The notes below the pieces were generated by a model that searched no databases, was not told where the DNA came from, and saw only the letters and a program-made list of their open reading frames with translations. The position numbers and the translations under genes were made by a program. From positions 124,001 to 188,000 of the forward strand of contig JAIXWQ010000013.1 of the NCBI GenBank assembly GCA_027491195.1: 64,000 bases of DNA, in the 5' to 3' direction. Origin of the DNA: Cytophagaceae bacterium (GTDB lineage: Bacteria; Bacteroidota; Bacteroidia; Cytophagales; Spirosomataceae). Each line of letters begins with the position of its first letter. Positions within the stretch are counted from its first letter, which is position 1. Below are positions 1-64,000 of this stretch, piece by piece.

Positions 1-809
1 CGAGTTTATCGATCAGTTTAGGTAAAAGATTGAAATGGCCAGATGATTATTTCTCTTTAAGTCATTCACTTTCTTTCTCTCGTTTCGATGTAGACCGTTA
101 TTATACGTGGGCTTATCCTCAGGGAATTTCGACGTCGGTTACTTTTATGACGAACTTATCTCGTAATAGTATTGATAACCCGACCTTCCCTCGTTCAGGA
201 TCTAGCTTCTCTTTATCAGGTAGTTTAACGCCTCCATTTAGCCTTTTAGGGTTGAATAAAGATAACCTCTTAATCGAATACCATAAGTGGATGATGGATG
301 CTAGCTGGTTCAGTCCACTAGTGGGTAAGTTTATCTTACACACCAGAGCTCACTTAGGATTCTTAGGGTCTTATGGTGGCAAAGAAACGACACGTTTTGA
401 GCGCTTTGACTTAGGTGGTTCAGGTATGGTGCAAGGATTCTCCTTTAACCGCGATATCGTAGGTCTAAGAGGTTACAAAGATCGTGTGATCGGACCATCA
501 GGTTCGTATGGTAACGGTGGTGTTGCTTACAACAAGTTTGTGATGGAAGTTCGTTATCCAGTTTCTTTGAATCCATCAGCAACGATCTTCTTGTTAGGAT
601 TCGCAGAAGGCGGGAATAACTTCTCGTCATTGTCAGAATACAGTCCGTTTAATTTATATAAAGCAGCTGGTTTTGGGGCGCGTATCTTTATGCCTGCCTT
701 CGGTATGATCGGTATTGATTATGGTATGGGCTTTGATAAACCACGTCCGGGAGATTCTGATTTTGGTCGTCAGGCCTTTACGTTCTCTATCGGTCAGCAA
801 TTGAGATAA
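1..809 (+). CDS. bamA: Outer-membrane assembly factor BamA, 3' end
   Basis: The C-terminal part of an Omp85/BamA beta-barrel; the 5' part lies outside the window. The frame is open from the first bases, so the TTG near base 30 is not the start. About 265 residues of alternating aromatic/polar strands are visible, with a VQGF-type segment (near residue 137 of the visible part) followed by RGY (LRGYKDR), matching the VRGF/RGY region of the barrel. BamA folds and inserts outer-membrane beta-barrels. Two ompH/skp-like periplasmic chaperone genes follow directly, a standard Bacteroidota arrangement that supports the call. The protein ends in Gln-Gln-Leu-Arg rather than the usual terminal aromatic residue. 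BamA versus a TamA-like Omp85 protein cannot be fully separated without the POTRA region, but the ompH neighbours favour BamA. Confidence 0.88.
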   Translation, partial: SLSISLGKRLKWPDDYFSLSHSLSFSRFDVDRYYTWAYPQGISTSVTFMTNLSRNSIDNPTFPRSGSSFSLSGSLTPPFSLLGLNKDNLLIEYHKWMMDASWFSPLVGKFILHTRAHLGFLGSYGGKETTRFERFDLGGSGMVQGFSFNRDIVGLRGYKDRVIGPSGSYGNGGVAYNKFVMEVRYPVSLNPSATIFLLGFAEGGNNFSSLSEYSPFNLYKAAGFGARIFMPAFGMIGIDYGMGFDKPRPGDSDFGRQAFTFSIGQQLR

Positions 810-811
810 TT

Positions 812-1393
812 ATGCGCCTTATATTCGCATTTCTTGGAGTTCTGTTGTTTGCCCAGGTGGCCTGTGCACAGAAGTTCGGTTATGTGGATACGGAGTTTAT
901 TACCTCTAAGATGCCGGAGTATGCGAAAGTGCAGAAGCAGATTGAGCAAAACACGGCTACGTGGTTAGCGGAGGTAGAGAAGAAGAAAGGGGAGCTGGAG
1001 AAGTTAGAAAAAGAGTACAAGCTAGAAGAGCTCTTGTTAACAGAAGATTTAAAGCAGCAACGCTTAGCGGCGATTCAAGCGAAGAATAAGGAGGCCAAAG
1101 CCTTTGAAAATCAGGTTTTCGGGACAGAAGGCGAGTTATTCAAATTAAAACAAGCAGCCTACAAATCCATCCTTGATCAAATCTCGAAGGCCATCGAAAA
1201 AGTGGTGCGAGCGAAACGACTGGACTTTATCTTTGACAAGGCAAATGATGGCTTAGTCTTATTGTATACAAATCCGGTACACGACTATTCAGACTATGTT
1301 TTAGAAGAGCTAGGTTTAGAGTTAGATCCGAATTTGGTAGAAAAAACAAAGAAAGAGGTAGTGCAAGAGCCAAAAAGTCCTAAAAAGAATTAA
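812..1393 (+). CDS. OmpH/Skp family periplasmic chaperone (first copy)
   Basis: A 193-residue secreted protein with a signal peptide (about residues 1-19, ending ACAQ). It is followed by the Skp-like 'FGYVDTEFITSKMPEY' opening and then a long charged helical stretch rich in Lys/Glu (about residues 40-130), as in the coiled-coil arms of Skp. The family holds unfolded outer-membrane proteins in the periplasm. The ATG lies two bases after the stop of the BamA gene, so the two are almost certainly cotranscribed and probably translationally coupled. The C-terminus is a short Lys-rich tail. A second, diverged copy follows 47 bp downstream. Confidence 0.9.
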   Translation: MRLIFAFLGVLLFAQVACAQKFGYVDTEFITSKMPEYAKVQKQIEQNTATWLAEVEKKKGELEKLEKEYKLEELLLTEDLKQQRLAAIQAKNKEAKAFENQVFGTEGELFKLKQAAYKSILDQISKAIEKVVRAKRLDFIFDKANDGLVLLYTNPVHDYSDYVLEELGLELDPNLVEKTKKEVVQEPKSPKKN

Positions 1394-1440
1394 TTTTACC
1401 CTATAATAATACAGAGAACACAAACAAATTATTAATACAC

Positions 1441-2049
1441 ATGAAAAACAAGTTTATTTTGGCCGCAGGCCTACTTTTCGGATTAGCTGCTTTGCCTGCT
1501 ACGGCTCAAGTAAAAATCGGATTCATCTATCAAGAGAAAATCTACAGCCAAATGCCAGAGGCTAAGCAAGTAGAAGAAGATTTGAAGAATACAGAGAAGC
1601 AATACCAAACATTGATTCAAGCGAAAATCAAGGATTTCCAAGATAAGGCAGCTGTATACGAGAAATTACCAGCGAACACTTCTGATATCATCAAACAAGA
1701 TAAAGAGAAGGAATTACAAAACTTACAAACTTCAATTCAAGAGTTCCAACAAAACGCTCAGACTTCTATCCAAAAGAAGCAAGCACAATTGTTACAACCT
1801 ATCGTAAAGAAAATTGAAGAGAACATGCACGCAGTAGCGAACGAAAACGCTTACACGTTTGTGTTTAATAACTACGAGCCAGGAACAGGTGCTAACCCAG
1901 TTTTATTACACTTCCCTGCTGAAGCAGATATCTCTGATTTAGTATTGAAGAAAATGGGAATCACGCCACGTCCAGCAGGTGCAGCAGCTCCAGCAACAGC
2001 GGCTCCAGTAGCAGCTCCAGCGGCTAAGCCAGCAGCTCCTAAGAAGTAA
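1441..2049 (+). CDS. OmpH/Skp family periplasmic chaperone (second copy)
   Basis: A 202-residue protein with a signal peptide (about residues 1-22, cleaved after TATA). It has the OmpH core 'KIGFIYQEKIYSQMPEAK', a Gln/Lys-rich coiled-coil region (about 45-135) and a low-complexity Ala/Pro/Lys tail (about residues 178-202). It is a paralogue of the gene just upstream, and tandem ompH copies behind bamA are usual in Bacteroidota. The tail is not part of the Skp fold and may be a flexible or peptidoglycan-facing extension (inference). A strong intrinsic terminator follows about 20 bp after the stop and closes the bamA-ompH-ompH unit. Confidence 0.92.
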   Translation: MKNKFILAAGLLFGLAALPATAQVKIGFIYQEKIYSQMPEAKQVEEDLKNTEKQYQTLIQAKIKDFQDKAAVYEKLPANTSDIIKQDKEKELQNLQTSIQEFQQNAQTSIQKKQAQLLQPIVKKIEENMHAVANENAYTFVFNNYEPGTGANPVLLHFPAEADISDLVLKKMGITPRPAGAAAPATAAPVAAPAAKPAAPKK

Positions 2050-2070
2050 TTCTTAAGTCCTATAATGAGA

Positions 2071-2101
2071 AAGCCTGATCGGGAACGATCGGGCTTTTTT
2101 T
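2071..2101 (+). terminator. Intrinsic terminator of the bamA-ompH unit
   Basis: A 10-bp stem, AAGCCTGATC paired with GATCGGGCTT (one G-T pair), with a GGGAAC loop and a run of T. It sits in the 50-bp convergent gap before the tauE-like gene. The T run reaches the stop codon of that opposite-strand gene. Confidence 0.9.
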
Positions 2102-2831
2102 ATGCCCTAAAATACTGAATGGTTTGAAGAACAGAGATGGCAGCGATGACGCATAATACCACATAGTGGAAGTATTTCTCTGGAATATAGGCCAAAATTC
2201 TTTTGCCCAAATAGGAACCCATCACCGCAATAACCACTAAAAATGGAATAAGAATCAGGTGTTCCCCTAAGAAATAACCTTGAAGAATATACACCACCGC
2301 TCGACTCGAATCTACCCCTAAATCAATCAAGGCAGAGGTGGCAATAAATACATCCTTTTCTAGTCCAAAAGCCGCTAAGGTTATTCCCCTAATCGCGCCA
2401 CCCGTTCCGATTAATCCAGCTAGAAAGCCGGAGATAACTCCACCCGTATAGAGATTGAAATTCGTCTGTTGGATCTTTTTCCCTGCCCCAGAAATCAAAA
2501 AGAGGGTCAGCCCTAAGATGATTAAGTTCATGCTTAATTCGATCTCTTTCAGAGGAATCACTTGGGTTAGATACGCGCCCAATACCACGAATAGGACGGC
2601 GGGTATGCCTAGCTTTATGGCAATCTCTTTGTTGATGCCTTTTTTGAAAAGTACAATCTTCGATAGATTACTAAAGACATGGAAGACTGCGGTGATACCG
2701 AGGACCAGTTTAAAGTCAATGAAGATGGTCGCAAGGGGCACGAATAAAATAGACGATCCGAATCCACTAATCGTCCCAATAATCTCCGCTAGCAAGGCTA
2801 ATAAAAAGAAGAGATAAAAGCCTTGATTCAT
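2100..2831 (-). CDS. Sulfite exporter TauE/SafE family membrane protein
   Basis: A 243-residue integral membrane protein with about eight hydrophobic segments. Its two related halves open with 'GTISGFGSSILFVPL' (about residue 20) and 'SGFLAGLIGTGGAIRG' (about residue 134), the duplicated Gly-rich signature of the TauE/SafE (DUF81) family. Members are inner-membrane exporters of sulfite, sulfoacetate or related organic anions; the substrate cannot be read from sequence. It is the last gene of a minus-strand run after the proline dehydrogenase gene and lspA, 5 bp after lspA, so it is probably cotranscribed without an obvious functional link. Confidence 0.85.
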   Translation of the reverse strand: MNQGFYLFFLLALLAEIIGTISGFGSSILFVPLATIFIDFKLVLGITAVFHVFSNLSKIVLFKKGINKEIAIKLGIPAVLFVVLGAYLTQVIPLKEIELSMNLIILGLTLFLISGAGKKIQQTNFNLYTGGVISGFLAGLIGTGGAIRGITLAAFGLEKDVFIATSALIDLGVDSSRAVVYILQGYFLGEHLILIPFLVVIAVMGSYLGKRILAYIPEKYFHYVVLCVIAAISVLQTIQYFRA

Positions 2832-2836
2832 GGGGA

Positions 2837-3412
2837 TTAGTCCTTATTAAGGAATTTGTTTTGGAATAACAAGATAGCCATTACCCCACAGAAGATGGCG
2901 GCATCGGCAAAATTAAAAATGGGTGTCGAGTAATACGAACCTCCCCAAAGCGGTATCCAAGAGGGCAAATTGCCCTCATAGAAATCGGCAAAGAACATAT
3001 CGATAACTTGGCCATGGAACCACTGCATAGGCGCTCCAGCCGGCGCATTATTAAACCAAACGCCATAGAAAACAGAATCAATTAAATTTCCAATCGCTCC
3101 GCCTAAAATCAAAGCCACGGAAACCAACAAACCCCATGGGCTATTTTTAACGGTTAAGGAATGCAAATAATAACCAATCCCAAACATCGCCACAATGCGA
3201 AAAGTCGTTAAGATTAACTTTCCCCAAATCGATCCAATTTGAATCCCGAAAGCCATGCCCGGATTTAGCGTGTAATGCAATTTGAAAAAATCTCCAATTA
3301 AAGGAATTTGGCCAAAATATCCAGGTTCCATCCACGTATGAACAGCAATCTTAATTCCTTGGTCTAATGCAATAATCAGGAGGCTTAGGAGGAAATAGCG
3401 GTAGTTTTTCAT
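2837..3412 (-). CDS. lspA: Lipoprotein signal peptidase (signal peptidase II)
   Basis: The 191-residue membrane aspartyl protease that removes signal peptides from diacylglyceryl-modified prolipoproteins. It has four hydrophobic segments, the 'ALDQGIKI' motif near residue 18, 'GAIGNLID' with catalytic Asp at about 112, and 'FNFADAAI' with the second catalytic Asp at about 170. The stretch between the two aspartates (about 118-160) is longer than in proteobacterial LspA, which is common in Bacteroidota. The start codon overlaps the stop of the upstream proline dehydrogenase gene (ATGA-type overlap), implying translational coupling. Confidence 0.96.
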   Translation of the reverse strand: MKNYRYFLLSLLIIALDQGIKIAVHTWMEPGYFGQIPLIGDFFKLHYTLNPGMAFGIQIGSIWGKLILTTFRIVAMFGIGYYLHSLTVKNSPWGLLVSVALILGGAIGNLIDSVFYGVWFNNAPAGAPMQWFHGQVIDMFFADFYEGNLPSWIPLWGGSYYSTPIFNFADAAIFCGVMAILLFQNKFLNKD

Positions 3413-4608
3413 GCGTTGTTTCGGCGGTTAACTTCTTTTTGTAACAGGGCAAATTCTCTCGATGTTTGTCCAGCGATAGAACTGTTTTCTTCTGCTCTTC
3501 TAAATAGATACGGCATAACGGCGTCTACCGGGCCATATGGTACATATTTTGCCACATTATACCCCGACGCAGCTAAATTGTAGGAGATGTTATCTGACAT
3601 GCCCAAAAGTTGAGCAAAGTAGATATTCGGATGATTCGATGGAATTTCTAGGGCATTCATCGCATCACACAAACGCAAGCAGCTAGCTTCATTATGTGTT
3701 CCCATGCAGAAATGAACGCGCTCCACATTTTTCAAACAAAGTTCAACCCCTAAATCATAATCGCGATCGGTATCTTCTTTGCTTACATGCAAAGGCTCTG
3801 AATACTCGTCTTCGTGTGCTTTTTGGCGTTCTTTCTCTAAATATGCCCCGCGCACTAGTTTTACGCCTAAATAGTAATTTTTCTCTTGAGCTGTTTCCAC
3901 TGCCGCTTTTAGATTAGCGAGCATATCGTGGCGGTACATTTGGAAGGTATTATAAATGATGGCCATCTCGTGATTAAAGCGCTCCATCATTTCATAGGTT
4001 AAATGATCGATCGTCGTCTGAATCCAGCTCTCCTCGGCATCAATGAATAAACGGACTTTCAGCTGGTGGGCCAGCTCACAGATTTCGACTAAAATTTCTT
4101 TGCTGTGATCGAATAATTCTTGCTCTTCTTCATTCAATTCAACTTCGGTTTGTGCTTTTTCCAAAAGCTCTGCCTTAAATATCCCCGTCACTTTAAAAAC
4201 CGCAAAGGGAATGGCTGGATTTTCAGCTGATTTACGAATGGTTTTTAGGATTTCTTCCTTGGTTTTTTGGAAAGATTTTTCGCTTTCTTCGCCTTCTACC
4301 GAGTAATCTAGAATAGTGCCAATTTTTGCTTTTTCGAGTTCTTGAATCGTTGATTCACAGCCATCTATGGTTTCACCTCCACAAAATTGGGCGAAAATGG
4401 TACTTTTAATGATTTTTTTAATGGGAAAATGCAAAAAAAGAAACAATTTGATGAAAAAAGTGCCTAAATTTACAAGCCAATTTTGGTTCATTGTGGCGAA
4501 AATCCAATAGGACTTCTTCAACTGAAAATTGTCTTTCGATGCAAAGGCTATTTTAGTATCCTCAAAAGATAAACTTGTCGAGGGTATTGTTGATGATTTT
4601 TTTGTCAT
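3409..4608 (-). CDS. Proline dehydrogenase
   Basis: A monofunctional FAD-dependent proline dehydrogenase (399 residues from this start) oxidising L-proline to pyrroline-5-carboxylate. It shows the beta/alpha-barrel PRODH domain, including 'MGTHNEASCLRLCDA', the 'GVKLVRGAYLEKER' segment and the conserved 'YLFRRAEENSS' near the C-terminus that binds substrate. The open frame extends 21 bases further to a TTG, but that TTG lies inside a TATATTTG promoter element, so the internal ATG (MTKKSSTIP...) is the start. The partner P5C dehydrogenase is not in the window. It heads a minus-strand unit with lspA and the TauE-like gene. Confidence 0.93.
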   Translation of the reverse strand: MTKKSSTIPSTSLSFEDTKIAFASKDNFQLKKSYWIFATMNQNWLVNLGTFFIKLFLFLHFPIKKIIKSTIFAQFCGGETIDGCESTIQELEKAKIGTILDYSVEGEESEKSFQKTKEEILKTIRKSAENPAIPFAVFKVTGIFKAELLEKAQTEVELNEEEQELFDHSKEILVEICELAHQLKVRLFIDAEESWIQTTIDHLTYEMMERFNHEMAIIYNTFQMYRHDMLANLKAAVETAQEKNYYLGVKLVRGAYLEKERQKAHEDEYSEPLHVSKEDTDRDYDLGVELCLKNVERVHFCMGTHNEASCLRLCDAMNALEIPSNHPNIYFAQLLGMSDNISYNLAASGYNVAKYVPYGPVDAVMPYLFRRAEENSSIAGQTSREFALLQKEVNRRNNA

Positions 4609-4626
4609 TTGTGCGAAAAATTGATG

Positions 4627-4634
4627 CAAATATA
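4627..4634 (-). promoter_or_regulatory. TAnnTTTG promoter element for proline dehydrogenase
   Basis: TATATTTG followed by C on the minus strand matches the Bacteroidota -7 consensus TAnnTTTG. It lies 18 nt before the chosen ATG. A good -33 TTG is not visible at the expected spacing. Confidence 0.6.
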
Positions 4635-4714
4635 AGTGAATTATTGTCGATTGCTTAAGAAATAAATAAACAAATCAATAGGGGATGCAAGTCCTCGTTA
4701 ACCGTCAGAATATT

Positions 4715-5809
4715 ATGAATGCCAATTTAGACATTGTACCGATGCAAGACTGGATTCAGACGAACGGAAAGCCCTTAATCATTGCGGGTCCATGTTCAGC
4801 TGAGACAGAAGAGCAAGTATTAGAAACCGCTCGCCGTATTAAAGCGGAGGGTTATGCTCACATTATGAGAGCGGGTGTTTGGAAACCTCGTACACGTCCT
4901 GGCAGTTTTGAAGGGATGGGAGAACCAGCCTTGAAATGGTTAGTTGAAGCAAAGAAAGAAACAGGTTTACCATTGGCGATTGAAGTAGCTACTCCAGAGC
5001 ACATCGAATTAGCGTTGAAATACGGTGTTGATGTTTTATGGATCGGTGCTCGTACAACGGTTAACCCATTTAACGTACAAGATTTAGCGGATGCTTTGAA
5101 AGGAGTAGACGTTCCTGTATTAGTTAAGAACCCAGTGAATCCAGACCTAGCTCTTTGGGTAGGTGCTTTCGAGCGTCTTCAAGGATCAGGTATCAAGAAA
5201 TTAGGTGCCATCCACCGTGGTTTCTCTAACGCACAAGAAACGAAATACCGTAACTCACCGATGTGGGCGATGGCAGTTGAATTAAAGCGTTTGTTCCCTC
5301 AAATGCCTTTAATCGGTGACCCATCTCACATGGCTGGTAAGCGTGCGTTATTGATGGAATTATCTCAACGTATTTTGGATTTGAACTACGATGGTATGAT
5401 CATCGAGACTCACCGTGATCCAGATGCTGCCTGGTCAGATGCTTCACAACAAGTAACGCCTGAGAAATTAGGTGAAATGTTACGTGATCTTGAGGTACGT
5501 AATGCAAGTTACGGCGCAGACTTCTCTGATGAATTAGCGGGTCTTCGTGAGAAAATTGACAACATCGACCGTGAACTTTTAGAAGTTTTAGCTGCTCGTA
5601 TGTCAGTGGTGGAGAAATTAGGTGAATACAAGCGTGATAACAACGTAGCGGTATTGCAATTAGATCGTTGGAAGCAATTACACAACGACCGTGCAAACCA
5701 AGCGAAAGGTTTAGCTTTATATCCAGAATTCGTGGAAGAACTATTTAAATTAGTTCACTTAGAGTCGATCCGTAAGCAAACGGAAGTGATGAATAATGCA
5801 GCGGTTTAA
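4715..5809 (+). CDS. Bifunctional DAHP synthase / chorismate mutase (type II)
   Basis: A fusion of 3-deoxy-7-phosphoheptulonate synthase (about residues 10-260) with an AroQ-type chorismate mutase (about 270-355). It catalyses the first step of the shikimate pathway and the first committed step to Phe/Tyr. Seen: 'PLIIAGPCSAET', 'MRAGVWKPRTRPGSFEG', 'GDPSHMAGKR' and 'IETHRDPD' in the synthase, and 'LREKIDNIDRELLEVLAAR' with 'VVEKLGEYKR' in the mutase. The frame also contains an ATG 30 bases upstream (4685). I prefer 4715 because family members begin only a few residues before the GPCSAE motif, but 4685 cannot be excluded. The fusion suggests feedback control by prephenate or chorismate, as in other AroQ-DAHPS fusions (inference). 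Confidence 0.93.
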   Translation: MNANLDIVPMQDWIQTNGKPLIIAGPCSAETEEQVLETARRIKAEGYAHIMRAGVWKPRTRPGSFEGMGEPALKWLVEAKKETGLPLAIEVATPEHIELALKYGVDVLWIGARTTVNPFNVQDLADALKGVDVPVLVKNPVNPDLALWVGAFERLQGSGIKKLGAIHRGFSNAQETKYRNSPMWAMAVELKRLFPQMPLIGDPSHMAGKRALLMELSQRILDLNYDGMIIETHRDPDAAWSDASQQVTPEKLGEMLRDLEVRNASYGADFSDELAGLREKIDNIDRELLEVLAARMSVVEKLGEYKRDNNVAVLQLDRWKQLHNDRANQAKGLALYPEFVEELFKLVHLESIRKQTEVMNNAAV

Positions 5810-5817
5810 TCGCTAAA

Positions 5818-5863
5818 TTTTATACTAAAAAAGGCCCTTAAAAGGGCCTTTTTTAGTATAAAA
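5818..5863 (+). terminator. Long perfect terminator hairpin after DAHP synthase
   Basis: A 22-bp perfect inverted repeat with only two central bases; the arms are 5818-5839 and 5842-5863, with core GGCCCTT/AAGGGCC. The A/T-rich outer arms provide T runs on both strands, so it can act in both directions. Palindromic element A begins four bases later. Confidence 0.92.
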
Positions 5864-5866
5864 TAG

Positions 5867-6041
5867 AAAGCACAAAGTACAAAGAATAAAGCATAATGAT
5901 GGAATCCGCTTCGCGGATGCATTCTTGAAAAACTTTTCACGATTCCATCGACGCAGGCGATACCACCACTATTCTTTATTCTTTGTGCTTTATTCTTTTT
6001 GATTTACAAGTCCTGGACTATCGACTAGTGACTACCGACTA
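5867..6041. repeat. Heptad-armed palindromic element, copy A
   Basis: The left arm (5867-5898) has AAAG at 5867, 5874, 5881 and 5888, exactly 7 nt apart. The right arm (5974-5999) has CTTT at 5974, 5981, 5988 and 5995. Between them are the hairpin ATCCGC-TTC-GCGGAT (5904-5918), a TGAAAA/TTTTCA stem, and a weak ATCG...CGAT stem. The right arm continues, still in 7-nt register, into four GACTAnn heptads (6016-6041) that contain the last codons and TAG stop of the EamA gene. It lies in a convergent gap. The core AAAGnAy arms and hairpins recur at 11545, 11736, 18854 and 58662. Confidence 0.85.
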
Positions 6042-6913
6042 ATCTTCCACCCCGCCCACACAATCAATCCCATCCCTAACAGCGTTAATAGATCCGGGAA
6101 ACCATGACCTAATACCACTTCGATGATAATCGAGAAGATGACTGCGCTGTTACCCACCACACCCACGACGCTAGCTTTTTCATTCAAAAGCGCCTGCGTG
6201 GTGAAGTATTGAACACCCAGTGCAAGTAAGCCCATCACAAGGGCCCAAATCCATTCCGCAATGGATGGCTGCACCCAAACTCCGGTTACGAAGCTATTCT
6301 CAAAACCACCTAGCGTACCCGTTAGTAAAGAAATGGTCGAGGCAATTAATCCCGCTCCCATGAAGGAAACGACGACCCAGCGGGAGTCATAGTATTTTTG
6401 GGCTTCTTTGATGGCTAAATAGCCTAAGGCCGTTCCCATGGCATAAATGATACCGGTACTATGGTGCCAAAGAGAACCATCACTACTCGGCTGGAAAATG
6501 AGCAAGATGCCGAAAAAGCCAATCAAAAGAAACAACACTTGTTTGCTGCTCAGGCCCTCATTTGGCAATAAAAAGAAGCTAAAGACCGCAATAAAGAGCG
6601 GGAATGCCTGGCCGTAGGTATTCGTTAAGGATAAACCCAAATGTTCGAGGGTGTAGAAAAGGCAATAGAGGGTGAAGGCGCCTAAAAGGCCGCGGAGGAT
6701 GATGAAATAGAGTTTTCCGCCGGTTTGGATGGCGGGTCTGCGGTATAAACTCGTTAATAAAAAGGGGAGTCCGACGGCACTTCGGAAGAAAACGAGTTGA
6801 ATAGAGCTGAAGGTGAGGCTCATCTCTTTTGCGATCGCGGACATAATGGCGAAGCAAAGGGAGGAGAGCAACATAAAAAAGACTCCTTTATTGGAATAAA
6901 TTCGTTTCAACAT
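6032..6913 (-). CDS. EamA/DMT family transporter
   Basis: A 293-residue membrane protein with about ten hydrophobic segments and two EamA repeats, about residues 9-140 ('LLSSLCFAIMSAIAKEM') and 150-290 ('GIIYAMGTALGYLAI'). It is a drug/metabolite-transporter superfamily exporter or importer in the inner membrane; the substrate is unknown. Its last four codons and TAG stop lie within the TAGTCnn heptad array at the end of repeat element A, so the array appears to have shaped, or grown from, the 3' end of this gene. It is divergent from ridA with a 58-bp gap. Confidence 0.88.
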   Translation of the reverse strand: MLKRIYSNKGVFFMLLSSLCFAIMSAIAKEMSLTFSSIQLVFFRSAVGLPFLLTSLYRRPAIQTGGKLYFIILRGLLGAFTLYCLFYTLEHLGLSLTNTYGQAFPLFIAVFSFFLLPNEGLSSKQVLFLLIGFFGILLIFQPSSDGSLWHHSTGIIYAMGTALGYLAIKEAQKYYDSRWVVVSFMGAGLIASTISLLTGTLGGFENSFVTGVWVQPSIAEWIWALVMGLLALGVQYFTTQALLNEKASVVGVVGNSAVIFSIIIEVVLGHGFPDLLTLLGMGLIVWAGWKISR

Positions 6914-6964
6914 CCGATTTAATCTTCGAGGATTAGCTCAAATTTTCTAACTTGCATTTCTTTT

Positions 6965-6972
6965 CAAAGGTA
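6965..6972 (-). promoter_or_regulatory. Possible TAnnTTTG element for the EamA gene
   Basis: TACCTTTG on the minus strand, 51 nt before the EamA ATG. It overlaps the first base of the divergent ridA start codon. No clear -33 TTG is seen, so it is only a candidate. Confidence 0.35.
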
Positions 6973-7343
6973 TGACAAAAAAAATAATTTTATCGCCTGA
7001 TGCGCCCGCTCCGATTGGGCCTTATTCCCAAGCGGTTGAGGTGAATAACACACTTTACGTGTCTGGACAGATTGCTTTGTCCGTTTTTGAGGCGGGTGGA
7101 ACGATAGAGGAGGAGACGAATCAAGTGATGTTGAATTTGCAACATATTTTGACGGCGGCAGGTTATGAATTTAGCCAGGTCGTGAAGTGTTCCATTTTTG
7201 TGAAGGATATGAACCATTTTGCCCAAATAAATGAGGTATATGGCCGTTATTTTTCCGTAAATCCTCCAGCTCGGGAAACGGTGGAGGTTGCTCGCCTTCC
7301 CAAGGATGTGCGTGTAGAGATTTCGTGTATTGCCTATAAATAA
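6972..7343 (+). CDS. ridA: RidA family enamine/imine deaminase
   Basis: A 123-residue YjgF/YER057c/UK114 protein that hydrolyses reactive 2-aminoacrylate and related enamines made by PLP enzymes. Signature: 'APAPIGPYSQAVEVNNTLYVSGQ' region near the N-terminus and 'PPARETVEVARLPKDVRVEI' near the C-terminus, with the conserved Arg (about 104) that binds the substrate carboxylate and the terminal Glu region (EISCIAY). Full length for the family. The stop lies four bases before the gltX ATG, so the two are probably cotranscribed. Confidence 0.93.
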   Translation: MTKKIILSPDAPAPIGPYSQAVEVNNTLYVSGQIALSVFEAGGTIEEETNQVMLNLQHILTAAGYEFSQVVKCSIFVKDMNHFAQINEVYGRYFSVNPPARETVEVARLPKDVRVEISCIAYK

Positions 7344-7347
7344 TAAT

Positions 7348-8850
7348 ATGACTGATTCAGTACGTGTTCGTTTTGCACCCAGTCCTACGGGAGCTCTCCA
7401 TATTGGAGGGGTGAGAACCGCTTTATATAATTACCTTTTCGCTCGAAAAATGGGCGGAAAATTCCTTTTACGCATTGAGGATACGGATCAGGCGCGCTTT
7501 GTGCCAGGTGCGGAACAATACATTTTAGATAGCTTAGCCTGGTTAGGCATTAGTCCAGACGAGGGAGTAGGCGTGGGTGGACCCCATGAACCTTATCGCC
7601 AAAGTGAGCGTAAAGACCTCTACAAGGCCTATGCAGATCAATTATTAGCGGACGGGAAGGCGTATTATGCCTTTGATACCTCGGAGGAATTAGATGCCAT
7701 GCGCGCTAGTTTTGAGAGTCAGGGATCTGCTTTTCAATACAATTCTTTGACGCGTGTTAAATTGAAGAATTCGATCGCTTTAGCTCCTGCTGAGGTGGAG
7801 CAATTAATCGCTTCCGGAACGCCTTACGTGATTCGCTTGAAAGTTCCAGCGAAAGGCGAGGTGCGTTTCCAAGACAGCATTCGTGATTGGGTTCACGTGC
7901 ATACGTCGAGCATCGATGACAAAGTCTTGATGAAGTCAGACGGGATGCCTACCTACCACTTAGCGAATGTCGTGGATGACCACATCATGGAAATCACGCA
8001 CGTGATTCGGGGTGAGGAATGGTTGCCTTCGGCTCCATTACACATTTTATTATACCAAGCTTTTGGTTGGAAAGCGCCTCAGTTTGCGCATTTGCCGCTT
8101 TTATTGAAGCCTGAAGGTAACGGCAAGTTATCTAAAAGAGATGCAGACTTAGGTGGTTTTCCGGTATTCCCGATGGAATGGACGGATCCAGCGACGGGCG
8201 CGGTTTCTAAAGGTTTTAAGCAAGAAGGCTATCTGAAAGAAGCAACCTTGAACTTTTTGGCCTTTTTAGGCTGGAATCCAGGGACCGAGCAAGAAATGTT
8301 TAGCTTAACGGAGCTTGCTGAAGCATTCTCTTTAGAGCGTATTAATAAAGCCGGTGCGAAATTCGACGTGAAAAAAGCACAGTGGTTTAATGAGCAATAT
8401 TTGAAATTACAAGATCCAGCGGCCTTAGCGAAGGAATATTTGCCTTCTTTGCCAGCTGATCAAGGTCTTTCTTTCGTTTCATTATTCTTAGATCGCATCA
8501 CGTTCCCGCAAGAATTAGCGGATAAAGTGGCCGAGTTTAAAGCGCGTCCATCCGTTTATGAGGAGGCAGTATTAGCTTCGAAATGGAATGCCGATGCAGC
8601 GACTGGTTTGCAATTCATTGCACAGGCCTTGCCTAGCGTGGATTCTTGGGAGCCGGAAGGTATCAAACACGCGATTCACGAGGTATTAGAGGCGAATGGA
8701 ATTAAGATGGGTAAGGTGATGCAGATTTTACGCGTGGCTTTGAGTGGAAATGGCGCAGGTCCAGATTTGATGATTTCGATGCAATTATGGGGTAAGCAGG
8801 AGGTGATCGAGCGATTATCAGCCGCCTTAGCCAAATTCCCTACAGTATAA
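7348..8850 (+). CDS. gltX: Glutamate--tRNA ligase
   Basis: A class I glutamyl-tRNA synthetase of 500 residues. HIGH region 'FAPSPTGALHIGG' (about residues 7-19); KMSKS variant 'GKLSKRDADLGG' (about residue 258). The C-terminal anticodon-binding helical domain follows. The frame reaches a TTG at 7330 inside ridA, but the ATG at 7348, four bases after the ridA stop, places the HIGH motif at the normal distance. With gatC downstream the enzyme may be non-discriminating and also charge tRNA-Gln for transamidation. However, no gatA/B is in the window, so this is inference. Confidence 0.97.
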   Translation: MTDSVRVRFAPSPTGALHIGGVRTALYNYLFARKMGGKFLLRIEDTDQARFVPGAEQYILDSLAWLGISPDEGVGVGGPHEPYRQSERKDLYKAYADQLLADGKAYYAFDTSEELDAMRASFESQGSAFQYNSLTRVKLKNSIALAPAEVEQLIASGTPYVIRLKVPAKGEVRFQDSIRDWVHVHTSSIDDKVLMKSDGMPTYHLANVVDDHIMEITHVIRGEEWLPSAPLHILLYQAFGWKAPQFAHLPLLLKPEGNGKLSKRDADLGGFPVFPMEWTDPATGAVSKGFKQEGYLKEATLNFLAFLGWNPGTEQEMFSLTELAEAFSLERINKAGAKFDVKKAQWFNEQYLKLQDPAALAKEYLPSLPADQGLSFVSLFLDRITFPQELADKVAEFKARPSVYEEAVLASKWNADAATGLQFIAQALPSVDSWEPEGIKHAIHEVLEANGIKMGKVMQILRVALSGNGAGPDLMISMQLWGKQEVIERLSAALAKFPTV

Positions 8851-8856
8851 AATACG

Positions 8857-9039
8857 ATGGCGAAGAAAGATAAAAAGAAGGAGTTGCCTACGGTGCATCC
8901 GGATTTAGCGGGATTCGAGATGAATATTGATTCATTTGGAACCATTACGTCTACCCTTGATCGCGATCGATTGAATGCTTTTTTGGACAAACAAATGCCC
9001 GATGATAAAAAATTAAAGCCGAAAGAAAATGAAGGTTAG
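8857..9039 (+). CDS. Small hypothetical protein between gltX and gatC
   Basis: A 60-residue protein with a very Lys-rich start (MAKKDKKKELPTVHPDLAGF), a central 'FEMNIDSFGTITSTLDRDRLNAFLD' segment and a Lys/Glu tail. It has no signal peptide or membrane segment and I know no function for it. It begins 6 bp after gltX and its end overlaps the gatC start by 11 bases, an arrangement that points to a real, translated, coupled gene. The position suggests a connection to tRNA aminoacylation or only a shared transcript; the sequence does not decide. Confidence 0.75.
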   Translation: MAKKDKKKELPTVHPDLAGFEMNIDSFGTITSTLDRDRLNAFLDKQMPDDKKLKPKENEG

Positions 9040-9316
9040 TCAAGAGGATGTGAAGAAAATCGCGCATTTAGCTCGATTAGAAATGCCCGAATCGAAGATC
9101 GGGGAGATGCAAGATTCCATCAACAAGGTATTGGTATGGATGGAAGCGTTGAATTCGGTAGATACGTCGGAAGTGGAACCTTTGGTCCACATGACGTCTG
9201 CTCTAAATAATTTCCGCGAAGATGAGGGTAAGGTTACCTTAGATCGTGCCAAAGCCTTAGCACTAGGTCCCGATACAAACGAGACTTATTTCAAAGTGCC
9301 GCAAGTAATCGAATAA
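9029..9316 (+). CDS. gatC: Asp/Glu-tRNA amidotransferase subunit C
   Basis: A 95-residue GatC. This is the small subunit of the GatCAB amidotransferase that converts Glu-tRNA(Gln) (and Asp-tRNA(Asn)) to the amide form, stabilising GatA and tying it to GatB. Seen: 'VKKIAHLARLEMPESKI' N-terminal helix, the 'DSINKVLVWMEALNSVDTSEVEPLVH' core and 'LNNFREDEGK', all family hallmarks. It starts inside the preceding small ORF. Its TAA stop directly abuts the stop of the convergent aroB gene (TAATTA), leaving no intergenic base. Confidence 0.94.
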   Translation: MKVSQEDVKKIAHLARLEMPESKIGEMQDSINKVLVWMEALNSVDTSEVEPLVHMTSALNNFREDEGKVTLDRAKALALGPDTNETYFKVPQVIE

Positions 9317-10345
9317 TTAGCCGATATAGTATTCAATCGCCTTTTTCATTTCCGATTTGCTGACCGGAATATCATAGCCACAATCACCTATTCCCGTTAG
9401 CAACGAGAATCTAACTTCTCCACCTTTGTTCTTTTTATCCTGAAGGGTCAATGCAATGATGGCCGGAATCTCCGAAGCCTTCAACGTCACCTTTCCATAG
9501 GTCTCGAACAAATAAACTTCGATATCTCCCAGTTCTTCTTCCGTTATCAATCCGCGTTGATAAGCAATATATGCCTCCATGATCATTCCCACAGCGATGG
9601 CTTCGCCATGTAAGATTTTGCGTTTGCCTTGATCTAATAGGAAGGTTTCCACCGCATGTCCCAAAGTATGCCCCCAGTTCAAGATTTTACGCAAACCTTT
9701 TTCGGTCGGATCCTCCGCCACAACGGCTTTCTTAATCTCCACTGAATGTTCAATTAGACCAGCAAAATCTACTTCTGAAAAATCCGTATGGCTGATTTGC
9801 TCCCATTTCTGCGCATCACGAATCAAACAATGTTTGATGATCTCCGCATAACCTGAAAGTTTCTGAGAACTGGGTAAAGTCTGAATAAAGTTCGGGTCGA
9901 TTAAAACTGTTTTAGGTAGATTAAAAACGCCGATGTGGTTTTTTAAGCCTTGGAAATCCACCCCTAACTTACCCCCTACACTCGCATCGACTTGGGCCAA
10001 AAGCGTCGTAGGTATCTGGATAAAATCGATTCCGCGTTTATACGTAGAGGCACAAAAACCGCCTAAATCACCGATCACCCCACCGCCTAAATTGATCAAT
10101 AATCCATGTCGATCCATGTTCGCTTTTGTCATCGCCTCCCAAACCTTTTCACAGGTTCCCAAGTGCTTATTATTTTCCCCAGATTTGATTTGAATCTTGA
10201 TGAAACCCTTAGGCAAATGGGCTTGAATGAGAGGTAGGCAATGTTTTGAAGTCTGCTCGTCTACTAAAACCGCTACTTGCAAATAAGAGTTTTGGCCTAA
10301 AAATGAAGGCAAAGATTTTGAAATAGACGCGATTTCGACAGACAT
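9317..10345 (-). CDS. aroB: 3-dehydroquinate synthase
   Basis: The 342-residue NAD- and Zn-dependent cyclisation enzyme of the shikimate pathway, converting DAHP to 3-dehydroquinate. Seen: 'GGGVIGDLGGFCASTYKRGI' region, 'PTTLLAQVDASVGGKLGVDF' (about 130), 'YAEIIKHCLI' and the metal-ligand 'LNWGHTLGHAVE' (about 222) with a further His in 'LHGEAIAVGM'. Full family length. DAHP synthase lies about 4 kb upstream on the other strand and shikimate kinase is at 54.7 kb, so the pathway genes are scattered. Divergent from the PDH E1-beta gene. Confidence 0.96.
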   Translation of the reverse strand: MSVEIASISKSLPSFLGQNSYLQVAVLVDEQTSKHCLPLIQAHLPKGFIKIQIKSGENNKHLGTCEKVWEAMTKANMDRHGLLINLGGGVIGDLGGFCASTYKRGIDFIQIPTTLLAQVDASVGGKLGVDFQGLKNHIGVFNLPKTVLIDPNFIQTLPSSQKLSGYAEIIKHCLIRDAQKWEQISHTDFSEVDFAGLIEHSVEIKKAVVAEDPTEKGLRKILNWGHTLGHAVETFLLDQGKRKILHGEAIAVGMIMEAYIAYQRGLITEEELGDIEVYLFETYGKVTLKASEIPAIIALTLQDKKNKGGEVRFSLLTGIGDCGYDIPVSKSEMKKAIEYYIG

Positions 10346-10370
10346 AGGATTTTTTCTTCAATGGATTCCT

Positions 10371-10378
10371 CAAAATTA
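10371..10378 (-). promoter_or_regulatory. TAnnTTTG element for aroB
   Basis: TAATTTTG on the minus strand, 25 nt before the aroB ATG. No matching TTG is seen at -33. It forms a divergent pair with the element at 10412. Confidence 0.45.
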
Positions 10379-10411
10379 CCATGATTTTATGAAAATGGAC
10401 TATTTTTTGCC

Positions 10412-10419
10412 TAATTTTG
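10412..10419 (+). promoter_or_regulatory. TAnnTTTG element for PDH E1-beta
   Basis: TAATTTTG on the plus strand, 37 nt before the chosen ATG at 10457. The TTG at 10427, which extends the frame by ten codons, lies only 7 nt downstream of this element. Confidence 0.5.
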
Positions 10420-10456
10420 TACCCGCTTGTTAATCCCACAAGATTTACATTTTTTT

Positions 10457-11440
10457 ATGAGAGAAATTCAGTTTAGAGAAGCCTTACGTGAGGCAATGTC
10501 AGAGGAAATGCGCCGTGATACATCCGTTTTTTTAATGGGTGAGGAAGTGGCGGAGTACAATGGTGCTTACAAAGTTTCACAAGGAATGTTAGACGAATTC
10601 GGTCCAGATCGCGTGATCGATACACCCATCGCTGAATTAGGTTTTGGTGGTATTGCCGTAGGAGCAGCCGCAAACGGTCTTCGTCCGATCGTTGAATTCA
10701 TGACATTTAACTTCTCTTTAGTTGCGATTGACCAAATCATCAACTCTGCAGCTAAATTGATGTCTATGTCTGGTGGGCAATATTCTTGCCCTATCGTTTT
10801 CCGTGGACCTACTGGAAACGCAGGCCAATTATCATCTCAGCACTCGTCTAACTTTGAAAACTGGTTTGCAAACACACCAGGTTTGAAAGTAGTCGTTCCT
10901 TCCAACCCTGCTGATGCAAAAGGTTTGATGAAATCTGCGATTCGTGATAACGATCCAGTGATCTTCATGGAATCTGAGTTAATGTACGGGGACAAGGGTT
11001 TAGTGCCAGAAGGCGAATACTTAATTCCAATTGGTAAAGCAAACGTGGTTAAAGCAGGTACGGCCGTGACGATTGTTACTTTTGGTAAAATGCTTTCTCG
11101 CGTGGTTATGCCAGCAGTAGAGGAATTAGAGAAGCAAGGAATCTCTTGCGAAGTGATCGATTTACGTTCAGTTCGTCCCATCGATTATCCAGCTTTAGTG
11201 GAGTCAGTGAAGAAAACGAATCGTTGTGTTGTAGTAGAAGAGGCGAATCCTTTATCTGCTATCTCATCTGAAATCACTTATCACTTACAACGTTGGGCAT
11301 TTGATTACTTAGATGCACCAGTTGTTCGTGTTAACTCACGCGATTTACCACTTCCTTACGCACCTACTTTGATCGAAGAAATCCTTCCATCTATCGAGCG
11401 TACGATCCAAGCGGTTAAGACAGTAACTTATAAGAAGTAA
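10457..11440 (+). CDS. pdhB: Pyruvate dehydrogenase E1 component, beta subunit
   Basis: A 327-residue beta subunit of the thiamine-diphosphate E1 heterotetramer of the pyruvate (or branched-chain) 2-oxo acid dehydrogenase complex. Seen: 'MREIQFREALREAMSEEM', 'GEEVAEYNGAYKVSQGM', 'AELGFGGIAVGAAANG', 'QHSSNFENWFANTPGL' and the C-terminal transketolase domain ('VTIVTFGKMLSRV', 'LRSVRPID'). The longer open frame begins at a TTG just after a promoter element, so ATG 10457 is used. The alpha subunit is not adjacent, as often seen in Bacteroidota. Pyruvate specificity is inferred from close resemblance of these motifs to PdhB. Confidence 0.92.
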   Translation: MREIQFREALREAMSEEMRRDTSVFLMGEEVAEYNGAYKVSQGMLDEFGPDRVIDTPIAELGFGGIAVGAAANGLRPIVEFMTFNFSLVAIDQIINSAAKLMSMSGGQYSCPIVFRGPTGNAGQLSSQHSSNFENWFANTPGLKVVVPSNPADAKGLMKSAIRDNDPVIFMESELMYGDKGLVPEGEYLIPIGKANVVKAGTAVTIVTFGKMLSRVVMPAVEELEKQGISCEVIDLRSVRPIDYPALVESVKKTNRCVVVEEANPLSAISSEITYHLQRWAFDYLDAPVVRVNSRDLPLPYAPTLIEEILPSIERTIQAVKTVTYKK

Positions 11441-11456
11441 TTTTCTTTAGTGCATA

Positions 11457-11494
11457 AAAAAAGCCAGCGTTTCGAAAGAAGCGCTGGCTTTTTT
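11457..11494 (+). terminator. Intrinsic terminator of pdhB
   Basis: A 17-bp stem (11457-11473 with 11478-11494, one G-T pair), GAAA tetraloop, core GCCAGCG/CGCTGGC, ending in six T. Its last T is the first base of the TAGTCnn heptad array that follows. Upstream A run on the other strand could allow two-way use. Confidence 0.93.
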
Positions 11495-11535
11495 AGTCGC
11501 TAGTCAATAGTCACTAGTCTCTGGTAGCTAGGCAC
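11494..11535. repeat. TAGTCnn heptanucleotide array
   Basis: Six 7-nt units. The first four are TAGTC plus two variable bases (11494, 11501, 11508, 11515) and the last two (TGGTAGC, TAGGCAC) are degenerate. Because 7 is 1 modulo 3, the TAG triplets fall in all three plus-strand frames just after pdhB. The reverse complement is the GACTAnn array seen at 6016-6041. Confidence 0.85.
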
Positions 11536-11544
11536 GACTTTTTT

Positions 11545-11679
11545 AAAGCATAAAGCACAAAGAATAAAGTATAAAGAGGGCATCCGCTTTGCGGATTAAT
11601 TTGTGAAACACCTTTCACAAACGTATCGCCACCGGCGATTCCAACTCTATGCTTTATTCTTTGTGCTTTATTCTTTAAT
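11545..11679. repeat. Heptad-armed palindromic element, copy B
   Basis: The left arm has AAAG at 11545, 11552, 11559, 11566 and 11573; the right arm has CTTT at 11652, 11659, 11666 and 11673. Arms pair over the 18-mer AAAGCACAAAGAATAAAG. The core holds three perfect hairpins: ATCCGC-TTT-GCGGAT (11582-11596), TTTGTGAAA-CACC-TTTCACAAA (11600-11621) and ATCGCC-ACC-GGCGAT (11625-11639). This is the most complete copy. It sits, with copy C, in the 480-bp convergent gap between pdhB and degP, the only gap above 300 bp in the window. Confidence 0.9.
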
Positions 11680-11728
11680 CTCTACTCTCTACTCTCTACT
11701 CTCTACTCTCTACTCTATACTCTTTCGA
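11680..11728. repeat. CTCTACT heptanucleotide array
   Basis: Five perfect CTCTACT units (11680-11714), then CTATACT and CTTTCGA. The units continue the exact 7-nt register of the CTTTnnn units in the right arm of copy B (11652 onward), so the palindrome arm and the tandem array form one continuous 11-unit heptad tract. Confidence 0.9.
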
Positions 11729-11735
11729 GTTACCT

Positions 11736-11845
11736 AATAAAGTATAAAGTAGGCATCCGCTTCGCGGATCAATTCGTGAAAAACCCTTCACAAACGTATC
11801 GCCACCGACGATTCCACCTCTATGCTTTATTCTTTGTGCTTTACT
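11736..11845. repeat. Heptad-armed palindromic element, copy C
   Basis: A short left arm (AAAG at 11739 and 11746), core hairpin ATCCGC-TTC-GCGGAT (11755-11769), the GTGAA...TTCAC stem, the ATCG...CGAT stem, and a right arm with CTTT at 11825, 11832 and 11839. The core is about 90% identical to copy B by eye, so B and C look like a recent local duplication with a truncated left arm in C. Confidence 0.88.
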
Positions 11846-11929
11846 CTCTACTCTATAATCTCTACTCTATAATCTCTACTCTTTTTTACTGACCACTGAC
11901 AACTGTCCACTGATTACTGACTAAAGTAC
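11846..11929. repeat. Mixed heptanucleotide array running into degP
   Basis: Twelve consecutive 7-nt units in the same register as the right arm of copy C: CTCTACT alternating with CTATAAT (11846-11880), CTTTTTT (11881), then five ACTGnnn units (11888, 11895, 11902, 11909, 11916) and AAAGTAC. The unit at 11916 contains the first bases of the degP stop codon (read on the minus strand), so the array penetrates the 3' end of that gene. Confidence 0.85.
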
Positions 11930-13405
11930 ATAAATAAACCTCGATCCATCCACATCCACACCCTCTAGCTTAATACGTCCTTTTCTAGATTCTAAAGCCT
12001 CAACCGCCTCCTTAGGAGAGTTGATTACCTTGTCATTGATCTTTGTGATGACAGATCCTTTCGCTAAACCGTACATTTCTAAACGACCATCTGGTAAAAC
12101 TTCAGCGATTTTTACGCCTGAACTTACCCCAAATTTCTTCATCTCTGCTGGAGTTAAGCTCGCAAACTTCGCTCCTAAGAATTCTGATTTCGCTGATTCT
12201 GGCGAGTTGTCGCCTTTCACGATTTCGGTATTACCGTCTTTGTTTTTCAAGGTAACTTTGAATTCTTTCGTTGCTCCATCGCGGTTAACCGTTACCTGAA
12301 TTGCCTCACCTGGACGCTTGCGGCTAACGATTTCCATTAATTTAGCGGATGATTTTGTTTCCACTCCGTCGATCTTCACGATGACGTCGTTGATCTTGAT
12401 GCCTGCATCTTTAGCGGCAGAATTCTCAGCGAAACCGCCCACGTATACACCTGCGCTAGTTTTAAGGTCTTTTTCGTCCGCTAGTTTAGCGTTTACTTCG
12501 GAGATTTGAACGCCTAAGAAACCACGTTGTACGTTACCGTATTTGATTAAGTCACCTGACACTTTCTTTACGATGCTCACTGGAACGGCGAAAGAATAGC
12601 CGGCAAATTGGCCTGTACGAGAATAAATGGCGGTGTTGATACCGATTAATTCGCCTTTTAAGTTGACCAAAGCTCCTCCTGAGTTGCCTGGATTAACCGC
12701 AGCATCCGTTTGGATGAAAGATTCTAATGGATTCACATCTGGCGAATCGCGGTCGATGATGTTCTGACGACCTTTGGCAGAAACGATACCAGCCGTCACC
12801 GTAGACTCTAAATTAAATGGATTACCCACGGCTAATACCCATTCGCCCACGCGAAGTGCGTCTGAATCGCCAAAAGTTAAGAAAGGTAAATTCGTTTCCT
12901 TGATTTGGATAACGGCTAAATCAGAAGAGGGATCCGTAGAAATAACTTTCGCCTTGTATTCGCGTTTGTCATTTAAAATGACGGTCACTTCAGCCGCTTC
13001 CGCCACCACGTGGTTATTTGTAACAATATATCCGTCAGCGGAGATGATAACCCCGGAGCCAGACGCTTCTTGTGGTTGTTGCTGTTGTCTACGACCGCCA
13101 CCACCGAATGGGTCGCCAAAACCAAAGAAATCATCGAATGGGCTCGAGAATTGTTGTTGTCTTTGACGAGTTTCCATCTTCGTTTTAATATGAACGACGG
13201 CTGGAGTTGTTTTCTCTGCGGCATAGGTGAACTCACCAGGATTGCCGGGTACGTTTTGATTTGAAACAGAAGTGGTGAAGGCAGAGGGTGCATCCGAAAT
13301 TCCGGAGTTGCTACCTAAATTAAATAGAGAATAGGCACCTAAAGTGACTCCACTGGACATTAATGCAATGATCGCATACGACTTAAGCTGATTATTCATT
13401 TCCAT
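11921..13405 (-). CDS. DegP/HtrA family periplasmic serine protease
   Basis: A 494-residue trypsin-like protease/chaperone with an N-terminal hydrophobic anchor or signal (about 10-30), a protease domain and two PDZ domains (about 290-385 and 410-494). The catalytic triad is visible: His132 in 'TNNHVV', Asp162 in 'SSDLAV', Ser242 in 'NPGNSGGA'. A Phe/Gly/Gln-rich loop (about 82-112, including 'GGGGRRQQQQ') precedes the His, corresponding to the LA loop. It degrades or refolds misfolded envelope proteins. The stop codon lies within a heptanucleotide array. The start could be either of two nearby ATG codons (residue 1 or 3). Confidence 0.94.
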   Translation of the reverse strand: MEMNNQLKSYAIIALMSSGVTLGAYSLFNLGSNSGISDAPSAFTTSVSNQNVPGNPGEFTYAAEKTTPAVVHIKTKMETRQRQQQFSSPFDDFFGFGDPFGGGGRRQQQQPQEASGSGVIISADGYIVTNNHVVAEAAEVTVILNDKREYKAKVISTDPSSDLAVIQIKETNLPFLTFGDSDALRVGEWVLAVGNPFNLESTVTAGIVSAKGRQNIIDRDSPDVNPLESFIQTDAAVNPGNSGGALVNLKGELIGINTAIYSRTGQFAGYSFAVPVSIVKKVSGDLIKYGNVQRGFLGVQISEVNAKLADEKDLKTSAGVYVGGFAENSAAKDAGIKINDVIVKIDGVETKSSAKLMEIVSRKRPGEAIQVTVNRDGATKEFKVTLKNKDGNTEIVKGDNSPESAKSEFLGAKFASLTPAEMKKFGVSSGVKIAEVLPDGRLEMYGLAKGSVITKINDKVINSPKEAVEALESRKGRIKLEGVDVDGSRFIYVL

Positions 13406-13510
13406 TTGACTTTATTTGATTTAAAAAATGTACCACGAAATTAAACGAAAATTAGGCTCGCACAACCTCATTAACAAGTTTTAAGAGTTTTAAATCCCGA
13501 AGGAAATGGC

Positions 13511-13518
13511 TAATTTTG
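13511..13518 (+). promoter_or_regulatory. TAnnTTTG element for lysS
   Basis: TAATTTTG 26 nt upstream of the lysS ATG, the usual leader length for this window. A -33 TTG is not evident. Confidence 0.5.
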
Positions 13519-13544
13519 TGGTTCATTCGTAAAAACACGTTCAA

Positions 13545-15260
13545 ATGATTTTAAGTGAGCAAGAATTATTGAGGAGACAAAAGCGCCAAGAATTATTGGC
13601 GATGGGAATTGATCCTTATCCTGCACAGGAATACCCGGTGAATGTTTATTCTGACCAGATTTTGGCAGAATATAAACCGGAATCAGGAAATTTCCAGGAC
13701 GTCGTGTTAGCCGGACGTTTGATGGGTTTCCGTATCATGGGAAATGCCTCGTTTGCGGAGCTTCAGGACGCGAATGGCCGTATTCAATTGTATTTCCGCC
13801 GCGACGATCTATGTCCTGGCGAGGATAAAACCTTGTACAATACGGTATTTAAAAAGTTATTAGACATCGGTGATATCATCGGTGTGAAAGGATATGTGTT
13901 CACGACGCAGATGGGAGAAATCTCCGTTCACGTGCGTGAATTTACGATTTTGTCCAAAGCCTTAAAGCCTCTTCCTGTCGTTAAAGAAGCAGATGGCCAA
14001 ACCTACGACGCCTTTTCTGACCCAGAAATGCGTTACAGACAGCGTTACGTAGATTTAATTGTGAACCCATCGGTGAAAGATATCTTCATCAAGCGTGCTA
14101 AGATCATCTCTACGATGCGTGCGATGTTTGACGAGAGAGGTTGGTTGGAAGTGGAAACGCCGGTATTGCAAGCCGTTCACGGTGGAGCTTCCGCTCGTCC
14201 ATTCAAGACTCACCACAATACCTTAGATATGCCGCTTTACTTGCGTATTGCGAATGAATTGTATCTAAAGCGTTTGATCGTTGGAGGTTTTGATGGTGTT
14301 TACGAGTTTGGCAAGATGTTCCGAAATGAAGGAATGGACCGTACCCACAATCCTGAGTTTACCTCATTAGAGTTCTACGTAGCTTATAAGGATTACAACT
14401 GGATGATGAACCTAACGGAGTTAATCTTCGAAACGGTGGCGTCACGATTGCATGGAAAAACTAAAATCGCCGTAGGAGAGAGTGAAATCGAATTCGCGGG
14501 TCCTTACCCTCGATTAACTATTTCAGGAGCTATTTTACAGTATTCAGGAGTTGATGTGGATGCACTTTCAGAAGACGAATTACGCGCGAAATGTGTTGAG
14601 TTCGGAATGGAAGTGGACAAAGGAATGGGCAAAGGAAAGCTAATCGACGAATTATTTGGCGAGAAAGTAGAAGCAAATTTGATTCAGCCTACGTTCATTA
14701 CTGATTATCCTGTTGAGATGTCTCCATTAACGAAGAAGCACCGTTCAAAAGAAGGTCTTGTAGAGCGTTTCGAATTATTCGTGAATGGAAAAGAAATCGC
14801 GAACGCTTATTCAGAATTAAATGATCCAATCGATCAAAAAGAACGTTTTGAAGATCAATTAGCTCTAGCAGCACGTGGTGACGATGAAGCGATGGCGATG
14901 GATCACGATTTTATCCGTTCATTAGAGTATGCGATGCCACCAACCTCAGGTATAGGAATCGGTATCGACCGTTTGACGATGTTAATGACGAATCAATCGT
15001 CTATTCAAGAGGTATTATTCTTCCCTCAGATGCGTCCAGAGGTGGTGAAGGAAGTGGATTCAGAATCTGCTTTTGCCGAAAGAGGTATTTCTGAAGTATG
15101 GATCCCCGCTTTACAAAAGATGGGTATCTTAACATTGGAAGCATTAGATGCAGCAAACCCGAATAAAGTATTCAATGACTTAGGGGGTATGCGCAAGAAA
15201 TTAAAGATTGATGCGGCAATGCCGACTAAGGACGAAGTGACAGCCTGGATTCAGGGCTAG
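13545..15260 (+). CDS. lysS: Lysine--tRNA ligase (class II) with C-terminal extension
   Basis: A 571-residue class II LysRS. Seen: N-terminal OB-fold anticodon domain ('VVLAGRLMGFRIMGNASFAEL'), motif 2 region 'YEFGKMFRNEGMDRTHNPEFT', and motif 3 'GIGIGIDRLTMLMT' (about residue 465). Typical bacterial enzymes end shortly after motif 3, near 500 residues. Here about 70 more residues follow ('ESAFAERGISEVWIPALQKM ... TAWIQG'), resembling a small helical DNA/RNA-binding unit with 'GILTLEALDAANPNKVFNDLGG'. I recall such a tail in Bacteroidota LysRS; its role is unknown. Confidence 0.96.
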   Translation: MILSEQELLRRQKRQELLAMGIDPYPAQEYPVNVYSDQILAEYKPESGNFQDVVLAGRLMGFRIMGNASFAELQDANGRIQLYFRRDDLCPGEDKTLYNTVFKKLLDIGDIIGVKGYVFTTQMGEISVHVREFTILSKALKPLPVVKEADGQTYDAFSDPEMRYRQRYVDLIVNPSVKDIFIKRAKIISTMRAMFDERGWLEVETPVLQAVHGGASARPFKTHHNTLDMPLYLRIANELYLKRLIVGGFDGVYEFGKMFRNEGMDRTHNPEFTSLEFYVAYKDYNWMMNLTELIFETVASRLHGKTKIAVGESEIEFAGPYPRLTISGAILQYSGVDVDALSEDELRAKCVEFGMEVDKGMGKGKLIDELFGEKVEANLIQPTFITDYPVEMSPLTKKHRSKEGLVERFELFVNGKEIANAYSELNDPIDQKERFEDQLALAARGDDEAMAMDHDFIRSLEYAMPPTSGIGIGIDRLTMLMTNQSSIQEVLFFPQMRPEVVKEVDSESAFAERGISEVWIPALQKMGILTLEALDAANPNKVFNDLGGMRKKLKIDAAMPTKDEVTAWIQG

Positions 15261-15279
15261 TCCTTTTTTAACCTGCATA

Positions 15280-15309
15280 AAAAAAGCCTTCTTTTCAGAA
15301 GGCTTTTTT
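15280..15309 (+). terminator. Intrinsic terminator of lysS
   Basis: Stem AAAAAAGCCTTCT/AGAAGGCTTTTTT with TTTC loop, 13 bp, ending in a six-T run. The A run upstream would serve as the T run for the opposite strand, so it may also stop transcription from the cold-shock gene. Confidence 0.92.
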
Positions 15310-15409
15310 ATTTCTCTTTAACTAGAGATCAATGTTGCAATTTTTGTAGGTAAACCTAAATATATATTGTAAAAAAAGATTTTCTCTAATCAAAAAAACG
15401 AAAGAAAAA

Positions 15410-15604
15410 TTAGATTTTCTTTACGTTGATAGCGTTTGCACCACGCTTTCCATCAGTAACTTCATAAGATACTGAATCATTTTCGCGGATAGTAACACCT
15501 GAAAGGCCAGTTACGTGTACGAAAATGTCTTCACCTGTTTGATCGTCAACGATGAATCCGAAACCTTTCGTCTCGTTGAAAAATTTTACTTTACCAGTTT
15601 GCAT
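15410..15604 (-). CDS. Cold-shock domain protein
   Basis: A 64-residue CspA-type single cold-shock domain: 'MQTGKVKFFNETKGFGFIVD' start with RNP1 'KGFGFI', RNP2-like 'DIFVHVT', and the Gly/Ala-rich end 'GKRGANAINVKKI'. These proteins bind single-stranded RNA/DNA and melt RNA structure. The frame stays open 31 codons upstream but that part lies in the transcribed leader; the ATG at 15604 gives the normal Csp length. A strong promoter is about 55 bases upstream. A weak GATT/AATC hairpin with seven T (15371-15391) lies just past the stop. Confidence 0.95.
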   Translation of the reverse strand: MQTGKVKFFNETKGFGFIVDDQTGEDIFVHVTGLSGVTIRENDSVSYEVTDGKRGANAINVKKI

Positions 15605-15657
15605 AAAAAAAATGTTAAAAATATTAATGCCATCCAGACGAAAGTCTTTCAAGCTCT

Positions 15658-15687
15658 CAAATGTAGAGAAAAAAGAATTGCATGCAA
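15658..15687 (-). promoter_or_regulatory. Promoter of the cold-shock gene (TTG-N19-TAnnTTTG)
   Basis: On the minus strand a TTG (15687-15685), 19 bases, then TACATTTG (15665-15658). This is a full match to the Bacteroidota -33/-7 consensus and implies a leader of about 50 nt. The leader and the upstream 100 bp are very A/T rich. Confidence 0.75.
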
Positions 15688-15788
15688 GACTTTTCAAATA
15701 AATATTCCATTATTTAAAAAATTAATGTAATAATAATTATTTTTTATATAATTATTTTGATAATAAGTAAAATACGTTTAATATTGAC

Positions 15789-15796
15789 TAAATTTG
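15789..15796 (+). promoter_or_regulatory. TAnnTTTG element for the PspC gene
   Basis: TAAATTTG located 19 nt before the ATG. The region between here and 15690 is A/T-rich with several ATTATTTT runs and no further gene that I can see. Confidence 0.45.
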
Positions 15797-15815
15797 TTTC
15801 TTCAATCAGCTCACT

Positions 15816-16037
15816 ATGGAAAAACTGAAATTTTTTGTTGAGAATCAGGCATTTGGCGTTTGTACTCACTTGGGAGAGAAGTTTAAAATTTCCACTAGTA
15901 GCATTCGGTTGTACTTCATTTATACCTCGTTTATCACGATGGGTTCCCCTGTCATTATTTATTTGATTTTAGCATTTTGGATGAATATCCGTCGCTATCT
16001 ACGTCAAAGAAATAACCCAAGTGTTTGGGATATTTAA
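15816..16037 (+). CDS. Small PspC-domain membrane protein
   Basis: A 73-residue protein with a cytosolic start (MEKLKFFVENQAFGVCTHLG), then 'GEKFKISTSSIRLYFIYTSF' and one strong membrane segment ('MGSPVIIYLILAFWMNI'). The pattern 'GVC..LG.....S...R' is that of the PspC domain, found in phage-shock and envelope-stress proteins; here it is the whole protein. Its role in this lineage is unknown. The TAA stop shares four bases (TTAA) with the stop of the convergent glycosyltransferase gene. Confidence 0.75.
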   Translation: MEKLKFFVENQAFGVCTHLGEKFKISTSSIRLYFIYTSFITMGSPVIIYLILAFWMNIRRYLRQRNNPSVWDI

Positions 16038-17038
16038 AATTTCAGTTGATTGAATTTCTTTTTGCCTTCTAAGAAATAGGCTTTTAAAATGCTTCCCTGG
16101 TAGCTCTGAGGCCACATTTTTTGTAGGTCAGCGGGTAAGTTGTGTTTTTCTTTTACAGAAAACAGGTAGACGTAAAATCCGTAATGTGCCTTCAGGATAG
16201 CCGTGAAGGAAGAAAATTTACCCTCTGTTAAGAACTTGACTCCAGCAATTCCATCCAAAATCATACGTAGGAAGATAGTGAAGAATCGCTGGGAGGGTTC
16301 TAGGTTTTTGTAAAGTAAAATCAGGTTGTTACGGAAATTCAAATAGGTTTTGAAAGGGTTTTCTTTGTTCAAAGTTCCTCCGCCTACGTGTAATACCTCA
16401 CTCTCAGCTACAGCCGCAATGGTATATCCTGCTCTCTGCATGCGCCAGCATAAATCAATTTCCTCCATGTGTGCGAATAAATAGGCATCTAATCCACCTA
16501 CTTTTTGGTAAACATCTGCACGAACCATTAAACATGCGCCAGTGGCCCAGTTTACAGTAGCGGTCGCATATTGTCCTTCGCTTTTTTCTAGTGTATCAAA
16601 AAGGCGGCCTCGACAAAAAGGATAACCATAACTATCCCAATACCCACCAGCAGCGCCTGCATATTCAAAATGATCCGATTTTTGATAATCTAAAAGATAG
16701 GGTTGTGCGGCACCTACCAGAGGATTCGCTTCAAAATGCGCCAATAAAGGTGCAAGCCAGCCCTTGCGTGGGGCTATGTCTGAATTCATCAAGACATAAT
16801 AGTCGGCTTTGATTTGGCCTAATGCAAAATTATAACCTCCCGCATAACCTAGATTTTCTGCCCAAGAGATCACGGACACCTGAGGAAATGAAGTGGATAA
16901 TAAATGTAAGGAATCGTCTTGAGAACCATTGTCTGCCACATAAATAGTTGCATCGGGAGTGTTTTCCAATACGATGGGCAAGAAATCAGCGAGGAATTTC
17001 CGACCATTATAATTCAAAATGACGACGGCGACAGACAT
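16034..17038 (-). CDS. Glycosyltransferase family 2
   Basis: A 334-residue GT-A-fold glycosyltransferase: 'MSVAVVILNYNGRKFLADFL' opening, 'IYVADNGSQDDSLHLL', the DxD-equivalent 'YVLMNSDIAPRKGWLAPLL' and 'HMEEIDLCWRMQRAGY', the acceptor-side ED motif typical of rhamnosyltransferase-like GT2 enzymes. It probably builds a surface polysaccharide or LPS; donor and acceptor are unknown. The open frame extends 39 codons upstream, but the true start is the ATG right before the Rossmann-like strand. That ATG is only 4 nt after a TACCTTTG promoter element, so the mRNA may be leaderless. Confidence 0.88.
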   Translation of the reverse strand: MSVAVVILNYNGRKFLADFLPIVLENTPDATIYVADNGSQDDSLHLLSTSFPQVSVISWAENLGYAGGYNFALGQIKADYYVLMNSDIAPRKGWLAPLLAHFEANPLVGAAQPYLLDYQKSDHFEYAGAAGGYWDSYGYPFCRGRLFDTLEKSEGQYATATVNWATGACLMVRADVYQKVGGLDAYLFAHMEEIDLCWRMQRAGYTIAAVAESEVLHVGGGTLNKENPFKTYLNFRNNLILLYKNLEPSQRFFTIFLRMILDGIAGVKFLTEGKFSSFTAILKAHYGFYVYLFSVKEKHNLPADLQKMWPQSYQGSILKAYFLEGKKKFNQLKF

Positions 17039-17042
17039 GCCA

Positions 17043-17050
17043 CAAAGGTA
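17043..17050 (-). promoter_or_regulatory. TAnnTTTG element immediately before the GT2 start
   Basis: TACCTTTG, then four bases, then ATG on the minus strand. Transcription starting at the usual distance from this element would begin on or next to the start codon. Confidence 0.5.
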
Positions 17051-17089
17051 ATCGAAAACAATCAAATTAGAATTTCTTTCAGAAAGATG

Positions 17090-17097
17090 TATTTTTG
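17090..17097 (+). promoter_or_regulatory. TAnnTTTG element for the amino-acid permease
   Basis: TATTTTTG, 26 nt before the permease ATG. No clear -33 TTG. Confidence 0.45.
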
Positions 17098-17123
17098 TTC
17101 CTTCATTAACAATTTGACAACCT

Positions 17124-18848
17124 ATGTGGTCCAGCTTTTTTCGCAAGAAATCCATCGATAAAATTATTTCAGATCAATTAGAGATCGAAAGTTTAGAGGG
17201 TAATTCCTTGGATCGCAACCTGGGTGTGCGTGACCTGACCTTCATGGGGGTGGCTGCTATTATCGGCGCTAGTATTTTCTCTGCGATCGGTCAAGCCTCA
17301 GCGAATGGAGGTCCCGCCGTTTCTATGTTATTTGTTTTTACGGCCATGGCCTGTATGTTTACGGCCTTCTGTTATGCTCGTTTCGCTGCTACAGTGCCTA
17401 TTTCTGGAAGTGCTTATACCTATGCTTATACGAGTTTAGGGGAGATTGTTGCTTGGATTTTGGGCTGGAATTTGCTCTTAGAATACGCGATTTCGAACGT
17501 GGCAGTGGCCATTTCTTGGTCTAAATACTTTGTGGATCTATTAGAAGGTTTAGGAATTCATGTGCCTGAGTTCATGACGATGGATTATTTATCTGCCAAA
17601 AGAGCCTTCACCGAAACGACCGCCGCACTTGCCTCAGGTCAGAAATTTGAAGCTTTGTCAGTGAATTTAAGAGAAGGGTACACGGCCTATTTATCGGCTC
17701 CGACCATTTTTGGCTGGCATTTTGTTGCAAATATCCCAGCTCTTTTAATCACGGTAGCCATCACGTATTTAGTATATATCGGTATCAAGGAGTCAAAAAA
17801 CACGAACAATATTCTCGTGGTATTAAAGCTTTTAGTGATTATGATAGTCGTTGGTGTAGGGGCCTTTTATGTGCAGGTAGAGAACTGGACGCCCTTTGCA
17901 CCGAATGGAATCTCTGGTGTTTTGAAAAGTGTGGCAGCCGTTTGTTTTGCTTACATAGGATTCGACTCGATTTCTACGACAGCAGAAGAATGTAAGAATC
18001 CGCAGCGGGATATTCCTAAAGCCATGATGTATGCCTTGATCATTTGCACGGTTTTATACGTGTTAGTGACCTTGGTTTTGACCGGCATTGTGCCGTCTGG
18101 AAATTTAGCAGGGATTGAGGATCCTTTGGCCTTCATGTTCATGCAAGTAGGCTTGCCAGGAGTAGCCGGAATCGTAGCAGCAAGTGCCGTAATCGCTTTA
18201 ACTTCAGCTTTATTAGTGTATCAATTAGGCCAGCCACGCATCTGGATGACCATGTCACGTGATGGTTTATTGCCAAAAGCCTTCTCCCGCATTCACCCTA
18301 AATACCGCACTCCTTCGTTCTCCACCATCATGACCGGAGTCCTAGTCGGTGTTCCAGCCTTGTTTGCGAACCTTGAAGAGGTGATTAATTTGAGCTCCAT
18401 TGGTACTTTATTCGCCTTCGTTTTAGTTTGCGGGGGTGTATTAGTTCTAGATCTTGACCCAGAGAATCAAAAGAAATCTAAATTCAAGATCCCTTACATT
18501 AACTCAAGCTATTATGTAGGTTTATCCTTGATTTTAGCTCTTGCGTTAATCGTAAATGCTGGTGTAAATCTGGGTGAATGGCTTCAGGGATTGTATTCAG
18601 GCGAAGCAAAAGCGGATCACGTAATCATGGCCGGTTTCTTCTTAATCTGGGCAGTGATGGCCTTTTTCAGTGTTACGAAGAAATTATCATTAATCCCCGT
18701 ATTAGGTCTATTAGTTAATCTATACTTAATGACTCAAATGGGCGCCACGAACTGGGAACGCTTTCTGTATTGGTGCTTGGCGGGTGTGTTGATTTATTTT
18801 GGATATAGTTATCGGAAGTCGAAATTGAATGTTAAGCTGAAAGCTTAA
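17124..18848 (+). CDS. APC-superfamily amino-acid permease
   Basis: A 574-residue inner-membrane transporter with about 12-14 hydrophobic segments. The consensus substrate-site motif 'GVAAIIGASIFSAIGQAS' lies in TM1 (about residue 40), with 'ARFAATVPISGSAYTYAYTSLGE' in TM3, 'CFAYIGFDSISTTAEECKNPQRDIP' (about 275) and 'GQPRIWMTMSRDGLLP' (about 370). These are characteristic of the cationic-amino-acid-transporter/YfnA-type branch. The substrate is probably an amino acid; the exact one is not determined. The heptad arm of repeat element D starts five bases after the stop. Confidence 0.9.
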   Translation: MWSSFFRKKSIDKIISDQLEIESLEGNSLDRNLGVRDLTFMGVAAIIGASIFSAIGQASANGGPAVSMLFVFTAMACMFTAFCYARFAATVPISGSAYTYAYTSLGEIVAWILGWNLLLEYAISNVAVAISWSKYFVDLLEGLGIHVPEFMTMDYLSAKRAFTETTAALASGQKFEALSVNLREGYTAYLSAPTIFGWHFVANIPALLITVAITYLVYIGIKESKNTNNILVVLKLLVIMIVVGVGAFYVQVENWTPFAPNGISGVLKSVAAVCFAYIGFDSISTTAEECKNPQRDIPKAMMYALIICTVLYVLVTLVLTGIVPSGNLAGIEDPLAFMFMQVGLPGVAGIVAASAVIALTSALLVYQLGQPRIWMTMSRDGLLPKAFSRIHPKYRTPSFSTIMTGVLVGVPALFANLEEVINLSSIGTLFAFVLVCGGVLVLDLDPENQKKSKFKIPYINSSYYVGLSLILALALIVNAGVNLGEWLQGLYSGEAKADHVIMAGFFLIWAVMAFFSVTKKLSLIPVLGLLVNLYLMTQMGATNWERFLYWCLAGVLIYFGYSYRKSKLNVKLKA

Positions 18849-18853
18849 CATTC

Positions 18854-19007
18854 AAAGCATAAAGCATAAAGAATAAATTATAAAGTTGGAATAAAAAATG
18901 GGCTGAATTTTCAGCCCATTTTTTATGATTAAGAAACACATTTCACAAATCGTTGCGAAGCAACAACCTTCTTTATTCTTTGTGCTTTATTCTTTATGCT
19001 TTATAAG
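18854..19007. repeat. Heptad-armed palindromic element, copy D
   Basis: The left arm has AAAG at 18854, 18861, 18868 and 18882 (AAAT at 18875); the right arm has CTTT at 18971, 18978, 18985, 18992 and 18999. The usual ATCCGC hairpin is missing. After the shared TTGGAAT there is instead a strong terminator (18891-18926), followed by the shared GAAACACATTTCACAAA piece and a GTTGC-GAA-GCAAC hairpin (18952-18964). It fills the whole convergent gap between the permease and Zn-peptidase genes. Confidence 0.86.
18891..18926 (+). terminator. Symmetrical terminator inside element D
   Basis: A 16-bp perfect stem (18891-18906 with 18911-18926), ATTT loop, core TGGGCTGA/TCAGCCCA, with A6 and T6 on the two sides, so it can serve both convergent genes. 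Confidence 0.92.
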
Positions 19008-19013
19008 AAATGA

Positions 19014-19694
19014 TTAATCATTTCGTCTCCCATTCAACAAATTCAAATAATAAAGCAACTGGGCTAGCATACCCAAGGCAGCCACCACATAGGTCATTGC
19101 AGCCCACCAAAGCGCATCTTTCGACATCGCATATTCAGAAGGCGTAACGATTCCTTTTTCTTTGATCCAGTTTAAGGCTCTATTTGAAGCATCGAATTCA
19201 ACAGGTAAAGTAACGAAGCTAAACAAGGTAGCCATCGCGAAAAGAGCTACACCAATGGCCAAAAGGGTAGAGTTTCCAGTGGAATACAGGGCGAACATGC
19301 CTATCATCAATAAGATGGGCATAAATCCGTTGGCAATACTTAACATGGGCACCATGGCGCTACGGAACTGTAGGAAGGAATAAGCTCTTGCGTGTTGGAC
19401 TGCGTGACCACATTCGTGGGCAGCAACCGCAGCAGCTGCGGCGTTTCGGCCATGGTACACATCCGCACTTAAATTTACAGTTCTGTTAGCTGGATTATAG
19501 TGGTCGGTTAACTGGCCTTCTACCGAAATGATTTGTACATCTGAGATTCCGTGGTCTGCTAACATCTGGGCAGCAATTTCTTGTCCAGATAAATTGCTTT
19601 GCAAAGGCGTTTGGGAATAGGTTTTAAACTTTGATTTTAGTCGCCAAGAGATAAGCATACCTGCGACCCCGAAAATAATGGCAATGAAATACAT
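19014..19694 (-). CDS. Zinc metallopeptidase, YugP/DUF2134-type membrane protease
   Basis: A 226-residue membrane protein with an N-terminal hydrophobic segment (about 1-17), the zinc motif HExxH in 'VAAHECGHAVQHA' (about residue 92), and three more membrane segments (about 115-135, 140-160, 195-215). This is the layout of the 'zinc metallopeptidase' family represented by Bacillus YugP. The physiological substrate is unknown. It is followed 4 bp upstream in transcript order by the heptose-phosphate adenylyltransferase gene, so it is the last gene of a three-gene minus-strand unit. Confidence 0.85.
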   Translation of the reverse strand: MYFIAIIFGVAGMLISWRLKSKFKTYSQTPLQSNLSGQEIAAQMLADHGISDVQIISVEGQLTDHYNPANRTVNLSADVYHGRNAAAAAVAAHECGHAVQHARAYSFLQFRSAMVPMLSIANGFMPILLMIGMFALYSTGNSTLLAIGVALFAMATLFSFVTLPVEFDASNRALNWIKEKGIVTPSEYAMSKDALWWAAMTYVVAALGMLAQLLYYLNLLNGRRND

Positions 19695-19698
19695 AGAA

Positions 19699-20184
19699 TT
19701 ATTGTTTAAGTTTTTGAATGATTTTGGTGGTTGAATAGTCTGGCACTAAGGCGATGGTTTTTACTTCCCCGCCAGCGGCGATTACTTCTTTGGCCCCTAC
19801 AATCGTCTCAATCGTATAATCGTCACCCTTTACTAACACATCAGGAGTCAATGCCTGAATGAGTTCTAAGGGGGTCGACTCCCCGAAAATAATCACCATC
19901 GAAACAAATCCCAAAGCCGCGATCAGGCGCGCCCGAGCATATTCCGAATTAATGGGTCTCTCGACTCCTTTTTCTAGGGTACGAACAGAGGCGTCAGAGT
20001 TAACCGCGACGATCATTTGGGTGCCAAATTCGCTCGATTTTTCTAAATAGTCCACATGTCCTAAATGCAAAATATCGAAACAGCCATTAGTGAAAACGAC
20101 TCTGTCTCCGTCCTTTTTCCAAGCTTTACGACGCTCAATAGCTTCAGATAGCGTGACTATTTTATGTTCAGTTCTGTTCGACAC
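19699..20184 (-). CDS. rfaE2: D-glycero-beta-D-manno-heptose 1-phosphate adenylyltransferase
   Basis: A 161-residue cytidylyltransferase-fold nucleotidyltransferase corresponding to the C-terminal half of HldE: 'VVFTNGCFDILHLGHVDYLE' (HxGH, about residue 39), 'AVNSDASVR' and 'VLVKGDDYTIETIVG'. It would make ADP-heptose for LPS core. The kinase half is a separate gene in organisms of this type and is not adjacent. The start is a GTG at 20184, 17 bp inside the upstream flippase-like gene; there is no ATG before the HxGH motif. Confidence 0.88.
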   Translation of the reverse strand: MSNRTEHKIVTLSEAIERRKAWKKDGDRVVFTNGCFDILHLGHVDYLEKSSEFGTQMIVAVNSDASVRTLEKGVERPINSEYARARLIAALGFVSMVIIFGESTPLELIQALTPDVLVKGDDYTIETIVGAKEVIAAGGEVKTIALVPDYSTTKIIQKLKQ

Positions 20185-21151
20185 GAGACGAAATTTTGGG
20201 TAAAAATAAAGTAAGTATAAAACTAAATCCCCCTAATAACAAGAGGGTGATCATTTGAGTTCCGTGGAAAAAGGTGGCCAGCATAAATCCGTCTTTGTAG
20301 GCCAGGGAATAGAAAACGAATGCAGAGGCCACTAAACTGTGGTAGGCGCCTATACCTCCTTGAGTAGGAGTGGCCATTCCGAAAGTTCCCATCACTAAAA
20401 CAGTTAATGCGGCGCTGAGGCCTAGGTTTTCGCTGATAGGGAAGGCTAAAAATAGGGTATAAGTGCTCAGGTAATAACAAAGCCAGATTCCGATGCTGTA
20501 GGCGATGAATTTTCCTGGAGCTTCCAGATTTCGAATGCTACCTATTCCTGCGATCCAGCCTAGTATCATTTTGCCGATTTTGGATTCTTCTCCTATATTT
20601 TGAAGGAAATCCTTAAACTTCCAAAGCACCCCTAATCCAATTAAACCAAGAGCAGAAGCGGCGATAATTAGCGTTCCTGAAGGTAAATGCAGGGTAGGGA
20701 AAAGGCTTTTTTGAAGCGGTTCCCATTCGAATAAGAACGTAATTCCGACTAAAACGACTAGGCTTAATAGGTCGACAATTCTTTCGGTGATTACAGTGCC
20801 AAAAGATTCTTCAAACGGAATGTCTGCGGTCTTTTTCAAAGATCCACAACGGGATACTTCGCCTAAACGGGGGACTAGAAAATTCGCAAAGTATCCGATA
20901 AGGACGGCAGAAAAAGTGCGCACTGTGCCGGGTTGATAGGACATGGCGCTTAACAGTTGCTCCCAACGCAAGGCGCGGAACAGATGCGAAAGGATAGCAA
21001 TCACCACGGATACGGCTACCCAATTATAATCGGCTTGCTGGAAGGTCTGAAGGATATCATTCCAATGCAATTGGCTTTTGGAAAAAGCCCAATACAACAA
21101 ACCAGCTGCTAATAAACTTGAAATAAGGTATTTTATTATCGACTTGAGCAT
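20168..21151 (-). CDS. Lysylphosphatidylglycerol synthase-type flippase domain protein
   Basis: A 327-residue protein with about eight membrane segments and the conserved UPF0104/LPG_synthase_TM features: 'SVVIAILSHLFRALRWEQLL' (about 50-69), 'NFLVPRLGEVSRCGSLKK' (about 90-107), 'ITERIVDLLSL' and 'GMATPTQGGIGAYHSL' (about 255). The aminoacyl-transfer domain of MprF is absent, so a flippase-like role for lipid or glycolipid is the usual guess. Overlap with rfaE2 suggests a link to LPS or envelope assembly. Confidence 0.85.
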   Translation of the reverse strand: MLKSIIKYLISSLLAAGLLYWAFSKSQLHWNDILQTFQQADYNWVAVSVVIAILSHLFRALRWEQLLSAMSYQPGTVRTFSAVLIGYFANFLVPRLGEVSRCGSLKKTADIPFEESFGTVITERIVDLLSLVVLVGITFLFEWEPLQKSLFPTLHLPSGTLIIAASALGLIGLGVLWKFKDFLQNIGEESKIGKMILGWIAGIGSIRNLEAPGKFIAYSIGIWLCYYLSTYTLFLAFPISENLGLSAALTVLVMGTFGMATPTQGGIGAYHSLVASAFVFYSLAYKDGFMLATFFHGTQMITLLLLGGFSFILTLFLPKISSRVEQN

Positions 21152-21225
21152 CTTGTTTGTAAATCTGATCGCAAATTAAAGACCTTTCATTGTATAATGA
21201 TGGTGATAATCCGATTATTTTTTTG

Positions 21226-21233
21226 TATTTTTG
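21226..21233 (+). promoter_or_regulatory. TAnnTTTG element for the starch-synthase-like gene
   Basis: TATTTTTG, 42 nt before the ATG at 21276. The TTG that would extend the frame to 21231 lies within it, which argues against the longer start. Confidence 0.5.
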
Positions 21234-21275
21234 CAATGTTTTTTGGGGTATTTTGCCCCTAGTAATCAAATTAGA

Positions 21276-22085
21276 ATGGCCAAATTACGTATTCTTTACG
21301 TTTCAAGTGAGGTAGATCCTTTTCAAAACACGTCTAAAATTGCTGATTTCGTTCGTGCCCTTCCTACAGCCATGCAGGAGAGAGGGATGGAAATTAGAAT
21401 TTTAGTGCCGCGATTCGGTTCGATCAATGAGCGTAAAAACCGATTGCACGAAGTTGTTCGTCTTTCTGGTATTACCATTCCAATGGGAGAGGAAGAAAAG
21501 CCTTTAACCATTAAAGTAGCGAGTATTCCTGCTGCGAAATTACAAGTATACTTCATCGATAACGAAGATTATTACCAACGTAAATATGTGCTTAACGACA
21601 AGGAAGGTGCATTTTATGCGGACAATCACGAGCGTGCTATTTTCTTCTGCAAAGGAGCATTAGAGACGGTAGTGAAGTTAGGATGGGCACCTGATATCAT
21701 TCACTGTAATGATTGGATGTCAAGTTTAGTGCCTTTGTATATTTCGACGCATTACCAAAATCACCCGATTTACAAGGATTCGAAAACTATTTTCTCTCCA
21801 CACAATTCTGCTTTTGATTTTACGTTTGAAGCAGACGATCTGATCGAAAAAGTAAAGATCGGAGATTTAGACGAAGCACACTTAGGTAGCTTAGCCGGTG
21901 GAAATTACGAAGCATTTATTAAGATAGGTGCAGAGTATGCTGACAAAATAGTTTCTTTAGAAAATGCGGATAATACCCGTATCCAATCGATTATTGATGA
22001 ATATCAACATAAAACCTCTCAAAACATTGCCGATAATGACCTCGATTTCTTCGAAAAAACGTACTTGGAAATGTCCGGCAATTAA
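21276..22085 (+). CDS. Degenerate starch/glycogen-synthase N-terminal domain protein
   Basis: A 269-residue protein equal to only the GT5 catalytic N-terminal domain: 'MAKLRILYVSSEVDPFQ', 'YFIDNEDYYQRK', 'DIIHCNDWMSSLVPLYI'. The C-terminal GT1-type half, needed for ADP-glucose binding across the cleft, is absent. The N-terminal KTGGL motif of active glycogen synthases is replaced by NTSKI ('PFQNTSKIADFVRALP'). This argues for a pseudoenzyme or regulatory protein rather than a glucan synthase. Homologues that I recall in other Bacteroidota have the same size and the same loss. The gene overlaps the following DUF4270 lipoprotein by 50 bp. Confidence 0.85.
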   Translation: MAKLRILYVSSEVDPFQNTSKIADFVRALPTAMQERGMEIRILVPRFGSINERKNRLHEVVRLSGITIPMGEEEKPLTIKVASIPAAKLQVYFIDNEDYYQRKYVLNDKEGAFYADNHERAIFFCKGALETVVKLGWAPDIIHCNDWMSSLVPLYISTHYQNHPIYKDSKTIFSPHNSAFDFTFEADDLIEKVKIGDLDEAHLGSLAGGNYEAFIKIGAEYADKIVSLENADNTRIQSIIDEYQHKTSQNIADNDLDFFEKTYLEMSGN

Positions 22086-23406
22086 ATGGGTAGGAATTCT
22101 TTCCTTATTCCTTGCATCCTGTGATACACCTAAAGAAATCGGCGACGATTTGTTTAGCGTGGAGGTGGGTTTGAATTATTCAGATACGTTAACGGTTAAA
22201 TCGTCATCAGTTCTGATTGATTCTATCTATACAGGTTCTCCTAGCACCATGTTAGTGGGAAATTACAATCATCCAGTACTCGGATTAGCTGAATCTGCGG
22301 TTTTTACGCAGGTTTCCAGCATCGATACCTTATTCGCGAAAGCAACTTCGGTGTATGATTCACTCACTTTACGTTTAGCGTATTCAGGTTACCAAGGGGA
22401 TACTACGAAGACTCAAACTTTAAGCGTATACCGTTTATTGGATAGTTTAAGCAGAGGAACTGATTATTTTGCAAACTCTACGATTCGTTCAGATGCGGCT
22501 ATTTTAGGGCGTCATACCTTTGCTCCGCGACCTATCCGAACAAAAGCGATGAATGGAGATTCTGTTCGATACGATACGCTTCGTTTCAGGATGTCAGATA
22601 CCTTTGGTCGTGAATTGTTGAGTAAATATGCGGAGACAACAGTAGCCGCTGGTGGTAAAGGGTTTAGAGATTTTTTCCCAGGTTTGTTGTTCAAATCAAC
22701 TTCTAGTTCACCGGCTGCTTTGCTTGGTTTTAATCCGGGTTATTCAAGAATGACGTTGTATTTCCACAATCCTGGAGAAACGACAAGCTACAGTATGGAT
22801 TACTATTTTAGTCTTTCCAATGCGATTTTACCGGAGTTATTAGCTCGTTTCAATCAAATTAAGTCCACTAAATCCGGCGCCTTAAGTGCCTTGCAAAACC
22901 CTGGAAATATTGTTTCTTCTACTAATACTAGTGGATTAACCTATATCCAAGCAGGAACTGGAGTAGCGACGAAAGTGGAGTTTCCTTATTTGTTGAACTT
23001 GAAAGGGAATCGTAACGTAGCGGTGAACAAGGCAGAATTAGTTCTGACAGCAGCTGATAATATCGATTTACAGCAAACGATTGGTCAACTTTCCATTGTT
23101 GAAACGAATGCCACGAATCGTACGTTGCGAAATAGTTACGGGTTGAAATATTTGTTATCAGAAGGCGGTGGGAGTGTCTTAACGGCGGCCATTGATCCAG
23201 CTTCGAAAACGTATACGTTCAATGTGACTACCGCGATGCAATCGCTTTTAGTGGGTAAGCAAGCTAATTTGGGTTGGTTAATTACCCCAGCCTTGACCTC
23301 TAATTCAGCGGGTAATACGAGAATCATCAATGAGAGTGCACGCTTTGTGCCCTTACAAGCAATGAAGGCTCGTTTGAAGATCTATTATTCTTATATTGCC
23401 AAATAA
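22036..23406 (+). CDS. DUF4270 domain lipoprotein
   Basis: A 456-residue secreted lipoprotein: positively charged start (MTSISSKKRTWK), hydrophobic stretch and lipobox 'LFLASC' with Cys about residue 29, followed by 'DTPKEIGDDLF', the usual opening of DUF4270 proteins in Bacteroidota. The rest is beta-rich with many Ser/Thr/Tyr. Function unknown; probably outer-membrane associated. The open frame extends to 21964, but the Met just before the signal peptide (22036) is the sensible start. It overlaps the end of the starch-synthase-like gene by 50 bp in another frame, so the pair is translationally linked. Confidence 0.85.
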   Translation: MTSISSKKRTWKCPAIKWVGILSLFLASCDTPKEIGDDLFSVEVGLNYSDTLTVKSSSVLIDSIYTGSPSTMLVGNYNHPVLGLAESAVFTQVSSIDTLFAKATSVYDSLTLRLAYSGYQGDTTKTQTLSVYRLLDSLSRGTDYFANSTIRSDAAILGRHTFAPRPIRTKAMNGDSVRYDTLRFRMSDTFGRELLSKYAETTVAAGGKGFRDFFPGLLFKSTSSSPAALLGFNPGYSRMTLYFHNPGETTSYSMDYYFSLSNAILPELLARFNQIKSTKSGALSALQNPGNIVSSTNTSGLTYIQAGTGVATKVEFPYLLNLKGNRNVAVNKAELVLTAADNIDLQQTIGQLSIVETNATNRTLRNSYGLKYLLSEGGGSVLTAAIDPASKTYTFNVTTAMQSLLVGKQANLGWLITPALTSNSAGNTRIINESARFVPLQAMKARLKIYYSYIAK

Positions 23407-23417
23407 ACTCCGGCATA

Positions 23418-24197
23418 ATGGCGAATCTACGGGTAAGCTTAGTTCAAACCGATTTAGTTTGGGAAAATCCCACTGCTAATTGTGCGCAATTAGAGGAGAA
23501 GCTAGCTAGTCTAGCTGGTAAAACGGACGTAATCGTTCTTCCTGAAATGTTTGCTACGGGTTTTTCGATGACCGAATCGGGGGCCGAAATAGGTAGAGGC
23601 CCAGCGCTTCAATGGATGCAATTGCAGGCAAATCGCCTGGGGACCTTAGTCGTGGGTTCTTTAAAAGTAAAACACGGTACTTCTTTTTATAATCGACTCT
23701 ACGCAGTAGAACCTTCCGGTTCTTACACGACCTACGATAAGCGACATCTATTTCGCATGGGCGGTGAGCACGAGTTCTATCAAGCTGGTGACCAACAGGT
23801 TATCGTATCGTACAAAGGTTGGAAATTAGCGCTATTTATTTGCTATGATTTACGTTTCCCCGTGTGGTCTAGAAACGTCGATATGGCTTACGATGCGGCT
23901 ATTTATGTAGCTAATTGGCCTGCGCCACGGGCGAATGCCTGGAGAACACTTTTACAGGCAAGAGCGATTGAGAATTTGGCCTATGTGATAGGAGTGAATC
24001 GGGTAGGAGCAGATGCGAATGACTTAGCCTATGCGGGTGATTCGCTGCTCGTTGATTTCAAGGGAGGTTTAGCACTTGATTTAAAAGCGGAAGATCAGAT
24101 TTTGACCGCGGAATTGTCTGCCTCGGAATTAGCCGATTTTCGGGCGAAATTTCCAGCTCACCTGGATGCAGACTTGTTTAGTTTGTCTTCTCTTTAA
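23418..24197 (+). CDS. Nitrilase/omega-amidase family carbon-nitrogen hydrolase
   Basis: A 259-residue nitrilase-superfamily enzyme with the Glu-Lys-Cys triad: Glu in 'VLPEMFATGFSM' (about residue 43), Lys in 'TYDKRHLFRMGGEH' (about 110), Cys in 'LFICYDLRFPVWSRN' (about 143). The sequence around these residues matches the YafV/omega-amidase branch (2-oxoglutaramate hydrolysis, glutamine-transaminase salvage). The exact substrate is inferred. It starts 12 bp after the DUF4270 gene and overlaps the convergent ABC gene by 20 bp. Confidence 0.88.
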   Translation: MANLRVSLVQTDLVWENPTANCAQLEEKLASLAGKTDVIVLPEMFATGFSMTESGAEIGRGPALQWMQLQANRLGTLVVGSLKVKHGTSFYNRLYAVEPSGSYTTYDKRHLFRMGGEHEFYQAGDQQVIVSYKGWKLALFICYDLRFPVWSRNVDMAYDAAIYVANWPAPRANAWRTLLQARAIENLAYVIGVNRVGADANDLAYAGDSLLVDFKGGLALDLKAEDQILTAELSASELADFRAKFPAHLDADLFSLSSL

Positions 24198-24867
24198 AGA
24201 ATTTCTCCAAATCGGTAATTTCCTTCATCGGACTATCGCTCACCAGCTTTCCTTGGTGAATAAGTAAAACGCGATCGCAAATTGCCTCGACTTCAGATAA
24301 AATATGGCTGGAGAAAAGGATGATGCGGTCTTTTTGAAGGCTTTTAATCAAATCCCTGATTTCATCCCGTTGATTCGGATCTAAACCACTGGTAGGCTCA
24401 TCCAAGATCAAAATGCGCGGATTGTGAATGATCGCGAGGGCAATACCCACGCGTTGTTGGTAGCCCTTTGAAAGTTCTTGTATCTTCTTGTGCGCCTCTT
24501 TCTGCAGACCTACCCATTCGATCACCTCTTGGATGCGCGCTTCTAGTTGCGGGATTTGATGGATTTTACCGATGAAGGCCAAAAACTCCCGAACATACAT
24601 CTCAGCATACAAGGGATTATTTTCAGCTAAGTAGCCGATCTGTTTTTTGAGCTCAATCGAATGTTCTTGCGGGTCTTTATGGTCGATAAGGACGCTTCCT
24701 GAAGAAGGCTGAATAAGCCCTAGGAGCATTTTTAGGGTAGTTGATTTTCCGGCACCGTTTGGCCCTAAAAAACCAACGATTTCACCTGGCTCCAAACGAA
24801 AACTTACATCAACGACAGCGCTTTGATTCCCGTAGTTTTTGCTTAGATTTTTTACCTCGATGAACAT
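24178..24867 (-). CDS. ABC transporter ATP-binding protein, GldA-like
   Basis: A 229-residue stand-alone ATPase: Walker A 'GPNGAGKST' (about residue 36), Q-loop, signature 'LSKGYQQRVGIA' (about 135), Walker B 'ILILDEPTSGLDP' and the switch His in 'ILFSSHIL'. It resembles GldA/CcmA-type exporters, and in Bacteroidota GldA pairs with GldFG for gliding/T9SS-related envelope functions. No permease gene is next to it, so the partner is unknown. The frame continues to a TTG at 24885, but ATG 24867 fits the family, and lies five bases after a TACCTTTG promoter element. Confidence 0.85.
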   Translation of the reverse strand: MFIEVKNLSKNYGNQSAVVDVSFRLEPGEIVGFLGPNGAGKSTTLKMLLGLIQPSSGSVLIDHKDPQEHSIELKKQIGYLAENNPLYAEMYVREFLAFIGKIHQIPQLEARIQEVIEWVGLQKEAHKKIQELSKGYQQRVGIALAIIHNPRILILDEPTSGLDPNQRDEIRDLIKSLQKDRIILFSSHILSEVEAICDRVLLIHQGKLVSDSPMKEITDLEKFFKEKTN

Positions 24868-24872
24868 ATTGA

Positions 24873-24880
24873 CAAAGGTA
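24873..24880 (-). promoter_or_regulatory. TAnnTTTG element immediately before the GldA-like start
   Basis: TACCTTTG, five bases, then ATG on the minus strand; another candidate leaderless arrangement. Confidence 0.5.
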
Positions 24881-24903
24881 GTCAAAAAGGGAATTATTTC
24901 GTG

Positions 24904-24911
24904 TAACTTTG
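24904..24911 (+). promoter_or_regulatory. TAnnTTTG element for ribBA
   Basis: TAACTTTG, 25 nt upstream of the ribBA ATG. The 25-nt leader is too short for an FMN riboswitch, and none is seen. Confidence 0.55.
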
Positions 24912-24936
24912 TGTTTCTGATTCAAATGCCTAAAAA

Positions 24937-26148
24937 ATGCTAGATAAAATTCGCTTAGATCGTATTGAAGATGCCTTGGAAGATATTCGCCAAGGTAAAA
25001 TTATTATTGTCGCTGACGATGAAGATCGAGAAAATGAGGGCGACATGATTTGTGCTTCAGAGGCAATTACGCCTGAGATTGTGAACTTTATGATTAAGGA
25101 AGCGCGCGGTTTAATGTGTGTTTCATTAACAGATGAACGTTGTCAGGCTTTAGGTCTTGAGATGATGGTAAATCAAAACACCACTTCGCACGAAACGCCT
25201 TTCACCGTTTCAGTAGACTTGTTAGGTAATGGTTGCACTACGGGTATTTCAGCTCAAGATCGGGCCAAAACCATACAAGCCCTAGTGGATCCTGCAACTC
25301 AGCCGGCAGATTTAGGTCGGCCTGGCCATATTTTCCCCTTAAAATCGCGTTCAGAAGGCGTTTTGCGTCGCACGGGTCATACGGAAGCATCGATGGATTT
25401 TGCTCGTCTAGCAGGCTTTAAACCCTCTGGAGTATTGATCGAAATCTTGAACGAAGATGGAAGCATGGCTCGTTTGCCAGATCTACGCGTCATTGCGGAT
25501 AAGTTTGATTTGAAGTTGGTGACGATTAAAGACTTGATTGAATACCGTTTAGCGAAAGAATCCTTGATTAAGCGCGAGATCGGTGTGAATATGCCTACCG
25601 AATGGGGATCTTTTGAATTAGTGGCTTTCAAGCAAATTAATACAGGAGATACGCATTTAGCTTTGATAAAAGGGAGCTGGGAGAAAAACGAGCCGGTGAT
25701 GGTTCGTGTGCATAGTTCTTGTGTGACAGGCGATATTTTTGGATCTTGTCGTTGTGACTGTGGGGAGCAATTGCACGCAGCCATGGAAATGGTAGAGAAT
25801 GAAGGCAAGGGCGTTATTTTATATATGTTCCAAGAAGGCCGCGGTATCGGTCTAATCAATAAATTAAAAGCCTATAAACTGCAAGAGCAAGGCCGTGATA
25901 CGGTGGAAGCGAATTTGGAATTAGGCTTTGCCATGGATGAACGTGATTATGGCGTAGGAGCGCAAATCTTGCGTGATTTAGGCGTGCATAAAATCAGGTT
26001 GATCTCAAATAATCCAAAGAAAAGAGCCGGACTAATGGGCTACGGATTAGAAATTGTCGATTCGATTGGAATTGAAATTCCAGCAAATCCACACAATAAG
26101 AAATACTTAGAAACGAAAAGAGATAAAATGGGGCACGCGATTCGCTAG
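24937..26148 (+). CDS. ribBA: Bifunctional DHBP synthase / GTP cyclohydrolase II
   Basis: A 403-residue fusion feeding riboflavin synthesis from both ends. The RibB half (about 1-200) makes 3,4-dihydroxy-2-butanone 4-phosphate and shows '[14 protein letters not shown]' and '[14 protein letters not shown]'. The RibA half (about 205-403) opens GTP and shows the zinc cysteines in '[20 protein letters not shown]', plus 'FQEGRGIGL' and 'SNNPKK'. Key residues are intact in both halves, so both activities are expected. The terminator stem begins inside the last codons. Confidence 0.96.
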
Positions 26149-26168
26149 AATCGCGCGCCTTTTTTTTA
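26132..26168 (+). terminator. Intrinsic terminator of ribBA
   Basis: Stem GGCaCGCGATTC/GAATCGCGcGCC with a GCTA loop and one A-C mismatch, followed by at least seven T. The stop codon TAG sits across the loop and arm, so the hairpin overlaps the coding end. The T run reaches the stop of the convergent SPFH gene. Confidence 0.88.
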
Positions 26169-27068
26169 TTGATTCCCTAGAATGATCGGGGCGCTTTTAC
26201 CACCCATGATGATCACTTTCGCGTTAGGGGATTTAGCTAATTCTTTTTGGGCAATAATCGACTCGTACTGCAACTGCTTATCACTTAAGCCGGTCGATAA
26301 AATCTTTTGGTAATCGGCAATACCTTGTGCCTCAACCCGCTTTCTCTCCGCCTCTTGCTTCTCCTTTTGTAAGACGAATTGCATCTTTTGTGCGTCTTGT
26401 TCCGCATTGATTTTCGACTCAATAGTAGTCTTCACAGAGGTAGGGAGGTTTATATTACGAATCAATAACTGCTCTAAAACCAAGCCTCTTTTCTTGAAGT
26501 TCTTCTCGATATCTTGGTAGATACGTTGTTGGAATTCGTTGCGTTTTAAAGAATAAAGGGCTACAGCATCATAATAAACGGCATTGTCGCGAATCATGGT
26601 ACGTGTGATAGGTCGAACAACCTTGTCTTTATAGTCTTCACCTATTTCACGTAGCACACGAGGTGCCTCTGATGGAATGATGCGAAACAAAACGGTTAGA
26701 TCAACCACTACTTCAAGACCATCAGCGGTTAAAACGCGGATGGCATCGTCACCTTCCTTATCTCCTTCGTCATGTACGCTAGACATCGTGTAATTCTGTG
26801 TTTTCGCATCGAATACGACAACCTTTGCTAATGGGTTGACAAAGTTAAGACCACTGTTTAAAGTAGTAGGTTGAACTTTTCCAAAGACGCTTTGGACTCC
26901 AACTTCACCCGCATCTACTTGTTTTACGGCTGAACTGGTTAATCCAAGGATGGCAAAAACACCCCCTACGACTTTTAATGTTTTGCTGTATTTCGAGAAT
27001 ACTAGGTTGGGATTTGAGATCGCATTTCCTGCGACAAATAAGAGAATCCCTAAGAAGATGAAAAACAT
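26166..27068 (-). CDS. SPFH/prohibitin-family membrane protein
   Basis: A 300-residue band-7 protein. An N-terminal hydrophobic segment (about 1-15, another near 30-47) is followed by the SPFH domain ('VDAGEVGVQSVFGKVQPTTL', about 50-230) and a Lys/Glu/Gln-rich coiled coil (about 225-260, 'INAEQDAQKMQFVLQKEKQE'). Prohibitin-type proteins form membrane scaffolds that modulate proteases such as FtsH. A TAAATTTG element lies 23 nt upstream. Confidence 0.88.
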   Translation of the reverse strand: MFFIFLGILLFVAGNAISNPNLVFSKYSKTLKVVGGVFAILGLTSSAVKQVDAGEVGVQSVFGKVQPTTLNSGLNFVNPLAKVVVFDAKTQNYTMSSVHDEGDKEGDDAIRVLTADGLEVVVDLTVLFRIIPSEAPRVLREIGEDYKDKVVRPITRTMIRDNAVYYDAVALYSLKRNEFQQRIYQDIEKNFKKRGLVLEQLLIRNINLPTSVKTTIESKINAEQDAQKMQFVLQKEKQEAERKRVEAQGIADYQKILSTGLSDKQLQYESIIAQKELAKSPNAKVIIMGGKSAPIILGNQ

Positions 27069-27091
27069 ATTTTTTTAGATTTAAATGTGGT

Positions 27092-27099
27092 CAAATTTA
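27092..27099 (-). promoter_or_regulatory. TAnnTTTG element for the SPFH gene
   Basis: TAAATTTG on the minus strand, 23 nt before the ATG; divergent from the element at 27122. Confidence 0.5.
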
Positions 27100-27121
27100 T
27101 CATAAAGTATTCAATAATCCC

Positions 27122-27129
27122 TAATTTTG
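27122..27129 (+). promoter_or_regulatory. TAnnTTTG element immediately before the MlaF-like start
   Basis: TAATTTTG, three bases, then ATG; the tightest candidate leaderless start in the window. Confidence 0.5.
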
Positions 27130-27132
27130 AAT

Positions 27133-27861
27133 ATGATTGAAATCAAGGGTTTATCAAAATCTTTTAACGGTCGTGTGGTACTCGATGACATTAGTGCGAA
27201 TTTCCAACAAGGAAAGACGAATATGGTCATCGGTGGTAGCGGAACGGGTAAGTCTGTTCTGTTGAAATGTATGATCGGGATTTTGGTGCCTGAACAGGGC
27301 AAAGTGCTCTATGATGGACGTGATTTCTTGACGGCTCATCCCGATGTGGTGAAGGAGATTCGCCGTGAAATGGGTGTTCTATTTCAAGGTGGTGCACTTT
27401 TTGACTCAAAATCGGTGTTGGAAAATGTGCGTTTCCCCTTAGATACGCTGAGTTCGATGCCCTTAGATGAAAAGAATGAGCAAGCGATGCTTTGCTTGCA
27501 GCGAGTGGGTTTAGAAAACGCAGCTTTGCTTATGCCATCTGAGATTTCAGGCGGGATGAAGAAGCGGGTAGGTATTGCTCGAGCGATCGTGATGAATCCT
27601 AAATATTTGTTTTGCGATGAACCTAATTCCGGTTTAGATCCCCTAACAGCCGTTAAAATCGATTATTTAATCCAAGAGATTACGCAGGAATACAACATGA
27701 CGACGGTCGTTATTTCACACGATATGAATTCGGTGATGCGTATGGGCGAGTCGATTATATTCTTGAAGGAAGGAAAAAAGATTTGGGAAGGAAATTCAGA
27801 ATCCTTTCATAAGTCGGGCGTTCCCGCTTTAGAGGAGTTTTTATCAACTAAATTATTTTAA
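27133..27861 (+). CDS. ABC transporter ATP-binding protein, MlaF/Mkl-like
   Basis: A 242-residue ATPase: Walker A 'GGSGTGKSVLLK' (about residue 36), Q-loop 'GVLFQGGALFDS', the signature variant 'ISGGMKKRVGIARAI' (about 138) and Walker B 'YLFCDEPNSGLDPLT'. The GGALFDS segment and GM in the signature mark the MlaF/TtgA branch for phospholipid or sterol traffic between membranes. The MlaE permease and MlaD substrate-binding genes normally next to it are not here; a divergent SPFH gene and downstream murB flank it instead. murB follows after one base. Confidence 0.88.
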   Translation: MIEIKGLSKSFNGRVVLDDISANFQQGKTNMVIGGSGTGKSVLLKCMIGILVPEQGKVLYDGRDFLTAHPDVVKEIRREMGVLFQGGALFDSKSVLENVRFPLDTLSSMPLDEKNEQAMLCLQRVGLENAALLMPSEISGGMKKRVGIARAIVMNPKYLFCDEPNSGLDPLTAVKIDYLIQEITQEYNMTTVVISHDMNSVMRMGESIIFLKEGKKIWEGNSESFHKSGVPALEEFLSTKLF

Positions 27862-27862
27862 T

Positions 27863-28867
27863 ATGTTTTCTCTACGTAAGTATAATACGTTTGGGATTGA
27901 GGCGGCAGCTAGTCAATTCGTAGAGATTAGTTCGGTGGAAGAATACGTTTCACTGCGTCAGAAAGGTGATTTTTCAAATCTGCCTCATTTGTTTTTAGGT
28001 GGAGGAAGTAATGTATTATTGACCAAAAACCAGGACGCTTTGGTGGTGAAAATTTCCATCCCAGGGATTTCAATCGTGCAGGAGGATGCCGATTTTGTGT
28101 GGGTAAAAGGAGGTGCAGGGGTTGTTTGGGATGAATTTGTGCAATATACGGTAGATAAAGCTTGGTCAGGTTTAGAGAATCTTTCTTTAATTCCAGGGAC
28201 TGTGGGCGCTGCTCCAATGCAGAATATTGGAGCTTATGGAGTCGAAATTAAGGATACGTTTGAGTCATTAGAGGCGCTTAATTTAAAGACCTTGGAGATC
28301 GAGGTTTTTGATGCCAAAGCCTGTGCTTTTGGTTACCGCGAAAGTTTCTTTAAGCGCGCAGGAAAAGGTCAATACTTGATTAACTCAGTTACATTTAAAT
28401 TAGCGAAGAAACCTTCTGTGAAAACTTCCTATGGTGCGATTCAGGAGGTATTAGCTACTAAAGGAATTAGCCAGCCTTCTATTCGGGAGGTGGCTGATGC
28501 CGTCATTGAGATACGCCAAAGTAAATTGCCAGATCCGAAAGAGATCGGTAATTCAGGTAGCTTCTTTAAGAATCCAACCGTTTCGGCCTCAGAGGCGGCT
28601 CGACTTATTTCAGAAAATCCAGGTATCCCACATTATCCGGTGGAAGGAAGTTCTGACGTAAAATTCCCAGCAGGATGGTTTATTGAAAAGGCCGGATGGA
28701 AAGGATTTAGAAGAGGAGATGCAGGGGTGCATGCAAAGCAAGCCCTCGTTTTAGTAAATTATGGGGAGGCAAAGGGTGAGGAGATTTTGGCCTTATCAGA
28801 AGAAATAAAGAAATCGATTTTAGACACTTTCGGGGTCGTTTTAGAGACCGAAGTAAATATTTTATAA
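27863..28867 (+). CDS. murB: UDP-N-acetylenolpyruvoylglucosamine reductase
   Basis: A 334-residue FAD/NADPH enzyme reducing UDP-GlcNAc-enolpyruvate to UDP-MurNAc in peptidoglycan synthesis. Seen: 'YNTFGIEAAASQFVE', FAD-binding 'LFLGGGSNVLLT' (about 47), 'LSLIPGTVGAAPMQNIGAYGVE' region (about 110-132), 'FGYRESFFK' and 'GNSGSFFKNP' with the catalytic Ser, ending in 'WFIEKAGWKG'. This is the longer type I enzyme. One base separates it from the MlaF-like gene and one base from kdsA, so the three form an envelope-biogenesis operon. Confidence 0.96.
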   Translation: MFSLRKYNTFGIEAAASQFVEISSVEEYVSLRQKGDFSNLPHLFLGGGSNVLLTKNQDALVVKISIPGISIVQEDADFVWVKGGAGVVWDEFVQYTVDKAWSGLENLSLIPGTVGAAPMQNIGAYGVEIKDTFESLEALNLKTLEIEVFDAKACAFGYRESFFKRAGKGQYLINSVTFKLAKKPSVKTSYGAIQEVLATKGISQPSIREVADAVIEIRQSKLPDPKEIGNSGSFFKNPTVSASEAARLISENPGIPHYPVEGSSDVKFPAGWFIEKAGWKGFRRGDAGVHAKQALVLVNYGEAKGEEILALSEEIKKSILDTFGVVLETEVNIL

Positions 28868-28868
28868 C

Positions 28869-29678
28869 ATGACATTACCGACTTTAGAAAATTTAGGAAA
28901 AGGCCCCTTCTTTTTGATGGCAGGATCTTGCGCGATTGAGAGCAATGACCTCGCTTTTGAAATTGCGGAGAAAATCGATGGTCTAACGAAGGCTATGGGA
29001 ATTCCTTATATTTTCAAAGGTTCCTATCGCAAAGCTAACCGGACTAAGATTGATTCCTTTACTGGAATTGGTGATATTAAAGCGTTGGAAATTCTTCAAG
29101 CGGTGGGAAAACACTATTCCTTGCCTACGGTTACGGATATCCACGAAAGCTCCGAGGCAGCCATGGCAGCGGCTTATGTAGATGTCTTGCAGATTCCCGC
29201 TTTCCTTTGCCGTCAAACGGATTTATTAGCCGCAGCAGCTCAAACGGGCAAAGCGGTCAATATTAAGAAAGGCCAATTCATGTCTGGTGCATCCATGCGC
29301 TTCGCAGTGGAGAAGGTATTGCACGAAAATCCAGAAGCGGTGGTTTACTTAACTGATCGTGGTAATTCGTTCGGTTATGGAGACTTAGTGGTGGATTACC
29401 GTAATCTTCCGGAGATGTCGGCTCTGCATGTTCCGGTTATTATGGATTGTACACACTCTTTACAACGCCCAAATCAAACAACGGGTGTTACTGGCGGTCA
29501 ACCGGCTTTAATAGAAACAATTGCCAAAGCAGCAATCGCGGTAGGTGCGGATGGTATCTTCATCGAAACTCACCCTAATCCGTCAGTAGCTAAATCTGAT
29601 GGAGCCAATATGTTGCCTTTGGATCAATTAGAAGGTCTATTAGAGAAATTATTGCGCGTTAGAGAAGCGATTGTTTAA
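28869..29678 (+). CDS. kdsA: 3-deoxy-8-phosphooctulonate synthase
   Basis: A 269-residue KDO-8-P synthase condensing PEP with arabinose 5-phosphate for LPS inner core. Seen: 'FLMAGSCAIES', 'FKGSYRKANRTKIDSFTGIG', 'LQIPAFLCRQTDLL', 'VNIKKGQFMSG', 'DCTHSLQRPN' and 'FIETHPNPSVAKSDGAN'. KDO8PS-specific motifs are present throughout, separating it from the DAHP synthase at 4.7 kb. The stop overlaps the convergent HHH/beta-barrel gene by four bases (TTAA). Confidence 0.96.
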   Translation: MTLPTLENLGKGPFFLMAGSCAIESNDLAFEIAEKIDGLTKAMGIPYIFKGSYRKANRTKIDSFTGIGDIKALEILQAVGKHYSLPTVTDIHESSEAAMAAAYVDVLQIPAFLCRQTDLLAAAAQTGKAVNIKKGQFMSGASMRFAVEKVLHENPEAVVYLTDRGNSFGYGDLVVDYRNLPEMSALHVPVIMDCTHSLQRPNQTTGVTGGQPALIETIAKAAIAVGADGIFIETHPNPSVAKSDGANMLPLDQLEGLLEKLLRVREAIV

Positions 29679-31573
29679 TGCATTTTGTAGATCATTTGTA
29701 AGGTGATATCCGTTTTTTGATCGCCTTCGATGAGGTCAAGGCTGGTACCTATTTCCGTTCGATCGGTGTAGTTGATACGTGCCCATTTCAAAGCGAGCTG
29801 TATTTCTCGGTTGCCTTGGTAAATAACTACTAGATTTGTTTTCCATGCCTTCCCGAAATAGGCAGGAAGTAGAAACGAACTGGGCACTCCCGGTTCATAG
29901 GCATAAAGCCTCGTATCATAGGAGGGAGAATTCACCCAAACCAAACGGTAGTGTATTCCCCATTTCCCTCGATCCCATTTCGTATCCTGAAGTAATAAAT
30001 AGCCTTTTTCGCTTCCTGTTTGAGTTGCCATAAGTCTGAGATGGAAATCCCAGGATTTAATGGCTACATAATGCCCATCCAAACTGATCTGAAGTAAATC
30101 TTTTTCTTCCTTTCGGGTCCATTTTCCCTGGATAAATCCCCTGGCTTTATGACGTTTTTCCCAAATTAGTCTGGATAAGACCTCCCAGCCAGAGGTATTA
30201 AGCTGGGAGACCTGGTATTTTGGCCCAGGAAAGTGGAAATAATCTACGAATGAACTGAGTCTCCACTGTCTATTTATTTGATAACTATGGCCCAGGAATA
30301 GGCCTGTTTCGTTTAGGTTCTCTGCATTTTCAGAGAGGCCATTGGAAGTAGGACTAAAATAGCCGGAGGAATAGAGCCTAAATAGATAGGATAGATCCGT
30401 TTTCTTCGAGACAGAGGTGGCTCCAGATTGTAAAATGGAATAACGGTTTTTACCCGCATAAGCGAATTCTCCCACCAATCGAATGTTTCTGAAAGGGTAT
30501 TGGAAACTGACGGAATAATTTCTCAATGTTTGCCCTGACCATTCCGCTTTTTTATAGCCTGAACCCTCCGGTTTAGGCAATGACCAATGCGTAAATACGG
30601 TATTGAATTGAAGTACTAGGGGAAAGGACCGAGCGGAATAGACGAGATTCGCTCCCAGCGTTCTTTCCTGCATCGCATTTTTGTGGGCGATTTCGGAAGA
30701 TGTTCTGTGAAAACCATCTTCTACTCGAGAGCGTAGGAATGGCTGGCCGAGGGAATCAGTTCCAGTAGTTGCATCGAGATTTCTAAAAGAGGCGAAGGCT
30801 TGGATGCGCAGATATTCGCTGAGTTTAATGGTGGTGTTGATTCCTCGGTAAAAGCCATATTCCATACTTGAGCTGTAGGCTAGACCACCTAGATGGAATT
30901 TTTGGGTAGCCTTAATGCTCTCAAAACTCTTGCCTAGTGAGAATCCGCCTGACTGGACTAGTCCCTGTCCCCACTGATTCACAAAGTCCCCCACAATGAT
31001 TTTTTCGATTCTACCTTTTGATTTATATTCAATGAAGCCACTATTGAAGTCGCTAAGGTTCTTTTCTCCAGCATCTTTTTGAAGTAGAAAGCCCATCCTA
31101 AGGTTCGAATTAAGTTGGCCGCGGTAACGGAGCGTTTGGTTTGTGCGATCGCCTACATACCGAACCCGGCTCTTTAAATCGGGATCCGTGAAGCCTTTCT
31201 TGGTTTCTGCTGTCCAATCTGTTTTGAAAAGGATTTGATGCGTAGAAGAACTGGATTTCCACCAGCGAGGAGTCGTCAGGCTACAGATAAGATAGTCTTG
31301 GGTTCTTCGAAGGAACTCCAGGTCCCAAGAGGGGATCGTTTGTAATTCTAAGATGGATTGGAATGTGCCTATTTGCTTTCGATAGGCTATAAAATCAGCG
31401 ATTTGTAAGGAAGTGAAAAGGAGGGAGGATTGCATTTCCTGTTCACTCACTAAATTGATGTTCAGCGGATTAGCGAGGTAATAATTGAAACTGGATTGCT
31501 TTTCTTCTTCCTCCTGGGTGGGGATTTGGGAAATGGCCAGAAAGGAGCAGAGCAAAAGCAGGATCGTTTTCAA
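29675..31573 (-). CDS. Helix-hairpin-helix / beta-barrel outer-membrane protein
   Basis: A 632-residue protein with a signal peptide (MKTILLLLCSFLAISQ). A ComEA-like helix-hairpin-helix region (about 30-95: 'NPLNINLVSEQEMQSSLLF', 'IADFIAYRKQIGTFQSILEL') precedes about 530 residues of alternating aromatic/charged beta-strands that look like an outer-membrane barrel. HHH motifs usually bind DNA; the combination with a barrel is known in Bacteroidota annotations but has no assigned function. The start codon is TTG (31573), the only start in front of a complete signal peptide. It ends in a 4-bp stop overlap with kdsA. Confidence 0.75.
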   Translation of the reverse strand: MKTILLLLCSFLAISQIPTQEEEEKQSSFNYYLANPLNINLVSEQEMQSSLLFTSLQIADFIAYRKQIGTFQSILELQTIPSWDLEFLRRTQDYLICSLTTPRWWKSSSSTHQILFKTDWTAETKKGFTDPDLKSRVRYVGDRTNQTLRYRGQLNSNLRMGFLLQKDAGEKNLSDFNSGFIEYKSKGRIEKIIVGDFVNQWGQGLVQSGGFSLGKSFESIKATQKFHLGGLAYSSSMEYGFYRGINTTIKLSEYLRIQAFASFRNLDATTGTDSLGQPFLRSRVEDGFHRTSSEIAHKNAMQERTLGANLVYSARSFPLVLQFNTVFTHWSLPKPEGSGYKKAEWSGQTLRNYSVSFQYPFRNIRLVGEFAYAGKNRYSILQSGATSVSKKTDLSYLFRLYSSGYFSPTSNGLSENAENLNETGLFLGHSYQINRQWRLSSFVDYFHFPGPKYQVSQLNTSGWEVLSRLIWEKRHKARGFIQGKWTRKEEKDLLQISLDGHYVAIKSWDFHLRLMATQTGSEKGYLLLQDTKWDRGKWGIHYRLVWVNSPSYDTRLYAYEPGVPSSFLLPAYFGKAWKTNLVVIYQGNREIQLALKWARINYTDRTEIGTSLDLIEGDQKTDITLQMIYKMH

Positions 31574-31640
31574 GTGTTTTTTCTTGAAATTACGTCGGAG
31601 CTTTAGGATTCAGATTTTAAAAACTGATAATGAAAATCAC

Positions 31641-32447
31641 TTAGTTGAACTTTCGTTCAATGAGGGTATGAAGCTCCTCCCAAATGGCTTCGTTTTCAGC
31701 CGCTCGGTAAGCTTGGTATCGATTCATAAGCTCTGAAGCCCAGGTTGTGGCTTCTGCCTCATGATCGATATACTGAATTAAAGACTCCAATTGTTCCACA
31801 TCACCTTGGAATAATTCTTGAATGAATTTAATACGTTGATGCAAAGGGATGGTATCAGCAATGCGCTGGGTCATTTGTGATTCGACTTTGGCCTTCAACG
31901 AATCAGATGATCCACTCAATAGGTCTTTTAGTCGAGTGAATTCTTCTTCTGTTGAATCTTCTAAGCTTTCAGGGGCCTCGAAATACACTTCGCTTTTTAA
32001 TAAATCGAAAGGCTCAGCAGGCGTTTCAGCTGCAGTGTAGTCCACAGGCTCAGCAGGCGTTTCAGCGGCAGCGTAGTCCACAGGCTCCTCCAACACAGGG
32101 GCATCCGCTGCCTCATACGAATTCAATAGATCTGCAAAACTAGGCTGAGCAATCTCAGCGGCAGGTACCGAATGACTTTCAATCCAGGACACCCAAATAA
32201 ACTCCGGAAGAGCTACTTGATATAATAAGGTTTGTGCAATGCCCGCCCACTTTTCTTCAAAACGAGAGCTTTCCCAAGGGAAATTAGGGAAAGCTTGAAC
32301 TGCTTGAAAAGAGTTGAGCTGTGCTAAAAGTTCAATTTGAATAGCTTCAACGATGGGAGTGGGAACTTCCCAGGCTAATACCTCTTGAAATGTGATCGAC
32401 TCTGCTGAATCATTCCAGTAGTGCAAGAAGATATTCGGTGTTGCCAT
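31641..32447 (-). CDS. Acidic hypothetical protein with 12-residue repeats
   Basis: A 268-residue, strongly acidic cytosolic protein. The N-terminal part (about 1-110) is rich in Trp and hydrophobic helices. The middle (about 115-150) contains two copies of a 12-residue repeat, EPVDYxAAETPA, plus a partial third. The C-terminal part ('ADTIPLHQRIKFIQELFQGD', then 'SLIQYIDHEAEATTWASELM') matches a helical segment that I recall at the C-terminus of many uncharacterised Bacteroidota proteins. Function unknown. It follows rnc by one base and probably belongs to the acpP-fabF-rnc transcript. Confidence 0.7.
   Translation of the reverse strand: MATPNIFLHYWNDSAESITFQEVLAWEVPTPIVEAIQIELLAQLNSFQAVQAFPNFPWESSRFEEKWAGIAQTLLYQVALPEFIWVSWIESHSVPAAEIAQPSFADLLNSYEAADAPVLEEPVDYAAAETPAEPVDYTAAETPAEPFDLLKSEVYFEAPESLEDSTEEEFTRLKDLLSGSSDSLKAKVESQMTQRIADTIPLHQRIKFIQELFQGDVEQLESLIQYIDHEAEATTWASELMNRYQAYRAAENEAIWEELHTLIERKFN
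32011..32082. repeat. 36-bp tandem repeat inside the acidic hypothetical gene
   Basis: Two adjacent 36-bp units (32011-32046 and 32047-32082) differing at two positions, in frame, each encoding 12 residues of the EPVDYxAAETPA type. Copy number could vary by slippage without breaking the frame. Confidence 0.9.
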
Positions 32448-32448
32448 G

Positions 32449-33195
32449 TTATGATTTAATTTCTAGTATTTCACAAGCCATTCGAGCGGCGGTTTGTTCC
32501 GCTTTTTTCTTAGAGTAGCCTTTTCCTTCCGAGATTTTTTCGCCGTCTAGCATCACCAAAGCGGTAAATTCACGGTTATGGTGCTCGCCTTCTTGGTCCA
32601 GTTCGAAAGCCACTTTTTTGCCTTCTTTCTGTGCCCATTCAATTAGCATTGATTTGAAGTTCGGGTTGTTTTGTACAACGGCTTCTAAGTCAAAGTATTG
32701 TGTTAGGATCTTTTTAATGATGAAGTTTTGGGTAAAGGCAAAACCTTTATCTAAATACACGGCCCCAATGAAGGCCTCCAGCGCGTCTCCATACATGGAA
32801 GTACGGGACATGGATGTTTTGCGTTGGACTTCGAATTCGATGACCTCTTCTAAGCCTAATTTGCGGCCAATAACGTTCAAAGATTCGCGGCTGACCATTC
32901 TAGAGCGGATTTCTGTTAAGAAACCTTCGTCTTTGAAGGGGAATTTTTGGAACAAATACGTCGCCGTAATCATGCCTAAAACGGAATCGCCTAAGAATTC
33001 TAGGCGCTCGTTTGACTCCTTATAGTTCTGAGAGATACTCTCCTTCGAGGCTGAAGCGTGTAAAAAGGCTAGTCGATATAAGGTTAAATTACTCGGACTA
33101 GCCCCAATAAGATGCGTGACCGATTTCTTTAAGAATTTCTCTCGCTCGTCTAGTCGAATCGGATCTAACCAGTTTAGGAGAGATTTTACGGCCAT
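32449..33195 (-). CDS. rnc: Ribonuclease III
   Basis: A 248-residue dsRNA endonuclease: catalytic signature 'NERLEFLGDSVLGM' (about residue 64), second acidic site 'YGDALEAFIGAVYLDKG' (about 135-150), then a C-terminal dsRNA-binding domain ('FKSMLIEWAQKEGKKVAFEL', 'GKGYSKKKAEQTAARMACEIL'). It processes rRNA and structured mRNAs. It lies 9 bp after fabF, as is common in Bacteroidota where acpP-fabF-rnc form one unit. Confidence 0.96.
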   Translation of the reverse strand: MAVKSLLNWLDPIRLDEREKFLKKSVTHLIGASPSNLTLYRLAFLHASASKESISQNYKESNERLEFLGDSVLGMITATYLFQKFPFKDEGFLTEIRSRMVSRESLNVIGRKLGLEEVIEFEVQRKTSMSRTSMYGDALEAFIGAVYLDKGFAFTQNFIIKKILTQYFDLEAVVQNNPNFKSMLIEWAQKEGKKVAFELDQEGEHHNREFTALVMLDGEKISEGKGYSKKKAEQTAARMACEILEIKS

Positions 33196-33204
33196 ATTTT
33201 TTTC

Positions 33205-34452
33205 TTAGATTTTTCTGAAAATAACGGTTGCATTGTGACCACCGAAACCAAATCCGTTGCTCAATGCGACGTCAATTTTACGTGCCTTACCCACATTCTC
33301 CGTTAAGTCGATACGTTGATCGATTTCTGGATCGCGGTTAAATACGTTGATCGTAGGAGGTACGAATTGGTGTTGAATCGCTAATACTGACGCTACCGCC
33401 TCTACCGCTCCTGCACCGCCTAATAAGTGACCTGTCATCGACTTCGTCGAAGAGATCGCTAATTTATAGGCGTGCTCACCAAAACAATCCACTATCGCTT
33501 TAATCTCTTGAGGATCACCGATGGGTGTCGAAGTACCGTGTGTATTCACGTAATCTACTTCTTCTGGCTTGATGTTTGCATCTTCTAATGCATCAATCAT
33601 CGATAATAAAGCACCATAACCCTCTGGGTGTGGAGCTGTAATGTGGTGTGCATCAGAAGAGAAACCTCCACCGATTAATTCTGCATATATTTTCGCGCCG
33701 CGTGCTTTTGCGTGCTCATATTCTTCTAAAATCAAGGCACCTGCACCTTCACCTACCACGAAACCATCGCGATCCACATCGTATGGACGTGAAGCCGTAG
33801 CTGGATCATCGTTTCTAGTAGACATCGCGTGCATCGCTGTAAAACCACCTACTGAGGCGATCGTCACTGGCGCTTCAGATCCACCCGTTACACACACGTT
33901 AATACGTCCGGTACGAATGTAGTTGAAGGCATCAATAATAGCGTTGTTTGCGGATGAACAGGCCGAAACCGTTACGTAATTAGGGCCACGGAAGCCATTA
34001 CGGATGGAGATTTGGCCTGATGATGAATCTGCGATCATCTTAGGGATAAAGAAAGGATTGATTTTCGGTGTTCCGTCTCCTTGTCCGAAATAAATCATTT
34101 CGTCCTCAAAAGTTTTCAAACCACCGATACCTGATCCCCAGATAACGCCTACTTTGTTTTTATTTAAAGTTTCCATGTCAAAATTCGCGTCAGCAATCGC
34201 TTCATCAGCAGCTACGACAGCGTATTGTGTAAATGGATCCATCTTACGAGCTTCTTTGGCATTAATAAAATCTTCTACCTTGAAGTTCTTTAATTCGCAA
34301 GCAAAACGAGTTCTGAATTTTTCCGCATCGAATTTAGTGATAGGACCACAACCGCTCACGCCGTTCTTTAATCCATCCCAATATTCACTAACGGTATTCC
34401 CGATGGGGGTTAGGGCGCCTAAGCCCGTGACAACTACTCGTTTTAACTCCAT
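33205..34452 (-). CDS. fabF: 3-oxoacyl-[acyl-carrier-protein] synthase II
   Basis: A 415-residue condensing enzyme of fatty-acid elongation. The Cys-His-His triad is visible: Cys in 'VSACSSANNAI' (about 165), His in 'VNTHGTSTPIGD' (about 305), His in 'SMTGHLLGGAGA' (about 340). The N-terminus is 'VVVTGLGALTPIG' and the C-terminus 'SNGFGFGGHNATVIF'. It lies downstream of acpP, separated by 118 bp that contain a terminator-like structure. Confidence 0.96.
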   Translation of the reverse strand: MELKRVVVTGLGALTPIGNTVSEYWDGLKNGVSGCGPITKFDAEKFRTRFACELKNFKVEDFINAKEARKMDPFTQYAVVAADEAIADANFDMETLNKNKVGVIWGSGIGGLKTFEDEMIYFGQGDGTPKINPFFIPKMIADSSSGQISIRNGFRGPNYVTVSACSSANNAIIDAFNYIRTGRINVCVTGGSEAPVTIASVGGFTAMHAMSTRNDDPATASRPYDVDRDGFVVGEGAGALILEEYEHAKARGAKIYAELIGGGFSSDAHHITAPHPEGYGALLSMIDALEDANIKPEEVDYVNTHGTSTPIGDPQEIKAIVDCFGEHAYKLAISSTKSMTGHLLGGAGAVEAVASVLAIQHQFVPPTINVFNRDPEIDQRIDLTENVGKARKIDVALSNGFGFGGHNATVIFRKI

Positions 34453-34482
34453 ATTCGTATTTTTTATGAATCTACTTTAAAT

Positions 34483-34549
34483 AAAAAATGTCAATCAGTC
34501 CGAGAAATCCCATGGAAAAATCCACCTGATTACTGTTAACTAATTGACA
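34483..34549 (-). terminator. Attenuator-like hairpin between acpP and fabF
   Basis: On the minus strand, TGTCAATTAG (34549-34540) pairs with CTGATTGACA (34498-34489, one G-T pair), followed at once by six T. The 41-nt inside contains AATCAG, which could pair instead with CTGATT of the 3' arm, and a small GTGGA/TCCAT stem. The structure could terminate a fraction of transcripts after acpP. Pairing is directly visible; regulation is inferred. Confidence 0.45.
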
Positions 34550-34570
34550 TAATTTTTATGGTTGCTTCGA

Positions 34571-34807
34571 TTACTTTGCGTTCTCTTCCAAATAAGTAAT
34601 AGCTTGGCCTACTGTTTGGATATTCTCCGCTTGATCATCTGGGATAGAAACAGAGAATTCTTTTTCGAATTCCATGATTAACTCAACCGTATCTAGAGAG
34701 TCAGCTCCCAAATCATTTGTGAAAGATGCCTCAGGAGTAACTTCTGATGCTTCAACACCTAATTTTTCAACGATGATGCTTTTTACTTTTTCTGCAATAT
34801 CTGACAT
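34571..34807 (-). CDS. acpP: Acyl carrier protein
   Basis: A 78-residue ACP with the phosphopantetheine site Ser in '[19 protein letters not shown]' (about residue 37) and the usual acidic helix II. It carries growing acyl chains for FabD/FabF. The open frame extends 24 codons upstream through the leader; the ATG at 34807 ([12 protein letters not shown]) gives the standard length. It is followed by fabF after a terminator-like hairpin, which fits the need for excess ACP. Confidence 0.97.
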
Positions 34808-34838
34808 TTTAATATTATTTTGGGGTTCAAAAACGATG

Positions 34839-34869
34839 CAAAGATTAGAATTAAAGTTGAATTTATCAA
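34839..34869 (-). promoter_or_regulatory. Promoter of acpP
   Basis: TTG (34869-34867), 19 bases, then TAATCTTTG (34847-34839) on the minus strand. The -7 element has one extra base compared with TAnnTTTG. It lies about 31 nt before the acpP ATG. Confidence 0.55.
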
Positions 34870-34909
34870 ACAAATTCAATTCTAATTGGTTTGTTCTGGG
34901 TTGTTTATC

Positions 34910-35827
34910 CTAAAAACACAGCGATGCTGCCCCTAAAAGCCCCGCATCGTTGCCTAATAAGGCTTTTTTAATGGTTAATTTTTCTAAATAAGCCGGTGTT
35001 AACCAGTAATTTAATTGCTTCTCCATGCTGGGTAAAATAAAATCGTAAGAGGCTGATAATCCGCCACCTATGAAGATATTCTTGATATCTAGGATACGAA
35101 TAAGCGAAACTAACATATCGCCTAACATCGTACCTACTTCGTTCCAAATCGCCAGCGCTAACTCATCACCTTCCTCTGCACCTACCACTAAAGCGGTAGT
35201 AGAAATAGTGCCATCAGCTGGAAGAGAGGTTTTACCCGTATAGGCTGCACGCATAGCTGTTGCCATGTGCAATAACTCTTTTTTACCCACGTTACGCTCT
35301 AAAACTTTTCCGTCGCGTGATGGGACGTGACCTGGTTCCATCGCGTTACCATCGCCACCTAAGAAGATTTTACGATCGATCACCGCCGCTCCACCTACAC
35401 CTGTTCCCAAGGTAATGAAAACAAAGTCTTCTGGCATAGTTGCCTTCTCCGGAGAGAAGTAGAATTCGCCTAATGCAGCTGCGTTGGCATCATTTTCCAT
35501 GAAAAATGCGTGCTCAGGGAAACGCTTTTCAAGCATCTCAATCATAGGAGCACCATCAATTTCAGGGATAGCCGTGATCTCAATCAAGGTACGGCGGTCT
35601 TTTGTTAAGATGCCTGGAAGACCAATACCAATTTTCTTTACATTCTTGTGTTGGTACAATTGCAAGGCAATCGCATCTGCAAGACGCTCCAAAAAGTGGT
35701 GGGATTCTCTCCAAGTAGCAGTGTCATAACTTTGAAAATTGTTGATTTGACCGGTGTCTGCATGGACAATGCCCATTTTTACACCTGTTCCACCTACATC
35801 GATTCCTAAGTATTCTGCTGCTGCCAT
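34910..35827 (-). CDS. ROK family sugar kinase (glucokinase-like)
   Basis: A 305-residue ROK/actin-fold kinase: phosphate-1 motif 'LGIDVGGTGVKMGIV' (about 5-19), 'IGLPGILTKDRR', catalytic 'MENDANAAALGEFYF' (about 110-124) and 'FITLGTGVGGAAV'. The His in 'MEPGHVPSRDGK' is kept, but the zinc-binding CxCGxxGC cysteines that normally follow in ROK proteins are absent; the segment reads 'DGKVLERNVGKKELL'. This resembles the polyphosphate-glucokinase branch. The substrate is probably glucose or another hexose (inference). Confidence 0.85.
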   Translation of the reverse strand: MAAAEYLGIDVGGTGVKMGIVHADTGQINNFQSYDTATWRESHHFLERLADAIALQLYQHKNVKKIGIGLPGILTKDRRTLIEITAIPEIDGAPMIEMLEKRFPEHAFFMENDANAAALGEFYFSPEKATMPEDFVFITLGTGVGGAAVIDRKIFLGGDGNAMEPGHVPSRDGKVLERNVGKKELLHMATAMRAAYTGKTSLPADGTISTTALVVGAEEGDELALAIWNEVGTMLGDMLVSLIRILDIKNIFIGGGLSASYDFILPSMEKQLNYWLTPAYLEKLTIKKALLGNDAGLLGAASLCF

Positions 35828-35890
35828 ATTCTTGATTTATTGAATTACGAAATTGTCGATTTTTGCCGTGAATTTCAAATCAAAACGGAG

Positions 35891-36355
35891 TCAATTATAA
35901 ATTTGCTCGATTTTTTCCAGGATTTGCGTGACTGCAGGGCAGATGACCGCATTTTTTGAGGTTAAACCTAAAATTCCCATGATGTTTTTGCGATCGGTGT
36001 GTGGGTATTCGCGGCAAGCTTTGGGGCGGTGGTCATAAATGCCACACTTGTTATCATGTAGGTCTAAGAAAGGGCACGGGGCTTTTGGGTAAACCCAGTC
36101 TCCATCGGAATCTTGGACTAAATATTCGTCTAAGAAAGCAGATGTTTTCATTCTAAACAGATGAGAAACCCGCTGAATATCGGTGTCATTCCACATCGGA
36201 CTCGTAGTACGGCAACAATTCCCACAGGTTAAGCAATCGGTCTTTTTAAATACCTCCTCATGCGCCTGCAAAAATTGCTGGTCTAGATTCTTCGGTTTGC
36301 GAGCAACCAGTTTCTGAATTAATTTCCGGAAGGATGGATCTTTAGTTTTCGCCAT
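35891..36355 (-). CDS. YkgJ-family cysteine cluster protein
   Basis: A 154-residue protein with eight cysteines in the spacing of the zinc/iron-chelating CxxCxxCC family: 'DCLTCGNCCR' (about 40-49) and 'CPFLDLHDNKCGIYDHRPKACREYP' region (about 93-117). It probably binds an Fe-S cluster or zinc; the biological role is unknown. Its start overlaps the end of the thymidine kinase gene by 14 bp, so the pair is coupled. Confidence 0.85.
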   Translation of the reverse strand: MAKTKDPSFRKLIQKLVARKPKNLDQQFLQAHEEVFKKTDCLTCGNCCRTTSPMWNDTDIQRVSHLFRMKTSAFLDEYLVQDSDGDWVYPKAPCPFLDLHDNKCGIYDHRPKACREYPHTDRKNIMGILGLTSKNAVICPAVTQILEKIEQIYN

Positions 36356-36926
36356 GGAAGCAGGAACGGCATCTAGCCTCGTAGGATTCTGTTTCGCCTA
36401 ATAAGACGGTTTGTTGTTGTTCGACCTTGCGATATGAATAATGTGCAGCGGCTCCACAGTTCACACAAACGGCGTGTACTTTAGTGACGAATTCAGCGAT
36501 GGCCATTAAACGCGGCATAGGCCCAAAAGGATTTCCCTTAAAATCCATATCCAATCCCGCCACGATGATTCGCTTGCCTTGATTCGCTAAGGCATCGCAT
36601 ACCTCTACGATATTTTCATCAAAGAATTGCACCTCATCTAAACCGATGACATCGCAATCCCCAGCCAATAACAGAATTTCACCTGAATTATGGACAGGAG
36701 TGGAGCGGATGGAGTTTTGGTTGTGCGAAACAATATCTTCGTCGTGGTAGCGCGTGTCCGCCACGGGTTTGAAGATTTCGACACGCATTTGCGCGATTTT
36801 GGCACGCTTGAGACGGCGAATTAGTTCCTCTGTCTTACCAGAGAACATGGATCCGCACACGACTTCAATCCAGCCAGCTGGAGCCTTGCGTTCGGTGGAT
36901 TTAAAAAGATTGGGTTCTAAAAACAA
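36342..36926 (-). CDS. tdk: Thymidine kinase
   Basis: A 194-residue type II thymidine kinase for dTMP salvage: P-loop 'VVCGSMFSGKTEELIRR' (about 22-38), 'IGLDEVQFFD' (catalytic Glu), lasso region and zinc cysteines in 'AVCVNCGAAAHYSYRK' and 'RCRSC'. The open frame reaches a GTG at 36953, but this lies inside the sdhCAB terminator hairpin. A TTG at 36926 gives 'MFLEPNLFKSTERKAP', the opening I expect for Bacteroidota homologues. I therefore place the start there, with the GTG as the alternative. Confidence 0.92.
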   Translation of the reverse strand: MFLEPNLFKSTERKAPAGWIEVVCGSMFSGKTEELIRRLKRAKIAQMRVEIFKPVADTRYHDEDIVSHNQNSIRSTPVHNSGEILLLAGDCDVIGLDEVQFFDENIVEVCDALANQGKRIIVAGLDMDFKGNPFGPMPRLMAIAEFVTKVHAVCVNCGAAAHYSYRKVEQQQTVLLGETESYEARCRSCFHGEN

Positions 36927-36932
36927 GGGCGT

Positions 36933-36961
36933 AAAAAGCCCCTGAATTTGCACTCAGGGGC
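36933..36961 (-). terminator. Intrinsic terminator of sdhCAB
   Basis: Minus strand stem GCCCCTGA/TCAGGGGC with a GTGCAAAT loop and five T. It sits 14 bp after the sdhB stop and overlaps the possible GTG start of tdk. Confidence 0.88.
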
Positions 36962-36974
36962 CATTAATTGAAAA

Positions 36975-37733
36975 TTATTTAGACGAGAATGTCGCCGAGA
37001 AATATTCGCGGTTCATGCGAGCGATGTTCTCAATGGAGATACCTTTAGGGCATTCAGCTTCGCAAGCACCGGTGTTAGAGCATGCTCCAAAACCTTCTTC
37101 ATCCATCTGAGCCACCATTGCTTGTGCACGAGTAGCTGCTTCCACTTGACCTTGAGGTAATAAAGCTAACTGAGATACTTTTGCAGATGTAAACAACATC
37201 GCTGAAGCATTCTTGCAAGCTGCTACGCAAGCTCCACAACCGATACAAGCCGCTGCTGCAAAAGCCTCATCTGCATTGTCTTTCGGGATAGGAAGTGAAT
37301 TTGCATCTTGCGCGTTACCTGTATTCACAGAAACGAATCCGCCCGCTGCAATAATACGGTCAAAAGCAGAACGATTCACCACTAAGTCTTTGATTACTGG
37401 GAATGCACTTGCTCTCCAAGGCTCCACCGTAATCGTTTCGCCATCTTGGAATGAACGCATGTGCAATTGACAAGTCGTCACGCCGCGGTTAGGACCGTGT
37501 GGGCGACCATTAATATACATCGAGCACATACCGCAAATTCCTTCACGGCAATCATGGTCAAATGCTACTGGATCATCTCCTTCTTCGATCAAACGGTTGT
37601 TTAACACGTCAATCATTTCCAAAAATGACATATCTGTGGAGATGCCGCTTACTTGGTAGGTTTCAAACTTACCAGCTACGCTTGCATTTTTTTGTCTCCA
37701 AATTTTGAGTGTCAGATTTAAATGTCCTTCCAT
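36975..37733 (-). CDS. sdhB: Succinate dehydrogenase/fumarate reductase iron-sulfur subunit
   Basis: A 252-residue SdhB/FrdB. The N-terminal [2Fe-2S] domain has '[20 protein letters not shown]' (about 61-80) with the further Cys in 'TTCQLH'. The C-terminal ferredoxin domain has '[15 protein letters not shown]' (about 158-172) and '[15 protein letters not shown]'. It passes electrons between the flavoprotein and the cytochrome b. Last gene of sdhCAB, 9 bp after sdhA, followed by a terminator. Confidence 0.96.
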
Positions 37734-37742
37734 TGTATCGAA

Positions 37743-39722
37743 TTATTTATAAGATCTTTGAGCAATTTTGATGTTTTCGTATTTCAATTCTTCTTTGTGA
37801 AGTTTGAAAGTCGATTGTTTTTCGTACTCCCAAGCAGCTACGTAAGCGTAGTTCTCGTCATCACGAAGGGCTTCCCCGTCTTCAGTTTGGTATTCCGTAC
37901 GGAAGTGACCACCACAACTTTCGTTGCGATCTAAGGCATCAATACACATTAACTCGCCTAATTCTAAGAAGTCAGCCACACGGCCCGCTTTTTCTAATTC
38001 AGGGTTTAGGTTATCGATTTCACCTGGAATCTTCACATCCGACCAGAACTCTTTCTGCAATGCTTGAATTTCCTTGATAGAAGCTTTCAAACCTTCTGCG
38101 CTACGAGCCATACCACACTCATCCCACATGATTTTACCTAAACGCTTGTGGAAATAATCAACTGGCTTCGAACCTTTGATGTTCATTAAAGTCTCTAGAC
38201 GATCACGAACAGCTTTTTCTGCAGCTACGAAATCTTCTGAATCCGTCGACATCGCTGGAGTGCGAATTTCTGATGCTAAGTAAGCACCGATCGTGTAAGG
38301 AATCACAAAATAACCATCTGCTAAACCTTGCATTAAGGCAGATGCTCCTAAACGGTTCGCGCCGTGATCAGAGAAGTTTGCCTCTCCTAAAGCGTATAAA
38401 CCAGGAACCGTAGTCATCAAGTTATAATCAACCCAAAGTCCACCCATGGTGTAGTGAACCGCAGGATAAATACGCATAGGTACTTCGTAAGGATCTTCAC
38501 CCGTAATTTGCTTGTACATATCAAACAAGTTACCGTATTTCTCTTTTACGACTGCCTTACCCATCGCTTGAATCTCTTCATCTGATGGATTGTGCATATT
38601 GTTTTTATTCGCTTCACCTTTACCGTAACGAACAATCGCCGCTGCGTAATCTAGGTAAACCGCCATTTTAGAAGCACCTACGCCATAACCTGCATCACAA
38701 CGTTCTTTAGCCGCACGAGACGCGATGTCACGTGGTACTAAGTTACCGAACGCAGGGTAGCGACGCTCTAAGTAGTAATCTCTTTCGTCTTCTGGGATCT
38801 CGTTCGCTTTGCGGTTATCGTTTTGTTTCTTTGGTACCCAAATACGACCATCATTACGTAAAGACTCAGACATCAACGTCAATTTCGACTGGTGATCGCC
38901 TGATACCGGGATACACGTTGGGTGAATCTGTGTGTAACAAGGGTTAGCGAAGAAAGCTCCTTTTTTGTGCGCTTTCCAAGCTGCTGTTACGTTCGATCCC
39001 ATCGCGTTCGTAGATAGATAGAATACGTTTCCGTACCCACCTGTACAAAGCAATACGGCGTGTCCGAAGTGACGCTCTAAAGCACCTGTAACAGAATCAC
39101 GAGCGATAATACCACGTGCTTTGCCGTCGATCGTAACGACATCCAGCATTTCGTGACGTGTGTACATTTTTACGTTACCCATTCCCACTTGGCGTTGCAA
39201 AGAAGAATAAGCACCTAATAACAACTGCTGACCTGTTTGACCCGCTGCGTAGAACGTACGTTGTACTTGTGTACCACCGAATGAACGGTTAGAAAGCAAT
39301 CCGCCATATTCACGTGCAAAAGGAACCCCTTGCGCCACGCATTGGTCAATAATGCTTCCAGATACTTCTGCAAGACGGTGAACGTTTGCTTCACGCGCAC
39401 GGTAGTCACCCCCTTTAATCGTATCGTAGAATAAACGGTAAACTGAGTCACCATCGTTTTGGTAGTTCTTGGCTGCGTTGATACCCCCTTGTGCGGCGAT
39501 AGAGTGCGCACGACGAGGAGAATCTTGGAAACAGAATACTTTTACTTTATATCCTAATTCAGCTAACGATGCAGCGGCAGAAGCTCCTGCTAGGCCTGAA
39601 CCTACCACGATGATTTCTAAGCTACGTTTGTTCGCAGGGTTTACTAGAGAAACGCTGGAACGAAATTTTGTCCATTTGTCGGCTAACGCGCCTTCTGGAA
39701 TTTTGGCATCTAATTTTGTCAT
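37743..39722 (-). CDS. sdhA: Succinate dehydrogenase/fumarate reductase flavoprotein subunit
   Basis: A 659-residue FAD protein: Rossmann '[21 protein letters not shown]' region (about 32-52), the FAD-linking His in '[13 protein letters not shown]' (about 75), substrate region '[20 protein letters not shown]', '[16 protein letters not shown]' (about 425) and the Arg-rich C-terminal '[12 protein letters not shown]'. The length fits the Bacteroidota/epsilonproteobacterial-type (class B) complex. Direction of use, succinate oxidation or fumarate reduction, is not decided by the sequence. Confidence 0.96.
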
Positions 39723-39743
39723 ATCAATCGAATCGCTGAACTG

Positions 39744-40409
39744 TTATTGAATTAAATGGAAATAAAATGCTACTGGCATCGCAGCAAAAACCGCAGGAAT
39801 CACGATAGAGAAGATAGCTCCGATCGTTTTAATCGTGGGTGTATATTTTGGGTGATTCCAACCGATCGATTGGAAAGCACTTTGGAAACCGTGTAATAAG
39901 TGATATCCTAAAGAAATACATCCAAATACATACACAATCACAACTACTGGGTTAGTGAAAACCGATTGCATCTCCGCATATAAGGTATGGTCTTCTAAAC
40001 CTTCTGTTAAGCGAGAGAAGTACCAGAAATGCTTCAAGTGAAGAATTAAGAACAATAATAATAAAGTTCCTAAAAGGCCCATCGAGCGAGAGTACCACTT
40101 ACTGTTTGCGGCACCATCTACTTTAGCGTAGGCCACAGGACGCTTTGATTTATTTTCAAACCAAAGACGCAAGCCATCAAAAATGTGTAATAATAAACCG
40201 GCGAACAAGACAATCTCCATCGTGCGGATAACTGGGTTCTTTCCCATGAACTCTGCACCTTCGTTAAAAGCCGCTCCACCATCATTTAAGAAGATTAAAG
40301 CGTTCAAACTGCAGTGAACTAACAGGAAGCTAATTAAAAACAGGCCCGTAATGGCCATCAGGAGCTTTTTCCCGAGAGATGAATTAAGTGATTTTGCTAA
40401 CCAAGCCAT
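39744..40409 (-). CDS. sdhC: Succinate dehydrogenase cytochrome b subunit
   Basis: A 221-residue single membrane anchor with five hydrophobic segments and several membrane His residues ('LVHCSLNALIFLND', 'AGLLLHIFDGLRLW', 'LILHLKHFWYFSR', 'GYHLLHGFQSAFQSIGWNHP') suited to two hemes b. No sdhD follows, so this is the class B arrangement. First gene of the operon with a near-perfect promoter about 70 bp upstream. Confidence 0.94.
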   Translation of the reverse strand: MAWLAKSLNSSLGKKLLMAITGLFLISFLLVHCSLNALIFLNDGGAAFNEGAEFMGKNPVIRTMEIVLFAGLLLHIFDGLRLWFENKSKRPVAYAKVDGAANSKWYSRSMGLLGTLLLLFLILHLKHFWYFSRLTEGLEDHTLYAEMQSVFTNPVVVIVYVFGCISLGYHLLHGFQSAFQSIGWNHPKYTPTIKTIGAIFSIVIPAVFAAMPVAFYFHLIQ

Positions 40410-40472
40410 AAATAAATGTATTTGTTAAGAGGAAATAAAAATAAACGAACAGGTTCGAATTTTTTAAGCATT

Positions 40473-40503
40473 CAAAACTACAATCGAAACGCCGCTCTAT
40501 CAA
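40473..40503 (-). promoter_or_regulatory. Promoter of sdhCAB (TTG-N20-TAnnTTTG)
   Basis: On the minus strand TTG (40503-40501), 20 bases, then TAGTTTTG (40480-40473). Full match to the Bacteroidota consensus with a leader of about 57 nt to the sdhC ATG. Confidence 0.75.
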
Positions 40504-40580
40504 ATTTAAAACGTAAAAAATCCATTTTTTTTGAAAAAAACGAATTGCCTTCTTAACTTACAGCTAATCAAAAATGTTTT

Positions 40581-43394
40581 ATGTTTTACAAAAGAATAAG
40601 CCTCTATTTCCTGTTTCTGTGCGGTTTTAGTTTCGTGGCGCAGGCAACCCATTTAAAGGGCGGCGAGATCACGGTAAAACGGGTTTCGGATAAAACATTA
40701 ACCTTCGAGTTTACGCTCACCACCTATACGGAAAACAACCGAGCGAATGTGGAGCAAAATGCGGTCAACTTCTGTTTTGGCGATGGATCTACTATTTTGT
40801 CAGCTAAGCGTTCTGCGGGTTATCCCATTAACTTAGGGAACGGGACCATGAAAAACGTCTACAAGATTCAATATACCTATCCTGCCGCTTCGCTTTTTTA
40901 TAAGGTCTCTGTCGCTGTTCCAAATCGAAATGATGGCGTTTTAAATATCACCCGATCTGTCGATGTGCCTTTTTATGTGGAAACCATCTTTTCTATTAAT
41001 GCGGGTCTGGGTCTAAATTCAACACCAGTTTTGTTAAATCCCGCAGTTGATTTAACAGCCGTGGTAGGACAACCATTCATTCACAATTCGAACGCAGTAG
41101 ATGCGGAAGGGGATTCTCTAGCCTACCGCTTATCCGTATCTAGAACGGGTGCTGAGCTCACCTGTGATCCGGCCGGAAGAGGTTTAATTGCTCCTAATTT
41201 CAAGCAACCGAATGAAGTGTCAGCTACGCCGTCTTCTTTCACTATTAATGCGAAAACGGGAGATTTAGTCTGGAGATCTCCACAAGAAGTAGGGATGTAT
41301 AATTGCGCCTTCATCGTGGAAGAGTGGCGAAATGGCGTGAAGATATCGGAAACTGTCAGAGATATGCAGATCGAGGTGAAGGACTTAGATAACCGAGGAC
41401 CTATTTTAACGGTGCCTGCGGATGTCTGTGTTCAGGCGGGAACTCGTATCAATCAGCTCATTACGGCTATTGATCAAGTGTCAAAAACGGGTCGTGTAGA
41501 TCCAATTACAATTACGAGTACAGGAAACGTATATGCCATCGATACTACTTATGCGGTTAAACCACCGAATGCCACATTTACGTCAGCCCCTCGCCAAACC
41601 AGTTTGAATGCCGTAGGTACTTTTAACTGGCAAACGGATTGTGTGCACATTCGGAAGGAAGACTATGATGTGTTCTTCAAGGCAGAGGATTTTCCTCCCG
41701 TGACGAATTCAGGGGTGAGTAATCTGGTGGACAGTAAGATTTGGAAGATTCGGGTGCTGGCTCCAGCAGTGAAGAACGTGACGGCTACTGCCGGGATAGG
41801 AACTCAGATAGTTTTAAGGTGGACTTCCTATGCTTGTTCACTTCCTAATGCTAGCTTGATTCTTTATAGAAAGCAAGGTGCTTGTGATGCGGTAACGAAT
41901 GCATCTTGTACCACGGGTATGACGCAAACAGGTTATACAGAATTAGCTAGATTGCCTATTACGGCGACTACGTATACCGATAATGCCATCGTAAAAAATA
42001 CCAATTACTCGTATGTATTGGTGGTGGCTTTCACGAATTCGAAAGGGGTGGATGATTTTAGCCCGATGTCGAATGCGGCTTGTTATTTAATCGCAAGTGC
42101 ATCGCCTATTATGACGAATGTTTCTGTTCTGAAGACGAGTACGACGGCAGGGGAGAACTTCGTGCGTTGGACCCGTCCGGTGAAATTAGATACCTTACAA
42201 TATCCAGGTCCGTATAGCTATCAGTTAATGCGGGCTGTGGGAACGGGGGCTTTTGGTGCCATCGGTTCGCCTATTAATGCATCGATTCGCACCGCTGTGA
42301 ATGATACGTCTTATACGGATACCGGTTTGAATACGACGGCTTTGACTTACCGTTACCGGACCGATTTTTATTATACATTAAATGGGGTTCGAACCTTATT
42401 AGAGGCACCTACTCCGGCATCAAATGTGCGTTTGAGCTCCCAAGTGGCGATTGCTTCAGTTAAATTAGCTTGGTCAGCCACTGTGCCCTGGACAAATGAG
42501 TTCAGAACGCACCGGGTGTACCGAGAGACGCCACGTGGTTCGGGTAATTTTAACCGCATCGCCGATGTTCCGGTGACGACGGCTGCTACGTTTAAATATA
42601 TCGACACCGGAGTCGATAGTTACGGGGCGGATGGGACGTTCACGATTTCGATGAAGACTGATTCCTCGTATTGTTATTATGTAGAAACTTTGGGCTCTTA
42701 TGGGGCTGGTTTGCCGGCCATGGAGTTGATTAATAAGTCTCAAATCATTTGTGGCATTCCGCAGTCTGACTTATTCCCATGCCCTCCCTCGCTTCAAGTA
42801 TATACGGTAGATTGTGCCTCCTTAGATACGAAGGCTGATTGTTCGTTTTCGAGTTTCACGAATCAGTTGAATTGGACGCCTACGGTATCAGGTGTATGCG
42901 ATCCGGACATTGTGTCATATAAGATTTATTATGCCAAAGACTCCTCGTCTCCCTATACCTTATTAGCCACCACGTCTTCCTTGACTTTCTCACACATCTT
43001 GCAGAATTCGTATCGCGGATGTTATTACGTAACGGCTGTCAGTGCATTAGGCAAGGAGAGTGCGCCTAGTACGAAGATTTGTGTAGAGAACTGTGCTTCT
43101 TTTGATTTGCCTAATTTATTTAGTCCAAACGGTGACGGCCTGAATGATACTTTCAAACCAATGCGCTGCCCTCGCTTCGTAACAAATGTGAATGCGAAGA
43201 TCGTAGACCGCAACGGTCAATTGGTTTACCAATACTCAGGACCTTTAGCTGGTTTTGGATGGAATGGAACGAATACGAATGGCGTTCAGATGGCAGCATC
43301 GTCCTACTTCTATACGTGTGATGTAGTTTTCGATTTATTTGATAAATCGGCTCAAACGAAAAGTTTAAAAGGCTGGATAGAACTAGTTCGCTAA
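40581..43394 (+). CDS. T9SS type B sorting (gliding motility-associated C-terminal) surface protein
   Basis: A 937-residue secreted protein. Signal peptide (about 1-22, ending VAQA), then a Cys-containing beta-rich region ('THLKGGEITVKRVSDKTLTF'), several fibronectin-like or PKD-like modules with repeated 'YTELARLP', 'TSYTDTGLN' and 'YKIYYAKDSSSPY' strands, and a C-terminal CHU_C/type B sorting domain ('FDLPNLFSPNGDGLNDTFKP', ending 'KGWIELVR'). Such proteins are exported by the type IX secretion system and attached to or released from the cell surface. The ligand is unknown. No SprF/PorP partner follows. The next gene starts one base after the stop. Confidence 0.88.
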   Translation: MFYKRISLYFLFLCGFSFVAQATHLKGGEITVKRVSDKTLTFEFTLTTYTENNRANVEQNAVNFCFGDGSTILSAKRSAGYPINLGNGTMKNVYKIQYTYPAASLFYKVSVAVPNRNDGVLNITRSVDVPFYVETIFSINAGLGLNSTPVLLNPAVDLTAVVGQPFIHNSNAVDAEGDSLAYRLSVSRTGAELTCDPAGRGLIAPNFKQPNEVSATPSSFTINAKTGDLVWRSPQEVGMYNCAFIVEEWRNGVKISETVRDMQIEVKDLDNRGPILTVPADVCVQAGTRINQLITAIDQVSKTGRVDPITITSTGNVYAIDTTYAVKPPNATFTSAPRQTSLNAVGTFNWQTDCVHIRKEDYDVFFKAEDFPPVTNSGVSNLVDSKIWKIRVLAPAVKNVTATAGIGTQIVLRWTSYACSLPNASLILYRKQGACDAVTNASCTTGMTQTGYTELARLPITATTYTDNAIVKNTNYSYVLVVAFTNSKGVDDFSPMSNAACYLIASASPIMTNVSVLKTSTTAGENFVRWTRPVKLDTLQYPGPYSYQLMRAVGTGAFGAIGSPINASIRTAVNDTSYTDTGLNTTALTYRYRTDFYYTLNGVRTLLEAPTPASNVRLSSQVAIASVKLAWSATVPWTNEFRTHRVYRETPRGSGNFNRIADVPVTTAATFKYIDTGVDSYGADGTFTISMKTDSSYCYYVETLGSYGAGLPAMELINKSQIICGIPQSDLFPCPPSLQVYTVDCASLDTKADCSFSSFTNQLNWTPTVSGVCDPDIVSYKIYYAKDSSSPYTLLATTSSLTFSHILQNSYRGCYYVTAVSALGKESAPSTKICVENCASFDLPNLFSPNGDGLNDTFKPMRCPRFVTNVNAKIVDRNGQLVYQYSGPLAGFGWNGTNTNGVQMAASSYFYTCDVVFDLFDKSAQTKSLKGWIELVR

Positions 43395-43395
43395 G

Positions 43396-43731
43396 ATGGA
43401 CGGAATCGTTTTGATCGATGGGGGATGTCGTTTTTGTCGCTTTGCCTCGAAGGTTTTAAAGCGTATGGTTTCGGGGGATCTGCAGATTATTCCAGAAACG
43501 TCCTTTACTCAATTTCCGCTGCCGGATATCGATAGTATCAAATGGGTGGTCGGTTCTGAGGTTTATGTGAAGTCAGATGCCTTGTCACGTATTTTAGCTT
43601 TTTCCCATTGGTATTTTCAGCCCCTGCGTTTAGTGTTTATTTTGCCTGCTAGTCTCTTGGATAAAGGCTATGATTGGGTGGCGAAGAATCGATTATTTTG
43701 GGGTAAATCGGTGGACGATTGTGCCATTTAG
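43396..43731 (+). CDS. DCC family thiol-disulfide oxidoreductase-like protein
   Basis: A 111-residue protein of the DUF393 (DCC) family: 'IVLIDGGCRFCRFASKVLKR' with the CxxC pair near residue 11-14 (DGxCxxC, here DGGCRFC) and the late 'LSRILAFSHWYFQPLRLV' segment. Members are thioredoxin-fold-like and mostly uncharacterised. It begins one base after the T9SS protein gene, so it is probably cotranscribed. Confidence 0.82.
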   Translation: MDGIVLIDGGCRFCRFASKVLKRMVSGDLQIIPETSFTQFPLPDIDSIKWVVGSEVYVKSDALSRILAFSHWYFQPLRLVFILPASLLDKGYDWVAKNRLFWGKSVDDCAI

Positions 43732-43750
43732 GGCTTTTGGCCTATCTTTG
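43719..43750 (+). promoter_or_regulatory. Promoter of fabD (TTG-N21-TAnnTTTG)
   Basis: TTG at 43719-43721, 21 bases, TATCTTTG at 43743-43750, then a 27-nt A/T-rich leader to the fabD ATG. It overlaps the end of the DCC gene. Confidence 0.65.
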
Positions 43751-43777
43751 TAAAAAATTAATCACAAAATTATTTAT

Positions 43778-44659
43778 ATGAAAGCATATATTTTCCCAGG
43801 TCAAGGTTCGCAGTTTCCGGGTATGGCGAAGGATTTATACACGAATTTTCTAATCGCTAAGCAAATCATCGATGAGGCAGATGCCATCCTAGGTTTCTCG
43901 TTGTCCTCTGTGATGTTCGAGGGAACGGACGAAGAATTAAAGCAAACGAAAGTGACGCAGCCTGCGATTTATTTGCATTCTATTTTGATTGCCAAATTAG
44001 GAAAAGACTTCGCTCCCTCCATGGTAGCTGGTCACTCCTTAGGCGAATTTTCTGCCCTAGTAGCTGCAGGAGGTTTAAGCTGGCAAGATGGATTACGTTT
44101 AGTGTATAAGCGTGCCTTGGCTATGCAAGAAGCTTGCGAGATCGAGCCAAGCACGATGGCAGCCGTTTTAGGTTTGCCAGATGCAACGATCGAGGATATT
44201 TGCAAGGCTTACGGTCCATCAGTCGTAGCAGCGAACTTTAACTGCCCAGGTCAAGTGGTGATTTCTGGTTCTGTTGAAGGAATAGAAGCCGTAGGTGCTC
44301 AATTAAAAGAAGCTGGAGCGAAGCGTGTTTTGCCACTTCCAGTAGGCGGTGCTTTCCACTCACCGTTTATGGAGCCAGCTCGCGTAGAATTAGCAGCGGC
44401 CATCGAGGCAACCGAAATCGTTCGTCCTATTTGTCCGATCTTCCAAAACGTGAACGCAAAGCCTTCACAAGATCCAGCCGAAATCAAAGCCAACTTGATC
44501 TCTCAATTAACGGGTGCCGTTCGTTGGACACAGTCGGTGGAGGCGATGGTAGCAGCTGGAGCAACTGAATTTATCGAGTGTGGACCAGGTAAAGTATTAC
44601 AAGGTCTTGTTCGTAAGATTCACGCGGAGGCGGTTGTCTCTTCAATTGAAATGGAATAA
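43778..44659 (+). CDS. fabD: Malonyl-CoA--ACP transacylase
   Basis: A 293-residue transferase loading malonate on ACP: 'FPGQGSQFPGMAKDL' (about 5-19), nucleophile Ser in 'VAGHSLGEFSALVAAG' (about 88-90), Arg/His active-site region 'VGGAFHSPFMEPAR' (about 190-203) and the C-terminal 'ECGPGKVLQGLVRKI'. Functions with the acpP and fabF products of the 33-35 kb cluster. It is read alone from its own promoter. Confidence 0.96.
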   Translation: MKAYIFPGQGSQFPGMAKDLYTNFLIAKQIIDEADAILGFSLSSVMFEGTDEELKQTKVTQPAIYLHSILIAKLGKDFAPSMVAGHSLGEFSALVAAGGLSWQDGLRLVYKRALAMQEACEIEPSTMAAVLGLPDATIEDICKAYGPSVVAANFNCPGQVVISGSVEGIEAVGAQLKEAGAKRVLPLPVGGAFHSPFMEPARVELAAAIEATEIVRPICPIFQNVNAKPSQDPAEIKANLISQLTGAVRWTQSVEAMVAAGATEFIECGPGKVLQGLVRKIHAEAVVSSIEME

Positions 44660-44734
44660 TCGAATTTGAAGCGCTGATTTTGAGCGCTTAAGCAAAAAAC
44701 GGGGGAAATAATTCAATTATTTTTCTGGGAACGT

Positions 44735-44765
44735 TTGATAATTTGGGCCTAAGCCCTTACTTTTG
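44735..44765 (+). promoter_or_regulatory. Promoter of tRNA-Gln (TTG-N20-TAnnTTTG)
   Basis: TTG at 44735-44737, 20 bases, then TACTTTTG at 44758-44765, 16 nt before the mature tRNA 5' end. Clean consensus match. Confidence 0.72.
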
Positions 44766-44781
44766 CATCAGATTTTGGAAT

Positions 44782-44852
44782 TGACCTATGGTGTAATGGT
44801 AACACACCAGTTTTTGGTTCTGGTTTTCTAGGTTCGAGTCCTGGTAGGTCAA
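44782..44852 (+). tRNA. tRNA-Gln (anticodon TTG)
   Basis: A 71-nt cloverleaf: acceptor TGACCTA/TAGGTCA, D arm GTGT/ACAC, anticodon arm CCAGT/TCTGG with loop TTTTGGT (anticodon TTG), T arm CTAGG-TTCGAGT-CCTGG, discriminator A. The CCA end is not encoded. It has its own promoter and terminator. In organisms with GatCAB this tRNA may be charged via Glu-tRNA. Confidence 0.96.
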
Positions 44853-44861
44853 CAGAATTTT

Positions 44862-44892
44862 AAAAGAGCTCATCGCAAGATGAGCTCTTTTT
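44862..44892 (+). terminator. Terminator of tRNA-Gln
   Basis: Stem AAAAGAGCTCATC/GATGAGCTCTTTT, 13 bp, GCAA loop, T5 on the plus strand. It lies 9 bp before the stop of the convergent TIM-barrel gene and could serve both. Confidence 0.92.
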
Positions 44893-44901
44893 GTTTTATG
44901 G

Positions 44902-45819
44902 CTAAATCAAGCTCTTCATCTTCTCTAGCCCGGTCTTCGCCACCTTCAGCGGATCCTGTGCCCAAAGCTCTTTATTAAATAGTTCCAGCGATAAAATAAC
45001 CGGTTTTTCAGATGGCTTTAAGCGTTTGATGATCTCCTTGATAGGTGCTTCGCCGTCGCCTGCGTAGATGCGGTCGCCATCCGTGATGGAGGTCGGTTTA
45101 ATCGTAGTCACGTAATCATTCACATGGAAGACGTCGATCGAGTTTTCGCCCACAAGGTGAAGGCAGTCGATAGAGGATTCGCCTTTGTAGATGTGGAATA
45201 CGTCTAATAGAAGTTTTGCATTCGCTTGGCCGGCTTCAGCTGCCACGAATAGGACGTCAGCCACGCGGTTGAGGTTTTTCGAATGTCCCCACATCTCGAG
45301 TTGCGGAGTTACGCCGGCGCTTGTTCCTACATCCAGGATGGTTCGGTAGCGTTCAGCGGCACGGCGAAGATCAAGTCCTGCCTCTTTTGTGGCGCCCATG
45401 GGAGGAGCGGCGGTGCGGAAGCAGCCTAATTCGGCTAACATGCCCATTTCGCGTTTCATTTGTTCCACGCCTTGCTTGCGAGTCGCCTCATCATCCACAA
45501 TCCATTGGGCGAAACCGATGGCGTTTTGAATGTTTATTCCCAGGTCATTGATGCGTTTTTTTGCCTCCAAAAGCGAACCGCCTGATTTTAGGTAGGCCTC
45601 TAAAGTAGGTACCCAAATTTCACAATGTTTATAACCAGCTGCGGAGGCAATTTCGAGTTCTTTGATGAAGCCAAGTTTTTGGCCCATAATCGTACTCATA
45701 TTCAGAGAGAACTCGAATTTAGTAGACTTAGGGGCTGCTGATGCTGTTGAAGGCAATAAAGCGGCTCCTGCTGCGGTACCCGTAGCGAACAACAGTTCGC
45801 GGCGACTCATTTTTGTCAT
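44902..45819 (-). CDS. Exported TIM-barrel sugar isomerase/epimerase-like protein
   Basis: A 305-residue AP-endonuclease-2-type TIM-barrel protein. The N-terminus is a Tat-like signal ('MSRRELLFATGTAAGAALLP', cleavage near residue 28 after ASA), so the enzyme is probably periplasmic. Metal-site strands are seen in 'PQLEMWGHSKNL', 'LLLDVFHIYKGES', 'DVFHVNDYV' and 'VILSLELFNKEL'. This matches hydroxypyruvate-isomerase/xylose-isomerase-like proteins; substrate unknown. It shares an ATGA overlap with the upstream AGE-family gene in a kinase-epimerase-isomerase operon. Confidence 0.82.
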   Translation of the reverse strand: MTKMSRRELLFATGTAAGAALLPSTASAAPKSTKFEFSLNMSTIMGQKLGFIKELEIASAAGYKHCEIWVPTLEAYLKSGGSLLEAKKRINDLGINIQNAIGFAQWIVDDEATRKQGVEQMKREMGMLAELGCFRTAAPPMGATKEAGLDLRRAAERYRTILDVGTSAGVTPQLEMWGHSKNLNRVADVLFVAAEAGQANAKLLLDVFHIYKGESSIDCLHLVGENSIDVFHVNDYVTTIKPTSITDGDRIYAGDGEAPIKEIIKRLKPSEKPVILSLELFNKELWAQDPLKVAKTGLEKMKSLI

Positions 45820-47078
45820 TTTAATAGGTTTATTTCGCCTAACTTCTCATAGGAGAGAATCATTGAACGAACGTTATGGTAATTAATTTTCCAGTTATGA
45901 GCCATGTGACGCCAGATAGGTTCCCCTTCGCGGGTCATCAATGGCCACCATTCTCCCGTATTGTGGTTAATCATCTTGTCGAATACGAAGAGATGCACCT
46001 GTTCATAAGCCTTTAAGAATTTCTCATCTTTAGTCAAAAGATATGCATCTAACATGCCGATAAGCATTTCAGCTTGTTGCCAAAACTCCTTCTCCAGATC
46101 CGTGGGTCCACCGCTATGCGATCCTTCTACATACACTCCGCCATGCTCCCAGTCGATGCCATTCTCCATAGAATGGTAGAAGGCTTTTTTGATATTGGCT
46201 AAATAGGGCGTAGCATCAATCTTGCCTACTTTCAAGGCGTGCATCAATAACCAGCCAAATTCCGAGTTATGACCGTAAGAAGTATTATCGACGGCGGAGG
46301 CTTTTTGGCCTCCATCCTGAAAACGATCCCAGCCCCACACAATATCAAATTTAATCTGTGGCGCCACGCTCCAGTCCGCCCAGAACTGCGGAATACCAGT
46401 CCCCGTCGCCGGATCCATGATTTTTTGTATCAAAATATCGATTGACTCCTTTAATTTTCTTCGGTGAATATCCTTGCCGCTCGCTTCATATAAAGTCGTA
46501 AACGCCTCCATTAGGTGCATGTGCACATCCAAGGTCTTTCTATCCCCACCCGGAGCACCAGGTCCCATGAGCGACCAATCTTCAGAGAAGAACTCCCAAT
46601 AACCGCCATAATTCGTGTCCACGGCATATTTTTGGAGTAAATCAAAAACCTTCTCCGCATATTCTAAACCCACCGGATCCCCAGTAGCTAAGGTATATTC
46701 ACTCAACGAATAAATGGCGAAACTGTGCCCATAACCAATCTTCTGCTTATTTGTCGCCTGACCGGCCCGGTTTACCATCCAATAGAATCCACCGTGTTTC
46801 TCATCCCACATCTTATCGAGTAAAAACCGAACTCCGTGGGTCGCCATCTCCTTCATTACTTCTCCGCCAAAACCATGGCGATAGGCCTGCGCATAGGTAA
46901 ACACAGATCGAGTCATCGCGATCAATGATTTCTCATCATCCCCCGCATCTTCTCCAAACTCATTAAAATGGGTAATAAACCCGCCCTGCTTTTTGTCCAC
47001 AGTTCGCTGGATCCAGAAGGGTAACAAAGCGCCCTCCGTGTATTCCTTGATTTCCGATCTAAGCGATTGAATATTCAT
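45816..47078 (-). CDS. N-acylglucosamine 2-epimerase (AGE) family protein
   Basis: A 420-residue (alpha/alpha)6-barrel protein: 'TRSVFTYAQAYRHGFGGEVM', 'HGGFYWMVNRAG', 'YGHSFAIYSLSEYTLATG', 'DVHMHLMEAFTTLYEA' and 'YGHNSEFGWLLMHAL' contain the conserved His/Arg set of the AGE/cellobiose 2-epimerase superfamily. The enzyme epimerises a sugar at C2 or isomerises aldose/ketose; the substrate is not known. There is no signal peptide, so it is cytosolic, unlike the following gene product. It overlaps the sugar kinase gene by 20 bp. Confidence 0.88.
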   Translation of the reverse strand: MNIQSLRSEIKEYTEGALLPFWIQRTVDKKQGGFITHFNEFGEDAGDDEKSLIAMTRSVFTYAQAYRHGFGGEVMKEMATHGVRFLLDKMWDEKHGGFYWMVNRAGQATNKQKIGYGHSFAIYSLSEYTLATGDPVGLEYAEKVFDLLQKYAVDTNYGGYWEFFSEDWSLMGPGAPGGDRKTLDVHMHLMEAFTTLYEASGKDIHRRKLKESIDILIQKIMDPATGTGIPQFWADWSVAPQIKFDIVWGWDRFQDGGQKASAVDNTSYGHNSEFGWLLMHALKVGKIDATPYLANIKKAFYHSMENGIDWEHGGVYVEGSHSGGPTDLEKEFWQQAEMLIGMLDAYLLTKDEKFLKAYEQVHLFVFDKMINHNTGEWWPLMTREGEPIWRHMAHNWKINYHNVRSMILSYEKLGEINLLK

Positions 47079-48009
47079 AATGCTTTTGTCTAATGGCTTC
47101 CGGGCTCGCAGACCCAGTTTCGCCTACTTGATGAATACTGATATGTACGGCTAAAGAAGCAAATTCACATGCTTCTTGAATGCTAGCCCCCGCCGCTCTC
47201 GCCGCAGAAAATCCAGCTACTACCATATCTCCGGCCCCCACGGTATCGATAGGTCGATTAACAGGAAAAGCAGGCTGATGATGTAACTCCTCTTCACTCG
47301 CATAAACCATCCCCTTTTCCCCCAAGGTCACCAGCACCGGTTTTTTTCGGGAGATGGCCCAGTTTTGTATATTTTCGTCTGTTGCAGGCTTCTGATGAAT
47401 TTTGATAAACTCCGCCTCATTCACCTTCAGGGGTAGGTGTTTCGCATGGCTACCTAATGAACGCAGATCAGCTAATGCGTGCTGATAGCCTAATGATTCA
47501 ATATGAGTTGCCTGCAAAAGCGGCTTGCCGAATTGTTCGTTTACAATAATCCAGTCGAATGAATCTGATTGTAACTTCGCTAGTAAATCCCCAGTTAGAT
47601 TCTGAAAGTTCGCAGAAAGAGTCCCAAAATCAATTCGATTCAGTTCATCATCCTCGGTCATTGGTTTAGAATAGGTGGGCGTATCGATTTCCGATTCGAG
47701 CATATTCTTATCATCGATGCCTAGTAAAGACATCTGATGTGCCATCTCTCTGCCGAATAGATCGTTCCCTCGAACCCCAAAGGCCGAGACTTGTACTCCT
47801 AAAATAGCTAGATTTTTTGCCACATTTCCCGCGCCGCCCAAGTAGGCACGCGGTTGAGATGCTAGATGCACTTCTTTTGCGGTTTCGATGGAAAATTCCC
47901 CCGTGGAGGTTTGAATGTCGAAATAGAAGTCTACCGCAAAATCACCCAACACAGCAATGCGCAAGGCAGGGATTCGAGCCAATAGAGTCTCCAATCTTTC
48001 TGAGGTCAT
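47059..48009 (-). CDS. PfkB family carbohydrate kinase
   Basis: A 316-residue ribokinase-fold kinase: 'IAVLGDFAVDFYF' start, 'YLGGAGNVAKNLAILG' (about 55-70) and the catalytic anion-hole 'RPIDTVGAGDMVVAGF' (about 257-272; catalytic Asp in GAGD). The 'GGAGNVAKNLA' wording resembles HldE/RfaE heptose kinases, but the operon context (AGE epimerase, TIM-barrel isomerase) suggests phosphorylation of a hexose or ketose from a degradation pathway. First gene of the three-gene unit. Confidence 0.88.
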   Translation of the reverse strand: MTSERLETLLARIPALRIAVLGDFAVDFYFDIQTSTGEFSIETAKEVHLASQPRAYLGGAGNVAKNLAILGVQVSAFGVRGNDLFGREMAHQMSLLGIDDKNMLESEIDTPTYSKPMTEDDELNRIDFGTLSANFQNLTGDLLAKLQSDSFDWIIVNEQFGKPLLQATHIESLGYQHALADLRSLGSHAKHLPLKVNEAEFIKIHQKPATDENIQNWAISRKKPVLVTLGEKGMVYASEEELHHQPAFPVNRPIDTVGAGDMVVAGFSAARAAGASIQEACEFASLAVHISIHQVGETGSASPEAIRQKHYEYSIA

Positions 48010-48096
48010 TTCAAATAGGTTTAGCTAAATTTTCATCGAAAAATAGGGATATTTTCTTTAATTTTGATCATCTATTCATTCTAATTCTTATTTGCT

Positions 48097-49485
48097 TTGG
48101 CACTAATAAAATCAATCTCTGGCATACGTGGTACGATCGGTGGAAAACCCGGTGAAGGTCTAAGTCCTATCGATGTAGTAACTTTCGCAGCGGCTTATGG
48201 CACCTGGTTAAAGAAAAAGGGACATCCGTCGAATTCGATCGTGTTAGGTCGCGATGCGCGTATCTCTGGTGAGATGGTTAGTTCCTTAGTGGCAAATACC
48301 TTGATCGGTTTAGGTTGGAATGTCTTAGATATCGGTCTTTCTACGACCCCCACAGTTGAATTAGCGGTGCCCTGGACGAAAGCGGCAGGTGGTATCATCA
48401 TCACCGCGAGCCACAATCCGGCACAATGGAATGCGTTGAAATTATTGAATGATCGTGGAGAATTTATTTCGGATCAGGATGGCAAAGACTTATTGACGAT
48501 CGCCGAAAATCAAGACTTTGATTTCGCGGATGTGATGAAATTAGGTAAGCTAACGCAAGACGCTAGTTTCCTACAACAGCACGTGGATCACGTGTTAGGT
48601 TTAAGTTGGGTGAATCAGCCGGTGATTGCGAAGGCGAACTTCCGTGTCCTAGTAGATGCAGTGAATTCGACGGGAGGAATCGTGGTGCCTATGTTGTTGA
48701 AGGCTTTGGGCGTTCAGCACGTGGACGTGATTTTTGGGGAGGCGACAGGTCATTTTGGCCATAATCCAGAACCACTTCCGGAGAACTTGACAGAGATGAT
48801 TTCCAAAATGAAGGGTGGCAACTACGATTTAGGTATCGTAGTGGATCCAGATGTGGATCGCCTTTGCTTTATTTCGGAAGATGGAACACCTTTTGGCGAG
48901 GAATATACACTAGTAGCGGTAGCGGATTACGTGCTATCCGTGAAGCCAGGAAATACAGTTTCCAATCTTTCTTCTACCCGTGCTTTAGCGGATGTGACGC
49001 GCAAAGCTGGCGGCGAATACTTCGCGGCGGCGGTAGGAGAGGTGAACGTGGTGACGCAGATGAAAGCAGTGAATGCGATCATCGGTGGCGAAGGAAACGG
49101 AGGCGTGATCTTCCCAGAGTCGCATTACGGACGTGATTCTCTAGTGGGAATCGGATTGTTCTTGACGCATTTGGCGAACAAATGCATCAAAGCCTCTGAA
49201 TTGCGTGCCAGCTATCCGGCGTATGTGATTTCCAAAAACAAAATTGAATTATCTGCCGACCTAAACGTTGATTTAATTCTTGCGACGGTCGCTGAAAAAT
49301 ACAAGAATGAGCAGGTTAACACGATTGATGGCGTGAAAATTGATTTCCCAGATCGCTGGGTTCATCTACGCAAATCGAATACGGAACCGATCATTCGAAT
49401 TTACGCGGAGGCATCTTCGGAGGCGGAAGCAGATACACTTGCACAACAAATTATAGACGTGATCAAAGAGATTGCGAAAGCGTAG
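48097..49485 (+). CDS. Phosphoglucosamine mutase / phosphomannomutase family protein
   Basis: A 462-residue alpha-D-phosphohexomutase: 'LIKSISGIRGTIGGKPGEGL' start, active-site Ser in 'IITASHNPAQWNALK' (about 103-110), metal loop 'VVDPDVDRLCFI' (about 248-259), 'GGEGNGGVIFPE' sugar loop and 'VHLRKSNTEPIIRIYAEA' phosphate loop. The start is TTG: an in-frame TAA lies four codons upstream and no ATG exists before the conserved N-terminus. A GlmM role is likely since the family makes GlcN-1-P, but phosphomannomutase activity cannot be excluded. Confidence 0.9.
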   Translation: MALIKSISGIRGTIGGKPGEGLSPIDVVTFAAAYGTWLKKKGHPSNSIVLGRDARISGEMVSSLVANTLIGLGWNVLDIGLSTTPTVELAVPWTKAAGGIIITASHNPAQWNALKLLNDRGEFISDQDGKDLLTIAENQDFDFADVMKLGKLTQDASFLQQHVDHVLGLSWVNQPVIAKANFRVLVDAVNSTGGIVVPMLLKALGVQHVDVIFGEATGHFGHNPEPLPENLTEMISKMKGGNYDLGIVVDPDVDRLCFISEDGTPFGEEYTLVAVADYVLSVKPGNTVSNLSSTRALADVTRKAGGEYFAAAVGEVNVVTQMKAVNAIIGGEGNGGVIFPESHYGRDSLVGIGLFLTHLANKCIKASELRASYPAYVISKNKIELSADLNVDLILATVAEKYKNEQVNTIDGVKIDFPDRWVHLRKSNTEPIIRIYAEASSEAEADTLAQQIIDVIKEIAKA

Positions 49486-50628
49486 ATGTCAGAAAAAACA
49501 CCAATTTACTTAGATAATGCGGCGACCACTCCGGTGGATCCAGCAGTTTGGGCGGAGATGCAGCCCTATTTTGAGCATTTTACGGCGAATCCCTCGTCGA
49601 TTCACTCCCATGGTCGCCAAGCGAAAGTGGCAGTCGAAAAGGCGCGCAAAACGATCGCAACCTTATTAGGTGCTTCCCCTTCGGAGATTTTCTTCACTTC
49701 TGGTGGAACGGAAGCTGATAACACGGTTTTGCAATCGGCTGTTTTGCACGGCGGATGCAAAGTGATTATCACCTCGCCATTAGAACACCATGCGGTATTG
49801 CATACGGCGGAGGCTTGGGCTAAGCTAGGTTTAGTGGAATTGAAATTAGTCCGCGTGAATCCAGATGGTGCGATTGATTTAGCGCATTTAGAAGAATTAT
49901 TGTCTAGCTCTGAGCAGGCGATCGTGAGTTTAATGCACGGCAATAATGAAATCGGGAATTTGCTTGATTTGAACGCGGTGGGTGACCTTTGCGAGCAATA
50001 TGGTGCCTTATTTCATTCAGATACGGTCCAAACCATGGGTCACTACAAACACGACGCCTCAGCCTTGAAAGTACATTTCATGGTTGGTGCTGCACACAAG
50101 TTCCACGGTCCTAAAGGTATCGGATTCTTGTACGCAAAAGCAGGAACTAAGTTCCATCCATTAATGCACGGTGGTGCACAAGAGCGTAACCAGCGCGGAG
50201 GCACGGAGAATGTCTACGGAATGATCGGTGTCGCCAAAGCCCTAGAAATGGCTTATGCTTCCATGGAAGAACACGCGTCTTATATCAAAGGTTTAAAAGC
50301 CTATTTCATCGAAGGATTACAAAAACAGTTCCCAGGTATCTCATTTAACGGAGCTTCTGGCGATGTAGAAAATAGCCTTTACACGGTTTTAAATGTACGT
50401 TTCCCGTCCGTAGCTGATGGCGACATGCTTTTATTCCAATTAGATATCGAGAAGATTTCCGCTTCAGGTGGTAGCGCTTGTTCGAGCGGTACTTCCGTAG
50501 GCTCACACGTGTTATCGGCCTTGAATCCGACAGCGACAGGTGCGGCGGTTCGTTTTTCTTTTAGCAAAAATAATACCCGAACGGAAATCGATCGGGTATT
50601 AGAAGTTTTGAAAAAAATCGTGGCTTAG
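49486..50628 (+). CDS. Cysteine desulfurase (NifS/IscS family)
   Basis: A 380-residue class V PLP enzyme: '[16 protein letters not shown]' start, PLP Lys in '[16 protein letters not shown]' (about 200-207), and the catalytic Cys loop '[18 protein letters not shown]' (about 325-340). It supplies sulfur for Fe-S clusters or thionucleosides. It starts at the very next base after the hexomutase stop. The TAG stop shares four bases with the stop of proS. Confidence 0.93.
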
Positions 50629-52097
50629 TAGGCGCGAGCAAAGATTACTCGGCGGCTGGAAGGTGCTCCTGTTAGGATGCATTTTCCAGCTTCTTCTTTT
50701 ACATCCAGAGGGATACAACGAATCGTCGCTTTTGTTAATTCTTTAATCTTTTCTTCTGTCTCGGACGATCCATCCCAGTGCGCAGAAAGGAATCCACCAT
50801 TTTCAATTTTAGTTGTAAACTCTTCCCAGCTATTCACCTCGAAAGTATTCGCTGCTCTGAAGTCGAAGGCTTTTTGATAGATGTTCTTTTGGATATCTTC
50901 CAAAGTGTCTACGATTACGTCTTCTATTCCTTCAAATGGCATGCTCGTCTTCTCACGTGTATCGCGACGTGCTAATTCAATCGTGCCATTTTCCATATCA
51001 CGGTTTCCGATCGCTAAACGAACGGGAACTCCTTTTAATTCGTATTCGGCGAATTTAAAGCCCGGACTTTGGTTCTCAGCGAAGTCAAACTTTACGGATA
51101 CACCGCGCTTCTTCAAGGCCTTCACTAATGGATTAATGCGTGCTTTAATATTTTCTAATTGCTCTTCCCCTTTGTAAATCGGTACGATCACAACTTGGAT
51201 AGGAGCTAATTTCGGAGGCAATACAAGACCTTGGTCATCGGAGTGGGCCATAATTAAGGCACCCATTAAACGTGTGGAAACGCCCCAAGAGGTTCCCCAA
51301 ACATAGTCTAATTGATTTTCCTTGTTAACGAATTTTACGTCGAAGGCTTTGGCAAAGTTTTGGCCTAAAAAGTGAGACGTACCCGCTTGAAGCGCCTTTC
51401 CATCCTGCATCATTGCTTCGATGCAATAGGTTTCATCTGCACCCGCAAAACGCTCATTCGCTGTTTTAATCCCTTTTAATACGGGCATCGCCATGAAGTT
51501 TTCTGCAAAATCTGCGTATACTTCTAACATTTGCTCGGTCTCTTCGATTGCTTCTTGCTTTGTTGCGTGTGCCGTATGGCCTTCTTGCCACAGGAACTCG
51601 GCTGTACGCAAGAATAGACGCGTACGCATCTCCCAACGCACCACATTCGCCCATTGATTAATTAATAAAGGCAAATCACGGTAAGATTGAATCCAGTTTT
51701 TATAGGATGACCAAATCACCGTTTCTGATGTAGGTCTTACAATTAATTCTTCTTCTAATTTCGCGTCTGGATCGACGATAACCCCGCCGCCATTCGGATC
51801 ATTTTTTAGGCGGTAGTGTGTTACTACTGCACATTCTTTGGCAAAGCCCTCTACGTGTGAAGCCTCTTTAGAAAGGAATGATTTAGGGATGAAAAGGGGG
51901 AAATAGGCATTCGTGTGCCCTGTTTCTTTGAACATATCATCCAATGCGCGTTGCATCTTTTCCCAAATGGAATAGCCATATGGTTTAATGATCATACAGC
52001 CTCTGACCGCGGAATTTTCCGCTAAATCTGCTCTCTTCACTAATTCGTTATACCATTCAGAATAATTGTCTGCGCGGCTTGGTAGGGATTTACTCAT
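50625..52097 (-). CDS. proS: Proline--tRNA ligase (ProS type 3, short form)
   Basis: A 490-residue class II synthetase of the archaeal/eukaryotic-like type without the bacterial editing insertion: '[20 protein letters not shown]' start, motif 2 '[20 protein letters not shown]' (about 156-175), motif 3 region, the anticodon domain ('[17 protein letters not shown]') and the C-terminal zinc-like domain ending in Tyr ('[10 protein letters not shown]'). This form is common in Bacteroidota. The adjacent proline dehydrogenase genes are not linked. Confidence 0.96.
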
Positions 52098-52166
52098 AAA
52101 AAATGTTAAAATCGTAATGTAGTGTTCCTTTTTTCGTTTACTTTACATTAGTAAAATGGAACGTTG

Positions 52167-52174
52167 CAAAGATA
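52167..52174 (-). promoter_or_regulatory. TAnnTTTG element for proS
   Basis: TATCTTTG on the minus strand, about 69 nt before the proS ATG. The leader is A/T-rich. No clear -33 TTG. Confidence 0.45.
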
Positions 52175-52215
52175 CGTTTTGTTAGGCTTTTAATTGACAT
52201 CATCCGCTAAAAACC

Positions 52216-53178
52216 ATGAAAAATCAATCCTTTGCTTATTTATTGCTTGTAGGATTTGGAATCCTTTCCAGCTGCGTGAATGTAAATACCAGTTCTTACG
52301 CTTCAGATGATTTATATGATGAGGCGAATCGTTCTGTTCAAATAGCGAAAGTTCAGGCTGCAAAAGCCGCTAAACAAAAGAAATACCTTGATTTTCAAGA
52401 TTTAGAGGAATCCGATGTGGAGGTGATTGAAGAGGAGGAGGGTTTAGCTCAAGAGTCGATAACGCGCGTAAATCCTAATTTATATCAATCGGCTTATCAG
52501 CAAGGTCTTTCAGATGGTTTATTTAATAGTCCCTATTTAGGTTACGGTTACCGATATACTCCGTTCAATTACTGGAGTCCATCTTATTCCTATTTTGTCA
52601 ATCCATTTAGGCCATTCAGTATTGGAATTGGTTTAGGTTTCTCCGCCTTTAACCCTTATTCTTTTTACAGTCCGTTTAATGACCCATTCAATCCGTTTTT
52701 TGATCCGTTCTATAGTCCCTATTACAGTTCTTTCTATCGTCCATTTGGATTTAATTCCTTCTACCGGAATTACAATTACTATGGTCCAGGTGGAAATTAC
52801 ACGGGATATAGTGGCCAATATATGACGAATGATACACGGGAAAAGCGGAATTTTGGACCACGTGATGATCGTTCGAATAACCGAAATTCAGGTGGGAATT
52901 ACACTAATTCACCTCGTGGAGGTAATAATTCCTACAATACACAAGGAAGTAACTTGCCGCGTGTGAATACGCAATCCGTTCCTTCAAATTCGGGTTCTTC
53001 TTCTCAACAGTATGTGGCCCCACGTCGTAATTCAAATTATGAATACCGGGCTGCTCCGATTGATGGAGGTGGTTCCCAGCGTAGTAATTCAACTTCAACG
53101 CCTTCTTACAGTTCTCCAAGCTCTGGTGGTTCAAGTTCTGGTGGTGGCGGAGGTGGTTCTAGTCGCGGTCCTCGTTAA
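52216..53178 (+). CDS. Low-complexity Tyr/Phe/Pro/Asn-rich lipoprotein
   Basis: A 320-residue predicted lipoprotein with lipobox 'FGILSSC' (Cys at about 20). An acidic linker (about 55-80, 'LEESDVEVIEEEEGL') is followed by a highly aromatic Phe/Tyr/Pro/Asn region (about 95-195) with irregular 'NPF', 'DPF' and 'SPY' repeats, and a Ser/Gly/Asn tail ending in a Gly run and RGPR. No known domain. The composition suggests a flexible or self-associating surface/periplasmic protein. It is four to nine bases from the FadL-type gene, so possibly cotranscribed. Confidence 0.72.
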   Translation: MKNQSFAYLLLVGFGILSSCVNVNTSSYASDDLYDEANRSVQIAKVQAAKAAKQKKYLDFQDLEESDVEVIEEEEGLAQESITRVNPNLYQSAYQQGLSDGLFNSPYLGYGYRYTPFNYWSPSYSYFVNPFRPFSIGIGLGFSAFNPYSFYSPFNDPFNPFFDPFYSPYYSSFYRPFGFNSFYRNYNYYGPGGNYTGYSGQYMTNDTREKRNFGPRDDRSNNRNSGGNYTNSPRGGNNSYNTQGSNLPRVNTQSVPSNSGSSSQQYVAPRRNSNYEYRAAPIDGGGSQRSNSTSTPSYSSPSSGGSSSGGGGGGSSRGPR

Positions 53179-53187
53179 TTTTTGATC

Positions 53188-54741
53188 ATGAAAAAAGCAT
53201 TCATATTACTATTCAGCGTCTGCACGCTGCAGCAGGCCGTGGCTCAGATATATACCTATCCTGGCTTAGGGAAGCAATTCTCGACTTCGTACTCAACGGG
53301 TACAGCTCGTATGCAGGCATTAGGTGGCGCTTCGAGTGCATTAGGAGCTGATTTAAGTGCCTTAACCGGTAATCCAGCGGGTTTAGGATTTTACACTCGT
53401 TCTGAAGTAAATATAAGCCTAGCACACACAGGTATTCAAACTAAATCGTCTTATTTAGCTAAGACAGATGAGGCTTCTGAGAGCCAAATTCAGATGCCTA
53501 CGCTGGGGATGGTGATTTCGAGTAATAATTTGGGTGGTGGAGAATGGCATGGGTCTTTTGGTTTTGGGTATTCCCGTCAAGCGATCTTTATTCAGCCGAT
53601 TCAGATTTCAGGAACGAATAACCGTAGCTCCCTGTTAGATAATTTCATAGAGAAAGCGAATGACAAAGGGGCAACCGGTGCTACTTTGGATGACGAATAT
53701 GACCCGTATTCAGGGACGGCTTCCTCTGCTGAAGCTTTAGCTTATCAGACTTATCTCATCAATCCAAATTCCGTTACAGGTGGTGCTCCATTTGAGCGTT
53801 TTCAGCCCTTATTGCCTACGAATCAATATGGGACGGCCTCTAATTCAGGTGCTCTAACTTCTTGGGATTTTGCCTATGGGGCGACGTATCGGGATCAATT
53901 TTACTTAGGGGCAGCGTTGCATTTTTCCAAAATCTCATCGAGTTCATCTACCACCTGGGAGGATGAATTTGTGGGGGCGAAAAATGTGGCTGGCTTTCAA
54001 TACGCGGAAACGTTACTGACGAATGGTTCTGGTATCGCCCTTAGTTTAGGGGGTATTTACAAAGTGAATCCATCGCTTCGTTTGTCTCTAGCCTTCAGAT
54101 CTCCGACCTATTATGATCAGATGAACGAAACCTACGATGCACGTTTATTTCCAAATGTCATCGGGATTCCAGCCATCGGCTCTACGGGCAATCCCATTAC
54201 GATCACGAAGGTGAATCCGATGCGATTAACGACGAATGAGTTTACCTATCAATTTTTAAGTCCGATGAAGGTTTCAGGAGGTTTCGCCCTGTTCTTCTCT
54301 AAGAAGGGTTTCTTAACGGCAGATCTGGAGTATGTAGGTTATGGCGGAATGAAGGTCTATTCTGCTGAATTAGGTGGGGGAGCTAATCAAGCCTTTCAGA
54401 CGAAATACAATGGTCAAATAGCGCGCAATTTTGAAGGTGCTTTGAATATCAAAGTGGGATCTGAGATTCGGATTTCTCCCTCTCTGAGTGTGCGATGTGG
54501 AGCCGCTCTTTTCGGAGGGGGCTATGCCGCTAGTTATGATACCATCGATCGAAATGCACTTCAATTTTCAGGAGGTATTGGCTACCGTAAATCTAATTTC
54601 TATATCGATTTAACGGCCATCCAGCGTACACAGAAAGATGCCTATACGCCGTATACGCTAAAGAACGCAGCTGACTTCAGTTCTGCCACTTTAGATATCA
54701 CGACTACCCAATTTATGCTGGGAGGCGGGATTTACTTCTAA
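53188..54741 (+). CDS. OmpP1/FadL/TodX-family outer-membrane transport protein
   Basis: A 517-residue barrel protein with a signal peptide (MKKAFILLFSVCTLQQAVAQ). Next comes the family's N-terminal plug-like 'ARMQALGGASSALGADLSALTGNPAGL' region (about 34-60), then long beta-strand stretches ('SWDFAYGATYRDQFYLGAAL', 'GGIYKVNPSLRLSLAFRSPT') and a terminal 'FMLGGGIYF' ending in Phe. FadL-type channels take up hydrophobic compounds such as fatty acids or aromatics. The frame extends six bases upstream to a TTG; the ATG at 53188 fits the signal peptide. The stop shares four bases (CTAA) with aroK. Confidence 0.88.
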   Translation: MKKAFILLFSVCTLQQAVAQIYTYPGLGKQFSTSYSTGTARMQALGGASSALGADLSALTGNPAGLGFYTRSEVNISLAHTGIQTKSSYLAKTDEASESQIQMPTLGMVISSNNLGGGEWHGSFGFGYSRQAIFIQPIQISGTNNRSSLLDNFIEKANDKGATGATLDDEYDPYSGTASSAEALAYQTYLINPNSVTGGAPFERFQPLLPTNQYGTASNSGALTSWDFAYGATYRDQFYLGAALHFSKISSSSSTTWEDEFVGAKNVAGFQYAETLLTNGSGIALSLGGIYKVNPSLRLSLAFRSPTYYDQMNETYDARLFPNVIGIPAIGSTGNPITITKVNPMRLTTNEFTYQFLSPMKVSGGFALFFSKKGFLTADLEYVGYGGMKVYSAELGGGANQAFQTKYNGQIARNFEGALNIKVGSEIRISPSLSVRCGAALFGGGYAASYDTIDRNALQFSGGIGYRKSNFYIDLTAIQRTQKDAYTPYTLKNAADFSSATLDITTTQFMLGGGIYF

Positions 54742-55256
54742 ACAGGAAGGTATTGGTCTAATAGCCAAAGCAATTGGCTAACCGTAATTTCACCATCTAC
54801 CTGAATGTCTGCTTTTTGGTAGAAAGGAAGGCGCTCATCGAAGGTCTTTTTGATTGTCGCGATGACTACTTCTTCGCTTTGGGACTTATCCAACAAGGGA
54901 CGATTATTGCCTTGCGCTTTGTATAGACGTTTCGCCAAATCATTTACGTCCACGTTTAAGAAAATACTTACTCCATTGTCTTTAATGAAGTCCATGTTAT
55001 CATTAAAACAAGGAACGCCACCGCCTGTAGCGATGACCATCGATTGATCTGGTTGAAATCCACGAAGGGTCTTTTTCTCTATTTCACGGAAATGTGCTTC
55101 GCCAAAATTGGAAAAAATCTCAGAAACCGTCTTCTGTTCACGGGTTTCAATTAATTTATCCATGTCCATAAAGGAGTATCCAATATTCTTTGCTAACTCT
55201 TTTCCCAAGGTACTTTTACCCGAGGAGGGCATTCCCACTAAATAGATATTCTTCAT
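54738..55256 (-). CDS. aroK: Shikimate kinase
   Basis: A 172-residue P-loop kinase: Walker A 'GMPSSGKSTLGKELA' (about 8-22), shikimate-binding 'FMDMDKLIE' and 'EAHFREIEKKTLRG', 'ATGGGVPCF' (about 77-85) and the LID Arg in 'NNRPLLDKS'. It phosphorylates shikimate downstream of AroB. It is the last gene of a three-gene minus-strand run. Confidence 0.95.
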   Translation of the reverse strand: MKNIYLVGMPSSGKSTLGKELAKNIGYSFMDMDKLIETREQKTVSEIFSNFGEAHFREIEKKTLRGFQPDQSMVIATGGGVPCFNDNMDFIKDNGVSIFLNVDVNDLAKRLYKAQGNNRPLLDKSQSEEVVIATIKKTFDERLPFYQKADIQVDGEITVSQLLWLLDQYLPV

Positions 55257-55261
55257 TCGTT

Positions 55262-56344
55262 TTATTCTAGGCTTTGTTGAATTTCATCCGCAGAGGGTAG
55301 GGAATAGGAAGACCATTTTCCTTTTACCGTTCCATCCTTTAAAAGCCACAAACCTGGGCTAGAGCGAACAATGGTTTTTAGTATTTTCGTATCCGCAGAA
55401 AGCGCCGGAAACGCTAACTGGTATTTATGTCGCAAGGCGTTTACTTCAGCATCCGTAGAGGCAGAAACTAGCCAAACGGTGATGTTTTTCAATCCTTTCG
55501 TTAATTTTTCAATCTCTAGTAATGCCCCCTCATTCATGTGGTGGATGTTTGGGATAATGACCATCAATTTAGCCCCTTTAAAGCTTTCCTGGGTGTAATT
55601 CGTCGTGTCGCCTTCCGCCCACAATTGATAATCCGTAATCAAAGGTCTAGCCTCTTTCTCATTCGTCGCTTTCATCGAAATGAACTGAGCCGTCGTATCC
55701 GTAGGCATCTCACTTAATTCCGTTTCGACTCCTTTGATTTTGTACACATAGGAAAATTTCAAGGGCTCCCGTTCCTTCATATTGGTCGGAATATGGTCGC
55801 CTATGGCATAGGGTAATCCATCGCTGATAGGTAAGTGGAAATAGCAAAATACACCTAGTGCCATACTAGCAATGGCTGTTGTTGCGACCCATTTGCCGGT
55901 ATTCTTGTTTTCAGGTTTCTTGGAAATTAGTAAAATGCCCGTCAAAATGAGTAAGAATATATCTTTTCCAAAAGACGTCCAGGGCGTTAGTTTGATCGTT
56001 TCTCCAAAACAGCCACAATCAGTTACCTTGTTAAAATAGGCTGAATAGAAAGTGAGGAATCCGAAAAAGGCTAGGATACCTACAAAGGCATATAAAGTTT
56101 GCTTTATCCGGTAATTTAAGGCCAAAGCAACGGCTAGAACGATTTCTAAACTGCTGAGTAAAATCGATAAGATGAGTGCGTATGGAATCCAAAATTTCCA
56201 AAACCCCGCCATGAACGCAAAGTCCACAGAGAACACCTCGAAGTATTCCTCTAGCTTCAGTTGGGTTCCGATCGGGTCATTCAATTTGATGAGACCCGAG
56301 AAGATAAAAATCCCGACCAGTAAGATCTTGGCGATTTTAGACAT
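55262..56344 (-). CDS. DoxX/MauE-like membrane protein with thioredoxin-like tail (BT_3928 type)
   Basis: A 360-residue protein. The first 165 residues form about four membrane segments ('ILLVGIFIFSGLIKLNDPIG') with a 'CGCFGE' motif (about 113-118) as in MauE/DoxX proteins that handle disulfides. The C-terminal half is a soluble region with strands reminiscent of a thioredoxin fold ('KLMVIIPNIHHM', 'VWLVSASTD', 'GLWLLKDGTVKGKW') but without a CxxC. This layout matches the BT_3928 family of Bacteroidota. Function unknown. It starts on the last base of the DUF1599 stop (TAATG). Confidence 0.78.
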   Translation of the reverse strand: MSKIAKILLVGIFIFSGLIKLNDPIGTQLKLEEYFEVFSVDFAFMAGFWKFWIPYALILSILLSSLEIVLAVALALNYRIKQTLYAFVGILAFFGFLTFYSAYFNKVTDCGCFGETIKLTPWTSFGKDIFLLILTGILLISKKPENKNTGKWVATTAIASMALGVFCYFHLPISDGLPYAIGDHIPTNMKEREPLKFSYVYKIKGVETELSEMPTDTTAQFISMKATNEKEARPLITDYQLWAEGDTTNYTQESFKGAKLMVIIPNIHHMNEGALLEIEKLTKGLKNITVWLVSASTDAEVNALRHKYQLAFPALSADTKILKTIVRSSPGLWLLKDGTVKGKWSSYSLPSADEIQQSLE

Positions 56345-56922
56345 TATTGCTGTTGTTGCTGCTGTTGCTCGCCCTTCAATGTGATTAAGCAGAATACGGC
56401 ATAATTGAGCATATCTTGGTAATTCGCTTCTACACCTTCGGAAACAAGGGTTCTGCCCTCATTGTTTTCAATTTGCTTCGTGCGGAAAATCTTCATTAAG
56501 ATTAAATCCGTCATGCTACTAACACGCATATCACGCCAAGCCTCTCCGTAATCGTGGTTCTTATTGCGCAATAATTCAAGCGTTATTTCTACTTGCTGAT
56601 CATAAAAGCCGCTCAATTCCTCTGGGGCAAATTCCATTTGGTCTGAACCCTCTAAAGACTTTTGAATGAGTGCGATGATGCAATAATTGATGATTCCGAT
56701 GAATTCTCCTTCGATGCCATCTTCGATCTTTTGAGCTCCTTTTTCTTGGATGCTGCGGATTCGTTGGGCTTTGATAAAGATTTGATCGGTTAAGCTAGAA
56801 AGTCGTAAAATTCTCCATGAAGTGCCGTAATCTTTGTTTTTTTTATCAAACAAGGCTTTGCAGTATGAAATTACTTGGCGATATTCGATTTCGGTTTGGG
56901 AAGGCGTTGAGTCCCTGTTCAT
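56344..56922 (-). CDS. DUF1599 protein with internal duplication and poly-Gln tail
   Basis: A 192-residue protein with two copies of the DUF1599 motif: 'KKNKDYGTSWRILRLSSLTD' (about 32-51) and 'NKNHDYGEAWRDMRVSSMTD' (about 120-139). The [KH]DYG.[SA]WR core suggests an all-alpha nucleotide-handling fold, as the family is listed among nucleotide-modification-associated domains; the activity is unproven. The protein ends in seven Gln encoded by mixed CAA/CAG codons just before the stop, a slippage-prone tract that overlaps the start of the DoxX-like gene. Confidence 0.8.
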   Translation of the reverse strand: MNRDSTPSQTEIEYRQVISYCKALFDKKNKDYGTSWRILRLSSLTDQIFIKAQRIRSIQEKGAQKIEDGIEGEFIGIINYCIIALIQKSLEGSDQMEFAPEELSGFYDQQVEITLELLRNKNHDYGEAWRDMRVSSMTDLILMKIFRTKQIENNEGRTLVSEGVEANYQDMLNYAVFCLITLKGEQQQQQQQ

Positions 56923-56997
56923 AGATACAGTTTTTATACGATGCTCGCGTTTTTATAGCCTACAAAATTATTTAAATTATCCTAAAATTCACTCGAT

Positions 56998-57867
56998 TTG
57001 GACGCTCTTTTTTCTACTAGTCAAACAATCCGCTTAAATGGGCAATTGATTGATTTTTCAGCGCCTAAAATCATGGGGATTTTAAACATCACTCCGGATT
57101 CTTTTTTCGAAGGAAGTCGTGTGTCATCGGTTGATGCAGCCTTAGAGCAAGCTTCCTCGATGATCGCAGCAGGGGCTTTGATTTTAGATATTGGTGGGCA
57201 TTCTACACGACCAGGTGCGGCTCCCGTAAGTCCAGAGGAAGAAATTGCACGTGTTTGTCCGATTATTTCAGCTATTTCCGTCGCATACCCTGCCGTGATT
57301 ATATCGATCGACACGTATCGCGTTGCGGTGGCTAAGGCGGCTTTAGCGGCTGGGGCACATCTATTTAATGACATCGGTGCAGGCCAAATGGATGAAGGCG
57401 TTTTCGATTACATTGTCGAAAATCAAGTTCCTTATATTCTCAGTCACAGCGTAGGTCGTTTCGAGCAAGTACATGAAGTGCCAGATTACCAGAATGTGGT
57501 AGCAGAGGTATTACATAATTTATTGCCTAAAGTCCAGGAACTGCGTTCCCGTGGATTCAAAGATTTGATTGTTGACCCTGGTTTTGGTTTCTCAAAAGCC
57601 CTAGATCATAATTACTCCTTATTAGCTCATTTACGCTCCTTTAAATTATTAGGGGCCCCCATCTTAGCTGGTCTGTCTAGAAAGACAATGATCTGGAAGG
57701 AATTAGGCATCTCAGCAGATGAGGCATTAAATGGTAGCACCGTTTTACATACGATTGCTCTCCAACAAGGCGCCTCAATTTTGCGTGTTCATGATGTAAG
57801 GGAGGCGAAAGAAACGATTCATTTAGTTCAAAAACTACAGCAAAATGGCCTATCCCATTTATTATAA
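56998..57867 (+). CDS. folP: Dihydropteroate synthase
   Basis: A 289-residue TIM-barrel enzyme joining p-aminobenzoate to dihydropterin diphosphate for folate. Seen: 'IMGILNITPDSFFEGS' (about 25-40), 'ILDIGGHSTRPGA' (about 62-74), 'DTYRVAVAKAAL', 'LFNDIGAG', 'DLIVDPGFGFSKAL' and the C-terminal 'ILRVHDVREAKETIHL'. The start is TTG 56998: no ATG precedes the conserved 'GILN' strand except within it. It overlaps the aminotransferase gene downstream by 23 bp. Confidence 0.94.
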   Translation: MDALFSTSQTIRLNGQLIDFSAPKIMGILNITPDSFFEGSRVSSVDAALEQASSMIAAGALILDIGGHSTRPGAAPVSPEEEIARVCPIISAISVAYPAVIISIDTYRVAVAKAALAAGAHLFNDIGAGQMDEGVFDYIVENQVPYILSHSVGRFEQVHEVPDYQNVVAEVLHNLLPKVQELRSRGFKDLIVDPGFGFSKALDHNYSLLAHLRSFKLLGAPILAGLSRKTMIWKELGISADEALNGSTVLHTIALQQGASILRVHDVREAKETIHLVQKLQQNGLSHLL

Positions 57868-58660
57868 AGGCGCGTGGCAAGACCCCGACAAAGTAACTGT
57901 CTCCATTAAGGATGTGGGCTTTCTTCGTGGTTTTGGTATCTTCGATTTCTTCCGCATCATGGAGGGTAATCCTATCTTTATGTCGGATCACTTGGATCGA
58001 TTTTTGAGTTCAGCTGCGAAGATGGGTTTGCCTCATTCGTATACGAAAGAGCATTTGGGCGCTTTAATTCAGGAAATCGCCGCGCAATCTGTTGATCCTT
58101 GCTTAGGAGTGAAGCTCGTATTAACCGCTGGTTTTAGCCCCAATGGCTTCGATCCATCTGGCGATTCCGAATTATACATTTTCCCAGGTGTTTTCTCTTT
58201 TGCAGAGCCAACTTCTGGATTGCGATTGATTAGCCGCGAATATAAGCGAGAGATGGCAGATATTAAATCCTTGAATTATGCCTTCGCCTTGCGCGAAATG
58301 CCGGCTGTGCGAGCGGCTGGAGGAGACGATTTGATTTATCATACACCTGAATTTGGGGTATCAGAATCGTCTCGATCTAATTTGTTTTATGTCAAAGACG
58401 GTGTCATTCACACCCCTGGAGATCATATTCTAGAAGGAATTACTCGTAAAAAAGTGATTGCCCTAGCTTCGTTAGTTTACGAAGTTCGAGTGGGAGCCTG
58501 CTCGCTAGCCGATTTTATGAATGCAGATGAAGTGTTCACAACGGGTTCCACCAAACGTGTTTTACCTATTTTCTCCATCGATGGTAAGCAGATTGGAAAT
58601 GGGGAAAGGGGGGAGGTGACGGAAAAGTTGTATGGGATGCTTCTTAGCTCAGAGGCTTGA
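57845..58660 (+). CDS. Class IV aminotransferase / possible aminodeoxychorismate lyase
   Basis: A 271-residue fold-type IV PLP enzyme: 'VGFLRGFGIFDFFRIMEG' (about 22-39), 'HLDRFLSSAAKMGL', catalytic Lys in 'DIKSLNYAFAL' (about 140), and the phosphate-binding 'ESSRSNLFYVKDGVIHTP' with 'ILEGITRKKVI'. The fold covers branched-chain and D-amino-acid aminotransferases and 4-amino-4-deoxychorismate lyase (PabC). The 23-bp overlap with folP favours a PabC-like role in p-aminobenzoate supply, but this is inference. The heptad arm of element E begins one base after the stop. Confidence 0.85.
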   Translation: MAYPIYYKGAWQDPDKVTVSIKDVGFLRGFGIFDFFRIMEGNPIFMSDHLDRFLSSAAKMGLPHSYTKEHLGALIQEIAAQSVDPCLGVKLVLTAGFSPNGFDPSGDSELYIFPGVFSFAEPTSGLRLISREYKREMADIKSLNYAFALREMPAVRAAGGDDLIYHTPEFGVSESSRSNLFYVKDGVIHTPGDHILEGITRKKVIALASLVYEVRVGACSLADFMNADEVFTTGSTKRVLPIFSIDGKQIGNGERGEVTEKLYGMLLSSEA

Positions 58661-58661
58661 G

Positions 58662-58782
58662 AAAGAATAAAGCATAAAGCACAAAGAATAAAGTTGGAAT
58701 CCTCTTCGAGGATGAATTTGTGAAATACTCCGATGCTTTAATTTATTCTTTATTCTTTGTGCTTTGTAGAGCTTCGCTCTAC
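58662..58782. repeat. Heptad-armed palindromic element, copy E
   Basis: The left arm has AAAG at 58662, 58669, 58676, 58683 and 58690; the right arm has CTTT at 58736, 58748, 58755 and 58762 (one indel). The core hairpin is ATCCTC-TTC-GAGGAT (58699-58713), a compensated variant of ATCCGC/GCGGAT in copies A and C. A second hairpin, GTAGAGC-TTC-GCTCTAC (58766-58782), overlaps the TAG stop of mogA. It fills the convergent gap between the class IV aminotransferase and mogA. Confidence 0.87.
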
Positions 58783-59294
58783 TTCGGCCTAAAAGCCTTC
58801 ATATTCTCCTCTCTACACACCAAGAAAGGTCCGCCGATTAAGTCGATGCAATACGGGATGGCTGGGAAAACGGCCTCAAGACATTGTCTGATGGCTTTCG
58901 GTTTTCCAGGAAGATTTAGAATTAATGTTTGATTTCGAATGCCAGCAGTTTGACGACTAAGAATGGCGGTAGGAACATATTGCAAGGAAACGGAGCGCAT
59001 AAGTTCGCCGAATCCGGGCATTATTTTTTGGCAAACTGCTTCTGTTGCTTCTGGGGTTACGTCGCGTAAGGCTGGTCCAGTTCCGCCAGTAGTGACTAGT
59101 AGGCAGACTTCTTTAGACATCTCTATCATCTTCGCCTCGAGTTGAAATTGCTCGTCGGGTACGACGGCATAGACTACTTCGAATTCTGATTCCAAGTATT
59201 CATGCAATAATTCGACTACGGCTTTGCCAGGAATATCTTCGTAGATGCCCGCGCTTGCTCGGTCGGACACATTAATTACGCCTATTTTGATCAT
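58779..59294 (-). CDS. mogA: Molybdopterin adenylyltransferase, MogA/MoaB family
   Basis: A 171-residue protein: 'IGVINVSDRASAGIYEDIPG' start, 'CLLVTTGGTGPALRDVTPEAT' (about 65-86, the MPT-binding TGGTG loop) and 'LPGKPKAIRQCLEAVFPAIP' (about 128-148). It adenylylates molybdopterin for molybdenum cofactor assembly; no other Mo-cofactor gene is in the window. The last residues and the stop lie in a hairpin belonging to repeat element E. It overlaps tcdA by 23 bp. Confidence 0.9.
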   Translation of the reverse strand: MIKIGVINVSDRASAGIYEDIPGKAVVELLHEYLESEFEVVYAVVPDEQFQLEAKMIEMSKEVCLLVTTGGTGPALRDVTPEATEAVCQKIMPGFGELMRSVSLQYVPTAILSRQTAGIRNQTLILNLPGKPKAIRQCLEAVFPAIPYCIDLIGGPFLVCREENMKAFRPK

Positions 59295-60063
59295 TCTTTT
59301 TGGGTAATTTAAGTTTCTTTTCCATCGGAATCGGCTCGTCTAGGAGATCGCGAATGACGATAGATGCGACTACGCCTCCGAAGGCTGCTGGTAAATAAGA
59401 GATCGTACCATAGGCGGACTTTTTGAAGTTGCTTCCGTCAGTCAGGATGAGTGATTCATCTTTGACTTTTTCCAAAGAGAAAACGGCCTTAATTCCTTTA
59501 CCTACTCCCATCTTGCGAATGCGTTTACGCACTAAAGAGGCTAGATAGCATTCACGTGTGTTAAGTAGATCGGCTGTTCTGATTTGAGTAGGATCCATTT
59601 TTCCCCCTGCACCCATGGAGCTGGCGATTTTGAATCCAAGATCATAGGCTGTTTTCAATAGCGTTACTTTAGGAGTAACCGAATCGATACAGTCCATCAC
59701 GTAATCGAATTGATTCGTTTCTAACAGGTTTTTCGCTTCTTCTGGGCTTAAAAAAGTTTCGATAGAGGTTAATTCCAAAGCTGGATTAATAGCTAATAAT
59801 CGGTCAGCCATAATTTGAGCCTTTGAAACTCCATGGTTAGTCGCTAGAGCGGGTAATTGGCGGTTGCGATTCGTCGGATCCACTACGTCTCCATCCACGA
59901 TGGTCATAGTTCCTACTCCGGAACGTGCGATAAATTCAGCGGCAAAAGAGCCTACGCCCCCTAAACCGACCACTAAAACGTGTGAAGCTTGTAATTTTGT
60001 GATCCCTTCCGGACCGATCAAAAGTTCGGAGCGGCTGAGCCAGCTCAGATCATTGTTTGGCAT
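59272..60063 (-). CDS. tcdA: tRNA threonylcarbamoyladenosine dehydratase (TcdA/CsdL, ThiF family)
   Basis: A 263-residue E1-like ATP-binding protein: 'VVGLGGVGSFAAEFIARSGV' (about 30-49), 'VDGDVVDPTNRNRQL', 'VMDCIDSVTPKVTLL', 'SMGAGGKMDPTQIRTADL' and a C-terminal 'FGGVVASIVIRDLL'. This combination matches TcdA, which cyclises t6A37 to ct6A in tRNA. The alternative is MoeB-type molybdopterin sulfurylation because mogA follows, but there is no zinc CxxC pair, which argues against MoeB. Confidence 0.85.
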   Translation of the reverse strand: MPNNDLSWLSRSELLIGPEGITKLQASHVLVVGLGGVGSFAAEFIARSGVGTMTIVDGDVVDPTNRNRQLPALATNHGVSKAQIMADRLLAINPALELTSIETFLSPEEAKNLLETNQFDYVMDCIDSVTPKVTLLKTAYDLGFKIASSMGAGGKMDPTQIRTADLLNTRECYLASLVRKRIRKMGVGKGIKAVFSLEKVKDESLILTDGSNFKKSAYGTISYLPAAFGGVVASIVIRDLLDEPIPMEKKLKLPKKNDQNRRN

Positions 60064-60065
60064 AA

Positions 60066-61019
60066 TTAGGATATTTCTTCCTTGATTTGATAATTCGTTG
60101 TTTTATCCGAATTGGTAATTAGTAATTCGCCGATAAAACCAGCTAAAAACAACTGAACACCTAGGATAATGGCCACTAGGGCTAAAAAGAAGAGCGGATT
60201 GTCCGTCACATTGCGGTACTTCAAATTATAGGCAATGTTATATAATTTCACTCCGATGAGGTAAACAGTTAAGCAAGATCCCGTTAGAAAAGAAAGGATA
60301 CCTAAGCTACCGAAAAGGTGCATTGGGCGCTTGCCAAAAATCTGTACAAATGAAATCGATAACAAATCTAAAAACCCGAATAGGAATCTTTCTAGACCAA
60401 ATTTCGTCACGCCATATTTGCGTGCTTGGTGCTGTACCACTTTCTCGCCAATCTTGGTAAACCCGTTCCATTTTGCTTGAACCGGAATGTAGCGGTGCAT
60501 TTCGCCGTACAAGCGAATCGTTTTCACGACCTCTAATTTATAGGCTTTTAGGCCACAATTGAAGTCGTTCAATTTAACACCCGAAAGTTTACGCGTGGCC
60601 GCATTGTATAATTTCGTAGGAATTGTCTTTGATAAAGGGTCGAAGCGTTTTTGCTTCCAGCCTGAAATCAAATCATAATTCTCCTCCGTGATCAATCGAT
60701 ATAATTCTGGGATTTCGTCAGGTGAATCTTGTAAATCAGCATCCATGGTGATGACTACCTGCCCTGAAGCTTTGGTAAAACCCTCGTGAAGCGCTGCTGA
60801 TTTGCCGTAATTCCGGGCAAATGAGATAGCCTGAAGGGAGCTGTATTGCGTAGATAATTGCTTTAAAACCTCCCAAGAATTGTCATTGCTACCATCGTTT
60901 ACGAAGATCATTTCGTACGAAAAGGCGTTTTCTTTCATCACCCGATCGATCCAAGAACATAGTTCTGGAAGCGATTCGGCTTCGTTATAAAGAGGTACTA
61001 CGATGGATAGCTGTAACAT
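60066..61019 (-). CDS. Polyprenyl-phosphate glycosyltransferase (GT2, GtrB/ArnC-like)
   Basis: A 317-residue protein with a GT2 domain ('LSIVVPLYNEAESLPELCSW', 'IFVNDGSNDNSWEVL', DxD 'VVITMDADLQDSPDEI', 'NCGLKAYKLEV') and two C-terminal membrane segments (about 230-255 and 270-295). This layout fits enzymes that place a sugar on undecaprenyl phosphate for LPS or glycan modification. The sugar is unknown. The start codon follows a TACTTTTG element by five bases. Confidence 0.88.
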   Translation of the reverse strand: MLQLSIVVPLYNEAESLPELCSWIDRVMKENAFSYEMIFVNDGSNDNSWEVLKQLSTQYSSLQAISFARNYGKSAALHEGFTKASGQVVITMDADLQDSPDEIPELYRLITEENYDLISGWKQKRFDPLSKTIPTKLYNAATRKLSGVKLNDFNCGLKAYKLEVVKTIRLYGEMHRYIPVQAKWNGFTKIGEKVVQHQARKYGVTKFGLERFLFGFLDLLSISFVQIFGKRPMHLFGSLGILSFLTGSCLTVYLIGVKLYNIAYNLKYRNVTDNPLFFLALVAIILGVQLFLAGFIGELLITNSDKTTNYQIKEEIS

Positions 61020-61024
61020 ACGAG

Positions 61025-61032
61025 CAAAAGTA
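61025..61032 (-). promoter_or_regulatory. TAnnTTTG element immediately before the GtrB-like start
   Basis: TACTTTTG, five bases, then ATG on the minus strand, in the 21-bp gap after trmN6. It is a candidate leaderless start and would separate this gene from the upstream unit. Confidence 0.5.
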
Positions 61033-61040
61033 CGAAATAA

Positions 61041-61760
61041 TTACGAAGGGAAAATGATATAATAGGGTCTTAATAATTCGATGAATTCTGGGCTGTAATC
61101 GCCTAGTTCATTTTTGATGGGTAGGCTGCGCTCTTCGTACAACTTTTCTTTCCTCGATCCCCTCGCCATAACCCTTAGCACAGGGCTATCCGGTTTCGAA
61201 AGCACATTCACTTTCTCGTTGATGTATAAGCCTAAATTTTCTAGTGATTGTTCGAATAGGGCCAAAACATCAGCTGGATACAACACCGCAAATTCGCCCT
61301 CCGCAGCCAGCAATCGATCTATTGAATTCGCTAAATCCGCTGGACTCAAATGATCCGCATGGATAGCCATGTGTCTGACTGGATCCGTTGCGGGAAGATG
61401 ATTCGTAAAAAAGGGAGGATTGGAGCAGATGAAATCGAATTTCACCTCTGAATGGTAGACGCTAATGTCAGATTGGATGACTTGAAGGCGGTCTTTGAAG
61501 GGACTTTGTTCGAAGTTTTCTGAGGCAAGGAGAGCCACCTCGGAATGGATTTCGAGCGCTTTAACGCTGCTCGCTGTATTCGCTTGCGCCATCATGGACG
61601 CTAAAAGTCCACAACCAGTTCCGATATCTAGGCATGAACCGCGTGCGTGTAAAGATGCCCACGCACCGAATAGACAGGCTTCTGTGCTAATTTTCAATCC
61701 CGGATTTCCGTGATCTAGAGAAAACTGTTTGAACTCGAAAGTGGATCTATTTTCGGCCAT
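61041..61760 (-). CDS. tRNA1(Val) (adenine(37)-N6)-methyltransferase-like protein
   Basis: A 239-residue SAM methyltransferase of the TrmN6/YfiC type: 'FKQFSLDHGNPGLKISTEAC' (the His and Thr positions near residue 15-27), SAM site 'LDIGTGCGLLASMM' (about 44-57), and the catalytic 'FICSNPPFFTN' (NPPF, about 107). It methylates A37 of a tRNA, classically tRNA-Val. Overlaps the RNase H gene by 14 bp. Confidence 0.88.
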   Translation of the reverse strand: MAENRSTFEFKQFSLDHGNPGLKISTEACLFGAWASLHARGSCLDIGTGCGLLASMMAQANTASSVKALEIHSEVALLASENFEQSPFKDRLQVIQSDISVYHSEVKFDFICSNPPFFTNHLPATDPVRHMAIHADHLSPADLANSIDRLLAAEGEFAVLYPADVLALFEQSLENLGLYINEKVNVLSKPDSPVLRVMARGSRKEKLYEERSLPIKNELGDYSPEFIELLRPYYIIFPS

Positions 61761-62370
61761 AATCTGCCGGATTTTCGCCCCAATCTTCCGTTTCCCACTT
61801 CAAGACTTTCGTGGAATAGTGGTTGCTTTTTAACCAAGCGATGGCATTGTCCACCATCTTGAAAAGCTCCTCTGTTCTGGCATTGCGCTCTAAATTCGTT
61901 TTGATAGCTCTATTGCGAACCCAGGCTATCGCCGTTCTCGAATCTGAATACAAAGGGTAGGGGCAATCTAATTTCTTTAAGTAGGCTAAACCGTGAACGA
62001 TGGCTAAAAACTCACCTAAGTTTACCGTGCCTTCCGGGAATGGTCCGCGCGCAAATAAGACTTCTTTTGTTTCGCTATTTACTCCTTGGTATTCCAGCAC
62101 CCCAGGGTTGCCGGCACAGGCCGCATCTACCGATATGCTTGGAATGATGAATTTAGCCGCGTTTAATCGGGGCGTTTTAGCCTTCGAGGCTGGTGACACA
62201 CTGGCCCAATAGTTCTTTTTAGCCGCGCTTTCTGCCTCGACTTTTGACTCAAAAGACTTGTATTGCGCACCCGCATAGCCTTTGATGTTTTTCTCGGTCT
62301 CTGCCCAGGAATCAAAGATTCCGGTCTGATGACCCGCCCAAATCACATAGTATTTTTGTTTTTTGGCCAT
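61747..62370 (-). CDS. Ribonuclease H with N-terminal viroplasmin (RNase H-HBD) domain
   Basis: A 207-residue protein. The N-terminal 50 residues ('KYYVIWAGHQTGIFDSWAE', 'VKGYAGAQYKSF'-like) are the caulimovirus VI/viroplasmin hybrid-binding domain typical of eukaryotic RNase H1. The RNase H fold follows with acidic residues in 'ISVDAACAGNPGVLEYQG' (about 80), 'NLGEFLAIVHGLAYL' (Glu about 117), 'YPLYSDSRTAIAWV' (Asp about 143) and a final Asp/Asn-type region near the C-terminus. It removes RNA from RNA-DNA hybrids. Confidence 0.9.
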   Translation of the reverse strand: MAKKQKYYVIWAGHQTGIFDSWAETEKNIKGYAGAQYKSFESKVEAESAAKKNYWASVSPASKAKTPRLNAAKFIIPSISVDAACAGNPGVLEYQGVNSETKEVLFARGPFPEGTVNLGEFLAIVHGLAYLKKLDCPYPLYSDSRTAIAWVRNRAIKTNLERNARTEELFKMVDNAIAWLKSNHYSTKVLKWETEDWGENPADYGRK

Positions 62371-62940
62371 CTACATCAAACGTGATTTAAAGATCTTAAT
62401 CGCGATCGCTATCAAAATTACCCCAAAGATTTTACGCAAAATCTGCGTCCCCGCATTCCCTAATTTCTTCTCAATCCAAACGCTAGAGCGTAAAACGATA
62501 TAAATAAACACGAGGTTGATAAAGATACTAACAATGATATTTTCCTCCTCAAACTGTGATTTCAGAGAGATCAAAGTCGTCATTGTTCCAGCTCCCGCAA
62601 TAATCGGAAACGCTAAAGGCACGATCGAATGGGTATTCGTCTCAATTTCCTCACTCTTAAAAATGCTGCGGCCCAAAGTCATCTCCATACCGATCAGGAA
62701 AATGATCAAAGCACCCGCCATCGCGAATGAATTCGTATCAACCCCTAATAAATGCAAGATGAATTTTCCCGCAAAGAAAAATCCAATCATGATGATTCCT
62801 GAGGCCAAAGTCGCTTGGCCCGGGTGAATGTCGCCATTCTTTTTTCTTAGTTCGATGATAATGGGAATAGATCCCAAAATATCGATGACCGAAAATAAAA
62901 TCAGGGAGGAGGAGAGAATCTCTTTTGAATTAAAGTTCAT
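62371..62940 (-). CDS. MarC family membrane protein
   Basis: A 189-residue protein with six hydrophobic segments: 'SSSLILFSVIDILGSIPII' (about 9-27), 'GIIMIGFFFAGKFILHLLG', 'FAMAGALIIFLIGMEM', 'PLAFPIIAGAGTMTTLISL' (about 113-131) and 'KIFGVILIAIAIKIF'. MarC/UPF0056 proteins are inner-membrane proteins of unknown transport function; an antibiotic-resistance link is not supported. The frame remains open 30 codons upstream into the aminotransferase gene; ATG 62940 overlaps that gene by 11 bp and gives the usual length. Confidence 0.88.
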   Translation of the reverse strand: MNFNSKEILSSSLILFSVIDILGSIPIIIELRKKNGDIHPGQATLASGIIMIGFFFAGKFILHLLGVDTNSFAMAGALIIFLIGMEMTLGRSIFKSEEIETNTHSIVPLAFPIIAGAGTMTTLISLKSQFEEENIIVSIFINLVFIYIVLRSSVWIEKKLGNAGTQILRKIFGVILIAIAIKIFKSRLM

Positions 62941-63976
62941 GTCTGATGGTTTTGATGAGTGTTTCAATATTTTCCAAGGTATGTGCCGGGAAATTAGCAA
63001 TTCGAAAACTCGAATTTTTCCATGCGCCATACCCTTTGCCCAGTTCGATATCCGCAGCTTGACAACGGGTATGTAAGGCCTGAATCTTCTCTGCTGGCCC
63101 TTTTAAGGCTAAAACAGTAGGCAAGCGTAAGTCTTCTCTTTGAATTAAGTAGCTAAATTCGCTTTGTTGATCAAAAAAATCTGTCCAGATTTTCATTTTT
63201 GCCAACGTAGCGCGATGTGTTTCTGATAACGATGGAAGCTGTTTTGTTAGGCGATTAACCAGATAAATTCCCAAGACATTCGGTGTCATTTGCGTTTGGA
63301 AAAGGCGTCTATTCTCTTCTAAAAACAAGACATCGTTGTAATGAGTAGCGCGTCCCACTTCTTTCGCGCGTGCTAAAGCTTTAGGGGAACAAATCATCAG
63401 GCCCATTCCAGCTGGAATACCGAGGCATTTTTGCACGGAGGCCAACCAAACATCCGCCTCTAACCACGGCAATTCAATGCCTCCCATCGAGGAAGTGGCA
63501 TCCACGGCTATGATGGCGTCATCGGCTAATTGAAAATCAGACCGACGTATTTGCTGTCCAGTCCCATTCGAAGTTTCACTTTGGACTAAACATAAAGTGT
63601 CACCTTCTATAGGTCCTAATTGCTGACCCACTTCGGCTAGACTTTGTTCTAGTGTAAACTCAATTGACTCTGATGTCGCTTTCGCATACTGTGCCCATTT
63701 CTTGCCAAAAGCACCATTATACAGGTGCGCAGACTTTTTTCTGACCAAAGACTGAGTCACAATCTCCCAAGCTTCTGTGGCTGAGGAGACAAAATAGATC
63801 GTATAATCTGACGGAATATTCCACTTGCAATGGAGCTCTCGAAAGGTAGCTTCTAACAGTTTCTCGAAGCGTTCACTCCGGTGATTAATACTCACAATAC
63901 CCTGCTCAAAAGCCTCTTGAATGTATCCAAGGGCCTCTGGATGAACCTTAGAAGGACCAGGGTAGAAAGATAACAT
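62930..63976 (-). CDS. Class V aminotransferase (phosphoserine/alanine-glyoxylate type)
   Basis: A 348-residue fold-type I PLP enzyme: 'MLSFYPGPSKVHPEALGYIQ' start, 'SSATEAWEIVTQSL' (about 69-82), 'VDATSSMGGIELPW' (Asp, about 158) and the PLP Lys in 'LASVQKCLGIPAGMGLM' (about 184). The GPS/SSATEAW pattern resembles SerC-like phosphoserine aminotransferases, but a Ser/Ala-glyoxylate aminotransferase is possible. It is the first gene of the run marC-rnhA-trmN6 and its ATG lies 24 bp from the window edge, so the promoter is not visible. Confidence 0.85.
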   Translation of the reverse strand: MLSFYPGPSKVHPEALGYIQEAFEQGIVSINHRSERFEKLLEATFRELHCKWNIPSDYTIYFVSSATEAWEIVTQSLVRKKSAHLYNGAFGKKWAQYAKATSESIEFTLEQSLAEVGQQLGPIEGDTLCLVQSETSNGTGQQIRRSDFQLADDAIIAVDATSSMGGIELPWLEADVWLASVQKCLGIPAGMGLMICSPKALARAKEVGRATHYNDVLFLEENRRLFQTQMTPNVLGIYLVNRLTKQLPSLSETHRATLAKMKIWTDFFDQQSEFSYLIQREDLRLPTVLALKGPAEKIQALHTRCQAADIELGKGYGAWKNSSFRIANFPAHTLENIETLIKTIRHEL

Positions 63977-64000
63977 GGATTATAGGAAGGAATAAAGGCC

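Follow-up and report, generated by a model that had tools for sequence, protein, structure and literature searches.

What kind of element occupies the ends of facing genes in the window (the whole 64,000-nt stretch of DNA analysed here), and what might such an element do there? An earlier note described five palindromic copies with arms of 7-nt units. Our analysis indicates that these copies probably belong to a REP/BIME-like family of gene 3′-end hairpins, whose units carry heptad tails and whose core can invert, and for which no RAYT was found.

The repeat unit and its copies

All five copies were present, with AAAGnnn units at an exact 7-nt pitch and closing inverted CTTTnnn arms, as the earlier note had claimed. 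The four host junctions in the window were all 3′-to-3′. The features are as follows; those without a sign have no strand.

4685–5809 (+) and 6032–6913 (−): ORFs facing 3′-to-3′ around copy 1
5827–5854: terminator-like hairpin with an A-tract and a T-tract, directly outside copy 1 and 3′ of the left gene (from reading the sequence)
5867–5998 (C13:129867–129998): copy 1, bounded by AAAGnnn (left) and CTTTnnn (right) arms, with two inverted hairpin units between them; unit-model matches at 5898–5936 (+, 51.7 bits) and 5929–5967 (−, 45.1 bits)
10427–11440 (+) and 11921–13405 (−): ORFs facing 3′-to-3′ around copies 2 and 3
11545–11676 (wider bound 11679): copy 2, with arms and two inverted hairpin units, predicted to fold as a four-way junction; unit-model matches at 11576–11614 (+) and 11607–11645 (−)
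11679–11723: heptad array of a different family (TCTCTAC), separating copies 2 and 3
11739–11842 (wider bounds 11736–11845): copy 3, with a short left arm; unit-model matches at 11749–11787 (+) and 11780–11818 (−)
11842–11882: heptad array (TACTCTC), 3′ of copy 3
11886–11923 (−): heptad array of the ACTGACC type, running in register into the TAG stop codon of the right gene (11921–11923)
17124–18848 (+) and 19014–19694 (−): ORFs facing 3′-to-3′ around copy 4
18854–19002: copy 4, with arms; the left half of the core holds a terminator-like hairpin and the right half a GTTGCGAAGCAAC hairpin
57845–58660 (+) and 58779–59294 (−): ORFs facing 3′-to-3′ around copy 5
58662–58765: copy 5, with arms and one recognizable hairpin unit; unit-model match at 58693–58731 (+, 49.6 bits)

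The unit reads as an AAAGnnn heptad arm, TTGGAATC, a short hairpin and GATGAATTcGTGAAA, and a copy is an inverted pair of this one unit. Elsewhere the unit also occurs singly or as a direct repeat; the arrangements found were singles, inverted pairs and one direct triple at 85 bp. Copies 2 and 3 represent a tandem duplication with a period of 173 (approximately 173 bp).

A 39-nt model of the unit was built from 27 of 31 hairpins, four having been excluded by hand (C6:49229, the second at C6:194516, C9:26827 and one of two at C12:14695). It gave seven strong matches in the window (39–52 bits), all within four of the five copies. Copy 4 scored only 13.9 bits (E 0.81), and here a terminator-like hairpin occupies one of the two hairpin positions. 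An Rfam scan of the window gave no family match above the gathering score at the copies; only a tRNA was matched.

Placement at gene ends and distribution in the genus

The copies are not unique to the window. Allowing at most one mismatch, the 18-mer common to the copies matched the 2.49-Mb genome 100 times (52 on the plus strand, 48 on the minus strand), forming 53 clusters, whilst the reversed 18-mer used as a control matched nowhere in the genome. Across the genome, 33 clusters lay in convergent gaps, 15 in same-direction gaps, 1 in a divergent gap, 2 at contig ends and 2 inside predicted genes, so that the proposed confinement to convergent junctions does not extend beyond the window. Nor were all gap types used equally: among the 49 classifiable clusters, 33 were convergent against 6.3 expected, and 1 was divergent against 18.2 expected. 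The expectation comes from 400 kb of a second genome, G007, because gap counts in the own genome stem from stretches around copies. Strict heptad arrays in G007 itself were 5 convergent, 2 same-direction and 1 divergent (n=8). The survey covers clusters with an 18-mer match nearby, and its gene calls come from a purpose-written script that missed the ORF at 58779–59294 and placed copies C10:336105 and C13:189372 inside predicted genes; some ‘same-direction’ clusters have a distant neighbour, and may therefore flank a missed gene.

This position raises the possibility that the arms act chiefly in translation: heptads containing TAA or TAG, spaced at a distance not divisible by 3, would halt ribosomes in several frames past the gene end. 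Among 120 convergent genes, 22 had at least two stop triplets at 7, 14, 21 or 28 nt past the stop, compared to 3–10 in other phases. Two or three frames reading into the element were closed by 64 of 86 arms, versus 31% with shuffled linkers, and 83 of the 86 closed no frame reading out of it. Of 34 arrays near gene ends, 30 carried a sense stop and 12 an antisense stop. However, only 12 of 86 arms closed all three frames, AAAGTTC arms (L240, L241, L274 and L275) lack stops in that direction, and same-direction gaps gave a weak register signal (9 of 162, versus 1–7 in other phases). Just 10 of the 30 sense-stop arrays were in register with the stop of their gene, and TAG stops are often supplied by GTAG REPs too (PMC3733652). 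We consider such a chiefly translational role improbable. Arrays can start at a stop codon, yet growth of each array from the stop codon of its own gene was not adopted as an explanation, because a few heptad families are common to many loci.

The unit model matched all 10 genomes that carry the 18-mer, out of 38 genus genomes, with at least 9–48 matches per carrier when 150 candidates per genome were scored. The 28 non-carriers gave one weak match in a single genome (E 0.0054), and the hairpin unit was absent from 27 of the 38. Presence of the 18-mer thus coincides with unit-model matches: unit and arms go together. The copies probably constitute a REP/BIME-like family found in a single clade of freshwater bacteria, in the genus to which Aquirufa antheringensis belongs.

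REPINs are intergenic, dispersed, inverted hairpin doublets that are paired with a RAYT, a Y1 tyrosine transposase. The inverted doublet of small hairpins found here has the same form. The earlier note proposed a search for a REP-associated tyrosine transposase, and none of the 10 carriers yielded one: Y1_Tnp (PF01797, RAYT-type) matched neither the own genome, which is 98% complete, nor any of the nine remaining carriers. The same search was positive in Escherichia coli and in 12 of 28 non-carrier genomes. Mobilization of the copies as REPINs by a RAYT is therefore most improbable, though a lost or very divergent RAYT would fit. As closely related genomes keep a REP-like family with no RAYT found, spread and upkeep of such repeats can be studied apart from the enzyme.

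Folding, core inversion and array turnover

All five copies folded better than every one of 200 dinucleotide shuffles, with z-scores of −8.0, −11.4, −3.7, −11.3 and −4.5 for copies 1 to 5. Alignment of whole cores (43 gathered, 16 aligned) recovered a single helix, and half units were used instead. Stem position 2 was GC in 15, CG in 14 and TA in 2 of 31 hairpins, indicating two-sided stem changes, in counts where paired cells are favoured by a hairpin rule that needed three of four stem pairs. Stem covariation was 0.336 in 27 of these hairpins, versus 0.076 when shuffled.

Across 31 elements, the two arms of one copy matched each other no better than arms drawn from different copies (same-position unit matches: 29, versus 31.5 in shuffles, p 0.76); the idea that they are maintained as one co-varying stem was thus not supported, and no upkeep of a long stem is visible. 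We rejected the reading of the palindrome as merely two convergent gene tails, because inverted pairs occur in same-direction gaps as well and the same unit makes up each half.

The suggestion that the copies are two-way terminators was borne out in part. Terminator-like hairpins were found in 17 of 31 cores, on both strands in 15 and on one strand in 2, where arm T-runs may count as the T-tract; 14 cores had none.

Comparison with relatives revealed that the core flips. The pool contained an orthologous gap for 22 inverted-arm loci. Of these, 7 had no core above the threshold (elements 2, 10, 13, 17, 42, 46 and 51), and element 11 only just cleared it, with 51 where the limit was 50. The core was inverted between species at 7 of the 15 loci with a recognized orthologous core, both orientations occurred among relatives at 3 loci, and one inversion was followed letter by letter. 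Inversions were counted per locus only, because several rows represent one genome twice; rows scored ‘.’ (for example, G021 at junction 3) were left out, and two weak forward rows without arms (L226, and G007 at element 44) leave the locus counts unchanged. These inversions are what a site-specific invertase flipping the core as a regulated switch would produce, but the cores contain hairpins and terminators, and chloroplast DNA flips at hairpins without any invertase (PMC12371153), which makes a switch very improbable.

Array sites were kept between two species in 7 of 7 cases, against 1 of 82 gaps. In 5 of the 7 the relative lacked AAAG arms. A MITE-like element, as suggested in the earlier note, would be expected to show target-site duplications and empty orthologous sites; the close relatives compared offered no clean example of an empty site, the position being occupied by another array. 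Since the same orthologous site can carry quite different heptad arrays, their letters changing between species, a particular junction can do without the AAAG hairpin family. Heptad arms are exchangeable between families. Binding sites for a nucleoid protein would suit dispersed copies with a fixed pitch at the ends of genes, but seem very improbable, as the heptad letters differ between species at the same site.

Among strict intergenic tandem arrays with lags of 4–15, lag 7 and its double accounted for nearly all in G000, G007 and G015; G022 and G012 had few such arrays. Together with core inversion and arm-family turnover, this dominance fits a mutational by-product, in which 7-nt slippage and template switching at terminator hairpins would generate and reshuffle palindromic arrays that are tolerated mainly at gene 3′ ends, without a selected function. 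Heptads are also reported as the commonest of 5–11 nt repeats (Mrazek 2007, as cited in PMC4679880). Against this stand the dispersal of one hairpin unit over many loci, its absence from most genus genomes and the sites common to two species, although site ancestry would also explain the last. We regard the by-product as a possible but not the likely account. That the period is almost always 7 nt offers a testable hint as to which step of replication or repair produces the arrays.

Possible role and relation to known repeats

We return to the favoured reading, a REP/BIME-like family at gene ends. In the unit, a repeated AAAGnnn tail is joined to a short hairpin whose flanks are conserved, and a pair of such units in opposite orientations makes the palindrome. 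The family sits directly after genes and avoids divergent gaps. RNA entering a copy from either side could form a long stem with side hairpins. The likeliest job is that of a two-way 3′-end hairpin, which would end and protect transcripts, because copies can fold from either side and about half of the cores are terminator-like. The inverted arms may let the core flip, either because strands switch during replication or because one arm recombines with the other; the inversions themselves are observed.

A bolder model can be offered tentatively. Here, the copies would be transposase-free gene-end cassettes in which site and geometry (inverted 7-nt arrays around a hairpin or terminator core) are kept, whilst one arm family replaces another wholesale and the core inverts. 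They would act as symmetric insulators for which the exact letters are of little importance, terminating transcripts arriving from both directions and closing the frames that read into them. Recurrent core inversion and heptad-family exchange at kept junctions show how fast gene-end DNA can be rebuilt under one geometry.

The earlier comparison with REP/BIME elements holds for form (a hairpin unit in singles, inverted pairs and direct repeats) and for place at gene 3′ ends, but not for a constant GTAG or CGTC tag: by eye, GTAG opens only 6 of 27 units, and there is no constant CGTC tag. Bidirectional intrinsic terminators share the hairpin with an A-tract and a T-tract seen in 15 of 31 cores; unlike them, 14 of 31 cores have none, and the arms and unit are not terminator parts. 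Cyanobacterial STRRs are intergenic 7-nt direct repeats. The arms found here are likewise tandem direct repeats of period 7 between genes, but are inverted around a hairpin core and follow genes.

REPs of the GTAG and CGTC superfamilies are short dispersed stem-loops, single or in inverted dimers, mostly in convergent and unidirectional gaps, as here, and a TAG stop is often provided by their ends (PMC3733652). Bacteroidetes have REPs of the CGTC type, which lack a dedicated transposase, and some dimers lie within longer palindromes (PMC3733652). The copies described here differ in lacking a constant tag and in the heptad tail on the unit, and the part of PMC3733652 consulted does not mention core inversion between species or arm-family change for REPs. 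TAACTGA heptamer arrays are intergenic 7-nt direct repeats, found in some Bacteroidetes too, with mixed families adjoining; those of Beggiatoaceae are mostly upstream of start codons, whereas the arms here surround a hairpin core 3′ of genes (PMC4679880). Among the matches listed in a search of titles in the open-licence literature, none described an AAAG heptad-armed hairpin family. Small inversions in chloroplasts, in which short inverted repeats enclose a segment of 4–50 bp whose orientation differs among related species (PMC12371153), are the counterpart of the core inversions, which here involve cores of approximately 50–125 nt in a dispersed repeat family.

Copies and their place between genes

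The five copies described in the earlier note are real and can be read in the window sequence, where each has AAAG plus three bases repeated at a 7 nt pitch, inverted CTTT arms and a core between the arms. In the whole genome (2.49 Mb, 14 contigs), the 18-mer that recurs in the copies has 100 matches with at most one mismatch, versus 0 for a reversed control, and these group into 51 position clusters. Stretches were fetched around all 51 (714 kb including the window) and, together with the window, hold 53 clusters with at least three consecutive AAAGnnn or CTTTnnn units, so the copies are not unique to the window.

All four host junctions in the window are convergent, as the earlier note had it, and the bias towards this gap type is strong across the genome; the claim that copies are confined to it is wrong. 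The 53 clusters lie in 33 convergent and 15 same-direction gaps, 1 divergent gap, at 2 contig ends and inside 2 predicted genes, and copies are not equally common in the three gap types. Against gaps of at least 60 bp in 400 kb of the related genome G007 (19 convergent, 74 same-direction and 55 divergent), 6.3 convergent and 18.2 divergent placements would be expected among 49, with binomial P values of 1.5e-18 and 3.9e-9, respectively. If our own sample is the base, which is itself enriched for copies (gaps 56, 117 and 88), the expected counts are 10.5 and 16.5 (P=7e-12 and 4.6e-8).

Other heptad families, of the TAGTCAA, GACTACC, TCTCTAC and ACTGACC types, surround the AAAG copies in the window:
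6016-6041, other heptad family near an AAAG copy
11501-11519, the same
11679-11723, the same
11842-11882, the same
11888-11921, the same

The window also holds a 36 bp tandem repeat of in-frame length (32010-32087, 2.2 copies) in a GC-richer stretch.

The hairpin unit and its likeness to REPs

In a typical core each half repeats one and the same unit, made up of G..GGAATC, a stem closed by a 3 nt loop, GAT and GAATTcGTGAAA. A rule of at least three of four stem pairs gave 31 unit hairpins, spread over 24 clusters out of the 53, with stem position 2 being GC in 15, CG in 14 and TA in 2. In 27 of the 31, 98.8% of cells are paired and the covariation score is 0.336 (0.076 shuffled); the rule used to pick the hairpins tends to favour pairing. 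A model of the unit has seven strong matches in the window, at least 48 in the genome and at least 9 to 42 in each of nine other carriers of the 18-mer; carriers number 10 of the 59 genomes searched, all within the genus. Beyond them, a lone weak match (E 0.0054) was seen in one genome, and the unit model had no match in 27 of the 38 genomes searched with it. Twenty stretches fetched around matches contain 35 of them, including three in G019 that follow one another as direct repeats at a spacing of 85 bp. Arms of the TAGAGAN type are borne by some units (contig positions C12:23974 and, in G007, C1:120975). Separately, a GC-rich sequence of the GTGGCCCCGCCGGGAATCGAGTCGAGCGCGACCCCGG type follows repeat units at three fetched loci (L343, L344 and L348), common to G019, G027 and G007.

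A terminator-like hairpin is present in the core of 17 of the 31 inverted copies, on both strands in 15 of these, and was not found in the cores of the other 14. Terminator-like hairpins on both strands occur in 25 of 33 convergent gaps with AAAG arms, a figure possibly raised by T-runs in the arms, versus 9 of 27 without (own sample, gaps of at least 40 bp). The RNA folds of the five copies have z-scores of −3.7 to −11.4, and copy 2 (11545-11676) folds as a four-way junction. The copies probably work like a two-way 3′-end hairpin of the REP/BIME kind: place, hairpins, terminators and fold are observed, and an effect on transcripts is inferred.

The resemblance to REP/BIME elements suggested earlier holds in part. 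Copies and REP dimers are alike in form and place, but the copies lack a constant tag and no REP-associated tyrosine transposase (RAYT), which the earlier note had proposed to look for, was found: a profile search for PF01797, the family into which RAYTs fall, matched 12 of the 28 non-carriers and none of the 10 carriers, this genome included. We therefore call the family a REP variant. No clean empty site was seen in the compared relatives. One REP study already reports the same gap bias, TAG-supplying ends and REP dimers within longer palindromes (PMC3733652), which lowers the novelty. Intergenic heptamer arrays are likewise already known (PMC4679880). Neither the combination of a heptad tail with a REP-like unit, nor its recurrent core inversion, nor array sites that outlast a change of heptad family were found in the open-licence literature searched.

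Core inversion and turnover of array types

At C13:102199 the core is the reverse complement of that in G007, with arms and flanks collinear. Orthologous gaps were available for 22 inverted-arm loci and the core was recognizable at 15; relative to the relatives, its orientation is the same only at 8, inverted only at 4 and both at 3. Close relatives can differ in orientation, as G008 and G023 do at junction 3 (94.0% identical over three genes) and G007 and G030 at junction 2 (92.6% identical). Assembly error is unlikely as a general cause, since G007 is a single contig and match positions in G019 are those of an isolate genome, although most remaining compared genomes look like MAGs and for these the caveat stays. 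In chloroplast DNA, segments between short inverted repeats are known to flip (PMC12371153).

The matches listed include, by name, Aquirufa antheringensis and several Cytophagaceae MAGs, and there are also single matches dotted among unrelated genomes. Three junctions were compared (best 30 loci each, up to 38 genus genomes), yielding junction sequence from 25, 29 and 28. One and the same junction can carry AAAGnnn, AAAGTTC, TAGAGAN, TAAATGG or TAGTC-hairpin arrays in different carriers and, outside carriers, different heptads, different sequence or a bare terminator-like hairpin. Array types are discordant with the gene tree: a TAGAGAN type is common to G007, G002 and G014 at junction 3, and a TAGTC type to G007, G021 and G008 at junction 1. 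In the latter three (L238, L239 and L244), long TAGTC arrays alternate with small hairpins, flank a terminator-like hairpin and are inverted toward the centre.

Over 89 gaps compared with G007, that relative has an array at 7 of the 7 gaps that bear one in our genome versus 1 of 82 others (P=1.2e-9); among non-divergent gaps 40 bp or longer, the figures are 7/7 and 1/22 (P=5e-6). Five of the seven shared gaps are without AAAG arms in G007, and the sole exception among the 82 adjoins copy C13:189372, which our gene caller placed inside a gene.

Heptad arms and stop triplets

The two arms of a copy resemble each other no more closely than they resemble arms from other copies (29 matches vs 31.5 shuffled, P=0.76, 31 elements). 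Over lags 4-15, strict intergenic tandem arrays lie nearly all at lag 7 (and 14); lag-7 arrays were not found in 100 kb each of G010 and G017. In G015, locus L192 (5157-5284) has a 128 bp GGGTTTA/GGGGTTA array of telomere-like look in a convergent gap, and L323 has ACATTCT/TCATTCT-type arrays of at most 155 bp (734-1065, an inverted pair, and 11624-11778).

Past the stops of 110 convergent genes, stop triplets number 15, 18, 25 and 15 at offsets 7, 14, 21 and 28; over offsets 3-63, multiples of 7 have a phase mean of 13.6, compared with 5.6-8.3 in the other phases. Gene by gene, the 7-phase signal appears in 22 of 120 convergent tails (other phases 3-10) and 9 of 162 same-direction tails (1-7). 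Among 34 arrays near gene ends, 30 supply a stop in the sense direction and 12 in the antisense direction, and 10 are in register with the gene's own stop; AAAGTTC arms are an exception to this pattern.
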